Assembly: GCA_900320185.1 (NCBI GenBank)
Contig: ONRD01000023.1
Coordinates: 1 to 46,499, forward strand
Length of the DNA stretch: 46,499 bases
Source: an uncultured Bacteroidales bacterium
GTDB lineage: Bacteria; Bacteroidota; Bacteroidia; Bacteroidales; UBA932
Direction of reading: 5' to 3'
A program made the translations under genes and the position numbers. Positions within the stretch are counted from its first letter, which is position 1; each line of letters begins with the position of its first letter. The notes beneath the pieces were generated by a model. The model was not told the DNA's origin. It made no database searches and worked only from the letters and a program-made list of their open reading frames with translations. This document shows, one piece after another, positions 1 through 46,499 of this stretch.

Positions 1-446
1 CAGACATACAGGACGGAGAGCCGCTCCGGACCGTGGACCGGAGACATATCCGCATCCCGCTCCATCACCGCCCAGCAGGCCCCGTGCTCCGGACCGCCGC
101 CTCCGAGGAAGGTGTCCCAGTACCCGCCACTCCGGGCGTTTCCCGAGGGCGGACACATCTCAAGGGACCATCCTTCCGGGATGTATTCGGAGGGCGCCAA
201 GAGGTGATACCCAAGCAGATGGTACCCGTGCATCGTACGCGTGTCCGTGAGGAACTCCTCCACAGACATGTCGAAGTCGCAGTACACGAAGCTCGACACC
301 CCGAGACGTCGCCAGGAGGTGTTGCAAAGCCGGATGGGCCGTCCGTCGGTACGGCTGGCCGGGTAGTAGAGAGAATCCTTCAGGAGGTCGTCCATGGGGA
401 CGGGACCATCCTGGATCATCGCGGTGGTAAGTTCGTTCAGTCTCAT
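1..446 (-). CDS. Hypothetical protein, 3' end beyond the window
   Basis: An open frame reads leftward from an ATG at 446-444 without a stop to the window edge, giving at least 148 residues beginning MRLNELTTAMIQDGP. The composition is that of an ordinary soluble protein, with Tyr, Phe and Trp scattered through, and the wobble positions are GC-rich like those of the neighbouring genes. I do not recognise the family. It lies 87 nt downstream of the caspase-like gene on the same strand. An AGGTATATATGG element sits only 5 nt before the ATG, so the transcript may be almost leaderless; alternatively Met10 is the true start. The competing ORFs on the other strand and in another frame here have shadow-like Arg/His/Pro-rich translations. 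Confidence 0.6.
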   Translation of the reverse strand, partial: MRLNELTTAMIQDGPVPMDDLLKDSLYYPASRTDGRPIRLCNTSWRRLGVSSFVYCDFDMSVEEFLTDTRTMHGYHLLGYHLLAPSEYIPEGWSLEMCPPSGNARSGGYWDTFLGGGGPEHGACWAVMERDADMSPVHGPERLSVLYV

Positions 447-451
447 AGCAT

Positions 452-463
452 CCATATATACCT
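452..463 (-). promoter_or_regulatory. GGTATATA element upstream of the partial gene
   Basis: On the minus strand the sequence is AGGTATATATGG, 5 nt before the ATG at 446. It belongs to the island family of GG(A)GTATATA elements. As a -10/-7-like box it would start transcription at or near the ATG. Confidence 0.35.
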
Positions 464-533
464 GAACGGGAGGCGACTCTTACGACTCCCGCCGACAAAA
501 TGACAGATTATCTGAGATGGAGGTACCCGCCCC

Positions 534-1109
534 TCACCACAGTTCCCACATGCTGGCCTCGGGGAGTTCCTCCTCCCCGGTCGGTCGCCAAGTCAGACGG
601 TCGTAGTTGAACCGCGTCAGGTCGCTGTCGCGGTGCCTCGGGTCCATCAGCTCCGCAGCCGCCTCCCCGAGGGACTTCCCCGCCCGAAGCAACTCGCCGA
701 AACGCCCGGCGAAGTCCCACGCCTTCCCGTCTATCTCTTCCGCATCGGCCTTCACCCCGTTCATCCACGCCTCGGGCTCCTCCGAGATGAACATCCCGCT
801 GAAGAACCCCTTCAGCCCGTGTTTGTAGGCGAAGCTTGACGCATAGCACCATATTCCGACAAGGTTCTGACGGTCTTGGAGCAACTCCGCATCGGAGTCC
901 TTTAGGATCAGGCCGTAGCGCAGGTCGTAGAGGCCGTCCGGGCTTCCGTGCCCGAGAAGGAGGACGGGCTCATCCTTCGGAGCAGCAGCTATGGCCGCGA
1001 GGATTTCGTCACGCTGCAGATATGAGTCAAAGAGGGTCACGTCTTCAATCCCCTCGTAGATGAGGGAGAGCATCTTCGTGCTCGGGTCGCTGGGGTGTAC
1101 TACAATCAT
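534..1109 (-). CDS. Predicted caspase-like (clan CD) cysteine peptidase
   Basis: This 191-aa protein has the two-part signature of clan CD (caspase/CHAT/gingipain-like) peptidases. A hydrophobic strand runs into His-Gly (PVLLLGHGSPDG, His54), and about 30 residues later a second hydrophobic strand ends in Cys (NLVGIWCYASS, Cys88). The following segment (KHGLKGFFSGMFISEEPEA) resembles the loop and strand after the catalytic Cys in such folds. No signal peptide or membrane segment is visible, so it should be cytoplasmic. It lies 69 nt downstream of the sigma-factor gene in a leftward run with the helicase. The catalytic assignment comes from motif spacing only. A non-peptidase Rossmann-like protein is the main alternative. 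Confidence 0.55.
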   Translation of the reverse strand: MIVVHPSDPSTKMLSLIYEGIEDVTLFDSYLQRDEILAAIAAAPKDEPVLLLGHGSPDGLYDLRYGLILKDSDAELLQDRQNLVGIWCYASSFAYKHGLKGFFSGMFISEEPEAWMNGVKADAEEIDGKAWDFAGRFGELLRAGKSLGEAAAELMDPRHRDSDLTRFNYDRLTWRPTGEEELPEASMWELW

Positions 1110-1130
1110 CTTTATCCATTTGCTTTGTAA

Positions 1131-1141
1131 CTATCTACTGC
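1131..1141 (-). promoter_or_regulatory. Weak island-type element before the caspase-like gene
   Basis: The minus strand reads GCAGTAGATAG about 22 nt before the ATG at 1109. It is an imperfect match to the island GG(A)GTATATA element, in the expected position. Confidence 0.2.
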
Positions 1142-1178
1142 ACATTCCGGCAATCCTTTCACCCCCAACACAAAAAAT

Positions 1179-1892
1179 CTATTCTTGCAGAAGTATGGAC
1201 ACCAGCCCTTCGGCCATCCTGTCCACGTCAAGAGAGGGAACGATCGGATTGGGCAGGATGAATCGCTGCACTTCGGAAGATATGGAGATATTCTTTGCGA
1301 AGACGGTGTTGTTCAGTTCATAGCAGTACCGCAGATACTCGTTCCTGGTCATCTCCATCAGCTTCGGAAGACGCTTGAAGATATGGTGGCGCCGCACGCT
1401 CACGTAATTCTCGGAGATATGCAGCGCTTCCGCTGAACGGGCCACGTAACTGGACCTGTCCTCCAGATAGTAGTTCAGGATGACCTGGTCGCTGGGAGAC
1501 AATTTACCGATTGCAGCCCTCAAACGCGGGATGAGCTTTTCCCGCGCCTCGGGAGAATCATCCTCGACATAAGCGCGGACCGCCGTCTTGAAATCGTCGA
1601 TATCCTGCTGCACCGCCGCCCTTTTCGTCTCCCTGGTCATCTCGTCCACGATCTCGTTATGGACAAGGGTGGAGAGGTAGGTCGTTATTTTCGCACCCCT
1701 GTTCGAGTCATAATGGGCGAAAGCCTTTTCCAGGGAGGAGAGCACGGCCGCATCCTTCACATATTCCAGGTCCACCCGTTTGTCGGGCATACCGTTCTTC
1801 TTGACCAGCCGCTGCAGATGGACTTCCGCATAGGTCCTGGCAGAGTCATAGTAGAGTTCGCAGAACCCGTTCCAATTCAAGTCATTCATCAT
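1179..1892 (-). CDS. Sigma-70-family RNA polymerase sigma factor, helicase-coupled
   Basis: The 237-aa protein has a sigma region 2 at about residues 5-85, with an ECF-like block (AHYDSNRGAKITTYLSTLVH, then NEIVDEMTRETKR). A region-4 helix-turn-helix lies around residues 125-180 (LSPSDQVILNYY, ALHISENYVSVRRHH). A C-terminal extension of about 55 residues follows region 4 and may be regulatory. The start is ATG at 1892 or 1889. Either overlaps the helicase stop TGA at 1884-1882, so the two proteins are probably translationally coupled. A frame-open extension upstream lies inside the helicase gene and is discounted. It could direct transcription from the TATATA-type promoters of the island, but no target is proven. 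Confidence 0.85.
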   Translation of the reverse strand: MMNDLNWNGFCELYYDSARTYAEVHLQRLVKKNGMPDKRVDLEYVKDAAVLSSLEKAFAHYDSNRGAKITTYLSTLVHNEIVDEMTRETKRAAVQQDIDDFKTAVRAYVEDDSPEAREKLIPRLRAAIGKLSPSDQVILNYYLEDRSSYVARSAEALHISENYVSVRRHHIFKRLPKLMEMTRNEYLRYCYELNNTVFAKNISISSEVQRFILPNPIVPSLDVDRMAEGLVSILLQE

Positions 1893-4800
1893 ATCGGTCG
1901 AGTATCCAGTTTCTTCTGATGGTCCATCCAAGGCCTTCCAGGACCTGAGGACGGATAATCTCCCTGTCACGGGCGGATTCTGCGGACGCATAGCCAGGGC
2001 CATCCAGCAGGATTCCGTACAGGTAGCTGCCCGGATGGGAAGGGTCCACGACACCCACGTCCACCCGGAAATCGGAGGAACCGATGCCGGTATGGACAAT
2101 GTGGCCGTCCGCCCGCAGCTCCGCAGCGATCTTTTCCGCAAAGGGGTCCGCCACTGTACGGGAGGAGGCTGCGCCGTCCAGCGTTTCCCGCCCGTCCCGA
2201 GCATACTTCAGGAAAGCTTTCAGGTCACTGACACCGCGCGGAATGAATCCGTCTCCGGATATCTGCTCGGGAGCCAGGGACGAAAAGACCGTCATCTCCC
2301 GACGCGCCCGGGAGACGGCGACATTCAGCCTGCGCCATCCGCCGTCCTGGTTCAACGGGCCGAAATTCAGCGAGACACGTCCCTTGCGGTCCACCCCATA
2401 TCCGATGGAGAAGAGGATGACATCCCGCTCGTCGCCCTGGACGTTCTCCAGGCTCTTCACGAACAAGGGCTCCGCCTGCCGGGCCGCAATCCGCGACAAG
2501 GGCTTGTTCTTCAGGAACATCTCCTCCAACTTCTTGTCGATGAGATTCTTCTGGCTGACATTGAATGTCACGATTCCGATGCTTCTGGCGGACTCCTGCG
2601 GATCGGAGAGTCGGCGTTTGACATCCTGCACGACGGCATCCGCCTCCGCCTCGTTGGTCCGTGTCCGCCCCCTGTCGTAAGTGCCGTTGACGGCCACGAA
2701 ACGGACCCGTGTCGTCAAGTCGTCATTGGAGGGGAAAGTCAAAAGGGAGTTATCGTAATAATTCGCATTGCTGAAGGCGATCAGGCTCTCGTGCCGGCTG
2801 CGGTAGTGCCATTTCAGATGCACCGAAGGCAGGGATAGGGCGATGCATTCGTCAAGAATACTCTCCAGATCCTCCTTCTCGGCATTCTCCTCGTCAAACA
2901 CCCCCGTTTCAAAGAACGATGTCGGCGGAAGCTGCTTGGGGTCACCCACGACGATGAGGGACTTTCCCCGGGCGATGGAAGCCACCGCTTCGCTGGTGGG
3001 AAGCTGGGAGGCCTCGTCGAAGATGACCAGGTCGAACTGACCGCCGACCGGCCGGAGATATTGCGACACGGAGAGCGGGCTCATCAGCATGCAAGGGCAC
3101 AGGCGCGGGAGCAGGTTCGGGATCCTGTCGAAAAGGTTCCGGAGGGACACCCCGCGGGAATTGTTCCGGATCGCCTTCTTGAGAACCGTCATCTCCGGTC
3201 CCTTGGAAAGGGTGTCCTCCGGTCCGGGCAGGCGGGACGCCACCCTGGCGACAAGTTCCTGGCGAGACGTCTCGCGGAAAGCGGTGTCATCCTCGCGGAA
3301 CTTCCTGACAAATGACTCGAACAGCTCTCCGCAGAAGATGCCGAGTCCCTTTTCCCGGTCAAGGATATAGGAGGCATATGACCGGTAAAAACTTTTGACG
3401 AAGAAGTCCTTGAGACCCTCCGGGCAGATGTGTCCCGATTCGAACTCCTCCACGACCAGGCTCAGCCCCAGGCCGCACATGCGCGCTTTCTGCCGGGCAT
3501 AGATTGCGTACATCTTCATCACGGAAAGATTCGTCTGCCAACGGGAGACCTTTTCGCGAAGAAGGGTCATGGCCTCTCTGGAAAGCCGGACGCCGACCGG
3601 CCGGCCGAGCTCCCGCTCCAGTTTCCGGGCCTCCCACCAGAAAGGGAGGAGTCCGGACTTCCCCAGGACCGTGGAGAACCGTTCCGAAAGCCGCTCGCGG
3701 AGTTCCGGACTGTATTCCACGACCGGCAGGTCGAACAACGGACAGTCGGCACGGACTCCGGAGTGCCGGATCGCCGTCACGTAATCCTCCAGGGCAGAAC
3801 GTATATCCCGGAAACCGCCCGCATCCAGCGAAGCAAGGATGGAGGAAGGGAGGCGTCGCACCGGCATATCCTCCGGCAGATGGAGATAACCGGATACGCA
3901 ATCATAGAGTGAGAAAACGGCAGGATAGACCCGGTTGACCGCTTCCGCATGGAAATCCAGCCTGCTCTTCTCCGCATCCATCCGCGTCGCATCGGCAGCG
4001 AAACAAGGCGGAGCCGACTTCGGGGAGAGATTGATGACATGGTCCAGTTTCGACAGGACAACGGACTTCCGAGCCTTGTTGGAATGCAGTTCCAGACAGA
4101 ACGGGTCAAGGCCGATATCTTCCAGCCGCTTCTGGACAACCTCCAGGGCAGCTTTTTTCTCCGAGACGAAGAGAACCCGTTTCCCGGCGTACAGGGCGTT
4201 GGCGATGATGTTGGTGATCGTCTGGCTCTTTCCGGTTCCGGGAGGGCCGTGCATCACGAAACTGCGCCCGGCCACGGCGTCGCGGATGGCGCGCAACTGG
4301 GACGAATCGGCGCTGATCGGCTGGAGAATCTCAGCAGAAGGGCACAGTTCGTCGACACGTCCTTCCGGTGGAACGATATCCTGGACCTTGAGCCGTCCGT
4401 CCATCAGGCTGGAAACGGCCGGATGCGCGTCCAGCATGCCGCGGTGGACATGGATATCATTCCAGATGATGAACTTGTTGAACGTGAAGTTTCCCAGGAA
4501 CACCAGCTGCTCCACATCCCAGCCTTTCTTGTCCATCACCGCGCGCCGGATCGTACCCATCACTTTTGTCACGGCAACGTGCCCGTCTTTCTCGGGGAGC
4601 GTGTCCAGTCCGGGAATGGCGAGTCCGTGCTGCTGGCGGAGCATTTCAAGCAGTGTCAGGTTGGCGGTAATGTCCTCTCCCGTCCACTTGATACTCCACG
4701 TCGCCTTGGTGATCTCCACGGGAATTAGGAGAATCGGGGCGAAATGCGGCGTTGTACCGTCTTCGTCCATCCATTTCAGTGCACCGACGGACAGATACAG

Positions 4801-6270
4801 CGTATTGGCGCCGTTCTCTTCCAGGTAATGCCGGGCCTCCTTCCGGATGGCGTCCAGCTTGAACACCGTATTTTCCTCCGGTACAAAGGAGTGAAACCGC
4901 CGGTCCTTCATTTCCTTATAGGCAAATACGGACATCGGATCCTCCGGACCCGTTTCCTGGAACAATCCGTTCTGCCGGCATTTTCCGGTCCAGCCCTGCG
5001 GGGCACCGAAAATATGGAAACCGATGCCGTCCTCCAGCATCGAAACGGCGTCTTCCATCCCGGAGCCGATCAATTGGAGGACGCCTTTGTTCGCATGAAG
5101 GTTGATCAGGTTGTTCCGAAGGGTCAGGTCCAGGAGCTTCCGCTCCCAGATCGTATGCTTGTCCACCTTGGCCGGGCGGTCGATGTCGATCTCCTCCGGT
5201 CCGCCGAGCGGCAGCGGCCTGTCATGCTTCCAGACCGTTTCTTCGTCGATGACATAACCGTCCTTGGTCAGGATGCGCTGCGGCAGGGGCAGGATACCCA
5301 GGTTCCTGGCCGAACGGATATCGATGAACAGCAGAAAACTGTCCATATCCGACAAGGTCCCGTTTGCGGTCGAGACGGCCGTGTCGAAACTGAATCCGTT
5401 CCCTTTCAGGAAACCTGTCGTCTCGACGAGGACCAGTTCGTCGATACCTGCCGCCCCGCTCTTGCGCAACAGGGCCGGGTCGTCATTCACGGGATAAGGG
5501 GACGACTTCTCCACCAACCAAGCGCCGGAATAAGCATGTCCGTCATGCAGGACGACAAGCGGCCGAAGCCCCACGGCTTCCAGGCAGCCGGCATACAGAA
5601 GGGCGGCGTCCAGGCAGGTCGCCAGCCTTCCGGACAGGATGTCCTCCGGAAGACGGACCCGCTGTCCCCGGTCGGCAAAGGAAGCTGGCGGATTGGCATA
5701 GGTCAATCCCTCGCCGGCAATGGCATCGTAGACAGCCGCCATCATCAGCTTGGAGCGGTTGGGGTCGCCGGACTGGTAGCCGTCCAATGCGGGGCTACCT
5801 GTCCATGCCCCGAGTATTTCCGAGGCGCGTTGGAGGGTGGGACGGATGGCAGGATGATTCGGAACCACGAATGAGGCCAACAGTTCGGGAGATTCGTTCA
5901 CCCCTTCCCAGAAATCATAGGGCAGAAGGGTGACCGGATACTCCTCCTTCATAAGGCAGGTCCCGACCGATTCGCAGGAGACGGTCATCTTCCCTTCCAT
6001 CCTTTCCGTAAGGTTGGCCAGGAAAGAAGCAGAGGGAAGAATCCGGATGTTATCCAGCACCGTCTTCCCCTTGGGAATCTCGCTGAGATGCGATTCGTAT
6101 CCGGTCGAGAAAGGAGGGTCGAAACGGATGGAAAAAGGGATATCTGTCAGTGGTTCCTTTTCCGTGTTCTTCAGGATGACGGAACGTACCGCCGGTATGC
6201 CGTTCTGCATACGGACGTAGCTGAAGGTCCTGGAATAGTCGGTTTGGATGGTCATGGTCTGGAAAATCAT
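1882..6270 (-). CDS. DUF4011-type SF1 helicase with transglutaminase-like and Vsr-like endonuclease domains
   Basis: The 1462-aa protein is multidomain. An N-terminal beta-rich region is followed by a transglutaminase-like segment (ATCLDAALLYAG, Cys about 217; GHAYSGAW, His about 245). A DUF4011-like region covers about 370-560. A superfamily-1 Upf1-like helicase follows, with Walker A HGPPGTGKS near 680, Walker B VIFDEASQLP near 1083, motif V VQGDERDVILFS and motif VI LNVAVSRARRE. The C-terminus is a PD-(D/E)XK/Vsr-like nuclease domain (FRVDVGVVDP, LYGILLDGPGY, ARDREIIRPQVL). Helicases of this plan are often found in defence islands and act on nucleic acid. The gene overlaps the sigma-factor gene downstream. 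ATG 6270 has an island GGTATATA element 18 nt upstream; Met6 is an alternative start. Confidence 0.88.
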   Translation of the reverse strand: MIFQTMTIQTDYSRTFSYVRMQNGIPAVRSVILKNTEKEPLTDIPFSIRFDPPFSTGYESHLSEIPKGKTVLDNIRILPSASFLANLTERMEGKMTVSCESVGTCLMKEEYPVTLLPYDFWEGVNESPELLASFVVPNHPAIRPTLQRASEILGAWTGSPALDGYQSGDPNRSKLMMAAVYDAIAGEGLTYANPPASFADRGQRVRLPEDILSGRLATCLDAALLYAGCLEAVGLRPLVVLHDGHAYSGAWLVEKSSPYPVNDDPALLRKSGAAGIDELVLVETTGFLKGNGFSFDTAVSTANGTLSDMDSFLLFIDIRSARNLGILPLPQRILTKDGYVIDEETVWKHDRPLPLGGPEEIDIDRPAKVDKHTIWERKLLDLTLRNNLINLHANKGVLQLIGSGMEDAVSMLEDGIGFHIFGAPQGWTGKCRQNGLFQETGPEDPMSVFAYKEMKDRRFHSFVPEENTVFKLDAIRKEARHYLEENGANTLYLSVGALKWMDEDGTTPHFAPILLIPVEITKATWSIKWTGEDITANLTLLEMLRQQHGLAIPGLDTLPEKDGHVAVTKVMGTIRRAVMDKKGWDVEQLVFLGNFTFNKFIIWNDIHVHRGMLDAHPAVSSLMDGRLKVQDIVPPEGRVDELCPSAEILQPISADSSQLRAIRDAVAGRSFVMHGPPGTGKSQTITNIIANALYAGKRVLFVSEKKAALEVVQKRLEDIGLDPFCLELHSNKARKSVVLSKLDHVINLSPKSAPPCFAADATRMDAEKSRLDFHAEAVNRVYPAVFSLYDCVSGYLHLPEDMPVRRLPSSILASLDAGGFRDIRSALEDYVTAIRHSGVRADCPLFDLPVVEYSPELRERLSERFSTVLGKSGLLPFWWEARKLERELGRPVGVRLSREAMTLLREKVSRWQTNLSVMKMYAIYARQKARMCGLGLSLVVEEFESGHICPEGLKDFFVKSFYRSYASYILDREKGLGIFCGELFESFVRKFREDDTAFRETSRQELVARVASRLPGPEDTLSKGPEMTVLKKAIRNNSRGVSLRNLFDRIPNLLPRLCPCMLMSPLSVSQYLRPVGGQFDLVIFDEASQLPTSEAVASIARGKSLIVVGDPKQLPPTSFFETGVFDEENAEKEDLESILDECIALSLPSVHLKWHYRSRHESLIAFSNANYYDNSLLTFPSNDDLTTRVRFVAVNGTYDRGRTRTNEAEADAVVQDVKRRLSDPQESARSIGIVTFNVSQKNLIDKKLEEMFLKNKPLSRIAARQAEPLFVKSLENVQGDERDVILFSIGYGVDRKGRVSLNFGPLNQDGGWRRLNVAVSRARREMTVFSSLAPEQISGDGFIPRGVSDLKAFLKYARDGRETLDGAASSRTVADPFAEKIAAELRADGHIVHTGIGSSDFRVDVGVVDPSHPGSYLYGILLDGPGYASAESARDREIIRPQVLEGLGWTIRRNWILDRYDE

Positions 6271-6288
6271 TTTGCCGTATTCACCGAA

Positions 6289-6296
6289 TATATACC
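6289..6296 (-). promoter_or_regulatory. GGTATATA promoter-like element of the helicase-sigma operon
   Basis: The minus strand reads ACGGGGTATATATTC, ending about 18 nt before the helicase ATG, in the 109-nt gap after the aspartic peptidase gene. It is one of the clearest copies of the island element and probably serves the helicase, sigma-factor and caspase-like genes. Confidence 0.45.
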
Positions 6297-6379
6297 CCGT
6301 TTTCCTGAAATCTTAAACCCGAACGGAAACAAATATAGGCATTTCGGCCGACAAATGACCCTTTTCGGTTCCGATAAGA

Positions 6380-7057
6380 CTACTTGTCAACCCACACTCC
6401 CCCTTCCGCGATGAGAAGCGGCCGCTGCAGGAGCAGTTCTATCCCGACGACTCCGTCCACTCCGAGAAGCCCCAGCACCGAACCCATCATCTGAGGGAGG
6501 TGTCCAGCGCGCATCGTGAACGATAATCCCGCGAAGGAAGCCGGGAACTCGAAGAGCGGGGTCTCGAAGACATCACCGGGGACGAAGGGGTTGAAGTCCT
6601 CCACCGTCCCGACGGAAGGGAGGCCCTCCGTGAGGGATTCGGACACATACGAAGTCGGAGCGCCCGTATCGATGATGACGCTCGCCACCCGTCCACGGAT
6701 CTCCATCTCCAGCGACATGTATCCCATCCCGAGGCGCGAAGGAACGCGGGTCATCCCGTCCGTCGGGCAGCCGAATACAACCCGGCCGCCGGGGACGTCC
6801 ACGAGAAGTCCGCCCTCTCCGATGATGTCCATCCCGACGAGCCCGTCAACCGTCTCCCCCACCTTGTCGGTGATATAGGCGGAGTCGACGCCCATTAGGG
6901 TTGTTGGCACTTCGAAGGATTCACCTCCAACGGAGATGACCCCGTCGCAGTGGAAACTGAGGGGACTGCCCGTATCGATGAGCAGCGTAGTGTCGCGTTC
7001 GTCGCGGATGAGGATGTGACCGCGGACGATTCGGATGGGGTATTTTGTCTTGTTCAT
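6380..7057 (-). CDS. Two-lobed retropepsin/pepsin-like aspartic peptidase
   Basis: The 225-aa protein contains two consecutive aspartic-peptidase lobes. Lobe 1 has TLLIDTGSPLSF (Asp28) and the hydrophobic-Gly psi-loop motif DGLVGMDII (71-79). Lobe 2 has VIIDTGAPTSYV (Asp130) and DGVVGIELL (201-209). Each lobe is about 110 residues, the size of a retropepsin monomer, so one chain could make a complete two-Asp active site as pepsin does. There is no signal peptide, so it should act in the cytoplasm. It starts 13 nt after the stop of the HAD/ADP-ribosylglycohydrolase gene. GGTATATAC fills most of that gap. The substrate is unknown; a role processing a partner protein is inference. Confidence 0.75.
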   Translation of the reverse strand: MNKTKYPIRIVRGHILIRDERDTTLLIDTGSPLSFHCDGVISVGGESFEVPTTLMGVDSAYITDKVGETVDGLVGMDIIGEGGLLVDVPGGRVVFGCPTDGMTRVPSRLGMGYMSLEMEIRGRVASVIIDTGAPTSYVSESLTEGLPSVGTVEDFNPFVPGDVFETPLFEFPASFAGLSFTMRAGHLPQMMGSVLGLLGVDGVVGIELLLQRPLLIAEGGVWVDK

Positions 7058-7061
7058 GTCC

Positions 7062-7070
7062 GTATATACC
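7062..7070 (-). promoter_or_regulatory. GGTATATAC element in a 13-nt intergenic gap
   Basis: The entire gap between two leftward genes is GGTATATACGGAC, followed by the ATG at 7057. If it is a promoter, the resulting message would be nearly leaderless. Confidence 0.35.
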
Positions 7071-8300
7071 TCAGCTGCGGCAAAATCTTTCCTGGAAATC
7101 GACGAGGATGGCCTTGAGGTCCGGCTTCAGCATCCCGAAGACCCTGTCAGCCCACTCTCGCGGAATATCCATCCCCGGGGTCGCGGCGGCGAGGCCGCCC
7201 GCGATGGCCGCGATGGTGTCCGCGTCCGTTGCGAGGGACACGGCGTTACGGACCGTCTCCTCGTAGCTGTCCGACTGGAGCCAGCAGCAGAAGGCCTGCG
7301 GGATGGACACGTCGCAGTTGTAGCTGTGGTCTGCCGTGAGGCGGATATACTCCACGCTTGGGCTGAAATCATAGCCGAGGTTCTCCTCAACCCAGCGGCC
7401 GACCACCTCCTTGGGATGGCCGGTTCGCGCGAGGTAGATCGCGGCGGCGACAGCCTGCGCGCCGCGGATTCCCTCGTCGGAGTCGTGGCTCACCTCGGCG
7501 GTCTGCCGGGCGAGATCCAAGGCCTCCTCCAAGGACTGCGCAGCCCACCCACAAGCACCCACACGCATCGCGCTGCCGTTGGTGTTGCCCCCATACGGGC
7601 TGTGCTCCCGGGAGCGCAGCCACGCCTTGAAGCGGTGGCTGTACCCCGCACGGGGATAGCTGTTGCACAGCTGGACCATGCTGCGGATGAGCGCCTCCCG
7701 CGTGCGGTCCCCGAGGAGCCAGCGGGCGATGGCGAGGGAACCCACGCTGTCGTCGGTCGGCTTGGAACGCGGCGGGAACAGCGGGAAGTTGAAGTCAGTC
7801 GTACGGTTGTGCTCGAAGGTCGACCCCACGACGTCCCCGACGACGACGCCCATCAGGCCCCTCACCGGGGCTTCGATGCCGGTGAAGTCACGCGGAGGCT
7901 CCGAGGTCGGGTTCTCCCCGAGGAGGTCCGCCAGACCGTCCATCCCGTCCGGGTCCCAGTACACCGTGTCGATGCCGGCCATGAAGGCGGGCCGCCGCTC
8001 GGTCGGGCTGTCCACGACGCAGACCATCTCATTAGGCTCGAGGCCCAGTTTCGCCGCTGCCACGAACATCATGTCCGGGGCGGGCTTGCGGTACTTCCCG
8101 AAGCGGTTCAGGTCGAAGCCGCCGACCACGACGTCTACGGAGAGGCCCTCGCGGGCAAGGATTTCGTATACATCCGTCCGGCTGTGGTTCGACACGACGG
8201 CCGTGCGGATCCGGCGCTCCCGGACCGCCTCCGCCAGACGGCCGCGCAGAGCGCAAACCGTTACGGAGTTGAAGATGATTCCCCTGTATTTCTTACTCAT
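7071..8300 (-). CDS. Degenerate HAD-like domain fused to ADP-ribosylglycohydrolase (DraG family)
   Basis: The 409-aa protein has a HAD-like N-terminus (about 1-125). It carries motif II TAVVSNHSR, motif III Lys YRKPAPDMMF and motif IV CVVDSPTER. Motif I reads IIFNSVTV, so the nucleophilic Asp is replaced by Asn and the cap is missing; this half should not be a normal phosphatase. Residues 145-409 form an ADP-ribosylglycohydrolase with the expected metal and ribose motifs: GVVVGDVVGSTFE, PTDDSVG, GGNTNGSAMR, HDSDEGIRGA and ATDADTIAAIAGG. That domain looks competent to remove ADP-ribose from protein, nucleic acid or small molecules. It lies between the HD gene (19 nt upstream) and the aspartic peptidase. 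ATG 8300 is the first in-frame start after the HD gene. Confidence 0.85.
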   Translation of the reverse strand: MSKKYRGIIFNSVTVCALRGRLAEAVRERRIRTAVVSNHSRTDVYEILAREGLSVDVVVGGFDLNRFGKYRKPAPDMMFVAAAKLGLEPNEMVCVVDSPTERRPAFMAGIDTVYWDPDGMDGLADLLGENPTSEPPRDFTGIEAPVRGLMGVVVGDVVGSTFEHNRTTDFNFPLFPPRSKPTDDSVGSLAIARWLLGDRTREALIRSMVQLCNSYPRAGYSHRFKAWLRSREHSPYGGNTNGSAMRVGACGWAAQSLEEALDLARQTAEVSHDSDEGIRGAQAVAAAIYLARTGHPKEVVGRWVEENLGYDFSPSVEYIRLTADHSYNCDVSIPQAFCCWLQSDSYEETVRNAVSLATDADTIAAIAGGLAAATPGMDIPREWADRVFGMLKPDLKAILVDFQERFCRS

Positions 8301-8319
8301 AGTCAATTGTTTGTCAAGT

Positions 8320-8796
8320 TTATCGATGGTTACGGCTGCGATGGCCCAGCTTCGGGTGGGTCCGCTTCCAGCGGCCCGTGCTGTCGCAGTCAGCGATGGA
8401 CAGGGCACGGCGCAGGGGGCAGACAAGGAAGTCCAGGGACTTGTCGTGGTGACGGCCGATGGCGGTACGCTCGTCCTCGGTAAGGGCATAGCCGCATTCG
8501 TCGAGGATGTCGAGGGAGCGGCGGCCGTGCCCGCGGCCGTCCTGACGGCGAGTCTTGCCGAGGTCGTGGAAGAAGGCCGCCACGGCGATGCTCCCTGCCG
8601 GGAGCCCGCCCGCGTGAGCGCACATGTGTTCATATACCTCGATGGAGTGCTGCGCGAGACCGCCGCGCTCCTTGTGGTGGGAGTAGCATCCGCGGGTGTA
8701 GTAGTTCGACGAGTCGAGATAGTCGATGACGGCGTCCGTTCCCGGACGGCCAAGGTCGCGGAGGATCGCGACGATACGCTCTCTGTGTTCTGTCAT
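8320..8796 (-). CDS. HD-domain phosphohydrolase, paralogue 1
   Basis: The 158-aa protein carries the HD-superfamily ligand set: His50 (GGLAQHSIE), His77-Asp78 (FFHDLGK), His90 (RGHGRRS), His116/117 (GRHHDK) and a late Asp (SIADCDSTGR). It aligns end to end with the HD gene at 9773-10252 across the divergent gap. That alignment favours the second ATG (MTEHRER, 8796) as the start; ATG 8811 would add five residues. Likely activity is metal-dependent hydrolysis of a nucleotide or related phosphate, substrate unknown. It heads the leftward arm, and the minus strand reads GGAGTATGGTATAG just before the start. Confidence 0.8.
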   Translation of the reverse strand: MTEHRERIVAILRDLGRPGTDAVIDYLDSSNYYTRGCYSHHKERGGLAQHSIEVYEHMCAHAGGLPAGSIAVAAFFHDLGKTRRQDGRGHGRRSLDILDECGYALTEDERTAIGRHHDKSLDFLVCPLRRALSIADCDSTGRWKRTHPKLGHRSRNHR

Positions 8797-8811
8797 GTTC
8801 GATCGGTTCAT

Positions 8812-8826
8812 ACTATACCATACTCC
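8812..8826 (-). promoter_or_regulatory. GGAGTATGGTATAG element upstream of HD paralogue 1
   Basis: The minus-strand sequence GGGAGTATGGTATAGT ends at the first possible ATG and lies 15 nt before the preferred one. The preceding bases, CGCGGTACGGG, closely match those before the 11312-11323 element, which supports a shared site. Confidence 0.35.
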
Positions 8827-8995
8827 CCCGTACCGCGATTATTGCAGGTCACATCAAAGATAGTCACAAAAATCCCTTCTTCCAGCGGAACGAAACTATT
8901 TTCCATAGGCGGTGAAACTTTTCCAGCCCGCTCCGGTATAATGAAAATGCACCCTAACGAATGATGACTGACAAACGCAAACGTACCGAAAATAT

Positions 8996-9014
8996 TTGTG
9001 TCATATTTACACAA
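8996..9014. promoter_or_regulatory. TTGTGT-N7-ACACAA dyad
   Basis: A perfect 6-bp inverted repeat with a 7-nt AT-rich spacer (CATATTT) sits mid-way between the divergent genes. It is a plausible repressor or activator site, but it is short enough to be chance. Confidence 0.25.
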
Positions 9015-9177
9015 TCCGGCACGATACTTGATAAAGCTCCGGACCACATGTCCGAAAGATAAACCTCACCACATACCCATCCTCCTGACTACACCGGGTA
9101 ACACCCGGACGGGATTCCATGCGCCTTCCGACCATGGGCCGGGGACCTACACTGAACAGAAAACCAACACCTTATAT

Positions 9178-9714
9178 ATGACAGAAAAAAGTATCTTTCC
9201 CCTTCAACCTTCACAGTACAAAGACTACGCATCCAAGGCGGTGCACGGATATGTCCGCAAGCGGTTCCCTCGGTTTTTCACGGAGCAGGACCTGGAAGAC
9301 ATTGTCTCGGACGTAATGCTCCGCATGTGGCGGGGTCACGAGTCGTTCGACCCTGGAAAGGGCGCGCTGTCCACCTGGACAGGGACGATTGCAAGGAACG
9401 CCGTGCTATCCGCGGCCGAGTCCAAGTGGCACCGCCTGGACATATCCAGGGAATTCGAAGACGGGGAGATACTCGACGACTGTACCTACAGCACCTATCG
9501 GGCGTACGAGTTCCCGGCGGACGGGGAGCTGCTCCGCGACGAGCTGGAGACGGAACTCTTCGCAAGGCTCCGCAGCGAGCGGGACCAGCGGTTCCTTGCT
9601 TGGAAGCTTCTGGACCTTGACGCAAGCGAAATGGCCGAGCGGGAGGGTATCTCTGAGGGGAACGTGTCCCTGGTCATTTTCCGTATGAGACAGAAACTGC
9701 GCCGCTCGGCGTAA
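9178..9714 (+). CDS. Sigma-70-family (ECF-like) RNA polymerase sigma factor
   Basis: The 178-aa protein matches the ECF-like sigma plan. Region 2 at about residues 15-85 includes DLEDIVSDVMLRMWRGHESF and the melting helix STWTGTIARNAVLSA. Region 4 at about 140-177 includes LLDLDASEMAEREGISEGNV followed by SLVIFRMRQKLRR. It recruits RNA polymerase core to a dedicated promoter set. It heads the rightward arm, with the HD paralogue following after 58 nt. ATG 9178 sits inside CTTATATATG, so the message may be near-leaderless; an upstream in-frame extension from 8998 lies in the AT-rich gap and looks non-coding. With the factor at 1179-1892 it makes two sigma factors in one island. No anti-sigma factor is recognised beside either. 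Confidence 0.88.
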   Translation: MTEKSIFPLQPSQYKDYASKAVHGYVRKRFPRFFTEQDLEDIVSDVMLRMWRGHESFDPGKGALSTWTGTIARNAVLSAAESKWHRLDISREFEDGEILDDCTYSTYRAYEFPADGELLRDELETELFARLRSERDQRFLAWKLLDLDASEMAEREGISEGNVSLVIFRMRQKLRRSA

Positions 9715-9730
9715 TAATCCGGCCGTTCCG

Positions 9731-9743
9731 CAGTATGGATAAG
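9731..9743 (+). promoter_or_regulatory. Variant island element (CAGTATGGATAAG)
   Basis: It lies about 29 nt upstream of HD paralogue 2 in the 58-nt gap after the sigma gene. It resembles the GGAGTATGGTATAG element in front of HD paralogue 1. Confidence 0.25.
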
Positions 9744-9772
9744 GGAACAACCAATCAAACAAGAGAAAGCAC

Positions 9773-10252
9773 ATGACAAGACAGCAGATCAAGGAAGATA
9801 TCCTCGGACTCCTTCGCGGCACCGGCCGCGAGGGCATCGAACAGACCATCGGCTACATCCTCGGCAGCACCTACTTCACGGCCCATTGCCACAGACACCA
9901 CCGGGACGAGGGCGGCCTCGCCCGGCACTCCCTGGAGGCCTGCCGCTGGGCGCTCTCCCGCCGGGGGGGCATCCCCGCCGACAGCGTCGTCATCGCGACG
10001 CTCCTCCATGACCTCTGCACGGCCCGCAGCCGCCGTTCGGCGGGTATCGGCGGGCACGGGAGACGCTCCGTGCGGATCCTCGAGGATGTCTGCCACCTCC
10101 CCCTTACGGGAGAGGAGCGCGAGGCCATCCTTCTCCACATGCACAAGGAGGCCCTCTTCCTGAAGGGCAACCCCCTCGCACGCCTCGTTTGGCTGGCCGA
10201 CAAGACCAGTGCGGCCGGACGCGTCCCGCTCCGAGACAGCAGTGCCGCGTAG
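9773..10252 (+). CDS. HD-domain phosphohydrolase, paralogue 2
   Basis: The 159-aa protein is a diverged paralogue of the HD protein at 8320-8796 and keeps the same ligand order: His52 (GGLARHSLE), His79-Asp80 (TLLHDLC), His95 (GGHGRRS), His122/124 (LLHMHKE) and Asp143 (WLADKTSAAGR). The HD step reads HDLC where paralogue 1 has HDLGK, so metal chemistry or substrate may differ. It follows the sigma-factor gene by 58 nt. The ATG follows an A-rich leader. One copy in each divergent arm suggests the two work as a pair or on related substrates; this is inference. Confidence 0.8.
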   Translation: MTRQQIKEDILGLLRGTGREGIEQTIGYILGSTYFTAHCHRHHRDEGGLARHSLEACRWALSRRGGIPADSVVIATLLHDLCTARSRRSAGIGGHGRRSVRILEDVCHLPLTGEEREAILLHMHKEALFLKGNPLARLVWLADKTSAAGRVPLRDSSAA

Positions 10253-10306
10253 CACCACTCAAGAAGGAATCCCCGTCCTGGGCCGAAAGGACCGGACCCC
10301 AAGGCA

Positions 10307-10314
10307 GGTATATA
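10307..10314 (+). promoter_or_regulatory. GGTATATA element upstream of the RpoN-box gene
   Basis: GGCAGGTATATAGCATC lies 29 nt before the ATG at 10344, followed by an A-rich leader without a Shine-Dalgarno. It is a strong copy of the island element. Confidence 0.45.
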
Positions 10315-10343
10315 GCATCAAACCATCAACCAAAGATACAAGC

Positions 10344-11222
10344 ATGACAAAGAACAAGACCTTCCGGTTCACAACCGAAATCACCCCCGAGACCGAAATC
10401 CTCCTCAGCGGCCGCAGCGGGGAGCCCCTTACCATGAGCCTTGCCGACGAGCGCTCCTCGAAGACCGTCCGTCTCGACACCGAGTCCGTCATCCGACTCC
10501 AGGCCTTCCTGTCGGACTTCCTCCAGAAGGAGGAGGCTTCCTCCCCCGCTCCCGTCTACGAGCCGACGGGACGCGCCCTCGCCGTCATGGACGGGGATAC
10601 GCTGGACATCGTCCGCGTCTTCAAGACCTCGGACGTCGTAGGCTTCGCCGGGGCGGAGACGGACTCCTACGGTGCGCTCTGCGACAAGGTCCGCGCCATC
10701 GCGGATGTCCGCCTGCCCGAGCGCCCGGTCTTCGTCTTCTTCGACACCTTCGACGGGTCCATCTCCCGCAGCATCATCCGCCGGATTCTCCGCGCATGCA
10801 TCTCCTACCAGGTGGACTTCGTCCGCAGCGCCGACCCGACCCGGTGCCGCCGCATGGTCCTCGGGGACATCGAGGCCTTCACGAGGATTGACAGCAGCGT
10901 CATCTCGCGGGGGACCCGAGATGTCCTCGTCCTCTCCCCCGCCGGGACCTTCACCATGAAGGCGGCCGACGCCGACCTGGAGCGCCCTTCCCTCTTCGAC
11001 GAGGGCTCCACGACCACCGACGGACGGGAGTGCAGCCGCAAGGCGGTCCTCTCCGCCATCCGCGACATCATCGGCGCGGAGGCACCCGCGGACCCCGTCA
11101 CCGACGAGGAGATGGCGGGGCTGCTCACCGACATGGGCTACGCCGTGGCACGGAGGACCGTGTCCAAGTACCGCGAGCTGCTGGGCATCCCCAAGCGTGC
11201 GGACAGGCGCGTACGGGAGTAG
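10344..11222 (+). CDS. Unknown N-terminal domain fused to a sigma-54 (RpoN-box) DNA-binding domain
   Basis: The 292-aa protein ends in a sigma-54 DNA-binding domain. Residues about 225-268 (AIRDIIGAEAPADPVTDEEM, then AGLLTDMGYAV) lead into the RpoN box ARRTVSKYRE (269-278) and LLGIPKRADRR. The box is the near-invariant signature of RpoN, which reads the -24 element. The rest is not RpoN: there is no Gln-rich activator region and no core-binding region, and residues 1-220 contain an unrecognised alpha/beta domain (VFVFFDTFDGSISRSIIRRI). It may bind sigma-54-like sites without recruiting polymerase, acting as a repressor, decoy or tether. Its gene is followed by a strong terminator. The C-terminal assignment is firm; the role is inference. 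Confidence 0.75.
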   Translation: MTKNKTFRFTTEITPETEILLSGRSGEPLTMSLADERSSKTVRLDTESVIRLQAFLSDFLQKEEASSPAPVYEPTGRALAVMDGDTLDIVRVFKTSDVVGFAGAETDSYGALCDKVRAIADVRLPERPVFVFFDTFDGSISRSIIRRILRACISYQVDFVRSADPTRCRRMVLGDIEAFTRIDSSVISRGTRDVLVLSPAGTFTMKAADADLERPSLFDEGSTTTDGRECSRKAVLSAIRDIIGAEAPADPVTDEEMAGLLTDMGYAVARRTVSKYRELLGIPKRADRRVRE

Positions 11223-11238
11223 CCAGCTCCCCCTTCCG

Positions 11239-11279
11239 GATCCGGGCCCGGGAACAGGCCCGGATCTTTTTCGTTTTTT
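11239..11279 (+). terminator. Intrinsic terminator after the RpoN-box gene
   Basis: A 10-bp perfect stem (GATCCGGGCC with GGCCCGGATC, 8-nt loop) is followed at once by a T-rich tract, TTTTTCGTTTTTT. It ends the transcript coming from the sigma-factor side, so the genes to the right need their own promoter; an island element lies about 33 nt further on. Confidence 0.85.
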
Positions 11280-11311
11280 ACGTCCGGGAGGCCGTAATGA
11301 TGGCGCGGTAC

Positions 11312-11323
11312 GGGAGTATATAC
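11312..11323 (+). promoter_or_regulatory. GGGAGTATATAC element after the terminator
   Basis: It lies 29 nt before the ATG at 11353 and immediately downstream of the intrinsic terminator. That placement strongly suggests a promoter that restarts transcription. Confidence 0.5.
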
Positions 11324-11352
11324 ATCCGTAAGACACAAAAGCCATCGGAACT

Positions 11353-11661
11353 ATGAACTGGAACGACCACCTCTTTGCCTGCCTCAGCAGGGTCAACCGC
11401 AGCCTCCATTCCTTCTTTCCCGTCAACGAACGCGCGAAGGCGCTCCTCTACGACATGGAGGGGTGCCTCTGCTCGGGGGACGGGCTCTCCGCACGCTCGG
11501 CCTTCAGGGCCGCGGACCCCTTCGTCGCGGACCGCGTCCTCGGGATGCTCGGGGTGAGGGAGTCCGTCAGCGGGCTCCGCAGGGAGGACGGCTGCACGCT
11601 CTATACCCTCTCGGAGAATCCGTTCGGCGTAGGCAGCGTCTATTTCACCCTGCGGGGGTAG
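11353..11661 (+). CDS. Hypothetical small protein (102 aa)
   Basis: The frame opens at an ATG with an A-rich leader (MNWNDHLFACLSRVNRS) and closes before the next island element. Codon positions are GC-rich as in its neighbours, and the predicted protein is mixed helix and strand, soluble and without a signal peptide. I do not recognise a family. It stands directly upstream of the AAA+ ATPase with its own terminator-promoter arrangement, so it may be a regulator or partner of that ATPase. Overlapping frames here are shadows. Confidence 0.6.
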   Translation: MNWNDHLFACLSRVNRSLHSFFPVNERAKALLYDMEGCLCSGDGLSARSAFRAADPFVADRVLGMLGVRESVSGLRREDGCTLYTLSENPFGVGSVYFTLRG

Positions 11662-11714
11662 GAGCGGCTCCCGCGCAGAGAACGGGATCGCCCCCGAAAG
11701 AATCATCAGCATTC

Positions 11715-11728
11715 GGAGTATATATAGG
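11715..11728 (+). promoter_or_regulatory. GGAGTATATATAGG element upstream of the AAA+ ATPase
   Basis: It lies 13 nt before the ATG at 11742, in the 80-nt gap after the 102-aa gene. It is among the longest matches to the island element. Confidence 0.45.
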
Positions 11729-11741
11729 AAAACCATCAAGC

Positions 11742-13442
11742 ATGAGAAGAAGAGAAAACAACCCCGGGAAGAGTTTCTTCGCAGCCAATGCGGAGCTACC
11801 CACCCTTGCCGCCTGCCTGAACAGCATCTACAAGAAGGTCAACGCCGAAGGACTCGGCGAGGACACCTCGCACGAGCTCGAGGGGGATATCCAGACCGTC
11901 TCCGACCGCTTCGGCATCTCGCCGAAGGCGGCGGTCCTCCTTGCGGCCATCCTGGAGAACGACGCCAAGAACGGCTGCGACGACGACGACCTCTCGGGCT
12001 ACGTCGGGTGCTCGAACATCGAGTTCATCGGCTTCCGGGGCGCCCTCCGCGAGATGGAGGAGAAGGGCATCGTGAGCCGCCGCAACGGCCGCTGCAACAA
12101 CCGGTACGTCATGGGCCGGGAGGCCCTGAAGGCCGTCGAGAAGGGAACGGCGTTCACCCCCGTGAGCCGCACCGGGCTCTCGGCGGACGAGCTTTTCACC
12201 CGCTTCCGCATCGTCTTCGCCGACTTCCACCGCGACAACATCGACGCGGAGCGACTCCTGGAGGACCTCAAGCAGCTCGTGGTGGACAACCCCCAGCTGG
12301 GGTTCTGCCAGAAGGCGGCCGGGGTGCTGTCGGCCCCCGCCTACTGCGACACGGAGAAGCGTTTCTTCCTCGCGCTCTGCCACCGGTACGTCAGCCACGG
12401 CGAGCGGTCCGTCACCATCGAGCGCCTGCTCGCCTACACGGAGTTCATGGAGGATGACCAGCGCATCCGCCGCGCCCTCGCGGCCGAGCGCAGCGACCTC
12501 CAGCGGTCCGGACTCGTCACCTTCGGCGGCGACGAGGGGTTCCAGGACACTGAGAGCCTCGCCCTCTCCGACGAGGTGAGGAGGACCTTCTTCACGGAGG
12601 TCACCCCCGTCAGGGAGCCAGCGGTGAACCGCCGGGACCTCATCCCCGCCTCGGCCATCAAGCCCCGGGAGCTCTTCTACGACGGGAAGGTCGCCTCTCA
12701 GATGGAGCGCCTTGCCTCCCTGCTGGAGCCCGCTAACTTCGCGGGCGTCCAGGAGCGGCTCTCCGAGATGGGCATGCGCAAGGGCTTCGCCGTTCTCTTC
12801 TCCGGCGGTGCCGGCTGCGGCAAGACCGCCGGGGCCTACGAGCTCGCACGGCGCACCGGACGCGATGTCTTCGCAGTGGACATGTCCGAACTCAAGAGCA
12901 AGTGGGTCGGTGACTCCGAGAAGATTGTCAAGGGGGTCTTCACGGCCTACCGGCAGATGTGCCGCAGCCGAGAGCTCGCGCCCATCCTCCTCTTCAACGA
13001 GGCTGACGCCATCTTCGCCAAGCGCCTCGAGAACCCGCAGGACAGCGTGGACCAGATGATGAACGCCATCCAGAACATCTGCCTGGAGGCCATCGAGAAC
13101 CTCGACGGCATCCTCATCGCCACCACCAACCTTGCCGCGAACTTCTGCGACGACGCTTTCGCCCGCCGGTTCCTCTTCAAGGTGGAGTTCGAAAAGCCCG
13201 GGCCGGAGACCCGTTCGAAAATCTGGCGGTCGATGGTGGACGGCCTCTCCGAGGAGGACGCCCTCACCCTCGCCACCCGCTATGACTTCTCCGGCGGCAA
13301 CATTGAGAACATCGCCCGCAAGGCGGCCGTCGGTTACGTCCTCTCCGGACGGAAAGCGGGCATCGGGGAGCTCGCCGGGTACTGCGACGAGGAGACCCTC
13401 TCCTCCTCCAGGGGCGCGCGGAGAATCGGATTCCAGTCCTAG
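11742..13442 (+). CDS. AAA+ ATPase with winged-helix-like N-terminal region
   Basis: The 566-aa protein has an N-terminal region of about 330 residues, including a winged-helix-like stretch (FRGALREMEEKGIVSRRNGR). One classical AAA module follows: Walker A GGAGCGKT near 355, Walker B LLFNEADAI near 417 with Asn for the usual first Asp, sensor 1 LIATTNLAANF, the arginine-finger region DDAFARRF and sensor 2 FSGGNIENIARKA. This resembles Bacteroidota AAA proteins related to the FtsH/VCP/spastin group, which remodel protein complexes. The Glu of Walker B is kept, so it should hydrolyse ATP. ATG 11742 follows an island promoter element; the longer frame open from 11463 runs through the previous gene. 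The next gene starts 3 nt after its stop. Confidence 0.85.
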   Translation: MRRRENNPGKSFFAANAELPTLAACLNSIYKKVNAEGLGEDTSHELEGDIQTVSDRFGISPKAAVLLAAILENDAKNGCDDDDLSGYVGCSNIEFIGFRGALREMEEKGIVSRRNGRCNNRYVMGREALKAVEKGTAFTPVSRTGLSADELFTRFRIVFADFHRDNIDAERLLEDLKQLVVDNPQLGFCQKAAGVLSAPAYCDTEKRFFLALCHRYVSHGERSVTIERLLAYTEFMEDDQRIRRALAAERSDLQRSGLVTFGGDEGFQDTESLALSDEVRRTFFTEVTPVREPAVNRRDLIPASAIKPRELFYDGKVASQMERLASLLEPANFAGVQERLSEMGMRKGFAVLFSGGAGCGKTAGAYELARRTGRDVFAVDMSELKSKWVGDSEKIVKGVFTAYRQMCRSRELAPILLFNEADAIFAKRLENPQDSVDQMMNAIQNICLEAIENLDGILIATTNLAANFCDDAFARRFLFKVEFEKPGPETRSKIWRSMVDGLSEEDALTLATRYDFSGGNIENIARKAAVGYVLSGRKAGIGELAGYCDEETLSSSRGARRIGFQS

Positions 13443-13445
13443 GCC

Positions 13446-14420
13446 ATGGACAGCTGCACGGTCCATACGACCCGGGTCATCTCCGTCTTCGACGTCTGGG
13501 CGGTCTATGACCGGAACTGGCGCAAGCCCCACTACCCCTCCTATATGGTGCGGCAGGAGAAAGTCGGCAGCGCCCTAGACCTCGAGGGTGCGGAGCGGAT
13601 CGTCCGGGAAACCGTCCGGTTCCAGGCCGAAGCCGCATTCGGGGGTGATAGGCTGCATAGCCTCCGGATCGTGGAGATCCCCCTTGGCGGCTACGCCCCG
13701 GAGTGGCAGACCCTCTCGGAGTACGTCTACGACCACGAAGGGGACCGGCTGGACTGCCGGACCATCCCCTGCGAGGACGGCGTCTTCTCCGGGCGCACTC
13801 CCGGGGAGATCCGTTTCCGGGAAGGGGACCTCTGCGAGGTCCTCAAGGAGGGAAGGGTCGTCCTGGGCTGCATCACTGGGCTTCCCCCGTCCGTCGAACG
13901 GTGTGCCAAGGTCAACGGGACCGGCGCCGCCATGGACTCTTCCGACGACTGCTACTACGTGCTCACGTCGCAGGATGCCTACACGGAGCCCACCGACGCC
14001 CTCCGCGTTTTCAAACCCCGCTACAAGATCGCTCTGCGGACGGAAAGGAGGATTCTCCAGGCATACAACGACTACAGGACCTTCCCAATACGTATGTCAA
14101 TCGCTGACACGGCCGCCTGGGCCAGGCTCAAGGGTGCGGCGGAGGAGCTCGGCTGGGTTGTCCGCCGGATCGAGACGCCCCGGTGGAAGGATGACACGTT
14201 CAAGCTGATGCTGGACGGCGTCCCCGGATTCCCGGATGGACTGGATCTTCAGGTCATGCAGAAGACGGTCTGGCAGCACATGGACCGCATACTCGTTTCC
14301 TTCCGGCGCCTGGCAGGACTTCCAGCCGAGGGACGAGGGTACCGGCTCAAGAGGATCGTCCCTCCGCCGCCGCTCGTGAAGGGCATTCCCGTTCCGGAAG
14401 ATCCTATGTACCGACTATGA
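13446..14420 (+). CDS. Hypothetical protein coupled to the AAA+ ATPase
   Basis: The 324-aa protein begins MDSCTVHTTRVISVFDVWAV, only 3 nt after the ATPase stop and with no promoter-like element between, so the pair is cotranscribed. It has no signal peptide and no membrane segment. The first half is strand-rich (IPLGGYAPEWQTLSEYVYDH, VVLGCITGLPP); the second half is more helical and ends in a Pro-rich tail (IVPPPPLVKGIPVPEDP). I do not recognise the family. Position suggests a substrate, adaptor or effector of the ATPase. Confidence 0.7.
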   Translation: MDSCTVHTTRVISVFDVWAVYDRNWRKPHYPSYMVRQEKVGSALDLEGAERIVRETVRFQAEAAFGGDRLHSLRIVEIPLGGYAPEWQTLSEYVYDHEGDRLDCRTIPCEDGVFSGRTPGEIRFREGDLCEVLKEGRVVLGCITGLPPSVERCAKVNGTGAAMDSSDDCYYVLTSQDAYTEPTDALRVFKPRYKIALRTERRILQAYNDYRTFPIRMSIADTAAWARLKGAAEELGWVVRRIETPRWKDDTFKLMLDGVPGFPDGLDLQVMQKTVWQHMDRILVSFRRLAGLPAEGRGYRLKRIVPPPPLVKGIPVPEDPMYRL

Positions 14421-14448
14421 CGATTCTACAAAAGACCACATTTCTGCA

Positions 14449-14460
14449 GGAGTATATCAT
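14449..14460 (+). promoter_or_regulatory. GGAGTATATCAT element upstream of the lipoprotein
   Basis: It lies 13 nt before the ATG at 14474, just after the previous stop. The spacing is the same as for the ATPase gene. Confidence 0.4.
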
Positions 14461-14473
14461 CCTAAACAAGCAA

Positions 14474-15145
14474 ATGATGCACAGACTGATCATCCCATTC
14501 TTTCTGACCCTCGCATGCACCGCAGCATGCGTCCACCCGGCAGGCTCAGACGATCCCGCCCCGGAGGAGATCCTTGCCCGGATGAGGGCGGACTCCTCCT
14601 GGATACGGGAGCTGGATTCCCTCGCCGCCGAGGCCATCGGGCCGGGGGCGCGCTGCATCGACCCCGTGTGGCACCTTTTCGGGCAGGACGGCCGGAAGTG
14701 GCTGTTCAACCAGGACTGGGGCGGGGTCCTCGAGATCCCTTCGGGCTACATCCCGGAGGACGACCTCTGGCAGGCCGAGCTGTCCTTCCACGGGACGCGG
14801 GCCTTCTCCCCCGACTCGATGGTCGTCATCTCCTTCTACGCTGGGTTCCAAGCCATCGGGAACGAAGAGCTCGCGGATGCTGTTAGGAAAGACCTTGACG
14901 GGGATGGATTCGCCATCGAGCATATGGACGTGGATGACCGGGAGTTCCGGATCACCGCCCGGAGTGCCGGAGGCATCCACTACTATGCACGCTATCTCTT
15001 CGCGGACGGGGATGGCGTCGAATATGCTGCCGGGGTGCAGTTCCCGGCCGGCAGGGAGAATGAGGCGGAAGAGATCATCCGGATGATCCAGCGCTTCCCT
15101 CTCGGCCCGGGAGGACGCCCTTTCCGGGGACTTGCGCTCCAATGA
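14474..15145 (+). CDS. Predicted lipoprotein of unknown function
   Basis: The 223-aa product starts MMHRLIIPFFLTLACTAACV, a short lipoprotein signal with a lipobox-like Cys, so it should be exported and anchored. The mature part is acidic, contains the calcium-loop-like stretch DLDGDGFAIEHMDVDD, and ends in an amphipathic helix (ENEAEEIIRMIQRF). Starting at 14474 puts the element GGAGTATATC 13 nt upstream; an ATG at 14417 would add an improbable hydrophilic leader and overlap the previous gene. It is the only clearly exported product of the island and may link it to the envelope. I do not recognise the family. Confidence 0.7.
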   Translation: MMHRLIIPFFLTLACTAACVHPAGSDDPAPEEILARMRADSSWIRELDSLAAEAIGPGARCIDPVWHLFGQDGRKWLFNQDWGGVLEIPSGYIPEDDLWQAELSFHGTRAFSPDSMVVISFYAGFQAIGNEELADAVRKDLDGDGFAIEHMDVDDREFRITARSAGGIHYYARYLFADGDGVEYAAGVQFPAGRENEAEEIIRMIQRFPLGPGGRPFRGLALQ

Positions 15146-15223
15146 AGGCGGCCGTGTCCGATAACATCTCAGCCTAAAGAATACACTTTATTTAGCGGCA
15201 GCATGAAAGGATTGCGGTTTTCC

Positions 15224-15238
15224 GGAGTATTACTTAGG
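15224..15238 (+). promoter_or_regulatory. GGAGTATTACTTAGG element
   Basis: It lies 19 nt before a 39-codon ORF and is preceded by TTTTCC, as is the next element at 15416. It is a variant of the island motif. Confidence 0.3.
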
Positions 15239-15257
15239 GCAGCATACATAAAGGCAT

Positions 15258-15377
15258 ATGAATAATACCTCCAAACCCTTCGTCCGCGGCGCATACTCCC
15301 ATATCCGCTCCCTCTCACGCTCCTTTGACCTCCGCCACCTCCCCGTTATCCGGTACAGCCTTGACGGCAGGTGGTAG
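15258..15377 (+). CDS. Possible small ORF (39 aa), Arg-rich
   Basis: ATG 15258 to TAG 15377 encodes a 39-residue basic peptide (MNNTSKPFVRGAYSHIRSLS, then RSFDLRHLPVIRYSLDGRW). It has its own upstream island-type element and fills the gap between the lipoprotein and the 104-aa gene. The peptide is too short for firm coding evidence; it could be leader sequence rather than a gene. Confidence 0.35.
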   Translation: MNNTSKPFVRGAYSHIRSLSRSFDLRHLPVIRYSLDGRW

Positions 15378-15415
15378 GAAAGACGGGATTTTCCGTAATC
15401 TTTGACTCCTTTTCC

Positions 15416-15429
15416 GGTATAGATATATG
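15416..15429 (+). promoter_or_regulatory. GGTATAGATATATG element of the MoxR-VWA operon
   Basis: It lies 19 nt before the ATG at 15449. A TTGACT hexamer precedes TATATG by 16 nt, so a conventional -35/-10 reading is also possible. It is the only candidate promoter before the 104-aa, MoxR and VWA genes. Confidence 0.4.
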
Positions 15430-15448
15430 TAACCAAGACGAACTGAAC

Positions 15449-15763
15449 ATGAGAAGCTACGACAAGCCCTACTTAAGCGAGAAGAAGTACATCAAGAACC
15501 AGGTCGAGACCCTCTCAGGCGAGAGGCTCGCCTTCCTCGGCGGCGACCGCCTCGGCGACCTCGACATTCTCGGCGAGGACCCGCAGGTCTGCCGCAAGGT
15601 CCGGCGCATCCTGGAGAAGCGGGTCTGCCAGCGTTTCTGGAAGAACGCCTCCCCTGGGAAGCGGGCCGATAACCGCGCCCGTTTCGAGACCCGGCACCAG
15701 CTCTCGAACCACTACCGTAACATCTACGGCCTCGTCCCCGAGGAGTACCGCCTCTCCGCATAA
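15449..15763 (+). CDS. Hypothetical small basic protein (104 aa) heading the MoxR-VWA operon
   Basis: The protein is highly charged and helical (MRSYDKPYLSEKKYIKNQVE, later VCRKVRRILEKRVCQRFWK and FETRHQLSNHYRNIYGLVP). It has no signal or membrane segment, and its abundance of Arg and Lys would suit nucleic-acid or acidic-partner binding. ATG 15449 is chosen because it follows the element at 15416 by 19 nt with an A-rich leader; the frame upstream from 15371 looks non-coding. MoxR starts 13 nt after its stop. I do not recognise the family. Confidence 0.65.
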   Translation: MRSYDKPYLSEKKYIKNQVETLSGERLAFLGGDRLGDLDILGEDPQVCRKVRRILEKRVCQRFWKNASPGKRADNRARFETRHQLSNHYRNIYGLVPEEYRLSA

Positions 15764-15776
15764 AACCCAGTGACAC

Positions 15777-16862
15777 ATGTCCAACATCAGCATCAACACC
15801 ACCGAGCTCCAGCAGCTCCTCGACATCACCCCCGCCCACCAGAACATCATGCTGGTGGGCGCCCACGGCATCGGCAAGTCCGAGATACTCACCGAGTACT
15901 TCTCCGGGAAGGGGATGCGCGTCGTCCCCCTCTTCCTCGGGCAGATGTCCGACCCTGGGGACCTCATCGGCATCCCCAACCGCAACCAGTCCACCGGCAA
16001 GACGGAGTTCATGCCGCCGTGGTGGTTCCCCCTCGACGGGAAGCCCGTCGTCCTTTTCCTCGACGAGCTCAACCGCGCCCGTCCGGAGGTCCTGCAGACC
16101 ATCATGGACCTCGCGCTCAACCGCACCCTCGCCGGGAGGTCCCTCCCGGAGGGCAGCCGGATCATCTCGGCCGTCAACGCCGGGGACCAGTACCAGCTCA
16201 CCGACCTCGACCCCGCCCTCGTATCCCGCTTCAACGTCGTGACCTTCCGCCCGACCGTCCAGGAGTGGCTCCTCTGGGCGGAACGGGAGGGGGTTGACCC
16301 CCGCGTGAGGGACTTCGTCCGCGAGAACCCCATCTGGCTGGACAGGGACCCCGACGCCCGGGAAGGGGCGGACACGGGCCTGGACAAGACCCCGGACCGC
16401 AGGGCCTGGAAGCGGGTCTCGGACATCCTCATCCGGACGGGAGAGGTGACGCCCATCGTGACGAAGGCCGTCTCCGCCATAGTCGGGCCGAAGGCCGCCG
16501 CGGCCCTCGTCGGGAGCATCTCCGCCCGCAAGATCCTCTCGGGACGGGAGGTCCTCCAGCAGCTGGAGCGGCACCTCAAGACCCTCCGCGGGTATGAGCT
16601 CCACCAGCTGTCGACCGTCAACGACGGCATCTTCCGCCACCTCGAGGTCGAGGTCCTCTCCGGCAAGGAGAAGGAGAACGCGAAGAAGAACGTCGAGGCG
16701 TACTTCGACTTCCTCTCCAGGGAGAAGAAGGAGGCCGCCGCGCACTTCGCCTCCCTCTACGTCCAGGACACCTATCCGAAGGCCGTCTCGTTCATGGCCC
16801 GCGAGTGCCCCATACTCACCATGTCCATGGTTCTCTATGTCAAGAACATCGCCGTCCGCTGA
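15777..16862 (+). CDS. MoxR-type AAA+ ATPase
   Basis: The 361-aa protein shows the MoxR/ATPase_5 pattern: Walker A GAHGIGKS (28-35), Walker B VVLFLDELNRA (91-101), sensor 1 in ISAVNAGDQYQL (Asn134) and the conserved PALVSRF (Arg151). A helical C-terminal part of about 160 residues follows (EVLSGKEKENAKKNVEAYFD). MoxR ATPases act with VWA-domain partners as chaperone-like complexes that load or remodel client proteins. The VWA gene starts one nucleotide after this stop, so the pair is translationally linked. There is no promoter element between the 104-aa gene and this one, which makes one transcript from 15416 likely. Confidence 0.9.
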   Translation: MSNISINTTELQQLLDITPAHQNIMLVGAHGIGKSEILTEYFSGKGMRVVPLFLGQMSDPGDLIGIPNRNQSTGKTEFMPPWWFPLDGKPVVLFLDELNRARPEVLQTIMDLALNRTLAGRSLPEGSRIISAVNAGDQYQLTDLDPALVSRFNVVTFRPTVQEWLLWAEREGVDPRVRDFVRENPIWLDRDPDAREGADTGLDKTPDRRAWKRVSDILIRTGEVTPIVTKAVSAIVGPKAAAALVGSISARKILSGREVLQQLERHLKTLRGYELHQLSTVNDGIFRHLEVEVLSGKEKENAKKNVEAYFDFLSREKKEAAAHFASLYVQDTYPKAVSFMARECPILTMSMVLYVKNIAVR

Positions 16863-16863
16863 C

Positions 16864-18045
16864 ATGAGGGAACGTATCTCCGACATCCTCGAGGAGTGGT
16901 TCCTCCGCGAGCCGGTCCTCTTCCAGGTCCTCTGCGCACACTGCATCGAGGAGAACGCCTCCATACCCTGCCCGGTGCGGAGCGGCCTCCGCCGGGTCGA
17001 GTACAACCCCGGCCTCGTCCGGGAGATGTCCGACCGCGCCCTGGAGCAGGCGCTCCGGACGGAGGCCATCCGAATCCTCCTCAAGCACCCCTACCAGCGG
17101 CGGCCCGACGCCTGCTCCCAGCAGGCCGTCGCCGTCGGAAGCAACCTCACGATCGGGGACAACTACACGATGGAAAACATTCCCATCGAGCGGCCGAAGG
17201 ACTACGGCCTTCCCTCCGGACAGCCCTACGAGTGGTACTCGCGCCGCATCCAGGCGCTACTCCCTCAGGAGGGCGGAGAGGGAGACCGGCAGGAAGGTGG
17301 GGGCCCCTCCCCATCGGGTGTGCAAGGGAACGTCGGTGACGACGAACGCCGGCAGGCGCTCCGCTCCTCCGCCGAGAAAGACACCGCCCTCTCCGAGCTA
17401 TGGTCCGAGGACGAGCTGATGCTCACGCTCATCGACGGGATCATCGAGTCGGCGAAGGACTGGGGAACCCTTGCCGGGAGCTTCGCGGAGATGCTCAAGG
17501 CCTCGACGCGCTCGAGGATCGACTGGCGGAACGTCCTCTCGGGGTTCCGCGCCAGCATCCTGAGCACGAAACGGAAACTCACCCGCATGCGTCCCAACCG
17601 GCGCACGGGGTTCGACAACATGGGGTCCATCCGCCGCTTCGACACGCGGCTCCTTGTCGCCGTGGATGTCAGCGGATCCATCTCCTCGCAGGATCTCTCG
17701 TACTTCTACGGAGTAATCAACGGCGCCTTCCGCTACGGGTTCACCGTCGTGGACGTGCTGCAGTTCGACGTGGGGGTACGGGTGGTGCATACCCTCAGGA
17801 AGGTCATGCGGGACGTGGCCGTCGTCGGGCGGGGCGGGACCTCGTTCCAGGAGCCCATAGACTACGCCCACCAGAACGGATATGACGGGCTGGTGATCCT
17901 CACCGACGGATGCGCTCCGGAACCCGTCATCCCGGACGGGATGCGCTGCCGCATCGCCTGGGTGTGCGACAGGGAGGCCAGTTATGAACGGGCGCACCAC
18001 TGGATGGAGAAGTCCGGGCGGGTCTGCACCATGGAACTCAGATAA
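16864..18045 (+). CDS. VWA-domain protein with degenerate DUF2201-like metallopeptidase region
   Basis: The 393-aa protein pairs with the MoxR ATPase. The C-terminal VWA domain (about 262-393) has a MIDAS: LLVAVDVSGSIS (Asp268, Ser270, Ser272), GGTSF (Thr326) and LVILTDG (Asp348). The N-terminal part resembles the DUF2201 putative metallopeptidase region. Where that family has an HExxH-type zinc motif and a further His, here I read RTEAIRILLKHPYQRR: the two zinc His are replaced (Thr66, Arg70) while Glu67 and the later His75 remain. Catalysis is therefore unlikely, and the domain may have become a binding module. A linker with many Gly and Pro (about 136-160) separates the halves. Start ATG 16864 is one nt after the MoxR stop. 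Confidence 0.85.
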   Translation: MRERISDILEEWFLREPVLFQVLCAHCIEENASIPCPVRSGLRRVEYNPGLVREMSDRALEQALRTEAIRILLKHPYQRRPDACSQQAVAVGSNLTIGDNYTMENIPIERPKDYGLPSGQPYEWYSRRIQALLPQEGGEGDRQEGGGPSPSGVQGNVGDDERRQALRSSAEKDTALSELWSEDELMLTLIDGIIESAKDWGTLAGSFAEMLKASTRSRIDWRNVLSGFRASILSTKRKLTRMRPNRRTGFDNMGSIRRFDTRLLVAVDVSGSISSQDLSYFYGVINGAFRYGFTVVDVLQFDVGVRVVHTLRKVMRDVAVVGRGGTSFQEPIDYAHQNGYDGLVILTDGCAPEPVIPDGMRCRIAWVCDREASYERAHHWMEKSGRVCTMELR

Positions 18046-18062
18046 AAGATAAACATCGGATC

Positions 18063-18635
18063 ATGAAACCATTCAACGAACTGACGGAGAAGGAAATCCT
18101 CCAGGAAGGGATGAAGGCCGTCCGGGATTACCTGGCCGACATCCGGCAGACGCGGGTGTTCTCGCTTGAAGACTGCCTTGACAGGTGCCTCAAGCAGATA
18201 CGGGAGCTCTACCAGCGTTCCGTGGAGCCGGGGCAGTCGGCACGTATCGGAGGGGCGTGGTTCTTCAAGCCGCTGACGCAGGACAGGACGGCCGAACTGG
18301 AGCAGGTCCTTGCGCGTTTCCGTGGGCCGCTCCGGGAGAGAATCGTTGCCGTCGAGCAGCGTTACCTCCGCGTGCAGACGGTCTCCCGCATCAACGCGGC
18401 CGCCGCCACGGTGATTATCCGCTCGACCTTCCAGGCGGCGGGGCTGGCCCCCTGCGTGACGGGGCAGAAATACCGCGCAAGGGTGGAAGTGACGCTTCCG
18501 GAAGGGAACCATGTCCGCTTCTACGTACGGTACAAGGATCTCACCAGGGAGGGATTCGCGGATGAGATCCTCAAGGCCGTCCTGGATCTCGGGGACGCGC
18601 TGTCACGCCTCGGGTATGGGGCGGCCATCAGCTGA
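18063..18635 (+). CDS. Hypothetical protein (190 aa) in the MoxR-VWA operon
   Basis: The protein opens with helices (MKPFNELTEKEILQEGMKAV; DCLDRCLKQIRELYQRSVEP), continues with a basic helix (RFRGPLRERIVAVEQRYLR) and ends in a strand-rich part (YRARVEVTLPEGNHVRFYVR). There is no signal or membrane segment. It begins 17 nt after the VWA stop with an A-rich leader and no promoter element, so it belongs to the same transcript. I do not recognise the family. Its pairing with the next gene, whose middle part has the similar strand pattern HITIDLPNGRYRLYRGL, may mean the two are distant relatives or bind alike. Confidence 0.7.
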   Translation: MKPFNELTEKEILQEGMKAVRDYLADIRQTRVFSLEDCLDRCLKQIRELYQRSVEPGQSARIGGAWFFKPLTQDRTAELEQVLARFRGPLRERIVAVEQRYLRVQTVSRINAAAATVIIRSTFQAAGLAPCVTGQKYRARVEVTLPEGNHVRFYVRYKDLTREGFADEILKAVLDLGDALSRLGYGAAIS

Positions 18636-18650
18636 CAATAAGGAACACAT

Positions 18651-19502
18651 ATGACGAACCTCTGCACACTGTTTTTCGATTCAGCCATCACCATCTGCGG
18701 ACAGCCCACCCTGGAGGACCAGATAGCCTCCCTGGCGGAGCAATATGCCGGGGGCTTCCTGGAATCCTACCGGACAGGGCACCGTTCCTTTTCCCACAAC
18801 TCCGAATCCCCTTGGACCGGGCTGTGGGACTACCTCATGGAGCCACTCCTGGAGCATAGGAGAATGGTCCCCCGCGAGGCTCCTTCCGGAGCTCTTGCCG
18901 AGGAGGTGGCCGCCGAACTGATCCGGTCCGGGGTCGACAAGGAGGACATCCGGGCGAACCATCAGCATATCACGATCGATCTCCCGAACGGGAGGTACCG
19001 CCTTTACCGGGGGCTCCAGCCAGGGACGCCCGCAGGATCCCTCCGCATCCTCCTTCCTGGGCAGAGTCGCATCTTCGAAACGGGACTGGCCCCCGGTGAG
19101 CTGTCCCGTCTCATCCTTTTCATCGACTCGGTCATCCCGCCCCTCAAAAGGGTCATGGACCGGCTCGAGGAAGATATCCGGATAGCGGAGAAAGAGTACA
19201 TCGCCGGACAGAAAGCGGCAGAGATTGCAAGGAAGGCCGTTTCCAAGCTTCTCGAGGAGGTGCTGCCCGCCCTTGACATCGAGTTTTCCTTCGGGTTAGT
19301 CGGTGAAAGTGTCCGCCTGAACCTCAGGAAGGAGCTTCATGGCAGCGTCGACATTCCTTTGGACGAAATCCCATCGTTCCTCTCCGACTCCGACAGGATC
19401 CTTTCCACCCTCTCCCCGGTCAAGCCACAGCCGACCGAATGGATTCCTGCAACATCATCCTTCGGGAACCTGCGCGGCTGGCCGATAAAGCGTACAAAAT
19501 GA
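18651..19502 (+). CDS. Hypothetical coiled-coil-containing protein (283 aa)
   Basis: The 283-aa protein has a helical start (LEDQIASLAEQYAGGFLESY), a strand segment (HITIDLPNGRYRLYRGL) and a likely coiled coil around residues 160-205 (LKRVMDRLEEDIRIAEKEY, KAAEIARKAVSKLLEEVLP). No signal peptide, no membrane segment and no recognised family. It starts 15 nt after the 190-aa gene and its stop overlaps the next ATG (ATGA at 19499), so it sits inside the same operon. The coiled coil suggests an oligomeric or scaffold role; that is inference. Confidence 0.7.
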   Translation: MTNLCTLFFDSAITICGQPTLEDQIASLAEQYAGGFLESYRTGHRSFSHNSESPWTGLWDYLMEPLLEHRRMVPREAPSGALAEEVAAELIRSGVDKEDIRANHQHITIDLPNGRYRLYRGLQPGTPAGSLRILLPGQSRIFETGLAPGELSRLILFIDSVIPPLKRVMDRLEEDIRIAEKEYIAGQKAAEIARKAVSKLLEEVLPALDIEFSFGLVGESVRLNLRKELHGSVDIPLDEIPSFLSDSDRILSTLSPVKPQPTEWIPATSSFGNLRGWPIKRTK

Positions 19503-19690
19503 TTCCACCCTGCCTTCATGGCCGGAGCCACCCGCAGGTGAGCCGCTACAGCGACCCTGTCCGCTGGAGCCCCGACGTCGAGCCCCAGGCCAGGATGTTC
19601 CATTCCCCGGACATCTACGGTTACCTGGCAGTGGACGGCACTCTGTCCCACCATTTCAATGCCGACATCAACACATCGCTGAACGCCTAG
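19499..19690 (+). CDS. Hypothetical small protein (63 aa), ATGA-coupled
   Basis: The frame starts at ATG 19499, overlapping the TGA of the previous gene as ATGA, the classic translational-coupling arrangement. The product begins MIPPCLHGRSHPQVSRYSDP and ends HHFNADINTSLNA. A longer start at 19439 would put 63 nt more inside the upstream gene and is less likely. No family is recognised. It is the last gene of the rightward arm before base composition changes sharply. Confidence 0.5.
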   Translation: MIPPCLHGRSHPQVSRYSDPVRWSPDVEPQARMFHSPDIYGYLAVDGTLSHHFNADINTSLNA

Positions 19691-19772
19691 ATCATGTCCG
19701 AGCCGCCGCACCGGGGTCTACCTGTTCTCCGCAGTACGTGTTTTAGACACGATATTTGTAATATAATAAGAT

Positions 19773-20138
19773 ATGGTTATTGAGATTTATAAAGATGATT
19801 ATTGCAAAAATTATGTCGGCAAAGTCATTAATGGCGATGTTGATGACATGATTGATTTCCTTCGCAAGAAGATTAAGCGAAACAAATGCGATGTTTTTAC
19901 CTATTGTTGGGATGAAGACGGGGCGTGTGCTATGTCCGACGATGAGGAATGTGCAGTCGAGAGGGATTCTGAGACCATGCTCTCATTAATTTCGAATAGG
20001 GTTTCTAAGTTTGGCTATTGCCGATTTGGATGCAAACTTGGGGAGGTTGTAGTAAGAGACCCATTAAATGTGGACTACATAAAAAGGGTAATAGGCGAAA
20101 AACAGAAAATATTATCACTTCTTCAAGAAAAACAATAA
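19773..20138 (+). CDS. AT-rich orphan hypothetical protein (121 aa)
   Basis: The protein (MVIEIYKDDYCKNYVGKVIN ... IKRVIGEKQKILSLLQEKQ) is acidic in the middle, Cys-rich (several scattered Cys including FGYCRFGCKLG), and ends in a charged helix. Base composition is strikingly AT-rich beside the very GC-rich genes on its left, a sign of separate acquisition. Upstream is AT-rich (GATATTTGTAATATAATAAG), giving a GATATTTG box that resembles the Bacteroidota -7 element rather than the island element. I do not recognise the family. Confidence 0.7.
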   Translation: MVIEIYKDDYCKNYVGKVINGDVDDMIDFLRKKIKRNKCDVFTYCWDEDGACAMSDDEECAVERDSETMLSLISNRVSKFGYCRFGCKLGEVVVRDPLNVDYIKRVIGEKQKILSLLQEKQ

Positions 20139-20148
20139 TAAATTATGA

Positions 20149-20385
20149 ATGGAAATTGTAATGCGGGATCTCGCCTGGGAGACAAGGTTCGGCGAGGACA
20201 TGGTGAACGCCCCCCAGGCCTATGACGAGGACCTGCATGTCGGTATCCTTGGCGGGGAAGTCTCTATCATCCGGCTCTCCCCGGATCTCTCCCCGGAGAA
20301 TTCACATGCCCTTACGGCTTCGGTCGACTGGTGGACCAACATCGGGAGGTGGCAGTTCAACGCCCTTACCGGACTACTCGCGTGA
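20149..20385 (+). CDS. Short hypothetical protein (78 aa), possibly truncated
   Basis: The frame reads MEIVMRDLAWETRFGEDMVN, then VGILGGEVSIIRLSPDLSPE, ending WQFNALTGLLA. Composition returns to GC-rich at this point. Its 3' end overlaps the convergent flavodoxin gene by 20 nt. The sequence looks like the N-terminal half of a larger domain, so it may be a remnant cut at the junction where the island or the AT-rich gene inserted. Met5 is an alternative start. Confidence 0.4.
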   Translation: MEIVMRDLAWETRFGEDMVNAPQAYDEDLHVGILGGEVSIIRLSPDLSPENSHALTASVDWWTNIGRWQFNALTGLLA

Positions 20386-21211
20386 AGACCGGAGGTTTTC
20401 CATCCTCGCAAAGGACATCGACCCGGATGCGGCGAGGCTCCGACAGGCTGTCGGCGGCACGGGGGAAGTCACTGGCCAGGAACTGGTATTCGATGCCGCC
20501 GGTCACAGGCCGGGACGAGACAGAGTCCGCCTTTGCATTCAGCATGGGATAGTCGCCGACAGCGGCATCGAAAATCCCGGATTCCTCGCCGGAGACGGCA
20601 TGCACGGGGCCAAAGTCGTCATACTCTTCCACCGCCTCATTGATGAAACCGTTGACGGCGAGGAAGCGCCTCAGCTCTTTTTCAGCGGCATCCAGCCGCG
20701 CAGCGCGGATGCCGAAACCCGGAAGCACCTCACAACCGGGCTGTGCCGCCTTGAGGTCCCTGACGCTGGATTCAAGGCCTCCGCTGCCGAAAGTGCAGAC
20801 CGGCACGACCTTCTTCCCGCTCAGGTTGACGGACTCGAGGAAACTCGCCACGGGCAGGGCGTATGTCCCGAACCAGACCGGGTAACACAGGAAGATCACA
20901 TCGTAGTCGTCCAAGTTGCTTTCGACTGGGTATATCTCCGGCAAGCGGCCGGAAGTCCTCTCTTCCAATGCACGCTCGACGACTGCCTCGTAAGTATCAC
21001 CGTAAGGTTCCGTCGGGGTGATCATATCCATGGAATAGCTGTCGCCCAGCAAGCTTGCAAGGGTAGAAGCAACCTTATCGGTGTTGCCTGACTCCGAATA
21101 ATAAAGCACGAGGTACCGTGGCGACTTTGGACGGTCCGACAGCGCATAGACGATGGCGACGATGGCGACGACGGCTGCAACGATCGCATAGTAAGGCCAA
21201 TATTTTTTCAT
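20366..21211 (-). CDS. Membrane-anchored flavodoxin-like protein
   Basis: The 281-aa protein has one N-terminal membrane helix (YYAIVAAVVAIVAIVYAL, about residues 5-22), then a flavodoxin fold. The FMN phosphate loop is YSESGNTDKVA. Later strands DDYDVIFLCYPVWFGTYALP and KKVVPVCTFGSGGLESS match the family's second and third FMN-contact regions. About 100 further residues follow the flavodoxin core. It probably holds FMN on the cytoplasmic or periplasmic face and carries electrons. Start MKKYWPYY (21211) is chosen over an upstream ATG at 21259, which would put 16 odd residues before the membrane helix. A TATATTTA box lies in the leader region upstream. Confidence 0.85.
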   Translation of the reverse strand: MKKYWPYYAIVAAVVAIVAIVYALSDRPKSPRYLVLYYSESGNTDKVASTLASLLGDSYSMDMITPTEPYGDTYEAVVERALEERTSGRLPEIYPVESNLDDYDVIFLCYPVWFGTYALPVASFLESVNLSGKKVVPVCTFGSGGLESSVRDLKAAQPGCEVLPGFGIRAARLDAAEKELRRFLAVNGFINEAVEEYDDFGPVHAVSGEESGIFDAAVGDYPMLNAKADSVSSRPVTGGIEYQFLASDFPRAADSLSEPRRIRVDVLCEDGKPPVFTRVVR

Positions 21212-21367
21212 TTGAAGGAAGATTATGTTCAGCGACGTAAATATAACATTATTCCGCATAAATACAGTCAGTCACCATGAAGCCTACATCTACGGCCCGA
21301 ACCTGCCAAGGTCGGTGTATGCCAGCGTGAAGCTGAGTTTCTGACGAATTATCGCTATATTAGCTGC

Positions 21368-22399
21368 ATGGAAAAGAAATCATTCACCTGCGACTACAAT
21401 GAAGGAGCCCACCCGCTTATCCTGCAGCGGCTCCTCGAGACGAACATGATCCAGGAACCCGGCTACGGCGAAGATTCCTTCACTGCGTCAGCGAAGGAGA
21501 AGATACGCCAGGCGGCCGGCTGCCCGGAGGCGGAGGTGTTCTTCCTCGTCGGCGGGACACAGACCAACGCCACGGTCATCGACGCGATGCTCCGCAGCAA
21601 CGAAGGAGTGATCGCCGCCTCGACAGGGCATATCGCCGTACACGAGGCGGGCGCAGTCGAATTCTGCGGGCACAAGGTCATCACCATCCCCCAGCAGGAA
21701 GGTAAGATATCTCCCGAGGGGCTGGCTTCCTACCTCAAGGCTTTCTACGCCGACCCCACATGGCCCCACATGGTCGCTCCGGGGATGGTCTACACCTCCT
21801 GGCCCACCGAGTACGGCACCCTTTATTCACGCGACGAACTGCTCCGGATAAGGGGAATATGCAAGGACTACGGGATCAAGCTCTTCATCGACGGGGCCCG
21901 TCTGGGCTACGGCCTCATGAGCGACGCGGCCGACCTCGACCTTCCGGCCATGGCAAGGCTGTGCGACGCATTCTACATCGGGGGCACCAAAGTCGGGGCT
22001 CTCTGCGGAGAAGCCGTCATATTCCCTGACGGGAATGCCCCCAGGAACTTCTTCTCCACGATAAAGCAGCACGGGGCGCTTCTCGCCAAGGGACGCCTCA
22101 CCGGAATCCAGTTCGACACCCTCTTCACGGACGGCCTCTATTTCAAGATAGCGCGCAACGCCATCGAAAGGGCGATGGAGATGAAAGCGCTCTTTGAGCG
22201 CAAGGGCATTCCGCTGTTCAAGGACTCCCCTACCAACCAGCAGTTTCCGATCCTTACCGACGAACAGATGGCAGCCATCGAAGGGAAGGTTCTCTATGAA
22301 ACCTGGGAGAAGCTTACGGACGGACGCACCGTGACCCGCTTCGCGACAAGCTGGGCAACCACCCGCGAAGACATAGCCCTCCTGGAGACAATCCTCTGA
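21368..22399 (+). CDS. ltaE: Low-specificity threonine aldolase (PLP-dependent)
   Basis: The 343-aa protein matches the beta-eliminating lyase/threonine aldolase family: start FTCDYNEGAHPLILQRLLET, GGTQTNATVIDAML for the PLP phosphate region, LFIDGARLGYGL with the cofactor Asp, and YIGGTKVGALCGE with the Schiff-base Lys. It cleaves L-threonine or L-allo-threonine to glycine and acetaldehyde, in the cytoplasm. Length is normal for the family. HydE follows after 13 nt on the same strand, so the two may be cotranscribed; the 156-nt gap upstream is shared with the divergent flavodoxin gene. Confidence 0.9.
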   Translation: MEKKSFTCDYNEGAHPLILQRLLETNMIQEPGYGEDSFTASAKEKIRQAAGCPEAEVFFLVGGTQTNATVIDAMLRSNEGVIAASTGHIAVHEAGAVEFCGHKVITIPQQEGKISPEGLASYLKAFYADPTWPHMVAPGMVYTSWPTEYGTLYSRDELLRIRGICKDYGIKLFIDGARLGYGLMSDAADLDLPAMARLCDAFYIGGTKVGALCGEAVIFPDGNAPRNFFSTIKQHGALLAKGRLTGIQFDTLFTDGLYFKIARNAIERAMEMKALFERKGIPLFKDSPTNQQFPILTDEQMAAIEGKVLYETWEKLTDGRTVTRFATSWATTREDIALLETIL

Positions 22400-22412
22400 A
22401 GCCCACATTGCG

Positions 22413-23471
22413 ATGACTCAGCATAACCTACAAGACGACCACAGCTCCACCCCCGGAGACGGCGGCTTCGGCCAGGATGGCGGCTGCCTGAACATCAGCG
22501 CGGTGGAAGCGCTGCTCACGGACGAGCCTGCAGCGGAACTCTTTGCCCGTGCAGACCGGGTCAGGCACGAGGCAGTCGGAGACGAAGTGCAGATCCGCGG
22601 CATAATAGAGTTTTCCAACATCTGCCGTAACGACTGCTTCTACTGCGGCATCCGTCGCGGCAATGCCTCCACCAGGCGCTACCGCATGAGCGAAGACGAA
22701 GCCGTGGCTGCGGCGACCCGTGCCGCAGCGCTCGGCTACAAGACCGTTGTGCTCCAGTCGGGCGAAGACATGTACTTCGACTCCGGCAGGATGAGCCGCA
22801 TCATAGAAAGGATCAAAAGACTGGATATCGCAGTGACGCTCGGACTGGGAGAGCGTGAATATTCAGACTACAAGGCTTTCAAGGATGCCGGTGCAGACAG
22901 GTACCTGCTGAGGATCGAGACTACCGACCAGGACCTCTACCGCTCCCTGCACCCGGGAATGGACTGGCAACACCGCCACGAATGCCTGATGATGATCAAG
23001 GAACTCGGCTACGAACTTGGGTCCGGTTTCATGGTAGGACTCCCTGGGCAGAGCACGGCATCGATAGCCGGAGACCTCCTCTACCTCAAGGATATAGGAG
23101 TCGACATGGCCGGTATCGGACCGTTCATCCCCCACCCGGGGACACCCCTGCGCGATGCAGCCGGAGGCACGCTGGAAATGTCCATGCGGGCGATGGCGGC
23201 GATGAGGCTTTTGCTGCCGGACATCAACATCCCGGCGACGACTGCGATGGAGACGCTCCATCCGGAAGGACGCATGAAGGCGCTGCAGGCAGGAGCCAAT
23301 GTGATCATGCTCAACGTGACCGGAACCGTCTATGGAGGCTTGTACGACCTGTACCCGGGAAAGGAAAAGCCAGGGAGCAAGCCAGAGGACTCCAGGAAGC
23401 GCATTGAAGCGGCAATATGCTCCATAGGCCGCGCGGTCGGCCAAGGTCCCGGTGGGCACAAGCGCAAGTAG
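22413..23471 (+). CDS. hydE: [FeFe]-hydrogenase maturase HydE (radical SAM)
   Basis: The 352-aa protein has the radical-SAM CX3CX2C motif in FSNICRNDCFYCGIRRGN (Cys71, 75, 78) and the HydE/BioB-like barrel (VVLQSGEDMYFDSGRMSRII, YLLRIETTDQDLYRSLHPGM, GSGFMVGLPGQS, GIGPFIPHPGTPL). HydE takes part, with HydF and HydG, in building the diiron site of the H-cluster. Length and motifs are complete. No hydF, hydG or hydrogenase gene is in this window, so the partners lie elsewhere if the pathway is functional. The extra acidic and Gly-rich N-terminus (residues 8-24) is longer than usual. It begins 13 nt after the threonine aldolase. Confidence 0.92.
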   Translation: MTQHNLQDDHSSTPGDGGFGQDGGCLNISAVEALLTDEPAAELFARADRVRHEAVGDEVQIRGIIEFSNICRNDCFYCGIRRGNASTRRYRMSEDEAVAAATRAAALGYKTVVLQSGEDMYFDSGRMSRIIERIKRLDIAVTLGLGEREYSDYKAFKDAGADRYLLRIETTDQDLYRSLHPGMDWQHRHECLMMIKELGYELGSGFMVGLPGQSTASIAGDLLYLKDIGVDMAGIGPFIPHPGTPLRDAAGGTLEMSMRAMAAMRLLLPDINIPATTAMETLHPEGRMKALQAGANVIMLNVTGTVYGGLYDLYPGKEKPGSKPEDSRKRIEAAICSIGRAVGQGPGGHKRK

Positions 23472-23611
23472 GTGCTGCAACGGGCCGGCGGCAAGGCAGA
23501 GGAAACAAAACAGTTGATGCCATCCCGAATGGCAGCACAGCAGCAGATGGTGCAAAGGCGGCAGCAATGACCGGCCATCCCCCACTGAGGAAGTGAAACA
23601 ACAAAAAAGAG

Positions 23612-24508
23612 ATGAACACGAACGAAGGAATATTCCAAAGGGAGGAACTTCTCCTTGGCGCCGGTGCGATGGAGCGCCTGGCCGCTACCCGCGTTATCAT
23701 ATTCGGAGTAGGAGGAGTCGGGTCCTGGTGCGCAGAAAGCCTGGTCAGGAGCGGCATCGGGCACCTCACTATCGTCGACAGCGACCTTGTGTGCCCCTCC
23801 AACATCAACCGCCAGCTGATGGCCACCACTGCCACAGTAGGCCGCGCCAAGGTCGAAGTGCTCCGTGAGCGCCTTCTCGAGATCAATCCCGCCGCCGAAG
23901 TGGAGGCAATATGCAGGAGATTCTCAGAAGAGACCGCCGCAAGTTTCAGCCTTGAAAAGTTCGACTATATCATCGACGCGATCGACTCGCTGAAGGACAA
24001 GGCGCAGCTCATCCTTGAAGCATGCGGCACGCATGCGGTCTTCTTCTCATCGATGGGAGCCGCCCTGAAGATGGACCCTTCGAGGATACGGGTGGTAGAA
24101 TTCTATGACGTCAAAGGGGATCCCCTGGCCCGAGCCCTTCGGAAGAAACTCAAGAAGATGGGCCAGGCACCGGCCAAACGGTTCCTCTGCGTCTGTTCCG
24201 ACGAACTCCTCGAGAACAAAGGAGAACTCCCCTGCCCTGCTTCGGACGACGACCGGACAGGCGCCGGCGGTTCCACCTCTGCCGGAGAAGGCGGTGGTCC
24301 CAACAGTGCCGGGGCGACAGACATCTCAGCCACTGACGAGGCCGCCGGTCCCAATAGTGCCGGGGCCGGAGTTGACGCTTCCGTTTCCGCCGCTGCCCCA
24401 CTCGAGACGGAGACAAAAAGACAGGTAAACGGTACGATTGCGCATATTACCGCAATATTCGGCTTCACACTGGCAGGACTGGTGGTGCAGGACATCATTG
24501 CACGTTAG
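23612..24508 (+). CDS. tcdA: tRNA threonylcarbamoyladenosine dehydratase, with low-complexity insert
   Basis: The 298-aa ThiF/HesA-family protein has the nucleotide-binding GVGGVGSW (32-39), TIVDSDLVCPSNINRQL and DYIIDAIDSLKDK, with FYDVKGDPLARALRKKLKK typical of TcdA. TcdA uses ATP to cyclise t6A to ct6A at tRNA position 37. A segment of about 60 residues (roughly 205-268) rich in Gly, Ala, Ser and Thr interrupts the usually short stretch between RFLCVCSDE and KRQVNGTIAHIT. It contains the near-repeat GGGPNSAGA / AAGPNSAGA. The frame stays open, so the insert should be translated as a flexible loop. The C-terminal block FGFTLAGLVVQDII is intact. Confidence 0.88.
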   Translation: MNTNEGIFQREELLLGAGAMERLAATRVIIFGVGGVGSWCAESLVRSGIGHLTIVDSDLVCPSNINRQLMATTATVGRAKVEVLRERLLEINPAAEVEAICRRFSEETAASFSLEKFDYIIDAIDSLKDKAQLILEACGTHAVFFSSMGAALKMDPSRIRVVEFYDVKGDPLARALRKKLKKMGQAPAKRFLCVCSDELLENKGELPCPASDDDRTGAGGSTSAGEGGGPNSAGATDISATDEAAGPNSAGAGVDASVSAAAPLETETKRQVNGTIAHITAIFGFTLAGLVVQDIIAR

Positions 24509-24637
24509 CCCCCAGCAAATTTAGTGAGCATTCCACGGACAAACACCAAGTGATTCAGCACTGGATTACCTTCGGAGGGACTGGTAGTCAGCGGTCAAGT
24601 ATCTGCCGGTATGGGAGCATCCGCTATCGGTCGGTAT

Positions 24638-24967
24638 GAGGCAATCGACTACCGCGGGGGATGGGACTATCTGCTACCGCGTGGTCTGCGACTATCTGCT
24701 ACCGCGCGGGATGGGCATTTTCAAATAGCTCACACGCCCTAAAAAGATAAATAGTTCATTATTAACATATTACAAAACGGTAGCGTGTGAAGGGGCCCCA
24801 AAATGAAGCCCACCTATCACGCTTGTAAAAATTAATATGTTGATTTATAACATGTTGCAAAAACCAAGCGTGTGAGCTATTTGAAAACTGGTGCGTATAG
24901 TCCCGTCCTGATATAAGCTTGCCGGATTCGTGAGTTGGAGGATTAGGACTAGAAGGTCATGATAATG
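24638..24967 (+). repeat. Long direct repeat, left copy (flanks the RAYT)
   Basis: From GAGGCAATCGACTACCGCG through the 170-bp element to GCTTGCCGGATTCGTGAGTT and beyond, this stretch closely matches 27299-27652 in the same orientation. Differences are small indels in the ACTATCTGCTACCGCG subrepeats and near the right end. The two copies bracket the RAYT gene. Confidence 0.8.
24718..24887 (+). repeat. 170-bp inverted-repeat element, copy 1
   Basis: The ends are perfect 20-bp inverted repeats (TTTTCAAATAGCTCACACGC at the left, its complement at the right). Internal GCGTGTGA and TCACGC boxes make two successive AT-rich hairpins: TCACACGC with GCGTGTGA on the left, and ATCACGCTTG with CAAGCGTGTGA on the right. 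It resembles a BIME/REP pair or a small MITE. Confidence 0.85.
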
Positions 24968-24984
24968 GTTTAGCAAAGGGAAGA

Positions 24985-25399
24985 AATGGGCGGCCACTGG
25001 CTAACATGTTAGGCCACTGCCTAGCGAGCAGCGGGACCAACTGGGAGGCCACTAGCGAGCGAGCAGCGGGACCAACTGGTAGGCCACTGGCGAGCTAGCA
25101 GCAGGACCAACTGGGAGGTTACTGTCATGGGTGCGCAGCGGGACTAACTGGGAGACCACTGCCTAGCTCGCAGCGGGACCAACTGGGCGGCCACTGCCTA
25201 GCTAGCAGCGGGACCAACTGGTAGGTTACTGCCTAGCTCGCAGCGGGACTAACTGGGAGGCCACTGCCTAGCGAGCAGCGGGACTAACAGGGCGGCCACT
25301 GGCTAACATGCCTAGCGAGCAGCGGGACCAACTGGGAGGCCACTGGCGAGCTAGCAGCAGGACCAACTGGTAGGTTACTGGCATGGGTGCACAGCGAGA
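24985..25399 (+). repeat. 35-bp tandem array, about 11 units
   Basis: Imperfect head-to-tail units contain GCGGGACCAACTGGGAGGCC followed by ACTGCCTAGCTCGCA. Units differ at a few positions, with occasional length variants near CTGGCTAACATG and TCATGGGTGC. There are no unique spacers, so it is not CRISPR. Confidence 0.8.
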
Positions 25400-25468
25400 G
25401 CAAGGACACTGGTGAGAGCGAAGGCGCGAAGCCACTGACGAGGGTGGGTTCGGTGAGGGCCGGGCGGG

Positions 25469-26425
25469 TCAATCCACAGAGAAAAGCCGATGAAGATAAT
25501 CCTTGGGGAGTAAAGCTATCCGGCTGAGGACGGAAAGTGAATATGTCCGTCCGGAAGCCCAGAGCCTGGCCGCCAGTTCTGTCCGTTGTTCCAGACTTGC
25601 CAAAGACACCCTGTCCAGATGGTAAGTCTCCCTGCACATATTCAAGATTTCCAATCGAAGATCCTTTTCGCTGGCCTTGTTTATCGCTCCGGCTGCACAT
25701 TCCAAGTCGAACTTCGTTTCCAGGTCCTTCTTCTGGGCAAGGAAGGCGACGAAGGCCCTCAAAGTCTTGAACAAGCCTTCCACCCTGCTCCAGTCCATAT
25801 AGCTGTGCGGCAGCAAACGCCGCTCCACTTCATCATAACGCCAGGACGAGGGCAACTTCGCCATGGTGTGGAAATATTCCCTAACCTTGCGCGCTGGAAG
25901 GTCGGACAAAGGAATCCCTTTCAAACCCTCGTGCGCATGGTCGATAAAGTAAATGTCGCCTGGGCCTCCTTCATATTGCCACGGGACAAGCGGGATACCT
26001 GCACACAAGGAGTTCCGGTAGACGTACATGATCTTGGACTTCAGCTCATCAGTTTCCCTGATAGGATCATTTATAAGCGCCAAGCCTCCGGAAATACATC
26101 CATCAAGGCCGTTCCTTGCAACCCAGGCCGCCAGTTTTCGCCATACGGAAACCTTGAACTGCTCACGGCACGTTTCAGTCCCGGAGACGATCGCATGGAA
26201 ATGAGTGGTCATCACCTCTGAGACGAGGATCCTCACCCCCGTCTCAAAGGCAGCTACAGCCAGGAGATCAAGAATGCGGTATTTATCCTGCCTGTCCGGG
26301 AATATCGCCGTGACATTGCTCCCGTCAGAATAGACGTGGGAACAATCCCTGATGGAGGAATATCCACGGGAATCAAACTGCCGGAGCCGGGTGCCGTCCG
26401 GGAACTGAGGCATACCTGTCATCAT
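25469..26425 (-). CDS. REP-associated tyrosine transposase (RAYT, Y1/HUH family)
   Basis: The 318-aa protein has the Y1-transposase HUH motif in SEVMTTHFHAIVSG (His75, His77) and the catalytic Tyr helix KSKIMYVYRNSLCAG (Tyr134 or 136). It ends in a helical DNA-binding-like tail (LSRIALLPKDYLHRLF). RAYTs nick and join single-stranded DNA at REP/BIME palindromes and are usually single-copy domesticated genes. It is flanked on both sides by near-identical 170-bp palindromic elements, the likely substrates. The start is ATG 26425 (MMTGMPQF; nearby alternatives 26422 and 26413). An upstream frame extension to 26650 lacks coding character. Confidence 0.85.
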   Translation of the reverse strand: MMTGMPQFPDGTRLRQFDSRGYSSIRDCSHVYSDGSNVTAIFPDRQDKYRILDLLAVAAFETGVRILVSEVMTTHFHAIVSGTETCREQFKVSVWRKLAAWVARNGLDGCISGGLALINDPIRETDELKSKIMYVYRNSLCAGIPLVPWQYEGGPGDIYFIDHAHEGLKGIPLSDLPARKVREYFHTMAKLPSSWRYDEVERRLLPHSYMDWSRVEGLFKTLRAFVAFLAQKKDLETKFDLECAAGAINKASEKDLRLEILNMCRETYHLDRVSLASLEQRTELAARLWASGRTYSLSVLSRIALLPKDYLHRLFSVD

Positions 26426-26679
26426 GATCACGCAATAATCAATCCAATCGTACGAGCCTGCCCCGACCTGGCCGCTGAAATGCCTGGATCGGTTTCCAGT
26501 GTCGCACCAACAAAAATCGGGAAGATTATTCGTAGAATGAAACTTTCCACGGTTAATTGCAGAAATATGCCTTGCAATGCATCGAGAAGGCGATTTCCAC
26601 AGAGGACCAGGCATAAGAATGCCAGCAAATAGCAGCGAATATGTCATCACCCACCAGGCCTGCAGAGCTGTGTCAGACA

Positions 26680-26981
26680 GGGGGGGGTCTGGCGGCGGTC
26701 TACCCGGCCTGCTGCGATGTGTCCGACGTGAGGGGGGCCTGGCGGCGGTCTACCCGGCCTGCAGCGCTGTTCCCGGCGGCGGGGGGTCCTGGCGGCGGTC
26801 TACCCGGCCTGCAGCACTGTGCCCGTCGGGGGGGCCTGGCGGCGGTCTACCCGGCCTGTAGCGCTGTTCCCGGCGGCGGGGGGTCCTGGCGGCGGTCTAC
26901 CCGGCCCGCAGCGCTGTGCCCGGCGGGGGTGCCTGGCGGCGCTGCAGCGCTGTGTCCGACGTGAGGGGCCTGGCGGCGCTG
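26680..26981 (+). repeat. GC-rich ~52-bp tandem array
   Basis: Five to six units share CCTGGCGGCGGTCTACCCGG followed by CCTGCAGCGCTGT and a G-rich run of varying length. Open frames through it encode Gly/Pro-rich repeats in more than one frame, as expected of non-coding GC repeats. Confidence 0.75.
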
Positions 26982-27031
26982 ACAAATAAAAACGAAGCTA
27001 ATCGGTTGCAAATATTGGCGATGTGGCGCTG

Positions 27032-27135
27032 CGGCCCGCTGCCGGAAACGAAAAGAGACCGGACCTTTGACTTGGCCCCGTCATTCAGCAAGGGGAAGGT
27101 CTCACGGAAGTAAAGCCGGCAATGAAAAGAGACCG
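27032..27135 (+). repeat. 104-bp direct repeat, copy 1
   Basis: CGGCCCGCTGCCGGAAACG to AATGAAAAGAGACCG closely matches 27887-27990. The core includes ACCTTTGACTTGGCCCCGTC and AGGTCTCACGGAAGTAAAGC. The submotif AACGAAAAGAGACCGG recurs further near 27975-28020. Confidence 0.8.
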
Positions 27136-27174
27136 AACCTTTGACTTGGCCGGCACTGCTGTCGGAGCAGTTAA

Positions 27175-27275
27175 TTGCGGCACCGCCGCCGCTCGGCAGC
27201 ATGAGCGGCGGCTACAACACGGCCGGCTGCGGGGGGCTCCGGGCAAGGGCCCTCCTCCCCGGCCGGTTGTTGCCG
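27175..27275 (+). repeat. 101-bp GC-rich module, copy 1
   Basis: TTGCGGCACCGCCGCCGC to CCGGCCGGTTGTTGCCG has an inverted copy at 42375-42475 with a single mismatch by eye. It contains nested palindromes (GCCGCCGCTC...GAGCGGCGGC). Confidence 0.85.
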
Positions 27276-27298
27276 TTAATCGGCTATCGCAAGGAATG

Positions 27299-27652
27299 GA
27301 GGCAATCGACTACCGCGCGGAATGCGACTATCTGCTACCGCGTGGGATGCGACTATCTCCTACTGCGCGGAATGCGACTATCTGCTATCGCGCGGGATGG
27401 GCATTTTCAAATAGCTCACACGCCCTAAAAAGATAAATAGTTCATTATTAACATATTACAAAACGGTAGCGTGTGAAGGGGCACCAAAATGAAGCCCACC
27501 TATCACGCTTGCAAAAAATAATATGTTGATTTATAACATGTTGCAAAAACCAAGCGTGTGAGCTATTTGAAAACTGGTGCGTATAGTCCCGTCCTGATAT
27601 ATAGGCTTGCCGGATTCGTGAGTTGGAAAGTTAGGGACAGAACATCATGATA
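27299..27652 (+). repeat. Long direct repeat, right copy (flanks the RAYT)
   Basis: This matches 24638-24967 in the same orientation. It has an extra run of the ~25-bp subrepeat (TGCGACTATCTGCTACCGCG) before the 170-bp element. Confidence 0.8.
27404..27573 (+). repeat. 170-bp inverted-repeat element, copy 2
   Basis: It is nearly identical to the copy at 24718-24887: same length, the same 20-bp terminal inverted repeats and the same orientation, with only a few base changes inside. Confidence 0.85.
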
Positions 27653-27886
27653 TTGTTAATACATTATCCAGTCGGCCTTGATATCACTCACGGCCCAGTG
27701 ATATCAGTTTGGAGAAGCCTTATCAGCTTTGCCCAGCAACAGGTATGAAAGGCGAATGAGAATCCCAGGAGAACCTGCATGACATAAAGGAAAGCACGGG
27801 AAACGGTGATGAAATGCCACGGAAACAGGGCCAGTGTAAATATCGGCTCGCAATATGGAGCAAGGTTAATTGGGATATAGCCGCAC

Positions 27887-27990
27887 CGGCCCGCTGCCGG
27901 GAACGAAAAGAGACCGGACCTTTGACTTGGCCCCGTCATTCAGCAAGGGGAAGGTCTCACGGAAGTAAAGCCGACAACGAAAAGAGACCG
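27887..27990 (+). repeat. 104-bp direct repeat, copy 2
   Basis: This is the second copy of the 27032-27135 repeat, 855 bp downstream, followed by two partial copies of its AACGAAAAGAGACCGG submotif. Confidence 0.8.
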
Positions 27991-28075
27991 GCCCGCTGCC
28001 GGAAACGAAAAGAGACCGGCCCTCGGCGGGTCGGTCTCCGTACCATTATGCTGATAGTTGCAGTTTGCCTGCAGC

Positions 28076-29266
28076 CTACTTCAGGCACTTGTAGAGGGCA
28101 GCGGCCTGGGCGGCGGTCATAGGCTCGCTGTAGACGCGTGCGATACCGATGTCGCCCTTGAAGGCAGCAGTACAAGTGGTGCCGTTGTTGGCTCCGGGGT
28201 CGCCTCCGACGATGAAGTAACCGGCCTTTGCGGCAGGCTGGTTGTAGGTACCGGGAGCATCAGCCGAACCCGCAAGCTCGCCATTGATGTACATGGAGAC
28301 AGTTTCGGCAGCCGGATCATAGACATAGATAGCGTGATACCACTCTCCCTTCTTGGGGACGAAGCCGCAGTTTACATATTTCCAACCCGAAGTGCCATCG
28401 ACGTTGGTATTCACGATGACGGCGAAGTTGCCGGATCCCTTGGAAGTGCTCTTGGAGAAAAGGAAGCCCCAGCCGCCGGACTGCATGCAGGAGAAGGGCT
28501 TTACCTCACCGTTGCCGTCCCAGTCGAAATCAGGACGGAAATAGAACTCCGCCGAGAAGCCGTCGGCCATGGTGGTTGCGACAGAAGTATCCTCGAACTT
28601 GGCGTGATAGTAACCATTGTAGGAAGTGGTTCCGACTGCGATGTCGCCGCCGTTCTTGTCAGTGGGGCTGAAATATGCGGAGTAGCGGCCGGTCCTGGAG
28701 TTGCGGGACGCCTTGAGGTACTTGCCGGGGATGGTCTCGGTGATGAGGCCCGAGGGCGAAACATCATAACCATAGGCGGTACCGTCGACGAGCCAGTCGA
28801 AGATCACCTTGTCGTAGATGTCCACATCGGGCTTGGTGAGTTCGCCGCCCTTCTGGGTGATCTCGAAAGACTGGAAGCCGATGTCGCCAGGACGGAGGTC
28901 GCTCTCGTCGATGACGCCGTCCCAGTTGTAGTCCATGCAGTCGGAGATCGTGATGACGGCAGTCCTGTCATTGAGTGAAGGATTGTCTCCGATCTTGATC
29001 GCCACGGTGCCGTTAGCACGGCTCTTGGTCTTCGAAGGGACAGCCCAGGAAGCCGAAGAGGTCACGTGCCACTCCGTGTTGGACTTGATGTTGAAGACGA
29101 CCTCTCCTCCCACGTCGGAGACATCGGTAGGAGAATCACACTTAACCTCAAGGATGTGTGCGACCGCCTCTTTTTCCTCAGGCTGGTCCTCTTTGTCGGT
29201 ACATGCCACGAAAGCGCCAATGGCAAGCAGCATTGCACCTGCAGCAAAAAGATGATTCAGTTTCAT
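28076..29266 (-). CDS. Surface lipoprotein with BACON and LamG/concanavalin-like domains
   Basis: The 396-aa product begins MKLNHLFAAGAMLLAIGAFV-ACTDKED, a lipoprotein signal with Cys at about 22 followed by an acidic stretch that favours surface export in Bacteroidota. A BACON-like Ig domain follows (about 45-125: EVVFNIKSNTEWHVTSSASW, AVITISD), carrying a Ca-loop-like DYNWDGVIDESDLRPGD. Residues about 185-396 form a LamG/concanavalin-like fold (GFSAEFYFRPDFDWDG, GEWYHAIYVYD, MYINGELAGSADAP, DIGIARVYSEPMT). It probably binds glycan or protein at the cell surface. A TTTG-N20-TAAATTTA promoter lies about 98 nt upstream. Confidence 0.87.
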   Translation of the reverse strand: MKLNHLFAAGAMLLAIGAFVACTDKEDQPEEKEAVAHILEVKCDSPTDVSDVGGEVVFNIKSNTEWHVTSSASWAVPSKTKSRANGTVAIKIGDNPSLNDRTAVITISDCMDYNWDGVIDESDLRPGDIGFQSFEITQKGGELTKPDVDIYDKVIFDWLVDGTAYGYDVSPSGLITETIPGKYLKASRNSRTGRYSAYFSPTDKNGGDIAVGTTSYNGYYHAKFEDTSVATTMADGFSAEFYFRPDFDWDGNGEVKPFSCMQSGGWGFLFSKSTSKGSGNFAVIVNTNVDGTSGWKYVNCGFVPKKGEWYHAIYVYDPAAETVSMYINGELAGSADAPGTYNQPAAKAGYFIVGGDPGANNGTTCTAAFKGDIGIARVYSEPMTAAQAAALYKCLK

Positions 29267-29370
29267 GATCTGGATGTTGTGTTATTAATGTGTTACAGCA
29301 ATATTTCCTCACTTCGCAACATTCGCCGGATGTCTCGCACCATGGATGGAAACTATCCGGCAAATCGTTG

Positions 29371-29402
29371 TAAATTTAGTTACTTATTTGAATACTTCCA
29401 AA
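29371..29402 (-). promoter_or_regulatory. Bacteroidota -33/-7 promoter of the LamG lipoprotein
   Basis: The minus strand has TTTG, a 20-nt spacer, then TAAATTTA, close to the TTTG-N19-TAnnTTTG consensus. The leader to the ATG at 29266 would be about 98 nt. Confidence 0.55.
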
Positions 29403-29585
29403 TCCAGCCGCCTGTCCCCCGCCGCCGTGGGAGAGCCCTTGCTGGCAGGTGAGCTGCCGCTGCGGGAGCGGCCAGGGAGAGAGGGCTGGCCAGTGCTTAC
29501 AAGGCAGCGCAACCCGCCGCCGCAGGAGAGACCATGCGGACCGGCAACCTGCCGCCGCAGGAGCGGCCAGGGAGAGGGCGGGCAG

Positions 29586-29632
29586 TCCCCTAGCGGAGAT
29601 CTCCTTGAGGAGAAGGCGGCCGATGGCCACGC
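29586..29632 (-). repeat. Duplicated 3' end of the DUF4251 gene
   Basis: It matches 29661-29705 (the gene's last codons and stop) apart from a 2-nt indel and one substitution. The frame encodes VAIGRLLLKEI again, just downstream of the real stop. Confidence 0.75.
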
Positions 29633-29664
29633 AGCATTGACGCAGCAGGCGGCAACTGCCTCCC

Positions 29665-30162
29665 CTAGCGGATCTCCTTGAGGAGAAGGCGTCCGATGGC
29701 CACGCCCGTGTGCTTGGCGCCATCTTTCATCAAGTTGAGCTTGGTGCCGAACACGCCGCCGGGAGCGTAGAGGCCGACGATGCGGCCGGACTCCTCTCCC
29801 CCTTCGGAGAGGATCAAGTCGCAGTCATAATCCCCCTTGGAGGTCACGGAGCGGACCAACAGCGTCAAGGTGCAGTCGGTGTCGAAGTTGTAGCTCCCGA
29901 CCGTCAAGGCGCCCTTCAGGGCCCTGTTGGCGTAGCTGTAGAAAAGAGAGAGCAGGCCGGGTTTGTCCTTCTCCCAATCGGTCTCATATTCAGAGAATTG
30001 CTCCTCGGTCATCCCCATGATGTCGGCCTCGGCGAACTCGACGACCATCTTCACACGCCCGGCATCCCTCAGGGCCTCGAACGACCCGGTGACTTTCTGT
30101 GCCATAGCGGCGAATCCGCTGCAGAACAGCGCAACGGCAATAACGACTAATGTTTTTTTCAT
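29665..30162 (-). CDS. DUF4251 family secreted protein
   Basis: The 165-aa protein starts MKKTLVVIAVALFCSGFAAM-AQ, a Sec signal peptide, so it is periplasmic. The mature part matches the DUF4251 pattern of Bacteroidota: VTGSFEALRDAGRVKMVVEF, then YDCDLILSEGGEESGRIVGL and a final FGTKLNLMKDGAKHTGVAIG. The function is unknown. The start at 30162 is preferred to ATG 30168 (two residues earlier); the frame further upstream is leader. The leader holds a perfect 7-bp hairpin (CAGGGGT-TCC-ACCCCTG, 30188-30204). Its last codons are duplicated just downstream. It is divergent from the DUF7010-like gene. Confidence 0.82.
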   Translation of the reverse strand: MKKTLVVIAVALFCSGFAAMAQKVTGSFEALRDAGRVKMVVEFAEADIMGMTEEQFSEYETDWEKDKPGLLSLFYSYANRALKGALTVGSYNFDTDCTLTLLVRSVTSKGDYDCDLILSEGGEESGRIVGLYAPGGVFGTKLNLMKDGAKHTGVAIGRLLLKEIR

Positions 30163-30187
30163 ATCCATAAATCCAGTTAAGACAATC

Positions 30188-30204
30188 CAGGGGTTCCACC
30201 CCTG
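30188..30204. other. Small hairpin in the leader of the DUF4251 gene
   Basis: CAGGGGT-TCC-ACCCCTG forms a 7-bp perfect stem with a 3-nt loop, 26 nt from the ATG. It could affect translation, or it could be chance in GC-rich DNA. Confidence 0.35.
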
Positions 30205-30311
30205 CAAACCACATCCTTTGCAGCAACAAACGTACCGAACGCGCCGCCGCTCCGCAAGTGCGGGAATGCCGGGCATTTTCATTATATTCGCAAAAACGAT
30301 CTCAAGCGAAT

Positions 30312-30848
30312 ATGGAACTCGACGAACTCAGAACCGACTGTGCGCGGCGCCAGAAAAAGGGCGTCCATTTCATCCTGGCATCGATCCTGGTCTGGGGACT
30401 TGTCCTTGCCATAGACCTGACGGGGCTGTCGACGGAGCTGAAGAACCTGCTCACGTTCTGCTGCTCGGCGGTCCTTTTCCCCGCCGCGTGGGGAGTTGCG
30501 AACCGCCTGGGCATCGACTTCGCGGGGAAAGGCAACCCCCTCAGCAAGCTCGGCCTCCTGTTCAGTCTCAACCAGCTCCTGTACATCCTCATCGTCATGT
30601 GGGTATATTCAGCCGTGCCGGAGAAGATGGTGATGGTCTATGCCATGGTATTCGGCGCCCACCTGATGCCGTTCTCCTGGCTGTACCGGTCCCGCAGCTA
30701 CCTTGTCCTCTCGATCGCCGTCCCCATCGCTTCGCTCGTCGTGGGAATACTCCTTCCACCCTATGCCCTCTGCATCATGATGGTGGTGACGGAAGCCGCG
30801 TTCTCGCTCTGCCTTCTCAAGGAATGCAAGACCCTGCCCAAGGAATGA
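30312..30848 (+). CDS. DUF7010-like integral membrane protein
   Basis: The 178-aa protein starts MELDELRTDCARRQKKGVHF, a basic cytoplasmic stretch, and then has about five to six membrane helices (ILASILVWGLVLAIDL, LLTFCCSAVLFPAAWGVA, LLYILIVMWVYSAV, MVYAMVFGAHLMPFSWLY, LVLSIAVPIASLVVGILL, ALCIMMVVTEAAFSLCLL). The start and helix pattern match the uncharacterised DUF7010 membrane family as I remember it. Start 30312 is chosen because the upstream extension is hydrophilic and overlaps the divergent leader. Its stop overlaps the next ATG (ATGA at 30845), so the small HTH protein is coupled to it. Confidence 0.72.
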   Translation: MELDELRTDCARRQKKGVHFILASILVWGLVLAIDLTGLSTELKNLLTFCCSAVLFPAAWGVANRLGIDFAGKGNPLSKLGLLFSLNQLLYILIVMWVYSAVPEKMVMVYAMVFGAHLMPFSWLYRSRSYLVLSIAVPIASLVVGILLPPYALCIMMVVTEAAFSLCLLKECKTLPKE

Positions 30849-31051
30849 AACTGGAAGAAGCCATACTGTACATTCTCGCTTCTTCCAACCGCGGCATGAG
30901 GACCGAACAGATTGCCCGGCTGGTCAACGAGAAAGGTCTGTACCGGCGCCGCGACGGGCAGCCCGTCACGGGGAAACAAGTCTATGCAGTCGCCATGGCG
31001 CATCCAGACACCTTCGTCAAATCCGAAGGCCTCATCCGATTGATGATATAG
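30845..31051 (+). CDS. Small winged-helix protein (HARE-HTH-like)
   Basis: The 68-aa protein MKLEEAILYILASSNRGMRT, then EQIARLVNEKGLYRRRDGQ and PVTGKQVYAVAMAHPDTF, reads like a HARE-HTH/winged-helix domain: a helix, a recognition helix after MRTEQIARLVNEKGLY, and a wing. It overlaps the membrane-protein stop by ATGA, so translation is coupled. It may be a regulator tied to the membrane protein or a DNA-binding partner. The domain call rests on pattern only. Confidence 0.65.
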   Translation: MKLEEAILYILASSNRGMRTEQIARLVNEKGLYRRRDGQPVTGKQVYAVAMAHPDTFVKSEGLIRLMI

Positions 31052-31515
31052 CCCCGGCCGGCCCGGTGGCGGCCACAGATCGGACGCTGCGGGGGACTCC
31101 GAAAAAGGGCCCTCCTCGCGCCCGGCAGTTGCCCGGCGCACGCACAATGGCTTGCCGGTTAACCAAAAAGTAAGCATCCGGCATTGATACCAGATCCTGG
31201 CTGGAGGACATCCTTGTCCGGCTTCCTGGCCACAGCTACAATCTCTCTGACCTCCTCCCGGCAAACTGGAAACCACTACCCGGTAGTACTCGGTAATAAC
31301 TTGCTACTACCAAATAATAACCGCTACTACCTCGGTACTACCGGATAGTAGCGGTTACACTTTCAATGCCGTACCGCATGCTTACCCAACTTCCGGTTCG
31401 AATACAAATCAGGGGCCCCGGAAAGGAGCCCCTGAAGAGTCATGTATTCAGTTCATGCAGAGGAACCTCGAAAGGTGAACTAACGCTCCCCGGAGGTTAC
31501 GCCTCCGGATTCCCC
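31052..31515. other. Intergenic region with hairpins
   Basis: This 464-nt gap contains a degenerate relative of the 101-bp module (around 31085-31130), a direct-repeat stretch of GTAGTACTCGGTAATAAC type, a 10-bp hairpin (ACCGCTACTA 31320-31329 with TAGTAGCGGT 31346-31355) and two terminator-like hairpins nearer the lipoprotein gene. No gene is seen. Confidence 0.6.
31401..31435 (-). terminator. Possible terminator of the large lipoprotein
   Basis: On the minus strand TCAGGGGC and GCCCCTGA form an 8-bp stem followed by TTTGTATT. A closer 7-bp hairpin CCGGAGG-N5-CCTCCGG (31490-31508) also follows the stop and may contribute. Confidence 0.45.
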
Positions 31516-34464
31516 TCACTCGTATTCTACGACAATTGCGTCACTCGCTGCAAGGTTATTAGTTCCAGATGCAGCCTTACCATTCTGATAGAAAGCAAAA
31601 TAGGTAAAGTTCTCTGAAGCGCTTGGAGTCCACGTCAAGGTCTTTGCCGTCGCATCCCAGGTACCGGCTGTGCCGCCTGTTGTAGCAGTGACCTCGGATG
31701 TACCTCCCAAGAACATAAGTTTAGAAGCGTCAGACACTGTAAGTGCGCTAAACGTGATAACTACTTTCTTAATCCTACCAGAGAATGCGCTTGTATTGTA
31801 GAATCTGAATTCTGAAGCAGCAGAACTCTGATTAGTCTTTATTTGTAACGAACTCGGATTCCACTGATTCATTTTCCAAGAAACACCATCATGAGTAAAC
31901 TCCGTCAAAGTGGTGATGTATGACGCTGCTGTACTTCCAGTAGTCGTTCCATTTGGAGTCATGGAATAGGTTCCGCCATGGCTTTCTTCAAACGTCGCAG
32001 TGATGCTCACAGCACTTGCAGGCATGGTGAAGGACTTTGCACTCTTGATGTCATGGTCAGAGCCGTCATTGTACACGAGGGTGGAAAGAACATATCCACT
32101 GGAAGGAGTAGTCGTTATGGTTATCGTTTCACCTGCGGCAATTTCGTCTCCGGAAGCAAGCGTAGTTTCACCGTGCTTCACAGTAATGGTTCCGTTAGAA
32201 GGCGTCCCAAATGTCACAGCATATGCCTGAACCTTGTTAAAGGCCGCGGAAGTAATTCCAGTCACCAAACCGTCTTTTGATGCAATTGCCTTTACTGTAG
32301 TTGTGGCAGAAATGGTTAGCGCTGCATTATAAACGGAAGAATTGGTATCCGGATCGGTACCGTCGGTCGTGTAATAAATCGTGGCGCCATTGGCAGCAGA
32401 GATAGTAACAGAAGTAGAACCCGTAAAATTCTCTGTGCCGGAAATTACAGGTTTAGCAAGAAGAGTCTGAATAGCATTATCGGCCTGGAATTCCGGAGTT
32501 TCAGAATTATAGAGAACAATCTTGCCCTTTACAATCACAGCATCTCCAGCAGCAACAGTACTCGAGTAGCCCGACTTCTCTCTGTACGCAACAAACTGAC
32601 CACTAGTCGTCAAACCATCATCGGAAAGGTTGAATGTAACGTTCTTAAAAGATGAAGAGTATGCAGTGGTCACCTCGCTAACAATACCTTTTACATAAAC
32701 ATCGTTCACAGAAGCATTTCCTTCAAGAGCAATGGCCGCGGCACGAGCCTCGGAAGGAGTGTACGGATTGTCCTTGCTTCCTTTTTCCGCCGGCGCACCG
32801 GTCACGGTAATCTGATAATAAGCGCTACCAGCTTTGTAGGCTTCGGTTTTTGCTGAAGAAGCCGTGATTGTTGTCGTGCCGTTGCCAACAAATGTGATAT
32901 CGCCGGTGTTTTCATCAACAGAGGCAACATCCGGATTGGAAGAAGTGTAAGTTATGGTCAGAGAGTGAGGGTTAGTAAGAGTAGGCTTTACGAAGCTATC
33001 CTTATTGTCCCAAACGATTTCAATGGGAGACTCTACACTATAAGCCAGTCCGGCCTCTTCGAGTTCAACACAGGTGGTCAGGTCAATGTACAATGCAAGT
33101 AAATGATAATTTCCTGAAGTGTCCTTAGACTTATCGGCATAGCAGTTGAAAAGATTTCCATTGGAGCCAGATGTCCCATTGTAATACATGTAACCTCTAT
33201 CTGTATTTGTTGCACTTACAATAGAAGCAACACCATTGGATATGGAGATTGAAAAAACTTCACTAGTGGTGGACTCGGTTAGGCGATTGTTACTAGAATC
33301 GCTATTAAGATATTTGCCATTCTCTGCGTTTTGAATTGTATATCCACCCGTAACAGAGTTAATGATAAACACCTCTGCATCAATTGTATTATCAATTGTC
33401 ACAGTCTTATTGGTGGTATTCTTCTCTATGGTAACAGCTTTATGGTTGTTACCGCTCACGTAGGACTGAATTGCCCTATCTACATCGGCTGCCGCAATAA
33501 TGTATTGTGCACCAGAATACAGATTATCGGCGCTTTCAACCAATGTGTATTCCACGCCGCCGGAAATCTCCTCACCATAACCGCTCATCGCCATGGTGAA
33601 ACGCTTCATGGTTCCAATTGAAAAAGTGATAGTCTTGCCATCAAACGGGTTAGGATTGAGTGAACTGGACTTGGTATAGACGTTCTTGTCAGTCGTTACC
33701 ACAACACTCACGATACCGGCAGCATCTACAGGTGCAGAAACGAAATATACAGGGAACTGGCCGTTTGCAGGAACGACGCCGTTGGTAGCGGTATATTTCA
33801 AAGTGAGTTTCGTGCCACCATTGCTGTAGCTATAAGAGTTGTTTTCAGCAGAATAGCTCACATAGCCCGCCATGTGCTTGTCAAGCGTGAATTCAACTGA
33901 ACTAATAACTTCACCCGCCTCGAGGCCTGTCAGGGTCATCTTGTTGACAGTGACGACTCGGCCCATCGTGAAAGTGAACTCAGTTGCACGTTCCTCAAGG
34001 TTTGTAACGTCATCGGTCGCCTTTGACACGAGAACGTCGGCAGCAGGATCAAAGGAAGATGTTCCCGGATTCTGCTCGTTCAGAATTAGAGGATTCTTTG
34101 AACCCGAAAGAGTGTTTGCATATTTCGCCGTATATGAATACGGTGCCTCAGGCGTACCAGTGAAGGATACTGTCAGAGTTGCAATCGTCTTATCAGCATT
34201 CAAGCTGAAATTCGTAATAGTACCTTCTGTGCCGTTCTCATAGACATGCAGGTACTGGGCGTCCTTATCCAACCATTTGTAAGAGGCAGAGGTTTCTCCT
34301 TCGATAACCTCGGTCTTAGTTGAAACGTCTGCTTTGCCAAGGGAGATTGTAGCGACATGAGTTACTTCTTCCTTAGGCTGATTGATTTCAGCTTCTTTGC
34401 TACATGCAACGAATGCCAACGCAGCTGCTGCGAGCATTCCAATATGATAAAGGGTTTTTTTCAT
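31516..34464 (-). CDS. Large multidomain surface lipoprotein (fimbrillin-like, Ig-like, CHB_HEX_C-like)
   Basis: The 982-aa product begins MKKTLYHIGMLAAAALAFVA-CSKEAE, a lipoprotein signal with Cys at 21. Residues about 30-330 resemble Mfa/fimbrillin-like domains (YTAKYANTLSGSKNPLIL). A Big2-like Ig domain lies near 490-560 (TYTSSNPDVASVDENTGDIT), then an OB-like segment (VNDVYVKGIVSEVTTAYSSS). A CHB_HEX_C-like repeat follows (ATIYYTTDGTDPDTNSSVY), then a bacterial-repeat domain (GTITVKHGETTLASGDEIA) and a C-terminal beta domain. It is probably cell-surface and adhesive or stalk-like. The gene is visibly more AT-rich than its neighbours. It starts 12 nt after the stop of the 52-aa peptide gene and shares its promoter. 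Confidence 0.82.
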   Translation of the reverse strand: MKKTLYHIGMLAAAALAFVACSKEAEINQPKEEVTHVATISLGKADVSTKTEVIEGETSASYKWLDKDAQYLHVYENGTEGTITNFSLNADKTIATLTVSFTGTPEAPYSYTAKYANTLSGSKNPLILNEQNPGTSSFDPAADVLVSKATDDVTNLEERATEFTFTMGRVVTVNKMTLTGLEAGEVISSVEFTLDKHMAGYVSYSAENNSYSYSNGGTKLTLKYTATNGVVPANGQFPVYFVSAPVDAAGIVSVVVTTDKNVYTKSSSLNPNPFDGKTITFSIGTMKRFTMAMSGYGEEISGGVEYTLVESADNLYSGAQYIIAAADVDRAIQSYVSGNNHKAVTIEKNTTNKTVTIDNTIDAEVFIINSVTGGYTIQNAENGKYLNSDSSNNRLTESTTSEVFSISISNGVASIVSATNTDRGYMYYNGTSGSNGNLFNCYADKSKDTSGNYHLLALYIDLTTCVELEEAGLAYSVESPIEIVWDNKDSFVKPTLTNPHSLTITYTSSNPDVASVDENTGDITFVGNGTTTITASSAKTEAYKAGSAYYQITVTGAPAEKGSKDNPYTPSEARAAAIALEGNASVNDVYVKGIVSEVTTAYSSSFKNVTFNLSDDGLTTSGQFVAYREKSGYSSTVAAGDAVIVKGKIVLYNSETPEFQADNAIQTLLAKPVISGTENFTGSTSVTISAANGATIYYTTDGTDPDTNSSVYNAALTISATTTVKAIASKDGLVTGITSAAFNKVQAYAVTFGTPSNGTITVKHGETTLASGDEIAAGETITITTTPSSGYVLSTLVYNDGSDHDIKSAKSFTMPASAVSITATFEESHGGTYSMTPNGTTTGSTAASYITTLTEFTHDGVSWKMNQWNPSSLQIKTNQSSAASEFRFYNTSAFSGRIKKVVITFSALTVSDASKLMFLGGTSEVTATTGGTAGTWDATAKTLTWTPSASENFTYFAFYQNGKAASGTNNLAASDAIVVEYE

Positions 34465-34476
34465 GGCTTACATCAA

Positions 34477-34635
34477 TTAAAAACCTTCACCATCATCATA
34501 AGAGTCGTCTCCGCCGGCACCGCCAGGAGTGGTGGAATAATTGGCTCCACCCGAAACAAATAGGATTCCCTCCTCGAATCTAACCACCAGGAGGTCGCAG
34601 CTTGGCGCTTCATACTCAAGTTTGATTTTGTTCAT
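34477..34635 (-). CDS. Small peptide gene (52 aa) upstream of the surface lipoprotein
   Basis: ATG 34635 to TAA 34477 encodes MNKIKLEYEAPSCDLLVVRF, then EEGILFVSGGANYSTTPGG and an acidic Gly-rich end (GDDSYDDGEGF). Peptides with the pattern YEAP...L-V...EGIL..SGG and a Gly/Asp tail are, from my knowledge of Bacteroidota genomes, a common unannotated class beside surface lipoproteins. It has its own -33/-7 promoter and an A-rich leader just before the ATG. The lipoprotein follows after 12 nt. Its Gly/Asp tail suggests a precursor or exported tag, but the function is unknown. Confidence 0.75.
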   Translation of the reverse strand: MNKIKLEYEAPSCDLLVVRFEEGILFVSGGANYSTTPGGAGGDDSYDDGEGF

Positions 34636-34737
34636 AATTATGTTTTTTAAAAGTTAAAAATTCTATACGGAACACGAACTGTCCGGGAAGAAAAAACTTC
34701 TGCCCGGATGGCCGTCTATCCTTGCATATCAAGCCTG

Positions 34738-34769
34738 CAAATTTAATCATTCTAAAATTTTAATGCAAG
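34738..34769 (-). promoter_or_regulatory. Bacteroidota -33/-7 promoter of the 52-aa peptide and lipoprotein
   Basis: The minus strand has CTTG, a 20-nt spacer and TAAATTTG, an exact TAnnTTTG -7 box. The leader to ATG 34635 would be about 96 nt. Confidence 0.65.
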
Positions 34770-34866
34770 TGAGAAGTGAAAAGATATCATCACAATTATC
34801 AACATTCACAATCACCGAACTCCGGTCAAATGTAACACTTAGCTGACTGATTTGAATCATTTGCAT

Positions 34867-34990
34867 GGTCGAAAGAGATATTGTCCTGAGGACCCTGGCC
34901 ACCCGCGGCCGTAAGCGGGAGGCACCGCGCCGTCAGGCGTGGGGGGATGGAGCGAAGCGGAAGGTCCGAAGGACAATATCTCTTACGACC
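34867..34990. repeat. 124-bp long inverted repeat (28-bp arms)
   Basis: The arms are 34867-34894 (GGTCGAAAGAGATATTGTCC...) and 34963-34990 (reading GGTCGTAAGAGATATTGTCC on the minus strand). They pair over about 24 of 28 positions. The GC-rich middle contains further short palindromes. It could be a MITE, a REP-like element or a structured RNA. Confidence 0.7.
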
Positions 34991-35140
34991 ACCAATGCCA
35001 CCAATGCCACCAATGCCAACCATAAACAAAGCAAGGCACAAGCACAGCTACGAGAAAGCGATGAAGCGATAACCAAAGAGGATGACCTCCAGGCCAACGG
35101 ACCTGTCAGTCATCCCTTGAATCGCAGAAGACGCCGCTGC

Positions 35141-38023
35141 CTACCAAACCATGTTCCAGGCGGCATTCTGGGCACGCTGGCTGTGTGCCGAATTCATTTT
35201 CCCGAAATTCCACTTCACCCCGAAGAGGATATAGCGCCCCATGATGAGATTGTAGGTGTCCTCCTCATAGTTCTCGGTCACGATGTGGGTAAGGTTGCGC
35301 GTCTGGTCCAGGATGTCATGCACCTTCAGGCTGAGAGTGAAGGCACCGACATTCTTGACGACCGCGCCGTTCCACTGCCACTCCGGCTGGCCGTAACCGG
35401 CCGAGTATCCCCTGTAAAGGACATAGGCCAGGTCAGTGTTGAACTCGAACTCATGCTTTGTAGTGTAGGAAGCCTGACCCCTGAAAGTGTACCTGCGGGT
35501 GTTCATGTTGATGCTCGGGTCGAGCGAGTAGCGCGAGATGTTGCCGTTTGCACTTGTACTGGCGACAAAGGAGTAACGGTCCTGGTTGTATTTCAGGCTG
35601 AAGGAAGCATAAGGATTGAAGACCAGGGTCTTGCTCTCCTCGAAACCGCTTTTTCCGCCATAGAACCTGTCACCGGAAGAATCCCCCCAGAAGCTCTCCA
35701 TGAATGACGAATAGTCGAAAGTCTCCTTGTCCAGGCCCGGAAGCGTACCGCGGGTCTGGTAGCTGGTGGTCGAGGTCCCGCCGAGATTGCCGTTGAACGT
35801 CAGCGACCAGGCCTTCTTCGCATCAAGCGGAGTGGTGTAATTCAGGGACGCCTGGGCGTTCATGCTCGGCTTCCTTGAATTAACGGGGATCGAGTACATG
35901 ATGCCGTCCTGGTCGTACCATCGCGCACTGGTGACCGGCAAATAGTTGAAACTCCCCCAGAGGTAGAACATCGTGGTAGAGAATTTCTGGCGGTTGTTGC
36001 GGGTCCAGCTGCCGGAGAAGTAAGTCTGGGTCGAAGGCTTAAGGTAGATGTTTCCCATGCTCAGGCGCGATGGATCAGTCACGTTGAGCACAGGCAGCAT
36101 GCGCGAGTAGCCAGGGCTCTGCGTGAAGCCGGAAGCGTTGAGGTTGAAACGGTCATTGTCCTTGGCGTGCTGGAAACGCATGGTAGGGGTAAGGTACCAG
36201 TTCCATTCGTCCTTGCCAGTGTAGCCCTCCACGCCGAAACTCTTGGAATAAGTCTCATTGAGCACTCCGTTCATCTGCCCGCCAAGAGTCAGCCAGGTCT
36301 TTTCAGTGAATTTGTACTGCAAGGCCAAGCCATACTGCTGGTTGACGTAGTCGGTGCGGTTGACTGAAGAATAGTAGTCGTTCAGTCCGGCGGCGTCGTA
36401 GGCGTCACGTATGTTCTCGCTCCTTGAGAAAGAGAATCCTCCCGTCACTGATAAAGACAACTTTTCGCTAAGCGGCTCCGCGTACCTGAGCCCCCCGGTG
36501 AGGCTGTTGCCGGAACCATCGGACTGGTAACGCATGGTCCTTGATTCATCGCTTCCGGAAAGGCGCAGGACAGAGTTTTCCCGGCTTTCCCCGGAAGACG
36601 AGTTATGGCTGCCCGAGGCCGCGATCTGAAAACTCCTTCCGGTTTTTCCGAAAAGGTCCCTGAAAGTAACGTCCCCGCTGACGTTGGAATTGTTGGTCAG
36701 GGAATTGCTGCGGACGGTCCTGTCAGAAGAGTTGACCAGTTCCCCGTCACGAAGGGTCTCGCCGCTCCCGGCGCTGAAGGAATCACTCTTCCCGTACCGG
36801 AATTCAGGACGGAAGTGGAACCACACCTTGCCGTTCTCCTTCTTCATCTCACCGTTTGCAGTGACGGAAGTGGAATACTGGCTGCCGGAATTGTCCTGGG
36901 TGGAGACCAGGTCGCCGGTTTCCTGGTAAGTAGTCCTGCGCGACCTGCTCCCTGATTCGGTGTCCGAGTACTTGTAATTGGCTCCGACGGTGGTTTCAAC
37001 ATCCTTAATCCTAGTCGTGTTGGCATTGGCCCCGAGCTGTACCGCGTTAGACAAGCCAGGGTTTAAGGCTGCACCCTCCTCACCGATGATGACCACGACT
37101 CCGCCTGAATCATCGACGATGTTCTGGGCGTTCGCGATCACGGTCAGCTGGTCTTTCTCCGAATATGCGGACACAAGCGCGTTGCCGTTGTACAGGAGCC
37201 CGCGGTTGTCCCTGAGGGTCGCGTCGCCATCTTTCTTCCCGAGGGTCGTTCCCCCCTGGATGCCGGCGTTGCCGAACCATCCTTTTTCATATTCCTTCTT
37301 CAAGGTGACGTCAAGCACTTTTTCGCGGCTCCCGTCCTGGATCCCGGACGCCCGGGTCGCCTCGGACTCGCGGTCAATGACCCTCACCTTGTCGACGATG
37401 GATGCCGGCAGGTTGTTCAGCGCCGTGCTCTGGTCCTTGAAAAAGAAGGTCTTGCCGCCAAGGGTCAGGTGGTCAATCTCCTCCCCGTTGAACTTCACCT
37501 TCCCGTCCTCGGTTATCTCCATCCCGGGCATCCGCTTGATGAGGTCCTTCAGCATGGCGTTGGCACCTACCCTGAAAGCGGAGGCGTTGAACTCCACCGT
37601 GTCCTGCTTCACGACTATCGGGTTGCCCACGTCGCTGACCATGGCGGCCTGGAGGTAGTGTTCGTCGATCTGGAGCTTGACTGTCCCGATGTCGACGCGG
37701 CGGTCCCTGAAATACCTCTCCTTTACGTAAGGCTTGTAGCCCATCATCTCCACATGGAGGACATAGCTGCCGAACGGGACCTCCTCCAGCTTGGCCTTCC
37801 CTTCCGCATCGGTAAGGGTGAAATTGGTGATGGTGGTGTCCTTGGAAGGAATCACATAGACCGAAGCGAAGGAGATGGGTTCTCCGCTGAGGGAGTCCTG
37901 GACGGCAACCTGGATCTCAGACATGCGGGCGCCGGTCAGGTTGTCATTCATGATGATTACCTGGGCCCGGGCTCCGAACGCGAGGCACAGGGCGAAAAGA
38001 AAAACAGCTAGCGACTTCTTCAT
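35141..38023 (-). CDS. Outer-membrane beta-barrel protein with carboxypeptidase-regulatory-like and plug domains
   Basis: The 960-aa protein starts MKKSLAVFLFALCLAFGARA-Q, a Sec signal. A carboxypeptidase-regulatory-like domain follows (about 30-110: VAVQDSLSGEPISFASVYV, FGSYVLHVEMMGY), then a TonB-plug-like segment (LKDLIKRMPGMEITEDGKV, IVDKVRVIDRESEA) and a long Ser/Tyr-rich barrel with alternating aromatic strands to the C-terminus. This plan is the outer_membrane_beta-barrel family of Bacteroidota, related to TonB-dependent receptors. It has no SusD partner beside it, so the ligand is unknown. Start 38023 gives the ideal signal; ATG 38035 adds four residues. The end QNAAWNMVW lacks a classical terminal Phe. 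Confidence 0.85.
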   Translation of the reverse strand: MKKSLAVFLFALCLAFGARAQVIIMNDNLTGARMSEIQVAVQDSLSGEPISFASVYVIPSKDTTITNFTLTDAEGKAKLEEVPFGSYVLHVEMMGYKPYVKERYFRDRRVDIGTVKLQIDEHYLQAAMVSDVGNPIVVKQDTVEFNASAFRVGANAMLKDLIKRMPGMEITEDGKVKFNGEEIDHLTLGGKTFFFKDQSTALNNLPASIVDKVRVIDRESEATRASGIQDGSREKVLDVTLKKEYEKGWFGNAGIQGGTTLGKKDGDATLRDNRGLLYNGNALVSAYSEKDQLTVIANAQNIVDDSGGVVVIIGEEGAALNPGLSNAVQLGANANTTRIKDVETTVGANYKYSDTESGSRSRRTTYQETGDLVSTQDNSGSQYSTSVTANGEMKKENGKVWFHFRPEFRYGKSDSFSAGSGETLRDGELVNSSDRTVRSNSLTNNSNVSGDVTFRDLFGKTGRSFQIAASGSHNSSSGESRENSVLRLSGSDESRTMRYQSDGSGNSLTGGLRYAEPLSEKLSLSVTGGFSFSRSENIRDAYDAAGLNDYYSSVNRTDYVNQQYGLALQYKFTEKTWLTLGGQMNGVLNETYSKSFGVEGYTGKDEWNWYLTPTMRFQHAKDNDRFNLNASGFTQSPGYSRMLPVLNVTDPSRLSMGNIYLKPSTQTYFSGSWTRNNRQKFSTTMFYLWGSFNYLPVTSARWYDQDGIMYSIPVNSRKPSMNAQASLNYTTPLDAKKAWSLTFNGNLGGTSTTSYQTRGTLPGLDKETFDYSSFMESFWGDSSGDRFYGGKSGFEESKTLVFNPYASFSLKYNQDRYSFVASTSANGNISRYSLDPSINMNTRRYTFRGQASYTTKHEFEFNTDLAYVLYRGYSAGYGQPEWQWNGAVVKNVGAFTLSLKVHDILDQTRNLTHIVTENYEEDTYNLIMGRYILFGVKWNFGKMNSAHSQRAQNAAWNMVW

Positions 38024-38151
38024 GCTTATTGACATTTGAACCTTTCGCGATACCGGCCAGGCAATTCAGGCCGGCACCTCGGCAGACGGATTCCGTGCAA
38101 CAATTATCAAGCCAGAAACGGCTCCCGAGGCCCCCTGGAAGCGACTTTCAG

Positions 38152-38196
38152 TTACTTTCCGGCAGGGATGGCCTCGATCAGCAGGCCCTGGCAGGG
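38152..38196 (-). repeat. Duplicated 3' end of the glycoside-hydrolase-like gene
   Basis: This 45-bp segment repeats the last codons of the 38205-39545 gene, 53 bp downstream. It reads CQGLLIEAIPAGK then a stop (TAA rather than TGA), with a few base changes. Confidence 0.8.
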
Positions 38197-38204
38197 GCAT
38201 TCCG

Positions 38205-39545
38205 TCACTTTCCGGCAGGAACGGCCTCGATCAGCAGGCCCTGGCAGGAAGAGACGGTACACTTGAAGGAATCCTCCCCGGTCCTTTCGAGTGGGATGTA
38301 CCCGTCGGGGCCAAGTACCGACACCTCGCTGCCGGAAGCACTGAAACGGAGGGTATATTCCTTGTGGGCCTTGTCGAACGGGTCGTCCGCGACACAGACG
38401 AAAAGGGCCTTGCCGCCTTTTCCGTCCCTTGAGACCATCTCCCCGACAAGCAGCGGGCAGCCTGCAGACAGGCCGCTGAAGACGTCGTCCGAATACTCCC
38501 GGAGGCTCTTCTCCCCGGTGCCTTCTATCATCTTGGCCGCCTTGCCGTCGAAGCCGACGAAGGAAGTGCTGCGTCGGGTGTACAGCATGTACCTGGGGCC
38601 GAAGCGGTGGATCTCTGAGTTGACCTTCTTCAGCTTGTCGTACTGCTGGGTCTTGTTGCCCTGCTTGTCCACCACCTGGTTGTCCCACCAGCCTGCCGTG
38701 TAGCAAGCCCAGGTAAGGCTCTCGGCGCCGAAGGCCATGGCCGAGTAGGCCTGGAAACGGAGTTCGTCCGTGGTGATCCAGACCTTCGGGTCGTAGCTGT
38801 TGACCTGGGTCGTGACCCACATGGCACGACCGGTCTTCAGGCAGGCGTCGGAGACTATGCGGAGGTTCTCGTAGTCCTTAGCCACTCCCACGTTCTTGTA
38901 GTAGAAATCATAGGAGATGTAGTCCGAGGGCACATTCTTGCAGTATTCGGCGATATGCTCGGCGTAGGTCGCCGTGCCCAGCTGGCTCTTGGTCTGGTCG
39001 GCGGTGTTCTGCGACACGGAGGCGTAGTTCGGATAAAGGTTCAGGAAGGCGAACTGGTTGGGGAAGAGTTCCTCGACCCTGGTCATAACTTCTCCGTAAT
39101 AGGGAAAGTCGAGGGCGGAGGGCTCGTCGCCGATGTCGATGCCCCATATCGCCGGATGGTCCTTAAAGCCCGCCGCGGCAGCCTCGTACTTGGAGATCGG
39201 GTTGGTCTCCGAGAGTTTCCCGGCATTGTCGCCGTCTCCGCCCCACCAGCCGGGCACTATGCCGCTGACTATTGCGCCGACTCCGTACTTGCTGAACAGG
39301 TCCAGTGCAGGACGGTCGTAGTCCATGCAGATGACGAAGTCGACTCCGCAGTCGGCCAGGTCCTTGATGTGGGCCTCAGTACGAGCATAGGGCCGCAGGT
39401 GGTACACTCCGATGTTGAGCCGGCTGCGGTCCATGCGGCCGGCCTTGGTGACGTAGCCCTGCCCCTTATCCTGGGCGTGGAGGGTTCCTGCCGCGGCCGC
39501 TCCTGCCGCCAGCAGTACCAAAGTGATGAGAATATGCTTTTTCAT
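38205..39545 (-). CDS. Glycoside-hydrolase-like TIM-barrel protein, paralogue 1
   Basis: The 446-aa secreted protein begins with a signal peptide (MKKHILITLVLLAAGAAAAG-TLHA). The body reads as a beta/alpha barrel: RLNIGVYHLRPYARTEAHIK, FVICMDYDRPALDLFSKYGV, then WGIDIGDEPSALDFPYYGEV with a candidate acid Glu, and VPSDYISYDFYY. A small C-terminal beta domain ends SCQGLLIEAVPAGK. It resembles clan-A glycoside hydrolases such as GH42 in plan, but I cannot assign a family or substrate. It is the downstream member of a tandem pair; the sequence blocks shared with the next gene are strong throughout. Confidence 0.7.
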   Translation of the reverse strand: MKKHILITLVLLAAGAAAAGTLHAQDKGQGYVTKAGRMDRSRLNIGVYHLRPYARTEAHIKDLADCGVDFVICMDYDRPALDLFSKYGVGAIVSGIVPGWWGGDGDNAGKLSETNPISKYEAAAAGFKDHPAIWGIDIGDEPSALDFPYYGEVMTRVEELFPNQFAFLNLYPNYASVSQNTADQTKSQLGTATYAEHIAEYCKNVPSDYISYDFYYKNVGVAKDYENLRIVSDACLKTGRAMWVTTQVNSYDPKVWITTDELRFQAYSAMAFGAESLTWACYTAGWWDNQVVDKQGNKTQQYDKLKKVNSEIHRFGPRYMLYTRRSTSFVGFDGKAAKMIEGTGEKSLREYSDDVFSGLSAGCPLLVGEMVSRDGKGGKALFVCVADDPFDKAHKEYTLRFSASGSEVSVLGPDGYIPLERTGEDSFKCTVSSCQGLLIEAVPAGK

Positions 39546-39678
39546 GATACTTGGTATTTCTTCTGTTGCTTGCTGCCATGTTCCTGCTGCATGGTGCCTA
39601 CTATCAGGCGCCTGCTGCCTAGTGCTCGCTGCCTGGTGCCTGCTGCCTGGTGCTCGCTGCCTGGCGCGTCCGGCCAGG
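39546..39678. repeat. Short tandem repeats between the two paralogues
   Basis: The spacer is made largely of imperfect CTGCTGCCTGGTGC and CTCGCTGCCTGG units, about 12-30 bp, on the plus strand. No gene is seen. Confidence 0.6.
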
Positions 39679-41025
39679 CTACAGAGCTTCGATCAGGACT
39701 CCCTGGCAGGAGGACACGGTGCACTTGATCCATCCCTCGCCGTCGCGTTCCAGCGGCAGGTAGTCGTCGCCGCCGAGCACGGAGACTTCGCGTCCCGGAG
39801 CCTTGAACTTCAGGGTCCGTGTCTTGGGAGCCTTGTCCGTCGGATCGTCCGCGATGCACACGAACAGGGCGTCGCCGCCCTTGCCGGCCTTGCAGGGTTC
39901 CATCCTTCCGACCACTATGGGGCAGCCGGCAGTCAGGCCGCTGAAGACGCCGTCCTCATAGACCTTGACGCCCTTCTCGAGGCTGCCTTCGAGCATGGCG
40001 TCGCTGAAACCGACGCAGGTGGTCTCCACGCGCCTGTAGTCCATGTAGCGCCTGGAGATGCGGTGGATCTCGGCATTGACCTTCTTGAGTTTCTCATATT
40101 GCTGGGTCTTGTTGCCCTCCTTGTCCACCACCTGATTGTCCCACCATCCGGCAGTGTAGCAGGCCCAGGTTATGCTCCTGGCGCCGTAGGCCATGGCTGA
40201 ATATGCCTGCCAGCGCAGCTGGTTCTCGGTCACCCACGCCTTGGGGTCGAGGCTGTTCACCTGGAGGGTGATCCACATGTCGCGTCCTGTCCTGAGGCAG
40301 GCGTCGGAGATTATGCGGAGGTTGGCGTAGGCCTTCTGCGGGCCGGCCGCCTCCTGGAGGTAGTAGAAGTCGTATGAGATGTAGTCTGCGGGAATATTCC
40401 TGCAGTAGCGGTCCACGTAGTCCTGGTAGGACGCCGTGCCGAGGGGACCCTTCACCGGATATTCGCCCTCGCGGGGACCCGGTGCATAGTAAGGATGCAG
40501 GTTGATGAAGGCGAACTGCTTCGGGAAAAGTTTCTCCACCTGGGCAAGGACCTCGCCGTAGTAAGGGAAATCCCAGCATGAGGGTTCGTCCCCGATGTCA
40601 ATTCCCCAGACGGCCGGATGGTCCTCGAACTTCGCAGCCCGCTCCTCGTAGACTGACGGCGGATTCACGCTGCGAAGGGTTCCGGCGTTGTCGCCCATTC
40701 CTCCCCACCAGCCGGGGACGACACCGCTCAGGATGGCGCCAACACCGTATTTCTGGAAGAGGTCGAGCGCCGGACGGTCATTGTCCATGCAGATCACGAA
40801 ATCGATGCCGCAGTCGGCCAGGTCCTTGATGTGAGCCTCCGTGCGGGCATAGGGCCTCAGGTGGTACACTCCGATGTTCATCTTGCTGCGGTCCATCCTC
40901 CCGGCCTTGGTCACGTACCCCTTCTCACCGAGGTTTCCGTTCTCGTCGAACTGTGCCGATGCAGTGGTGGGCTGCAGCATTCCCAGCACCGAGAGAACGA
41001 TTGCAATGGTTGATAGTCTTTTCAT
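39679..41025 (-). CDS. Glycoside-hydrolase-like TIM-barrel protein, paralogue 2
   Basis: The 448-aa secreted protein has a signal peptide (MKRLSTIAIVLSVLGMLQPT-TASA) and the same barrel as its neighbour: GYVTKAGRMDRSKMNIGVYH, FVICMDNDRPALDLFQKYGV, WGIDIGDEPSCWDFPYYGEV, IPADYISYDFYYLQEA and CQGVLIEAL at the end. The candidate acid Glu in GDEPS is conserved in both. The start at 41025 is preferred; an ATG at 41106 would bury the signal. It has a well-formed promoter (41200-41231) about 170 nt upstream, and paralogue 1 probably shares that transcript. Confidence 0.7.
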   Translation of the reverse strand: MKRLSTIAIVLSVLGMLQPTTASAQFDENGNLGEKGYVTKAGRMDRSKMNIGVYHLRPYARTEAHIKDLADCGIDFVICMDNDRPALDLFQKYGVGAILSGVVPGWWGGMGDNAGTLRSVNPPSVYEERAAKFEDHPAVWGIDIGDEPSCWDFPYYGEVLAQVEKLFPKQFAFINLHPYYAPGPREGEYPVKGPLGTASYQDYVDRYCRNIPADYISYDFYYLQEAAGPQKAYANLRIISDACLRTGRDMWITLQVNSLDPKAWVTENQLRWQAYSAMAYGARSITWACYTAGWWDNQVVDKEGNKTQQYEKLKKVNAEIHRISRRYMDYRRVETTCVGFSDAMLEGSLEKGVKVYEDGVFSGLTAGCPIVVGRMEPCKAGKGGDALFVCIADDPTDKAPKTRTLKFKAPGREVSVLGGDDYLPLERDGEGWIKCTVSSCQGVLIEAL

Positions 41026-41088
41026 CTTGTCTATGATTTTATGTGATTCGAATTTCCGTCTCCAGCAAAGTTTCCGGTCTTGTCTTCT

Positions 41089-41184
41089 GGTCATGTAACC
41101 GGCCACTTCTCAGCTAACATTTCCGGTCACGTCTCCGGTCATGTAACCGGCCACTTCTCAGCTAACATTTCCGGTCACGTCTCC
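41089..41184 (+). repeat. 48-bp tandem duplication
   Basis: GTCATGTAACCGGCCACTTC, then TCAGCTAACATTTCCGGTC and ACGTCTCC, occurs twice head to tail (starts at 41090 and 41138). It lies in the leader of paralogue 2. Confidence 0.85.
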
Positions 41185-41199
41185 CGACAACATGCTTTA

Positions 41200-41231
41200 C
41201 AAATTTAAGAAAGAGTTTCCAACGACACAAC
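41200..41231 (-). promoter_or_regulatory. Bacteroidota -33/-7 promoter of the glycoside-hydrolase-like pair
   Basis: The minus strand has GTTG, a 20-nt spacer and TAAATTTG, an exact TAnnTTTG box. The leader to ATG 41025 would be about 170 nt and includes the 48-bp duplication. Confidence 0.6.
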
Positions 41232-41524
41232 ACCATCCGCGGAATCACCGGCACAACACCAACACCGCGACACCGCCGGCGTAAAACCACCTACGCAACA
41301 CCCAGCGGCACAACACCAACGCCGCGGAAAGGCGCACCCACCTCCGCGACACCGCCGAGAGGGGCAGTCCCAAACAGTAAACCAGCGCCGCAGGGACAGT
41401 CCACAACACGGAATGCTCCCCCCGACGCGATGGACGCCGCTGGGGCAAAACAGCATCACCCGCCCGCACGGGAAGGCGCGGTGCTGCAGATGTTTGCGTC
41501 AAGGGCTGATATTGGGAAATGATC

Positions 41525-42010
41525 CTACTTGCCGGTGGCGGAGTGGATGGCGTCGATCTGGTCGTTGATGCGGTTGCGGAACACGACAGGGTCTGCGATC
41601 TTCGTGAAGCGGTTCGTTGCGCCCCCGGTAGTCGCGGCGAGGGTCCCGTAGCCGAGGATCCGGCCGAGGATGCCCTGGTCCACGGATATTCCTTCACACT
41701 TGATCAGCATGAGCTCAACCGTCCGGCGCGAAATGATCCCGTGCTTCATGATGAGACGCTTGTTGGTCAGGGTATATTCAGAACTGACCTTGCGTACGAT
41801 CGCCCGAAGCAGGGACCCAAGGAATATAACGCCGAAAATGGCAATAGCATAGATGATATCCTCATCATAGAAATTGTCACTTGCACCGATGCCAAACACG
41901 ATAAGGAATATGAGTCCCCAGAAAATAGGAGCTAGGAATATTGCCCAATGGAGTTGCGCACGATAGACGATGGACTCGCCGCGAAGAAGGTTGTTTTCAG
42001 CGTAATTCAT
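41525..42010 (-). CDS. PH-domain (YdbS/bPH2-like) membrane protein
   Basis: The 161-aa protein begins MNYAENNLLRGESIVYRAQL, followed by two membrane helices (IFLAPIFWGLIFLIVFGI; IIYAIAIFGVIFLGSLLRAI). A bacterial PH domain follows (SEYTLTNKRLIMKHGIISRR, VELMLIKCEGISVDQGILGR, YGTLAATTGG). YTLTNKRLI is typical of bPH2 proteins. The family is poorly understood and tied to membrane stress in several bacteria. The start at 42010 is chosen over 42043 because the first eleven residues of the longer form fall in the leader. A TATTTTTG promoter lies about 43 nt upstream. Confidence 0.85.
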   Translation of the reverse strand: MNYAENNLLRGESIVYRAQLHWAIFLAPIFWGLIFLIVFGIGASDNFYDEDIIYAIAIFGVIFLGSLLRAIVRKVSSEYTLTNKRLIMKHGIISRRTVELMLIKCEGISVDQGILGRILGYGTLAATTGGATNRFTKIADPVVFRNRINDQIDAIHSATGK

Positions 42011-42052
42011 TTCAAGGTCTCGAATATTAGGTATATACAGCAATTACAACCA

Positions 42053-42083
42053 CAAAAATACTATTTTTCCTGACAACGGCAAT
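42053..42083 (-). promoter_or_regulatory. Bacteroidota -33/-7 promoter of the PH-domain gene
   Basis: The minus strand has ATTG, a 19-nt spacer and TATTTTTG, a full match to TAnnTTTG. The leader would be about 36 nt. Note that GTATATA also occurs within this leader, at about 42031. Confidence 0.6.
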
Positions 42084-42241
42084 AGTTTGGCCCGACAGAA
42101 AGTAACGACAGCCCACTTCCAACTGCCCGGTTACGAAGGCAGCGTCATCGAATACAAGTTCTCGTTCGCTTCCCCCCACCAGGTCGCCCATCTCTGCCTA
42201 CCCTGCGCTGCCTCCCCTGCCTCCACTTCCCCCCTGTCATT

Positions 42242-42270
42242 GCTTCGCTCAGAATCTCTCTGAGCGAAGC
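42242..42270. repeat. REP-like perfect hairpin (12-bp stem)
   Basis: GCTTCGCTCAGA-ATCTC-TCTGAGCGAAGC is a perfect stem-loop. Related GCGAAGAATCTGAAACGAAG motifs recur nearby at 42270-42370, a pattern seen in many bacterial intergenic REP sequences. Confidence 0.6.
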
Positions 42271-42374
42271 GAAGAATCTGAAACGAAGGGCAGCGCAACG
42301 GACTGATCCTGCCCCCCCCTGTCATCCTGAACTAAGCGAAGAATCTGAAACGAAGCGAAGAATCTCCGCCCTGT

Positions 42375-42475
42375 CGGCAACAACCGGCCGGGGAGGAGGG
42401 CCCTTGCCCGGAGCCCCCCGCAGCCGGCCGTGTTGTAGCCGCCGCTCCTGCTGCCGAGCGGCGGCGGTGCCGCAA
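42375..42475 (-). repeat. 101-bp GC-rich module, inverted copy
   Basis: This is the reverse complement of 27175-27275 with a single mismatch by eye, about 15 kb apart. Confidence 0.85.
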
Positions 42476-42687
42476 TATACATTCCAATAAAATGTTGCAT
42501 CTCCACACCATCAACGCCCACTGAATACAGGACGACCTCGCTCGGTCCTCAACTCGGGACCATCCACAAAAACAGGCCCTTACCATTTATTGTTCAGCGC
42601 CGGTTAACCTATATCAGGACGTTCTTGTCCATATCCTCGAACTCAAAAACCGGCAAGCCTATTTCAGGACGCGACGATGCCCTTAAG

Positions 42688-42857
42688 TTTTCAAATAGCT
42701 CACACGCTATGATTTCGCAATAGACTATAAATCAACACATTAATTTTTGCAAGCGTGATAAGTGGGCTTGATTTCAGGCTACCTTCACACGCTATCATTT
42801 TGTAATATATTAATAATGAAGCGCTTATCTTTTTAAGGCGTGTGAGCTATTTGAAAA
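42688..42857 (-). repeat. 170-bp inverted-repeat element, copy 3 (inverted)
   Basis: It has the same length and the same 20-bp terminal inverted repeats as the copies beside the RAYT, in opposite orientation, with more internal divergence. The adjacent CGTCCTGAAATAGGCTTGCC on its right arm is also shared. Confidence 0.85.
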
Positions 42858-42860
42858 AAC

Positions 42861-43085
42861 CATTCCAGTCGACGGTCAATGGACCCATTCTGTGCAGTAG
42901 CCGATAGCCCCATACCCAACAGTAGTTAACGGGTCCATTCCAGTCGACGGTCAATGGCCCATTCCGGGCAGTAGCCGATAGCCCCATACCCAACAGTAGT
43001 TAACGGGTCCATTCCGGCCGACGGTCAATGGCCCATTCCGTGCAGTAGCCAATAGCCCCATACCCTGCAGCAGTCAATGGACCCA
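42861..43085 (+). repeat. 74-75-bp tandem array, about 3 units
   Basis: Units begin CATTCCAGTCGACGGTCAAT and continue with GTGCAGTAGCCGATAGCCCC and ATACCCAACAGTAGTTAACG. Starts are at 42861, 42936 and 43010. The last unit is diverged and merges into shorter relatives. Confidence 0.8.
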
Positions 43086-43550
43086 CCCCAAGCGATAGTC
43101 AATGGACTTATCCCGTGCGGTAGTCATTGATCGGCAACAACCGGTCAAGGCTGGTCACCCGCGGCTGTCAGCGGGTCACTCCCCTATAGGTCCTGCAGAC
43201 GGATTTGTAACTATCCAAGTCACCGATATCGTAGCGGCTGCCGGGCATCAGCATCGCGTGGACCGGCGAACGTGAACAGAGCCAGGCGATGAAGCTTCCG
43301 GGAGCATCGGCCCCGCAACCCTCGGCAAGGGCGAGGGACACCTTGGCAGCATCGGCTTTGGAATATACATAGAAAGGAGGGCAGCACCAGTTTGACCTGG
43401 GCACGGCAGGTTTTTCTTCCATCCCGATGACCAAGTCACCTTCGCCGATCTCGAGGATTCCGCTCTTGCGGAGACGTGCCGGATCCGGTTCAGGGTAACG
43501 CATTATGCATGTCGTCCCCTTGTCCAGTGAATATTCAATGAACGACGAGA

Positions 43551-43584
43551 GGCTGAAATCCAGGACAGGCTGAAATCCAGGACA
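43551..43584. repeat. 17-bp tandem duplication causing the frameshift
   Basis: GGCTGAAATCCAGGACA occurs twice in direct succession (43551-43567, 43568-43584). Because 17 is not a multiple of three, it shifts the reading frame. Confidence 0.95.
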
Positions 43585-43759
43585 TTGTCACCAGCCACTA
43601 CCAGGATGTCATCGTCCCACCCAAGGGTGTCGATGGCCAGGGCGATGTCCCTGACGGCCCCTAGCCGCGTCTCGTTGGTGGAAGTCCCGTCATCGATGAC
43701 GGCAATGCCCGAAGAAAGCGCTGTCAACCCTTTGGCGGGATTATGTAAACCAGGGTGCC

Positions 43760-43880
43760 CATGCTCCCCGGCAGTCCCTTCGGTCTGAGCAAGGGCATCA
43801 GGCGACACAGGGTGCGGCCCATGCTCCCCGGCAGTCCCTTTGGCCTGAGCAAGGGCATCAGGCGACACAGGGTGCTCGTG
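43760..43880. repeat. 60-bp in-frame tandem repeat within the nucleotidyltransferase
   Basis: Two successive units begin CCATGCTCCCCGGCAGTCCC and continue through GAGCAAGGGCATCAGGCGAC; a partial third follows. Each full unit encodes 20 residues, including HPVSPDALAQ, so the frame is kept. Confidence 0.9.
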
Positions 43881-44179
43881 CTCCCCTTCATCCCCTTCGT
43901 CGGCGGCCAGGGCATCGAGCCGTTCGAGGCTGTCCATGAGCCGGCGGGAAGCCCACTCATGGAAAAAAGGCGCAAACCGCGAATTGGTGACTACGGCGAA
44001 CCCGTCGACAGCTCCGGTGGAAGCTATGTCGTCCACCAGCCAGTCGGTAATGGTCTTCCCGGCCACTTCAAGGAGAGGCTTCGGGAAATTCTCGGTAAGC
44101 GGATACAGCAGGCACTTCATCTCGTTCATTTTCTACGCCGCCGGCACGACGGCCAACGCCTGCACCGACGGCAGTATGT

Positions 44180-45379
44180 TCAGATTTTCACTCCGTCGGC
44201 GCTGTGGCACACATAAGCGCCGTAATGCCCGCGAAGGGCGGGGAAAGCGGAAAGGTACTCCTCCTCGACATTCCTGAATACCGCCTCTTCCATGGAAGGG
44301 TCCACCAGGGCCATGCAGCAGCCCTTGAAACCGGCGCCGCTGAAACGGCCTCCATAGATGCCGTCCGTATGCCGCATGATGGTGTACAGGGTCTTCAATT
44401 CCTCGGAACCGGTCTCCCAGTTCTCGATGGAGGACAGCCCGGACTCGAAGCACAGGCGGCCGTATTCCTCCAGGTCTCCCCTCCTCCATGCCTCGGCGCC
44501 CCGGCAGACACGGTCATATTCACCGTACCAGTGCTCGGCACGCCGGCGCCAGTTGTCCGGCAGCCTGTCCCTGAAGCGCTCGAACACCTCGAAAGGGACC
44601 TCGCGCAGGTTAGTGTCGCCGAACTTCCCGTAGTCCATCCCGGCATAGGCCTTGAGGGCATATGCAGCACTGCGGAGTTCATCCACCCGCATGTTGAACC
44701 GGCTGCCCGCAAGGGTCCTTTCCACACCGCTGAAGAAGATCGCGATGAAGTACGGCTTCATCGACGGGGCGGTCGGTATCAGCTCATAGGTGTCGTCCCT
44801 GGTGTCGAGGTAGAGAAGGTGGTCTTTCCTGGAGAAGACCTCGCAGCTCTGGTCCAGCTTGCCGCAGGAGACGCCTACGTAGTTGTTCTCGGCAGCCTTC
44901 GCCGTCTCGATCAGCTCAGTGTCCCCGAGGTGGATTCCGTTCACGGTGCAAATGGCCTTGAGGAAGGCTATGATGACGGCGGCGGAAGAGGACAGTCCGC
45001 CAATAGGAAGGCTGCCCTCAATGACTCCGCTGAGGCCCACGTTGAGAGTATGGCGGCGGCCAAGTTCGCGGGTAGCCCCCCGGAGGTAGTCCGCCCAGTC
45101 ATCCTGGCGGGTCTCCGGAACGGCCCTGACGTGCCACTGCGCCCTCTTCTCGAACTGGAGGGAGGAAAGTTCCACCACTCCGTTCTGCTTGGGGGAATAT
45201 GCGATGTGGATGCCCTTGTCGATGGCCAGGCCCGTTATCTTCCCGAGGTTGTGGTCGGAATGGGCTCCGATCGGGCAGACCCGGTAGGGACAGAAGGAAA
45301 GCCCCTCAGGCTCCCTCCTGTAGGTCTGACGGAATTTCTGCTCGCAATCCATCTGGGAGAGTATCTGTCCTTGCTCCAT
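44180..45379 (-). CDS. GHMP sugar kinase (galactokinase family, galacturonokinase-like)
   Basis: The 399-aa protein has the GHMP motifs. The sugar-binding motif 1 is SFCPYRVCPIGAHSDHNLGK, motif 2 is GSLPIGGLSSSAAVIIAFL, and motif 3 is GGRFSGAGFKGCCMALVD. A conserved Asp lies in KLDQSCEVFSRKD. In galactokinases motif 1 usually reads GRVNLIGEHTDY; here CPIGAHSDHN looks more like galacturonokinases. The substrate could therefore be galacturonate, galactose or another sugar. It phosphorylates a sugar at C1 in the cytoplasm. It lies 3 nt after pgi and upstream of the frameshifted nucleotidyltransferase, which would have used its sugar-1-phosphate. I leave the symbol blank because the substrate is unsure. 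Confidence 0.85.
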   Translation of the reverse strand: MEQGQILSQMDCEQKFRQTYRREPEGLSFCPYRVCPIGAHSDHNLGKITGLAIDKGIHIAYSPKQNGVVELSSLQFEKRAQWHVRAVPETRQDDWADYLRGATRELGRRHTLNVGLSGVIEGSLPIGGLSSSAAVIIAFLKAICTVNGIHLGDTELIETAKAAENNYVGVSCGKLDQSCEVFSRKDHLLYLDTRDDTYELIPTAPSMKPYFIAIFFSGVERTLAGSRFNMRVDELRSAAYALKAYAGMDYGKFGDTNLREVPFEVFERFRDRLPDNWRRRAEHWYGEYDRVCRGAEAWRRGDLEEYGRLCFESGLSSIENWETGSEELKTLYTIMRHTDGIYGGRFSGAGFKGCCMALVDPSMEEAVFRNVEEEYLSAFPALRGHYGAYVCHSADGVKI

Positions 45380-45382
45380 CAG

Positions 45383-46499
45383 CTAAAGCCTTGCCTTGAT
45401 GGCCTTGGTCTGCTCTTCGTAGCCGGGCTTCTCCAAGAGGGCGAACATGTTCTTCTTGTAGGCTTCCACTCCGGGCTGGTTGAAAGGATTGACTCCAAGG
45501 ACATAGGCGGAGATGCCGCATGCGAACTCGAAGAAATAGAAGAGGGCGCCGAGGGTGGATTCATCGATCTTCTCCACGGAAACCTCGAGCTGGGGCACGC
45601 CGCCGTCTATGTGGGCGAGCTTCGTGCCGAGCATGGCCATCGCGTTGCAGTGCTCGACGTGCTTTCCTGCGAGGTAGTTGAGCTGGTCAAGGTTCTGGGG
45701 GTCGCTGCCGATCACTACCGACCGGTTGCTCCTGCGGATGTTGATCACGGTCTCGAACACGTCCCTGTCGCCTTCTTGGATGAACTGTCCCATGGAATGG
45801 AGGTCGGTCGTAAAATTGACGGAAGCCGGGAATATTCCCTTGAGGTCCTTGCCCTCGGACTCTCCGTAAAGTTGCTTCCACCATTCGCCGAAGAACTGGA
45901 ACTTGGGGTTGAAGGAGACCAGGATCTCGATCTTCTTGCCCTGCTCCTTGTAAAGGAGGTTCCTCATGGCCGCATACTTGACGGCGGGATTGTCCTCGCC
46001 CTTGACCTTGAGTTCCTTCTCCATCACGGCCGCCCCGGAGAGAATGGCACGGATGTCGAACCCGGCCACGGCTATCGGCAGCAGGCCAACGGGTGTCAGG
46101 ACCGAATAGCGGCCGCCCACGTTGTCGGGAACCACGAAGGTCCTGTAGCCTTCCTGGGTGGCAAGTGTCTTGAGGGCACCCCTCCTGGCGTCGGTGATGG
46201 CGACTATCCTCTCGGATGCATCAGCGTAGTTCTTCTCGATGAACTCCTTGACGATCCTGAAGGCAACTGCAGGCTCGGTGGTCGTGCCTGACTTGGAGAT
46301 GACGATCGCAGCCACATTCCTTTCGCCGGCGAGGTCCATCAGCTCGGCAAGATACTCCTCGGAAAGGTTGTTCCCTGCGAACACCACTTCCGGAGCGTCC
46401 CCCTTGCGGGCAAGCTGCTTCGCGAAATTGTGGGAAAGGGCTTCGATGGCGCAGCGGGCTCCCAGGTAGGAGCCGCCTATGCCGATCACTATCACGAGG
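45383..46499 (-). CDS. pgi: Glucose-6-phosphate isomerase, 5' end beyond the window
   Basis: The frame runs to the right edge with no start in view; about 372 residues are visible. It contains [60 protein letters not shown], the active-site region [20 protein letters not shown] and [13 protein letters not shown], and a normal C-terminus ([19 protein letters not shown]). It interconverts glucose-6-phosphate and fructose-6-phosphate in glycolysis. About the first 75 residues should lie outside. The sugar kinase starts 3 nt after its stop, so they are cotranscribed. Confidence 0.93.

Follow-up and report, generated by a model that had tools for sequence, protein, structure and literature searches.

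The first part of the window (the whole stretch analysed, a complete contig of 46,499 nucleotides from an uncultured Bacteroidales bacterium) carries a gene block that is real and accessory, not core. Our explanation, which we put forward tentatively, is that this block is a modular, sigma-controlled island for ADP-ribose removal and remodelling with an inducible role in conflict or repair, and it is best read as a variant of the predicted anti-ADP-ribosylation systems centred on DraG (ARG). A sequence-only reading had proposed one regulated system. The promoter class present in both arms of the block and in other genomes agrees with it. A fixed cassette is not supported, the order being found whole in none of the loci fetched; the proposal is partly supported, as one regulon of exchangeable modules.

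Extent and gene content of the island

The block had been thought to end at position 534. However, the first 99 bases of the window are identical to the last 99 of another contig of the same genome (C28), and the ORF of gene Z reads through this overlap. On the basis of this sequence overlap, the island very probably carries on into C28, so that it is larger than first reported (15.2 kb of C28 plus about 19.7 kb of the window) and open at the contig edge. The genes of the window are:

3..455, minus strand: gene Z, cut off by the contig end; a 226-codon ORF once extended into C28, with GTATATA at its start
534..1109, minus strand: gene A, with GAAAG-N17-GTAGATA as promoter upstream
1179..1892, minus strand: gene B, sigma-70 region 2 protein, under the Pfam cut-off
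1882..6270, minus strand: gene C, DUF4011 SF1 helicase with MTES_1575 nuclease
6380..7057, minus strand: gene D, aspartyl-protease-like, two DTG motifs (by eye)
7071..8300, minus strand: gene E, HAD remnant fused to an ADP-ribosylglycohydrolase (DraG)
8320..8811, minus strand: gene F, HD domain protein adjoining DraG
9178..9714, plus strand: gene G, ECF-type sigma factor (region 2 by Pfam)
9773..10252, plus strand: gene H, HD domain protein
10344..11222, plus strand: gene I, sigma-54 DNA-binding domain and RpoN box
11353..11661, plus strand: gene J, 102 aa, GTATATA upstream
11742..13442, plus strand: gene K, classical-clade AAA ATPase
13446..14420, plus strand: gene L, a relative of which (47%) sits between K and P in locus L032
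14474..15145, plus strand: gene M, lipoprotein-like (by eye), AAAAG-N17-GTATATC upstream
15258..15377, plus strand: gene N, small ORF of 39 codons, GAAAG-N17-GTATTAC upstream
15449..15763, plus strand: gene O, with relatives in L031 and L032
15777..16862, plus strand: gene P, MoxR-type AAA ATPase (AAA_5)
16864..18045, plus strand: gene Q, vWA protein of DUF2201 type
18063..18635, plus strand: gene R, which comes after Q in related loci
18651..19502, plus strand: gene S, which has relatives close to Q in four further loci

The helicase-nuclease, DraG, two HD, sigma, RpoN-box, AAA, MoxR and vWA genes thus lie where they had been placed from the sequence alone. Of the two sigma factors then named, G is confirmed by Pfam; B falls below the cut-off (21.2 bits versus 24), yet a 57% identical homologue follows the same helicase in L033. 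The two predicted proteases fared less well. D has a marginal Pfam aspartyl-protease match (E 3e-5, 25.1 bits versus a cut-off of 24.3). Q retains the DxSxS of the vWA domain, but none of the 28 aligned sequences has HExxH, and an active metallopeptidase was rejected for this reason. Gene A gave no match in family searches, its His/Cys motifs were noted by eye only, and a caspase-like fold is unsupported (poor structure model with pLDDT 42; a single match, at E 1, in the PDB sequence search).

The DraG domain of E is well defined (PF03747, E 1.2e-28), and in its HAD part the N-terminal portion with the nucleophile region is unmatched. This gene starts at 8300, and the ORF as first listed, up to 8753, overruns the HD gene. 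In gene I no RpoN domain besides the DNA-binding domain and RpoN box was matched. K has one AAA stretch with an invariant NEAD Walker B, preceded by a helical N-terminal half that looks winged-helix-like (by eye on a model of mean pLDDT 77). Profile searches named no family for L, R and S, while P and Q match PHROGs 1297 and 1314.

Defence prediction with PADLOC, proposed as a check by the sequence-only reading, gave matches of C to the candidate defence family PDC-S37 (E 6.6e-293) and to Hhe (4e-147), and of the AAA part of K to IetA (E 7e-19). No subtilisin partner of K was recognised, and K scores 63 bits, far below the NCBIfam cut-off of 510 for an anti-phage ATPase. PADLOC also matched AbiEii on C28 (E 2.3e-102), a known toxin family.

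Contig C28 further contains genes for PARG, PfkB, NADAR, a weak DUF3990/ART-like protein, a second RpoD (RpoD2), an ECF sigma factor and a ClpX-like ATPase. The ADP-ribose theme lies mostly on this adjoining contig, beyond the view of the sequence-only reading. The ART-like gene shows weak DUF3990, ART-PolyVal and PARP matches, below Pfam's cut-off for DUF3990, and directly adjoins NADAR in C28, L034 and L083. Three other C28 proteins, of 352, 424 and 287 aa, were given no family name in profile searches; for the 287-aa protein there was a match to a single PHROG, of undefined function, and a PDB sequence search with the 352-aa protein returned no useful match.

Promoter class and sigma factors

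Both arms share a promoter class, GAAAG-N16-18-GTATATA, which is found again in the islands of other genomes. The window holds 10 copies of GTATATA where 0.86 would be expected, 0 of 100 shuffles having as many, and positions 1-12000 hold 8 of the 44 motif matches of the genome (6 distinct places). Three promoter-like sites match at 12/12:

7063..7091, minus strand: GAAAG-N17-GTATATA, before D
10285..10314, plus strand: GAAAG-N18-GTATATA, before I
11696..11724, plus strand: GAAAG-N17-GTATATA, before K

Start-proximal sites number 21 in 18 close loci, 2 in 16 loci with a distant MoxR and 1 in 21 non-island loci. The pattern test over all ORFs is weak (7 of 159 island-family ORFs versus 17 of 716 others), and genome-wide the loose pattern is less frequent than its reversed control in 11 of 11 relatives.

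The island has a conserved two-part promoter ahead of several genes, as an ECF regulon would, and the island ECF factors (G, that of C28 and perhaps B) are probably its readers. Close relatives of G turned up in just 3 genomes out of 58, and of the seven matches with high scores six had served to build the model. The island-type RpoD2 is present in six genomes, all with gene P (hypergeometric 7e-8). As a direct reader of GTATATA it is placed second because the recognition helix of its region 4.2 resembles that of the housekeeping RpoD. In G323 and G231, two genomes lacking a second RpoD, the motif lies near P.

Distribution, linkage and alternative explanations

The core of the island, composed of the AAA protein K, MoxR P and the vWA protein Q, occurs patchily. 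MoxR was detected in 28 of 398 family genomes, consistent with the accessory status suggested earlier and not with a core-genome block. The HD gene is found in 10 of 394 genomes, 3 of them with P (P 0.028), and a fragment of the 352-aa family in 8 of 394, 4 of them with P. The whole gene order, whose conservation had been proposed as a check, was absent from every locus fetched, and the window as a single conserved cassette was rejected. Pieces of both arms and of C28 nevertheless recur next to the core in several permutations. For instance, PfkB, the 352-aa family (76%), NADAR (65%) and ART (64%) adjoin P-Q-R in L034; L079 has S-Q-P-K, RpoD2, ECF, the 352-aa family and PARG; L080 has ClpX-like, R-Q-P-K and RpoD2; and L083 has Q-P with NADAR and ART. 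Pieces of the two arms are linked elsewhere, in support of the sequence-only reading: helicase C (76%) and sigma B lie with the 352-aa family and P-Q-R in L033, K with DraG and HD in L130, and a relative of D (52%) adjoins RpoD2 in L101, together with HD, two ECF genes and PARG. In an empty-site comparison, HydE relatives were sought in 12 genomes and were present in 5, only 40-46% identical.

These data can also be read as a hot spot in which independent defence modules (helicase-nuclease, AbiE, ART-NADAR, MoxR-vWA-AAA and DraG-HD) have gathered, the promoter being that of a host stress sigma factor, a possibility that we regard as real though doubtful. MoxR-vWA often occurs without the remaining modules, HD and P coincide in just 3 of 10 genomes, the permutations vary, and the helicase and AbiEii belong to a PADLOC candidate single-gene family and a toxin family, respectively. 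Given the absence of the whole order, the solitary MoxR-vWA pairs and the few HD/MoxR overlaps, the composite island, which the sequence-only reading held as its alternative, is also partly right. However, the promoter class covers both arms and recurs in the islands of other genomes, RpoD2 was solely found with P in the copies examined, and the same uncommon partners are met repeatedly.

It is unlikely that the block is an RNA-damage repair regulon, in which ATPases, HD and ADP-ribose enzymes would mend RNA after attack by a nuclease or an ART. An RtcB-family gene adjoins Q or K in L087, L088 and L091 (one of the three scanned by Pfam), related loci include WYL regulators in 8 cases and an RNase_T-type exonuclease in 5 (one of each scanned), and bacterial PARG can act on ADP-ribosylated RNA, according to the account in PMC11833690. 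Against this, the scanned proteins of the window and C28 gave no match to RtcB, RNA ligase or WYL, and the MoxR proteins linked to RtcB are of a distant type, about 55% identical. Even less probable is a block with no host function of its own that stems from large phages or a megaplasmid, or is common to them and the host. Relatives of MoxR do appear in phage records (335 of them, with at best about 29% identity) and distant relatives of HD gene H in 15 Lak phage records (about 30%), and jumbo phages are described as carrying MoxR beside a vWA-metallopeptidase, proposed for virion assembly (PMC7824862). P and Q resemble that pair, Q having the metallopeptidase-type N-terminus; unlike the phage protein, as described there, Q has lost HExxH and is chromosomal. 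Three viral-contig scans gave no close relative, Q had two distant plasmid records, close relatives are located on bacterial contigs, and no structural phage gene was seen among the proteins scanned. A viral origin was rejected on the scans and plasmid records.

Relation to known systems and proposed role

The preferred reading, an ADP-ribose-removal and remodelling island, has its nearest counterpart in the ARG-centred host systems predicted to counter viral ADP-ribosylation (Iyer et al. 2022, PMC9503650), section 3.8 of which predicts a similar domain set. As in those systems, an ARG domain (E) occurs with HD or HAD, a vWA chaperone, NADAR and a nuclease-helicase in a modular arrangement. 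The phosphatases coupled to ARG are there rhodanese-type, HD, HAD or calcineurin, a place taken here by the HD genes F (beside DraG) and H, and the peptide-binding chaperone would be Q, though it is not adjacent to DraG. In the account of that section, ARG systems come from actinobacteria, planctomycetes and proteobacteria; more than 42% of them include a transcription factor of the Nudix or WYL kind, and they have no coupled ART. The island differs in its Bacteroidales host, sigma factors, private promoter and MoxR/AAA partners. It may also differ in the ART-like gene of C28, a match below the cut-off, which lies beside NADAR and not beside DraG. No Nudix or WYL regulator was found among the scanned proteins of the window and C28, WYL being confined to related loci.

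Other described systems share parts of this make-up. MoxR-vWA ternary conflict systems of FtsH type (Kaur et al. 2020, PMC7159879) likewise combine MoxR, vWA and a classical-clade AAA ATPase, but their third protein is described as carrying a pair of FtsH-type AAA domains, of which the first is inactive, whereas K has one and its helical half. DarT-NADAR toxin-antitoxin pairs, as outlined in PMC11125620 and PMC11543638, also place an ART-type gene directly beside NADAR, although the ART-like gene of the island has no DarT-family match. A literature search, mostly at abstract level, recognised no described system of the same make-up.

The following scheme builds on the gene content, linkage, patchy distribution, conserved promoter class and motifs kept or lost; we infer from them that the ECF factor reads the promoter, as well as the substrates, inducer and protective role. 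The island would be expressed from its own promoters by G, the C28 ECF factor and perhaps B, with RpoD2 acting downstream of them or in parallel. Induction would supply the ADP-ribose-removing enzymes DraG, PARG and NADAR, and the HD proteins may process released nucleotides or ends. K, P and Q, together with R and S, would form an ATP-driven machine that, along with the ClpX-like unfoldase, engages modified or damaged complexes and remodels them, while the DUF4011 helicase-nuclease and AbiEii would provide a second line. The most likely role would be reversal of ADP-ribosylation imposed by a phage, a rival or the island's own ART-like protein; judging from family resemblance, the island may serve in anti-phage defence.

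Most descriptions of conflict genes present them as separate operons, each under a repressor of its own. It is conceivable, if questionable, that the island is an immune or repair regulon that brings its own layer of transcription, in which a lineage-specific RpoD2, ECF factors and a private promoter class drive exchangeable modules as a single inducible programme and newcomers join by acquiring the promoter. Modules unrelated to one another, such as ADP-ribose removal and a chaperone machine, appear to have a private promoter class in common and to be accompanied by a second sigma factor of primary type. If this is true, it would show a way for a genome to control exchangeable conflict modules together in one regulon, and the reversal by bacteria of their attackers' ADP-ribosylation would become testable in a defined island.

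Gene content and extent of the island

The gene block described by the sequence-only reading is present, and the island very probably extends beyond the window. Pfam matches were obtained for the helicase-nuclease C, the DraG protein E, the HD proteins F and H, the sigma factor G, the RpoN-domain protein I, the AAA protein K, the MoxR protein P and the vWA protein Q. Gene B gives a sub-threshold sigma-70 match in Pfam, and a 57% homologue occupies the equivalent place in the related locus L033. The two proteases predicted earlier are doubtful. In protein D there are two DTG motifs, and its Pfam match is weak; the HExxH motif of Q is lost from all 28 sequences aligned, with the vWA DxSxS retained; and for gene A (534-1109, minus strand) database searches and a structure model give no support for any family.

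The assembly consists of 49 contigs (2.28 Mb), the window being contig C27. Contig C28 ends with the same 99 bases with which the window begins, and gene Z spans the junction as a single 226-codon ORF. As this overlap is assembly-graph evidence, the adjacency is supported but not proven. Independent support comes from L034 (8180-29256 of a 157-kb contig), where PfkB, the 352-aa family (76%), NADAR (65%) and ART (64%) adjoin P-Q-R, and from L033, where the neighbours are helicase C (76%), sigma factor B and the 352-aa family (73%). The 15,207 bases of C28 encode:

Microbial PARG, a PfkB kinase, a 352-aa protein without a named family, and NADAR
A DUF3990/ART-like protein (weak match)
RpoD2, a paralogue of RpoD that contains four sigma-70 regions
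A sigma factor of the ECF type (close to the Pfam cut-off)
AbiEii and a ClpX-like AAA protein

Other features were observed in the window:

10344-11222, plus strand: protein I, which matches a sigma-54 DNA-binding domain and RpoN box but neither an activator nor a core-binding region; among 149 genomes its sole full-length match is itself, other matches covering the RpoN domain only; it may compete at sigma-54 promoters or repress them
15258-15377, plus strand: N, an ORF of 39 codons preceded by the island promoter; a putative leader peptide or small regulator
19773-20138, plus strand: low-GC ORF at the right end of the island (third-position GC 0.39 versus 0.74-0.95 in the O to S ORFs); a candidate recent arrival or boundary
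25469-26650, minus strand: ORF resembling, by eye, a REP-associated transposase; no Pfam match
38205-39545 and 39679-41106, both minus strand: two neighbouring proteins of secreted type that resemble each other and, by eye, are tandem duplicates; no Pfam match

The island promoter class

Genes A, D, I, K, M and N are each preceded by GAAAG (AAAAG for M) and, after 17 or 18 bases, by GTATATA or a near match. The -10 part is also present ahead of C and J, with a poorer -35, and the O site is weaker. In a scan that was post hoc, its consensus being derived from the same sites and its 11 upstreams chosen as candidates, 9 of 11 reached 9 of 12 positions and 4 of 11 reached 11, versus 217 and 0 of 4000 random 100-mers from 20-46 kb of the window. 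Z and F scored 7 of 12, in the case of Z owing to an overlap between its site and the start codon. On C28, GAAAG-N17-GTAAATA precedes PARG (by eye); inspection upstream of RpoD2 gave no clear site of this class.

The own genome contains 17 occurrences of AAAG-N16-18-GTATA (control pattern 52); 4 lie in the island, each ahead of an island gene. The pattern AAAGA-N16-GTATA occurs there 3 times, always inside the island (control 5). In other genomes this second pattern falls in the island locus in 3 of 5 cases (G079), on the island contig in 2 of 3 (G323), and near the island in 3 of 20 (G265) and 1 of 4 (G231), with none near the island in the remaining P genomes searched. Genome-wide, the loose pattern was rarer than its reversed control in 11 of 11 relatives, among the matches listed.

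The best independent test was a scan of loci from other genomes with the window consensus at 11 or more of 12 positions (L082, L129 and L130 belonged to no locus group). In the 18 loci with close P or RpoD2 (272 kb) there are 30 sites; 21 of these lie close to an ORF start and come from 10 loci (6 from L079), and the reversed control gives 12. For 16 loci with distant P (281 kb) the figures were 5 sites, 2 near a start, and 13 for the control. The 21 non-island loci (263 kb), of which 7 had been selected for containing a match, gave 9 sites, 1 near a start, and 5 for the control. The second P locus of the own genome, L075, has one site, away from any start. A test over all ORFs was weak (7/159 island-family ORFs versus 17/716 others), partly because many island genes sit within operons and many of the other ORFs sit within islands; GTATATA alone gave 13/159 versus 20/716, and its reverse 6 and 12.

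Sigma factors and distribution of the modules

The shape GAAAG, about 17 bases, GTATA resembles that of ECF promoters. In a flavobacterium, ECF factors are reported to have a -10 box of the CGT type and the housekeeping factor TAnnTTTG (PMC9723704). RpoD2 retains the housekeeping region 4.2 helix, and on this sequence feature an ECF factor would be the likelier reader. However, of 58 genomes only 3, namely the own genome G000, G245 and G079, have relatives of sigma factor G that score above 130 bits. All three carry P and RpoD2, and 6 of the 7 matches were used to build the model. In L079 the RpoD2 gene has GAAAG-N17-GTATATA upstream, which would fit an ECF-to-RpoD2 cascade.

RpoD2 as query matches in 373 of 396 genomes, 10 of them with two matches. 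In a tree of nine of these ten second copies (G092 left out), six (G000, G245, G079, G097, G190, G265) cluster together, separate from the tight housekeeping group, and three (G322, G351, G392) fall elsewhere. All six island-type genomes carry P, versus 28 of about 396 overall (hypergeometric 7e-8, the true strength being lower because the genomes are related), and RpoD2 lies near K-P-Q in L076, L078, L079 and L080.

P is accessory: of 398 family genomes, 28 have relatives of it (E up to 1e-40). The identity is at least 64% in 13 of these, one of which has a partial gene, and 48-59% in the other 15. K lies near P-Q in 11 of the 17 loci that have close P and are long enough to judge; relatives of R and S are found in 9 and 4 other loci, respectively. 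The HD gene occurs in 10 of 394 genomes, 3 of these with P (P-value 0.028). Matches to a 63-residue stretch of the 352-aa protein occur in 8 of 394 genomes; P is present in the four that match best, at 60-100% identity, and absent from the other four (33-55%). L075 (contig C43, about 3900-17400) holds a second P-Q pair (P 65%), with an S relative, Fic, repeat proteins and DUF4062-NACHT nearby. Gene content, linkage and promoter class are direct observations. The single regulated system proposed earlier is supported in part: exchangeable modules have one promoter class in common, instead of forming one fixed cassette.

A proposed ADP-ribose and remodelling response

In the MoxR-vWA pair of P and Q, the ATPase and vWA motifs are intact. 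K contains a single AAA module whose NEAD Walker B is invariant (16/16); its Foldseek matches are AAA motors, and its helical N-terminal half resembles, by eye, two winged-helix units (model mean pLDDT 77). P, Q and K are surrounded by HD proteins and by ADP-ribose-removing domains of three kinds, DraG, PARG and NADAR; related loci carry RtcB, WYL and exonuclease families. In L087, L088 and L091 a distant-type MoxR-vWA-AAA set adjoins RtcB, WYL and RNase_T-type exonuclease families, neighbours hinting at RNA repair. In L040, from a Muribaculaceae genome, a clear DUF3990 gene (3384-4286) lies between K and P-Q, flanked by two small ORFs.

Section 3.8 of PMC9503650 proposes that ARG-centred systems reverse viral ADP-ribosylation. 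Because the domain set of the island is close to the systems described there, we propose that it may encode an inducible response of ADP-ribose removal and remodelling, which sigma factors would control; its induction, its substrates and the protection that it would afford are what we infer. The island is a variation on predicted ADP-ribose and MoxR-vWA conflict systems, and its new part is the sigma-factor layer.
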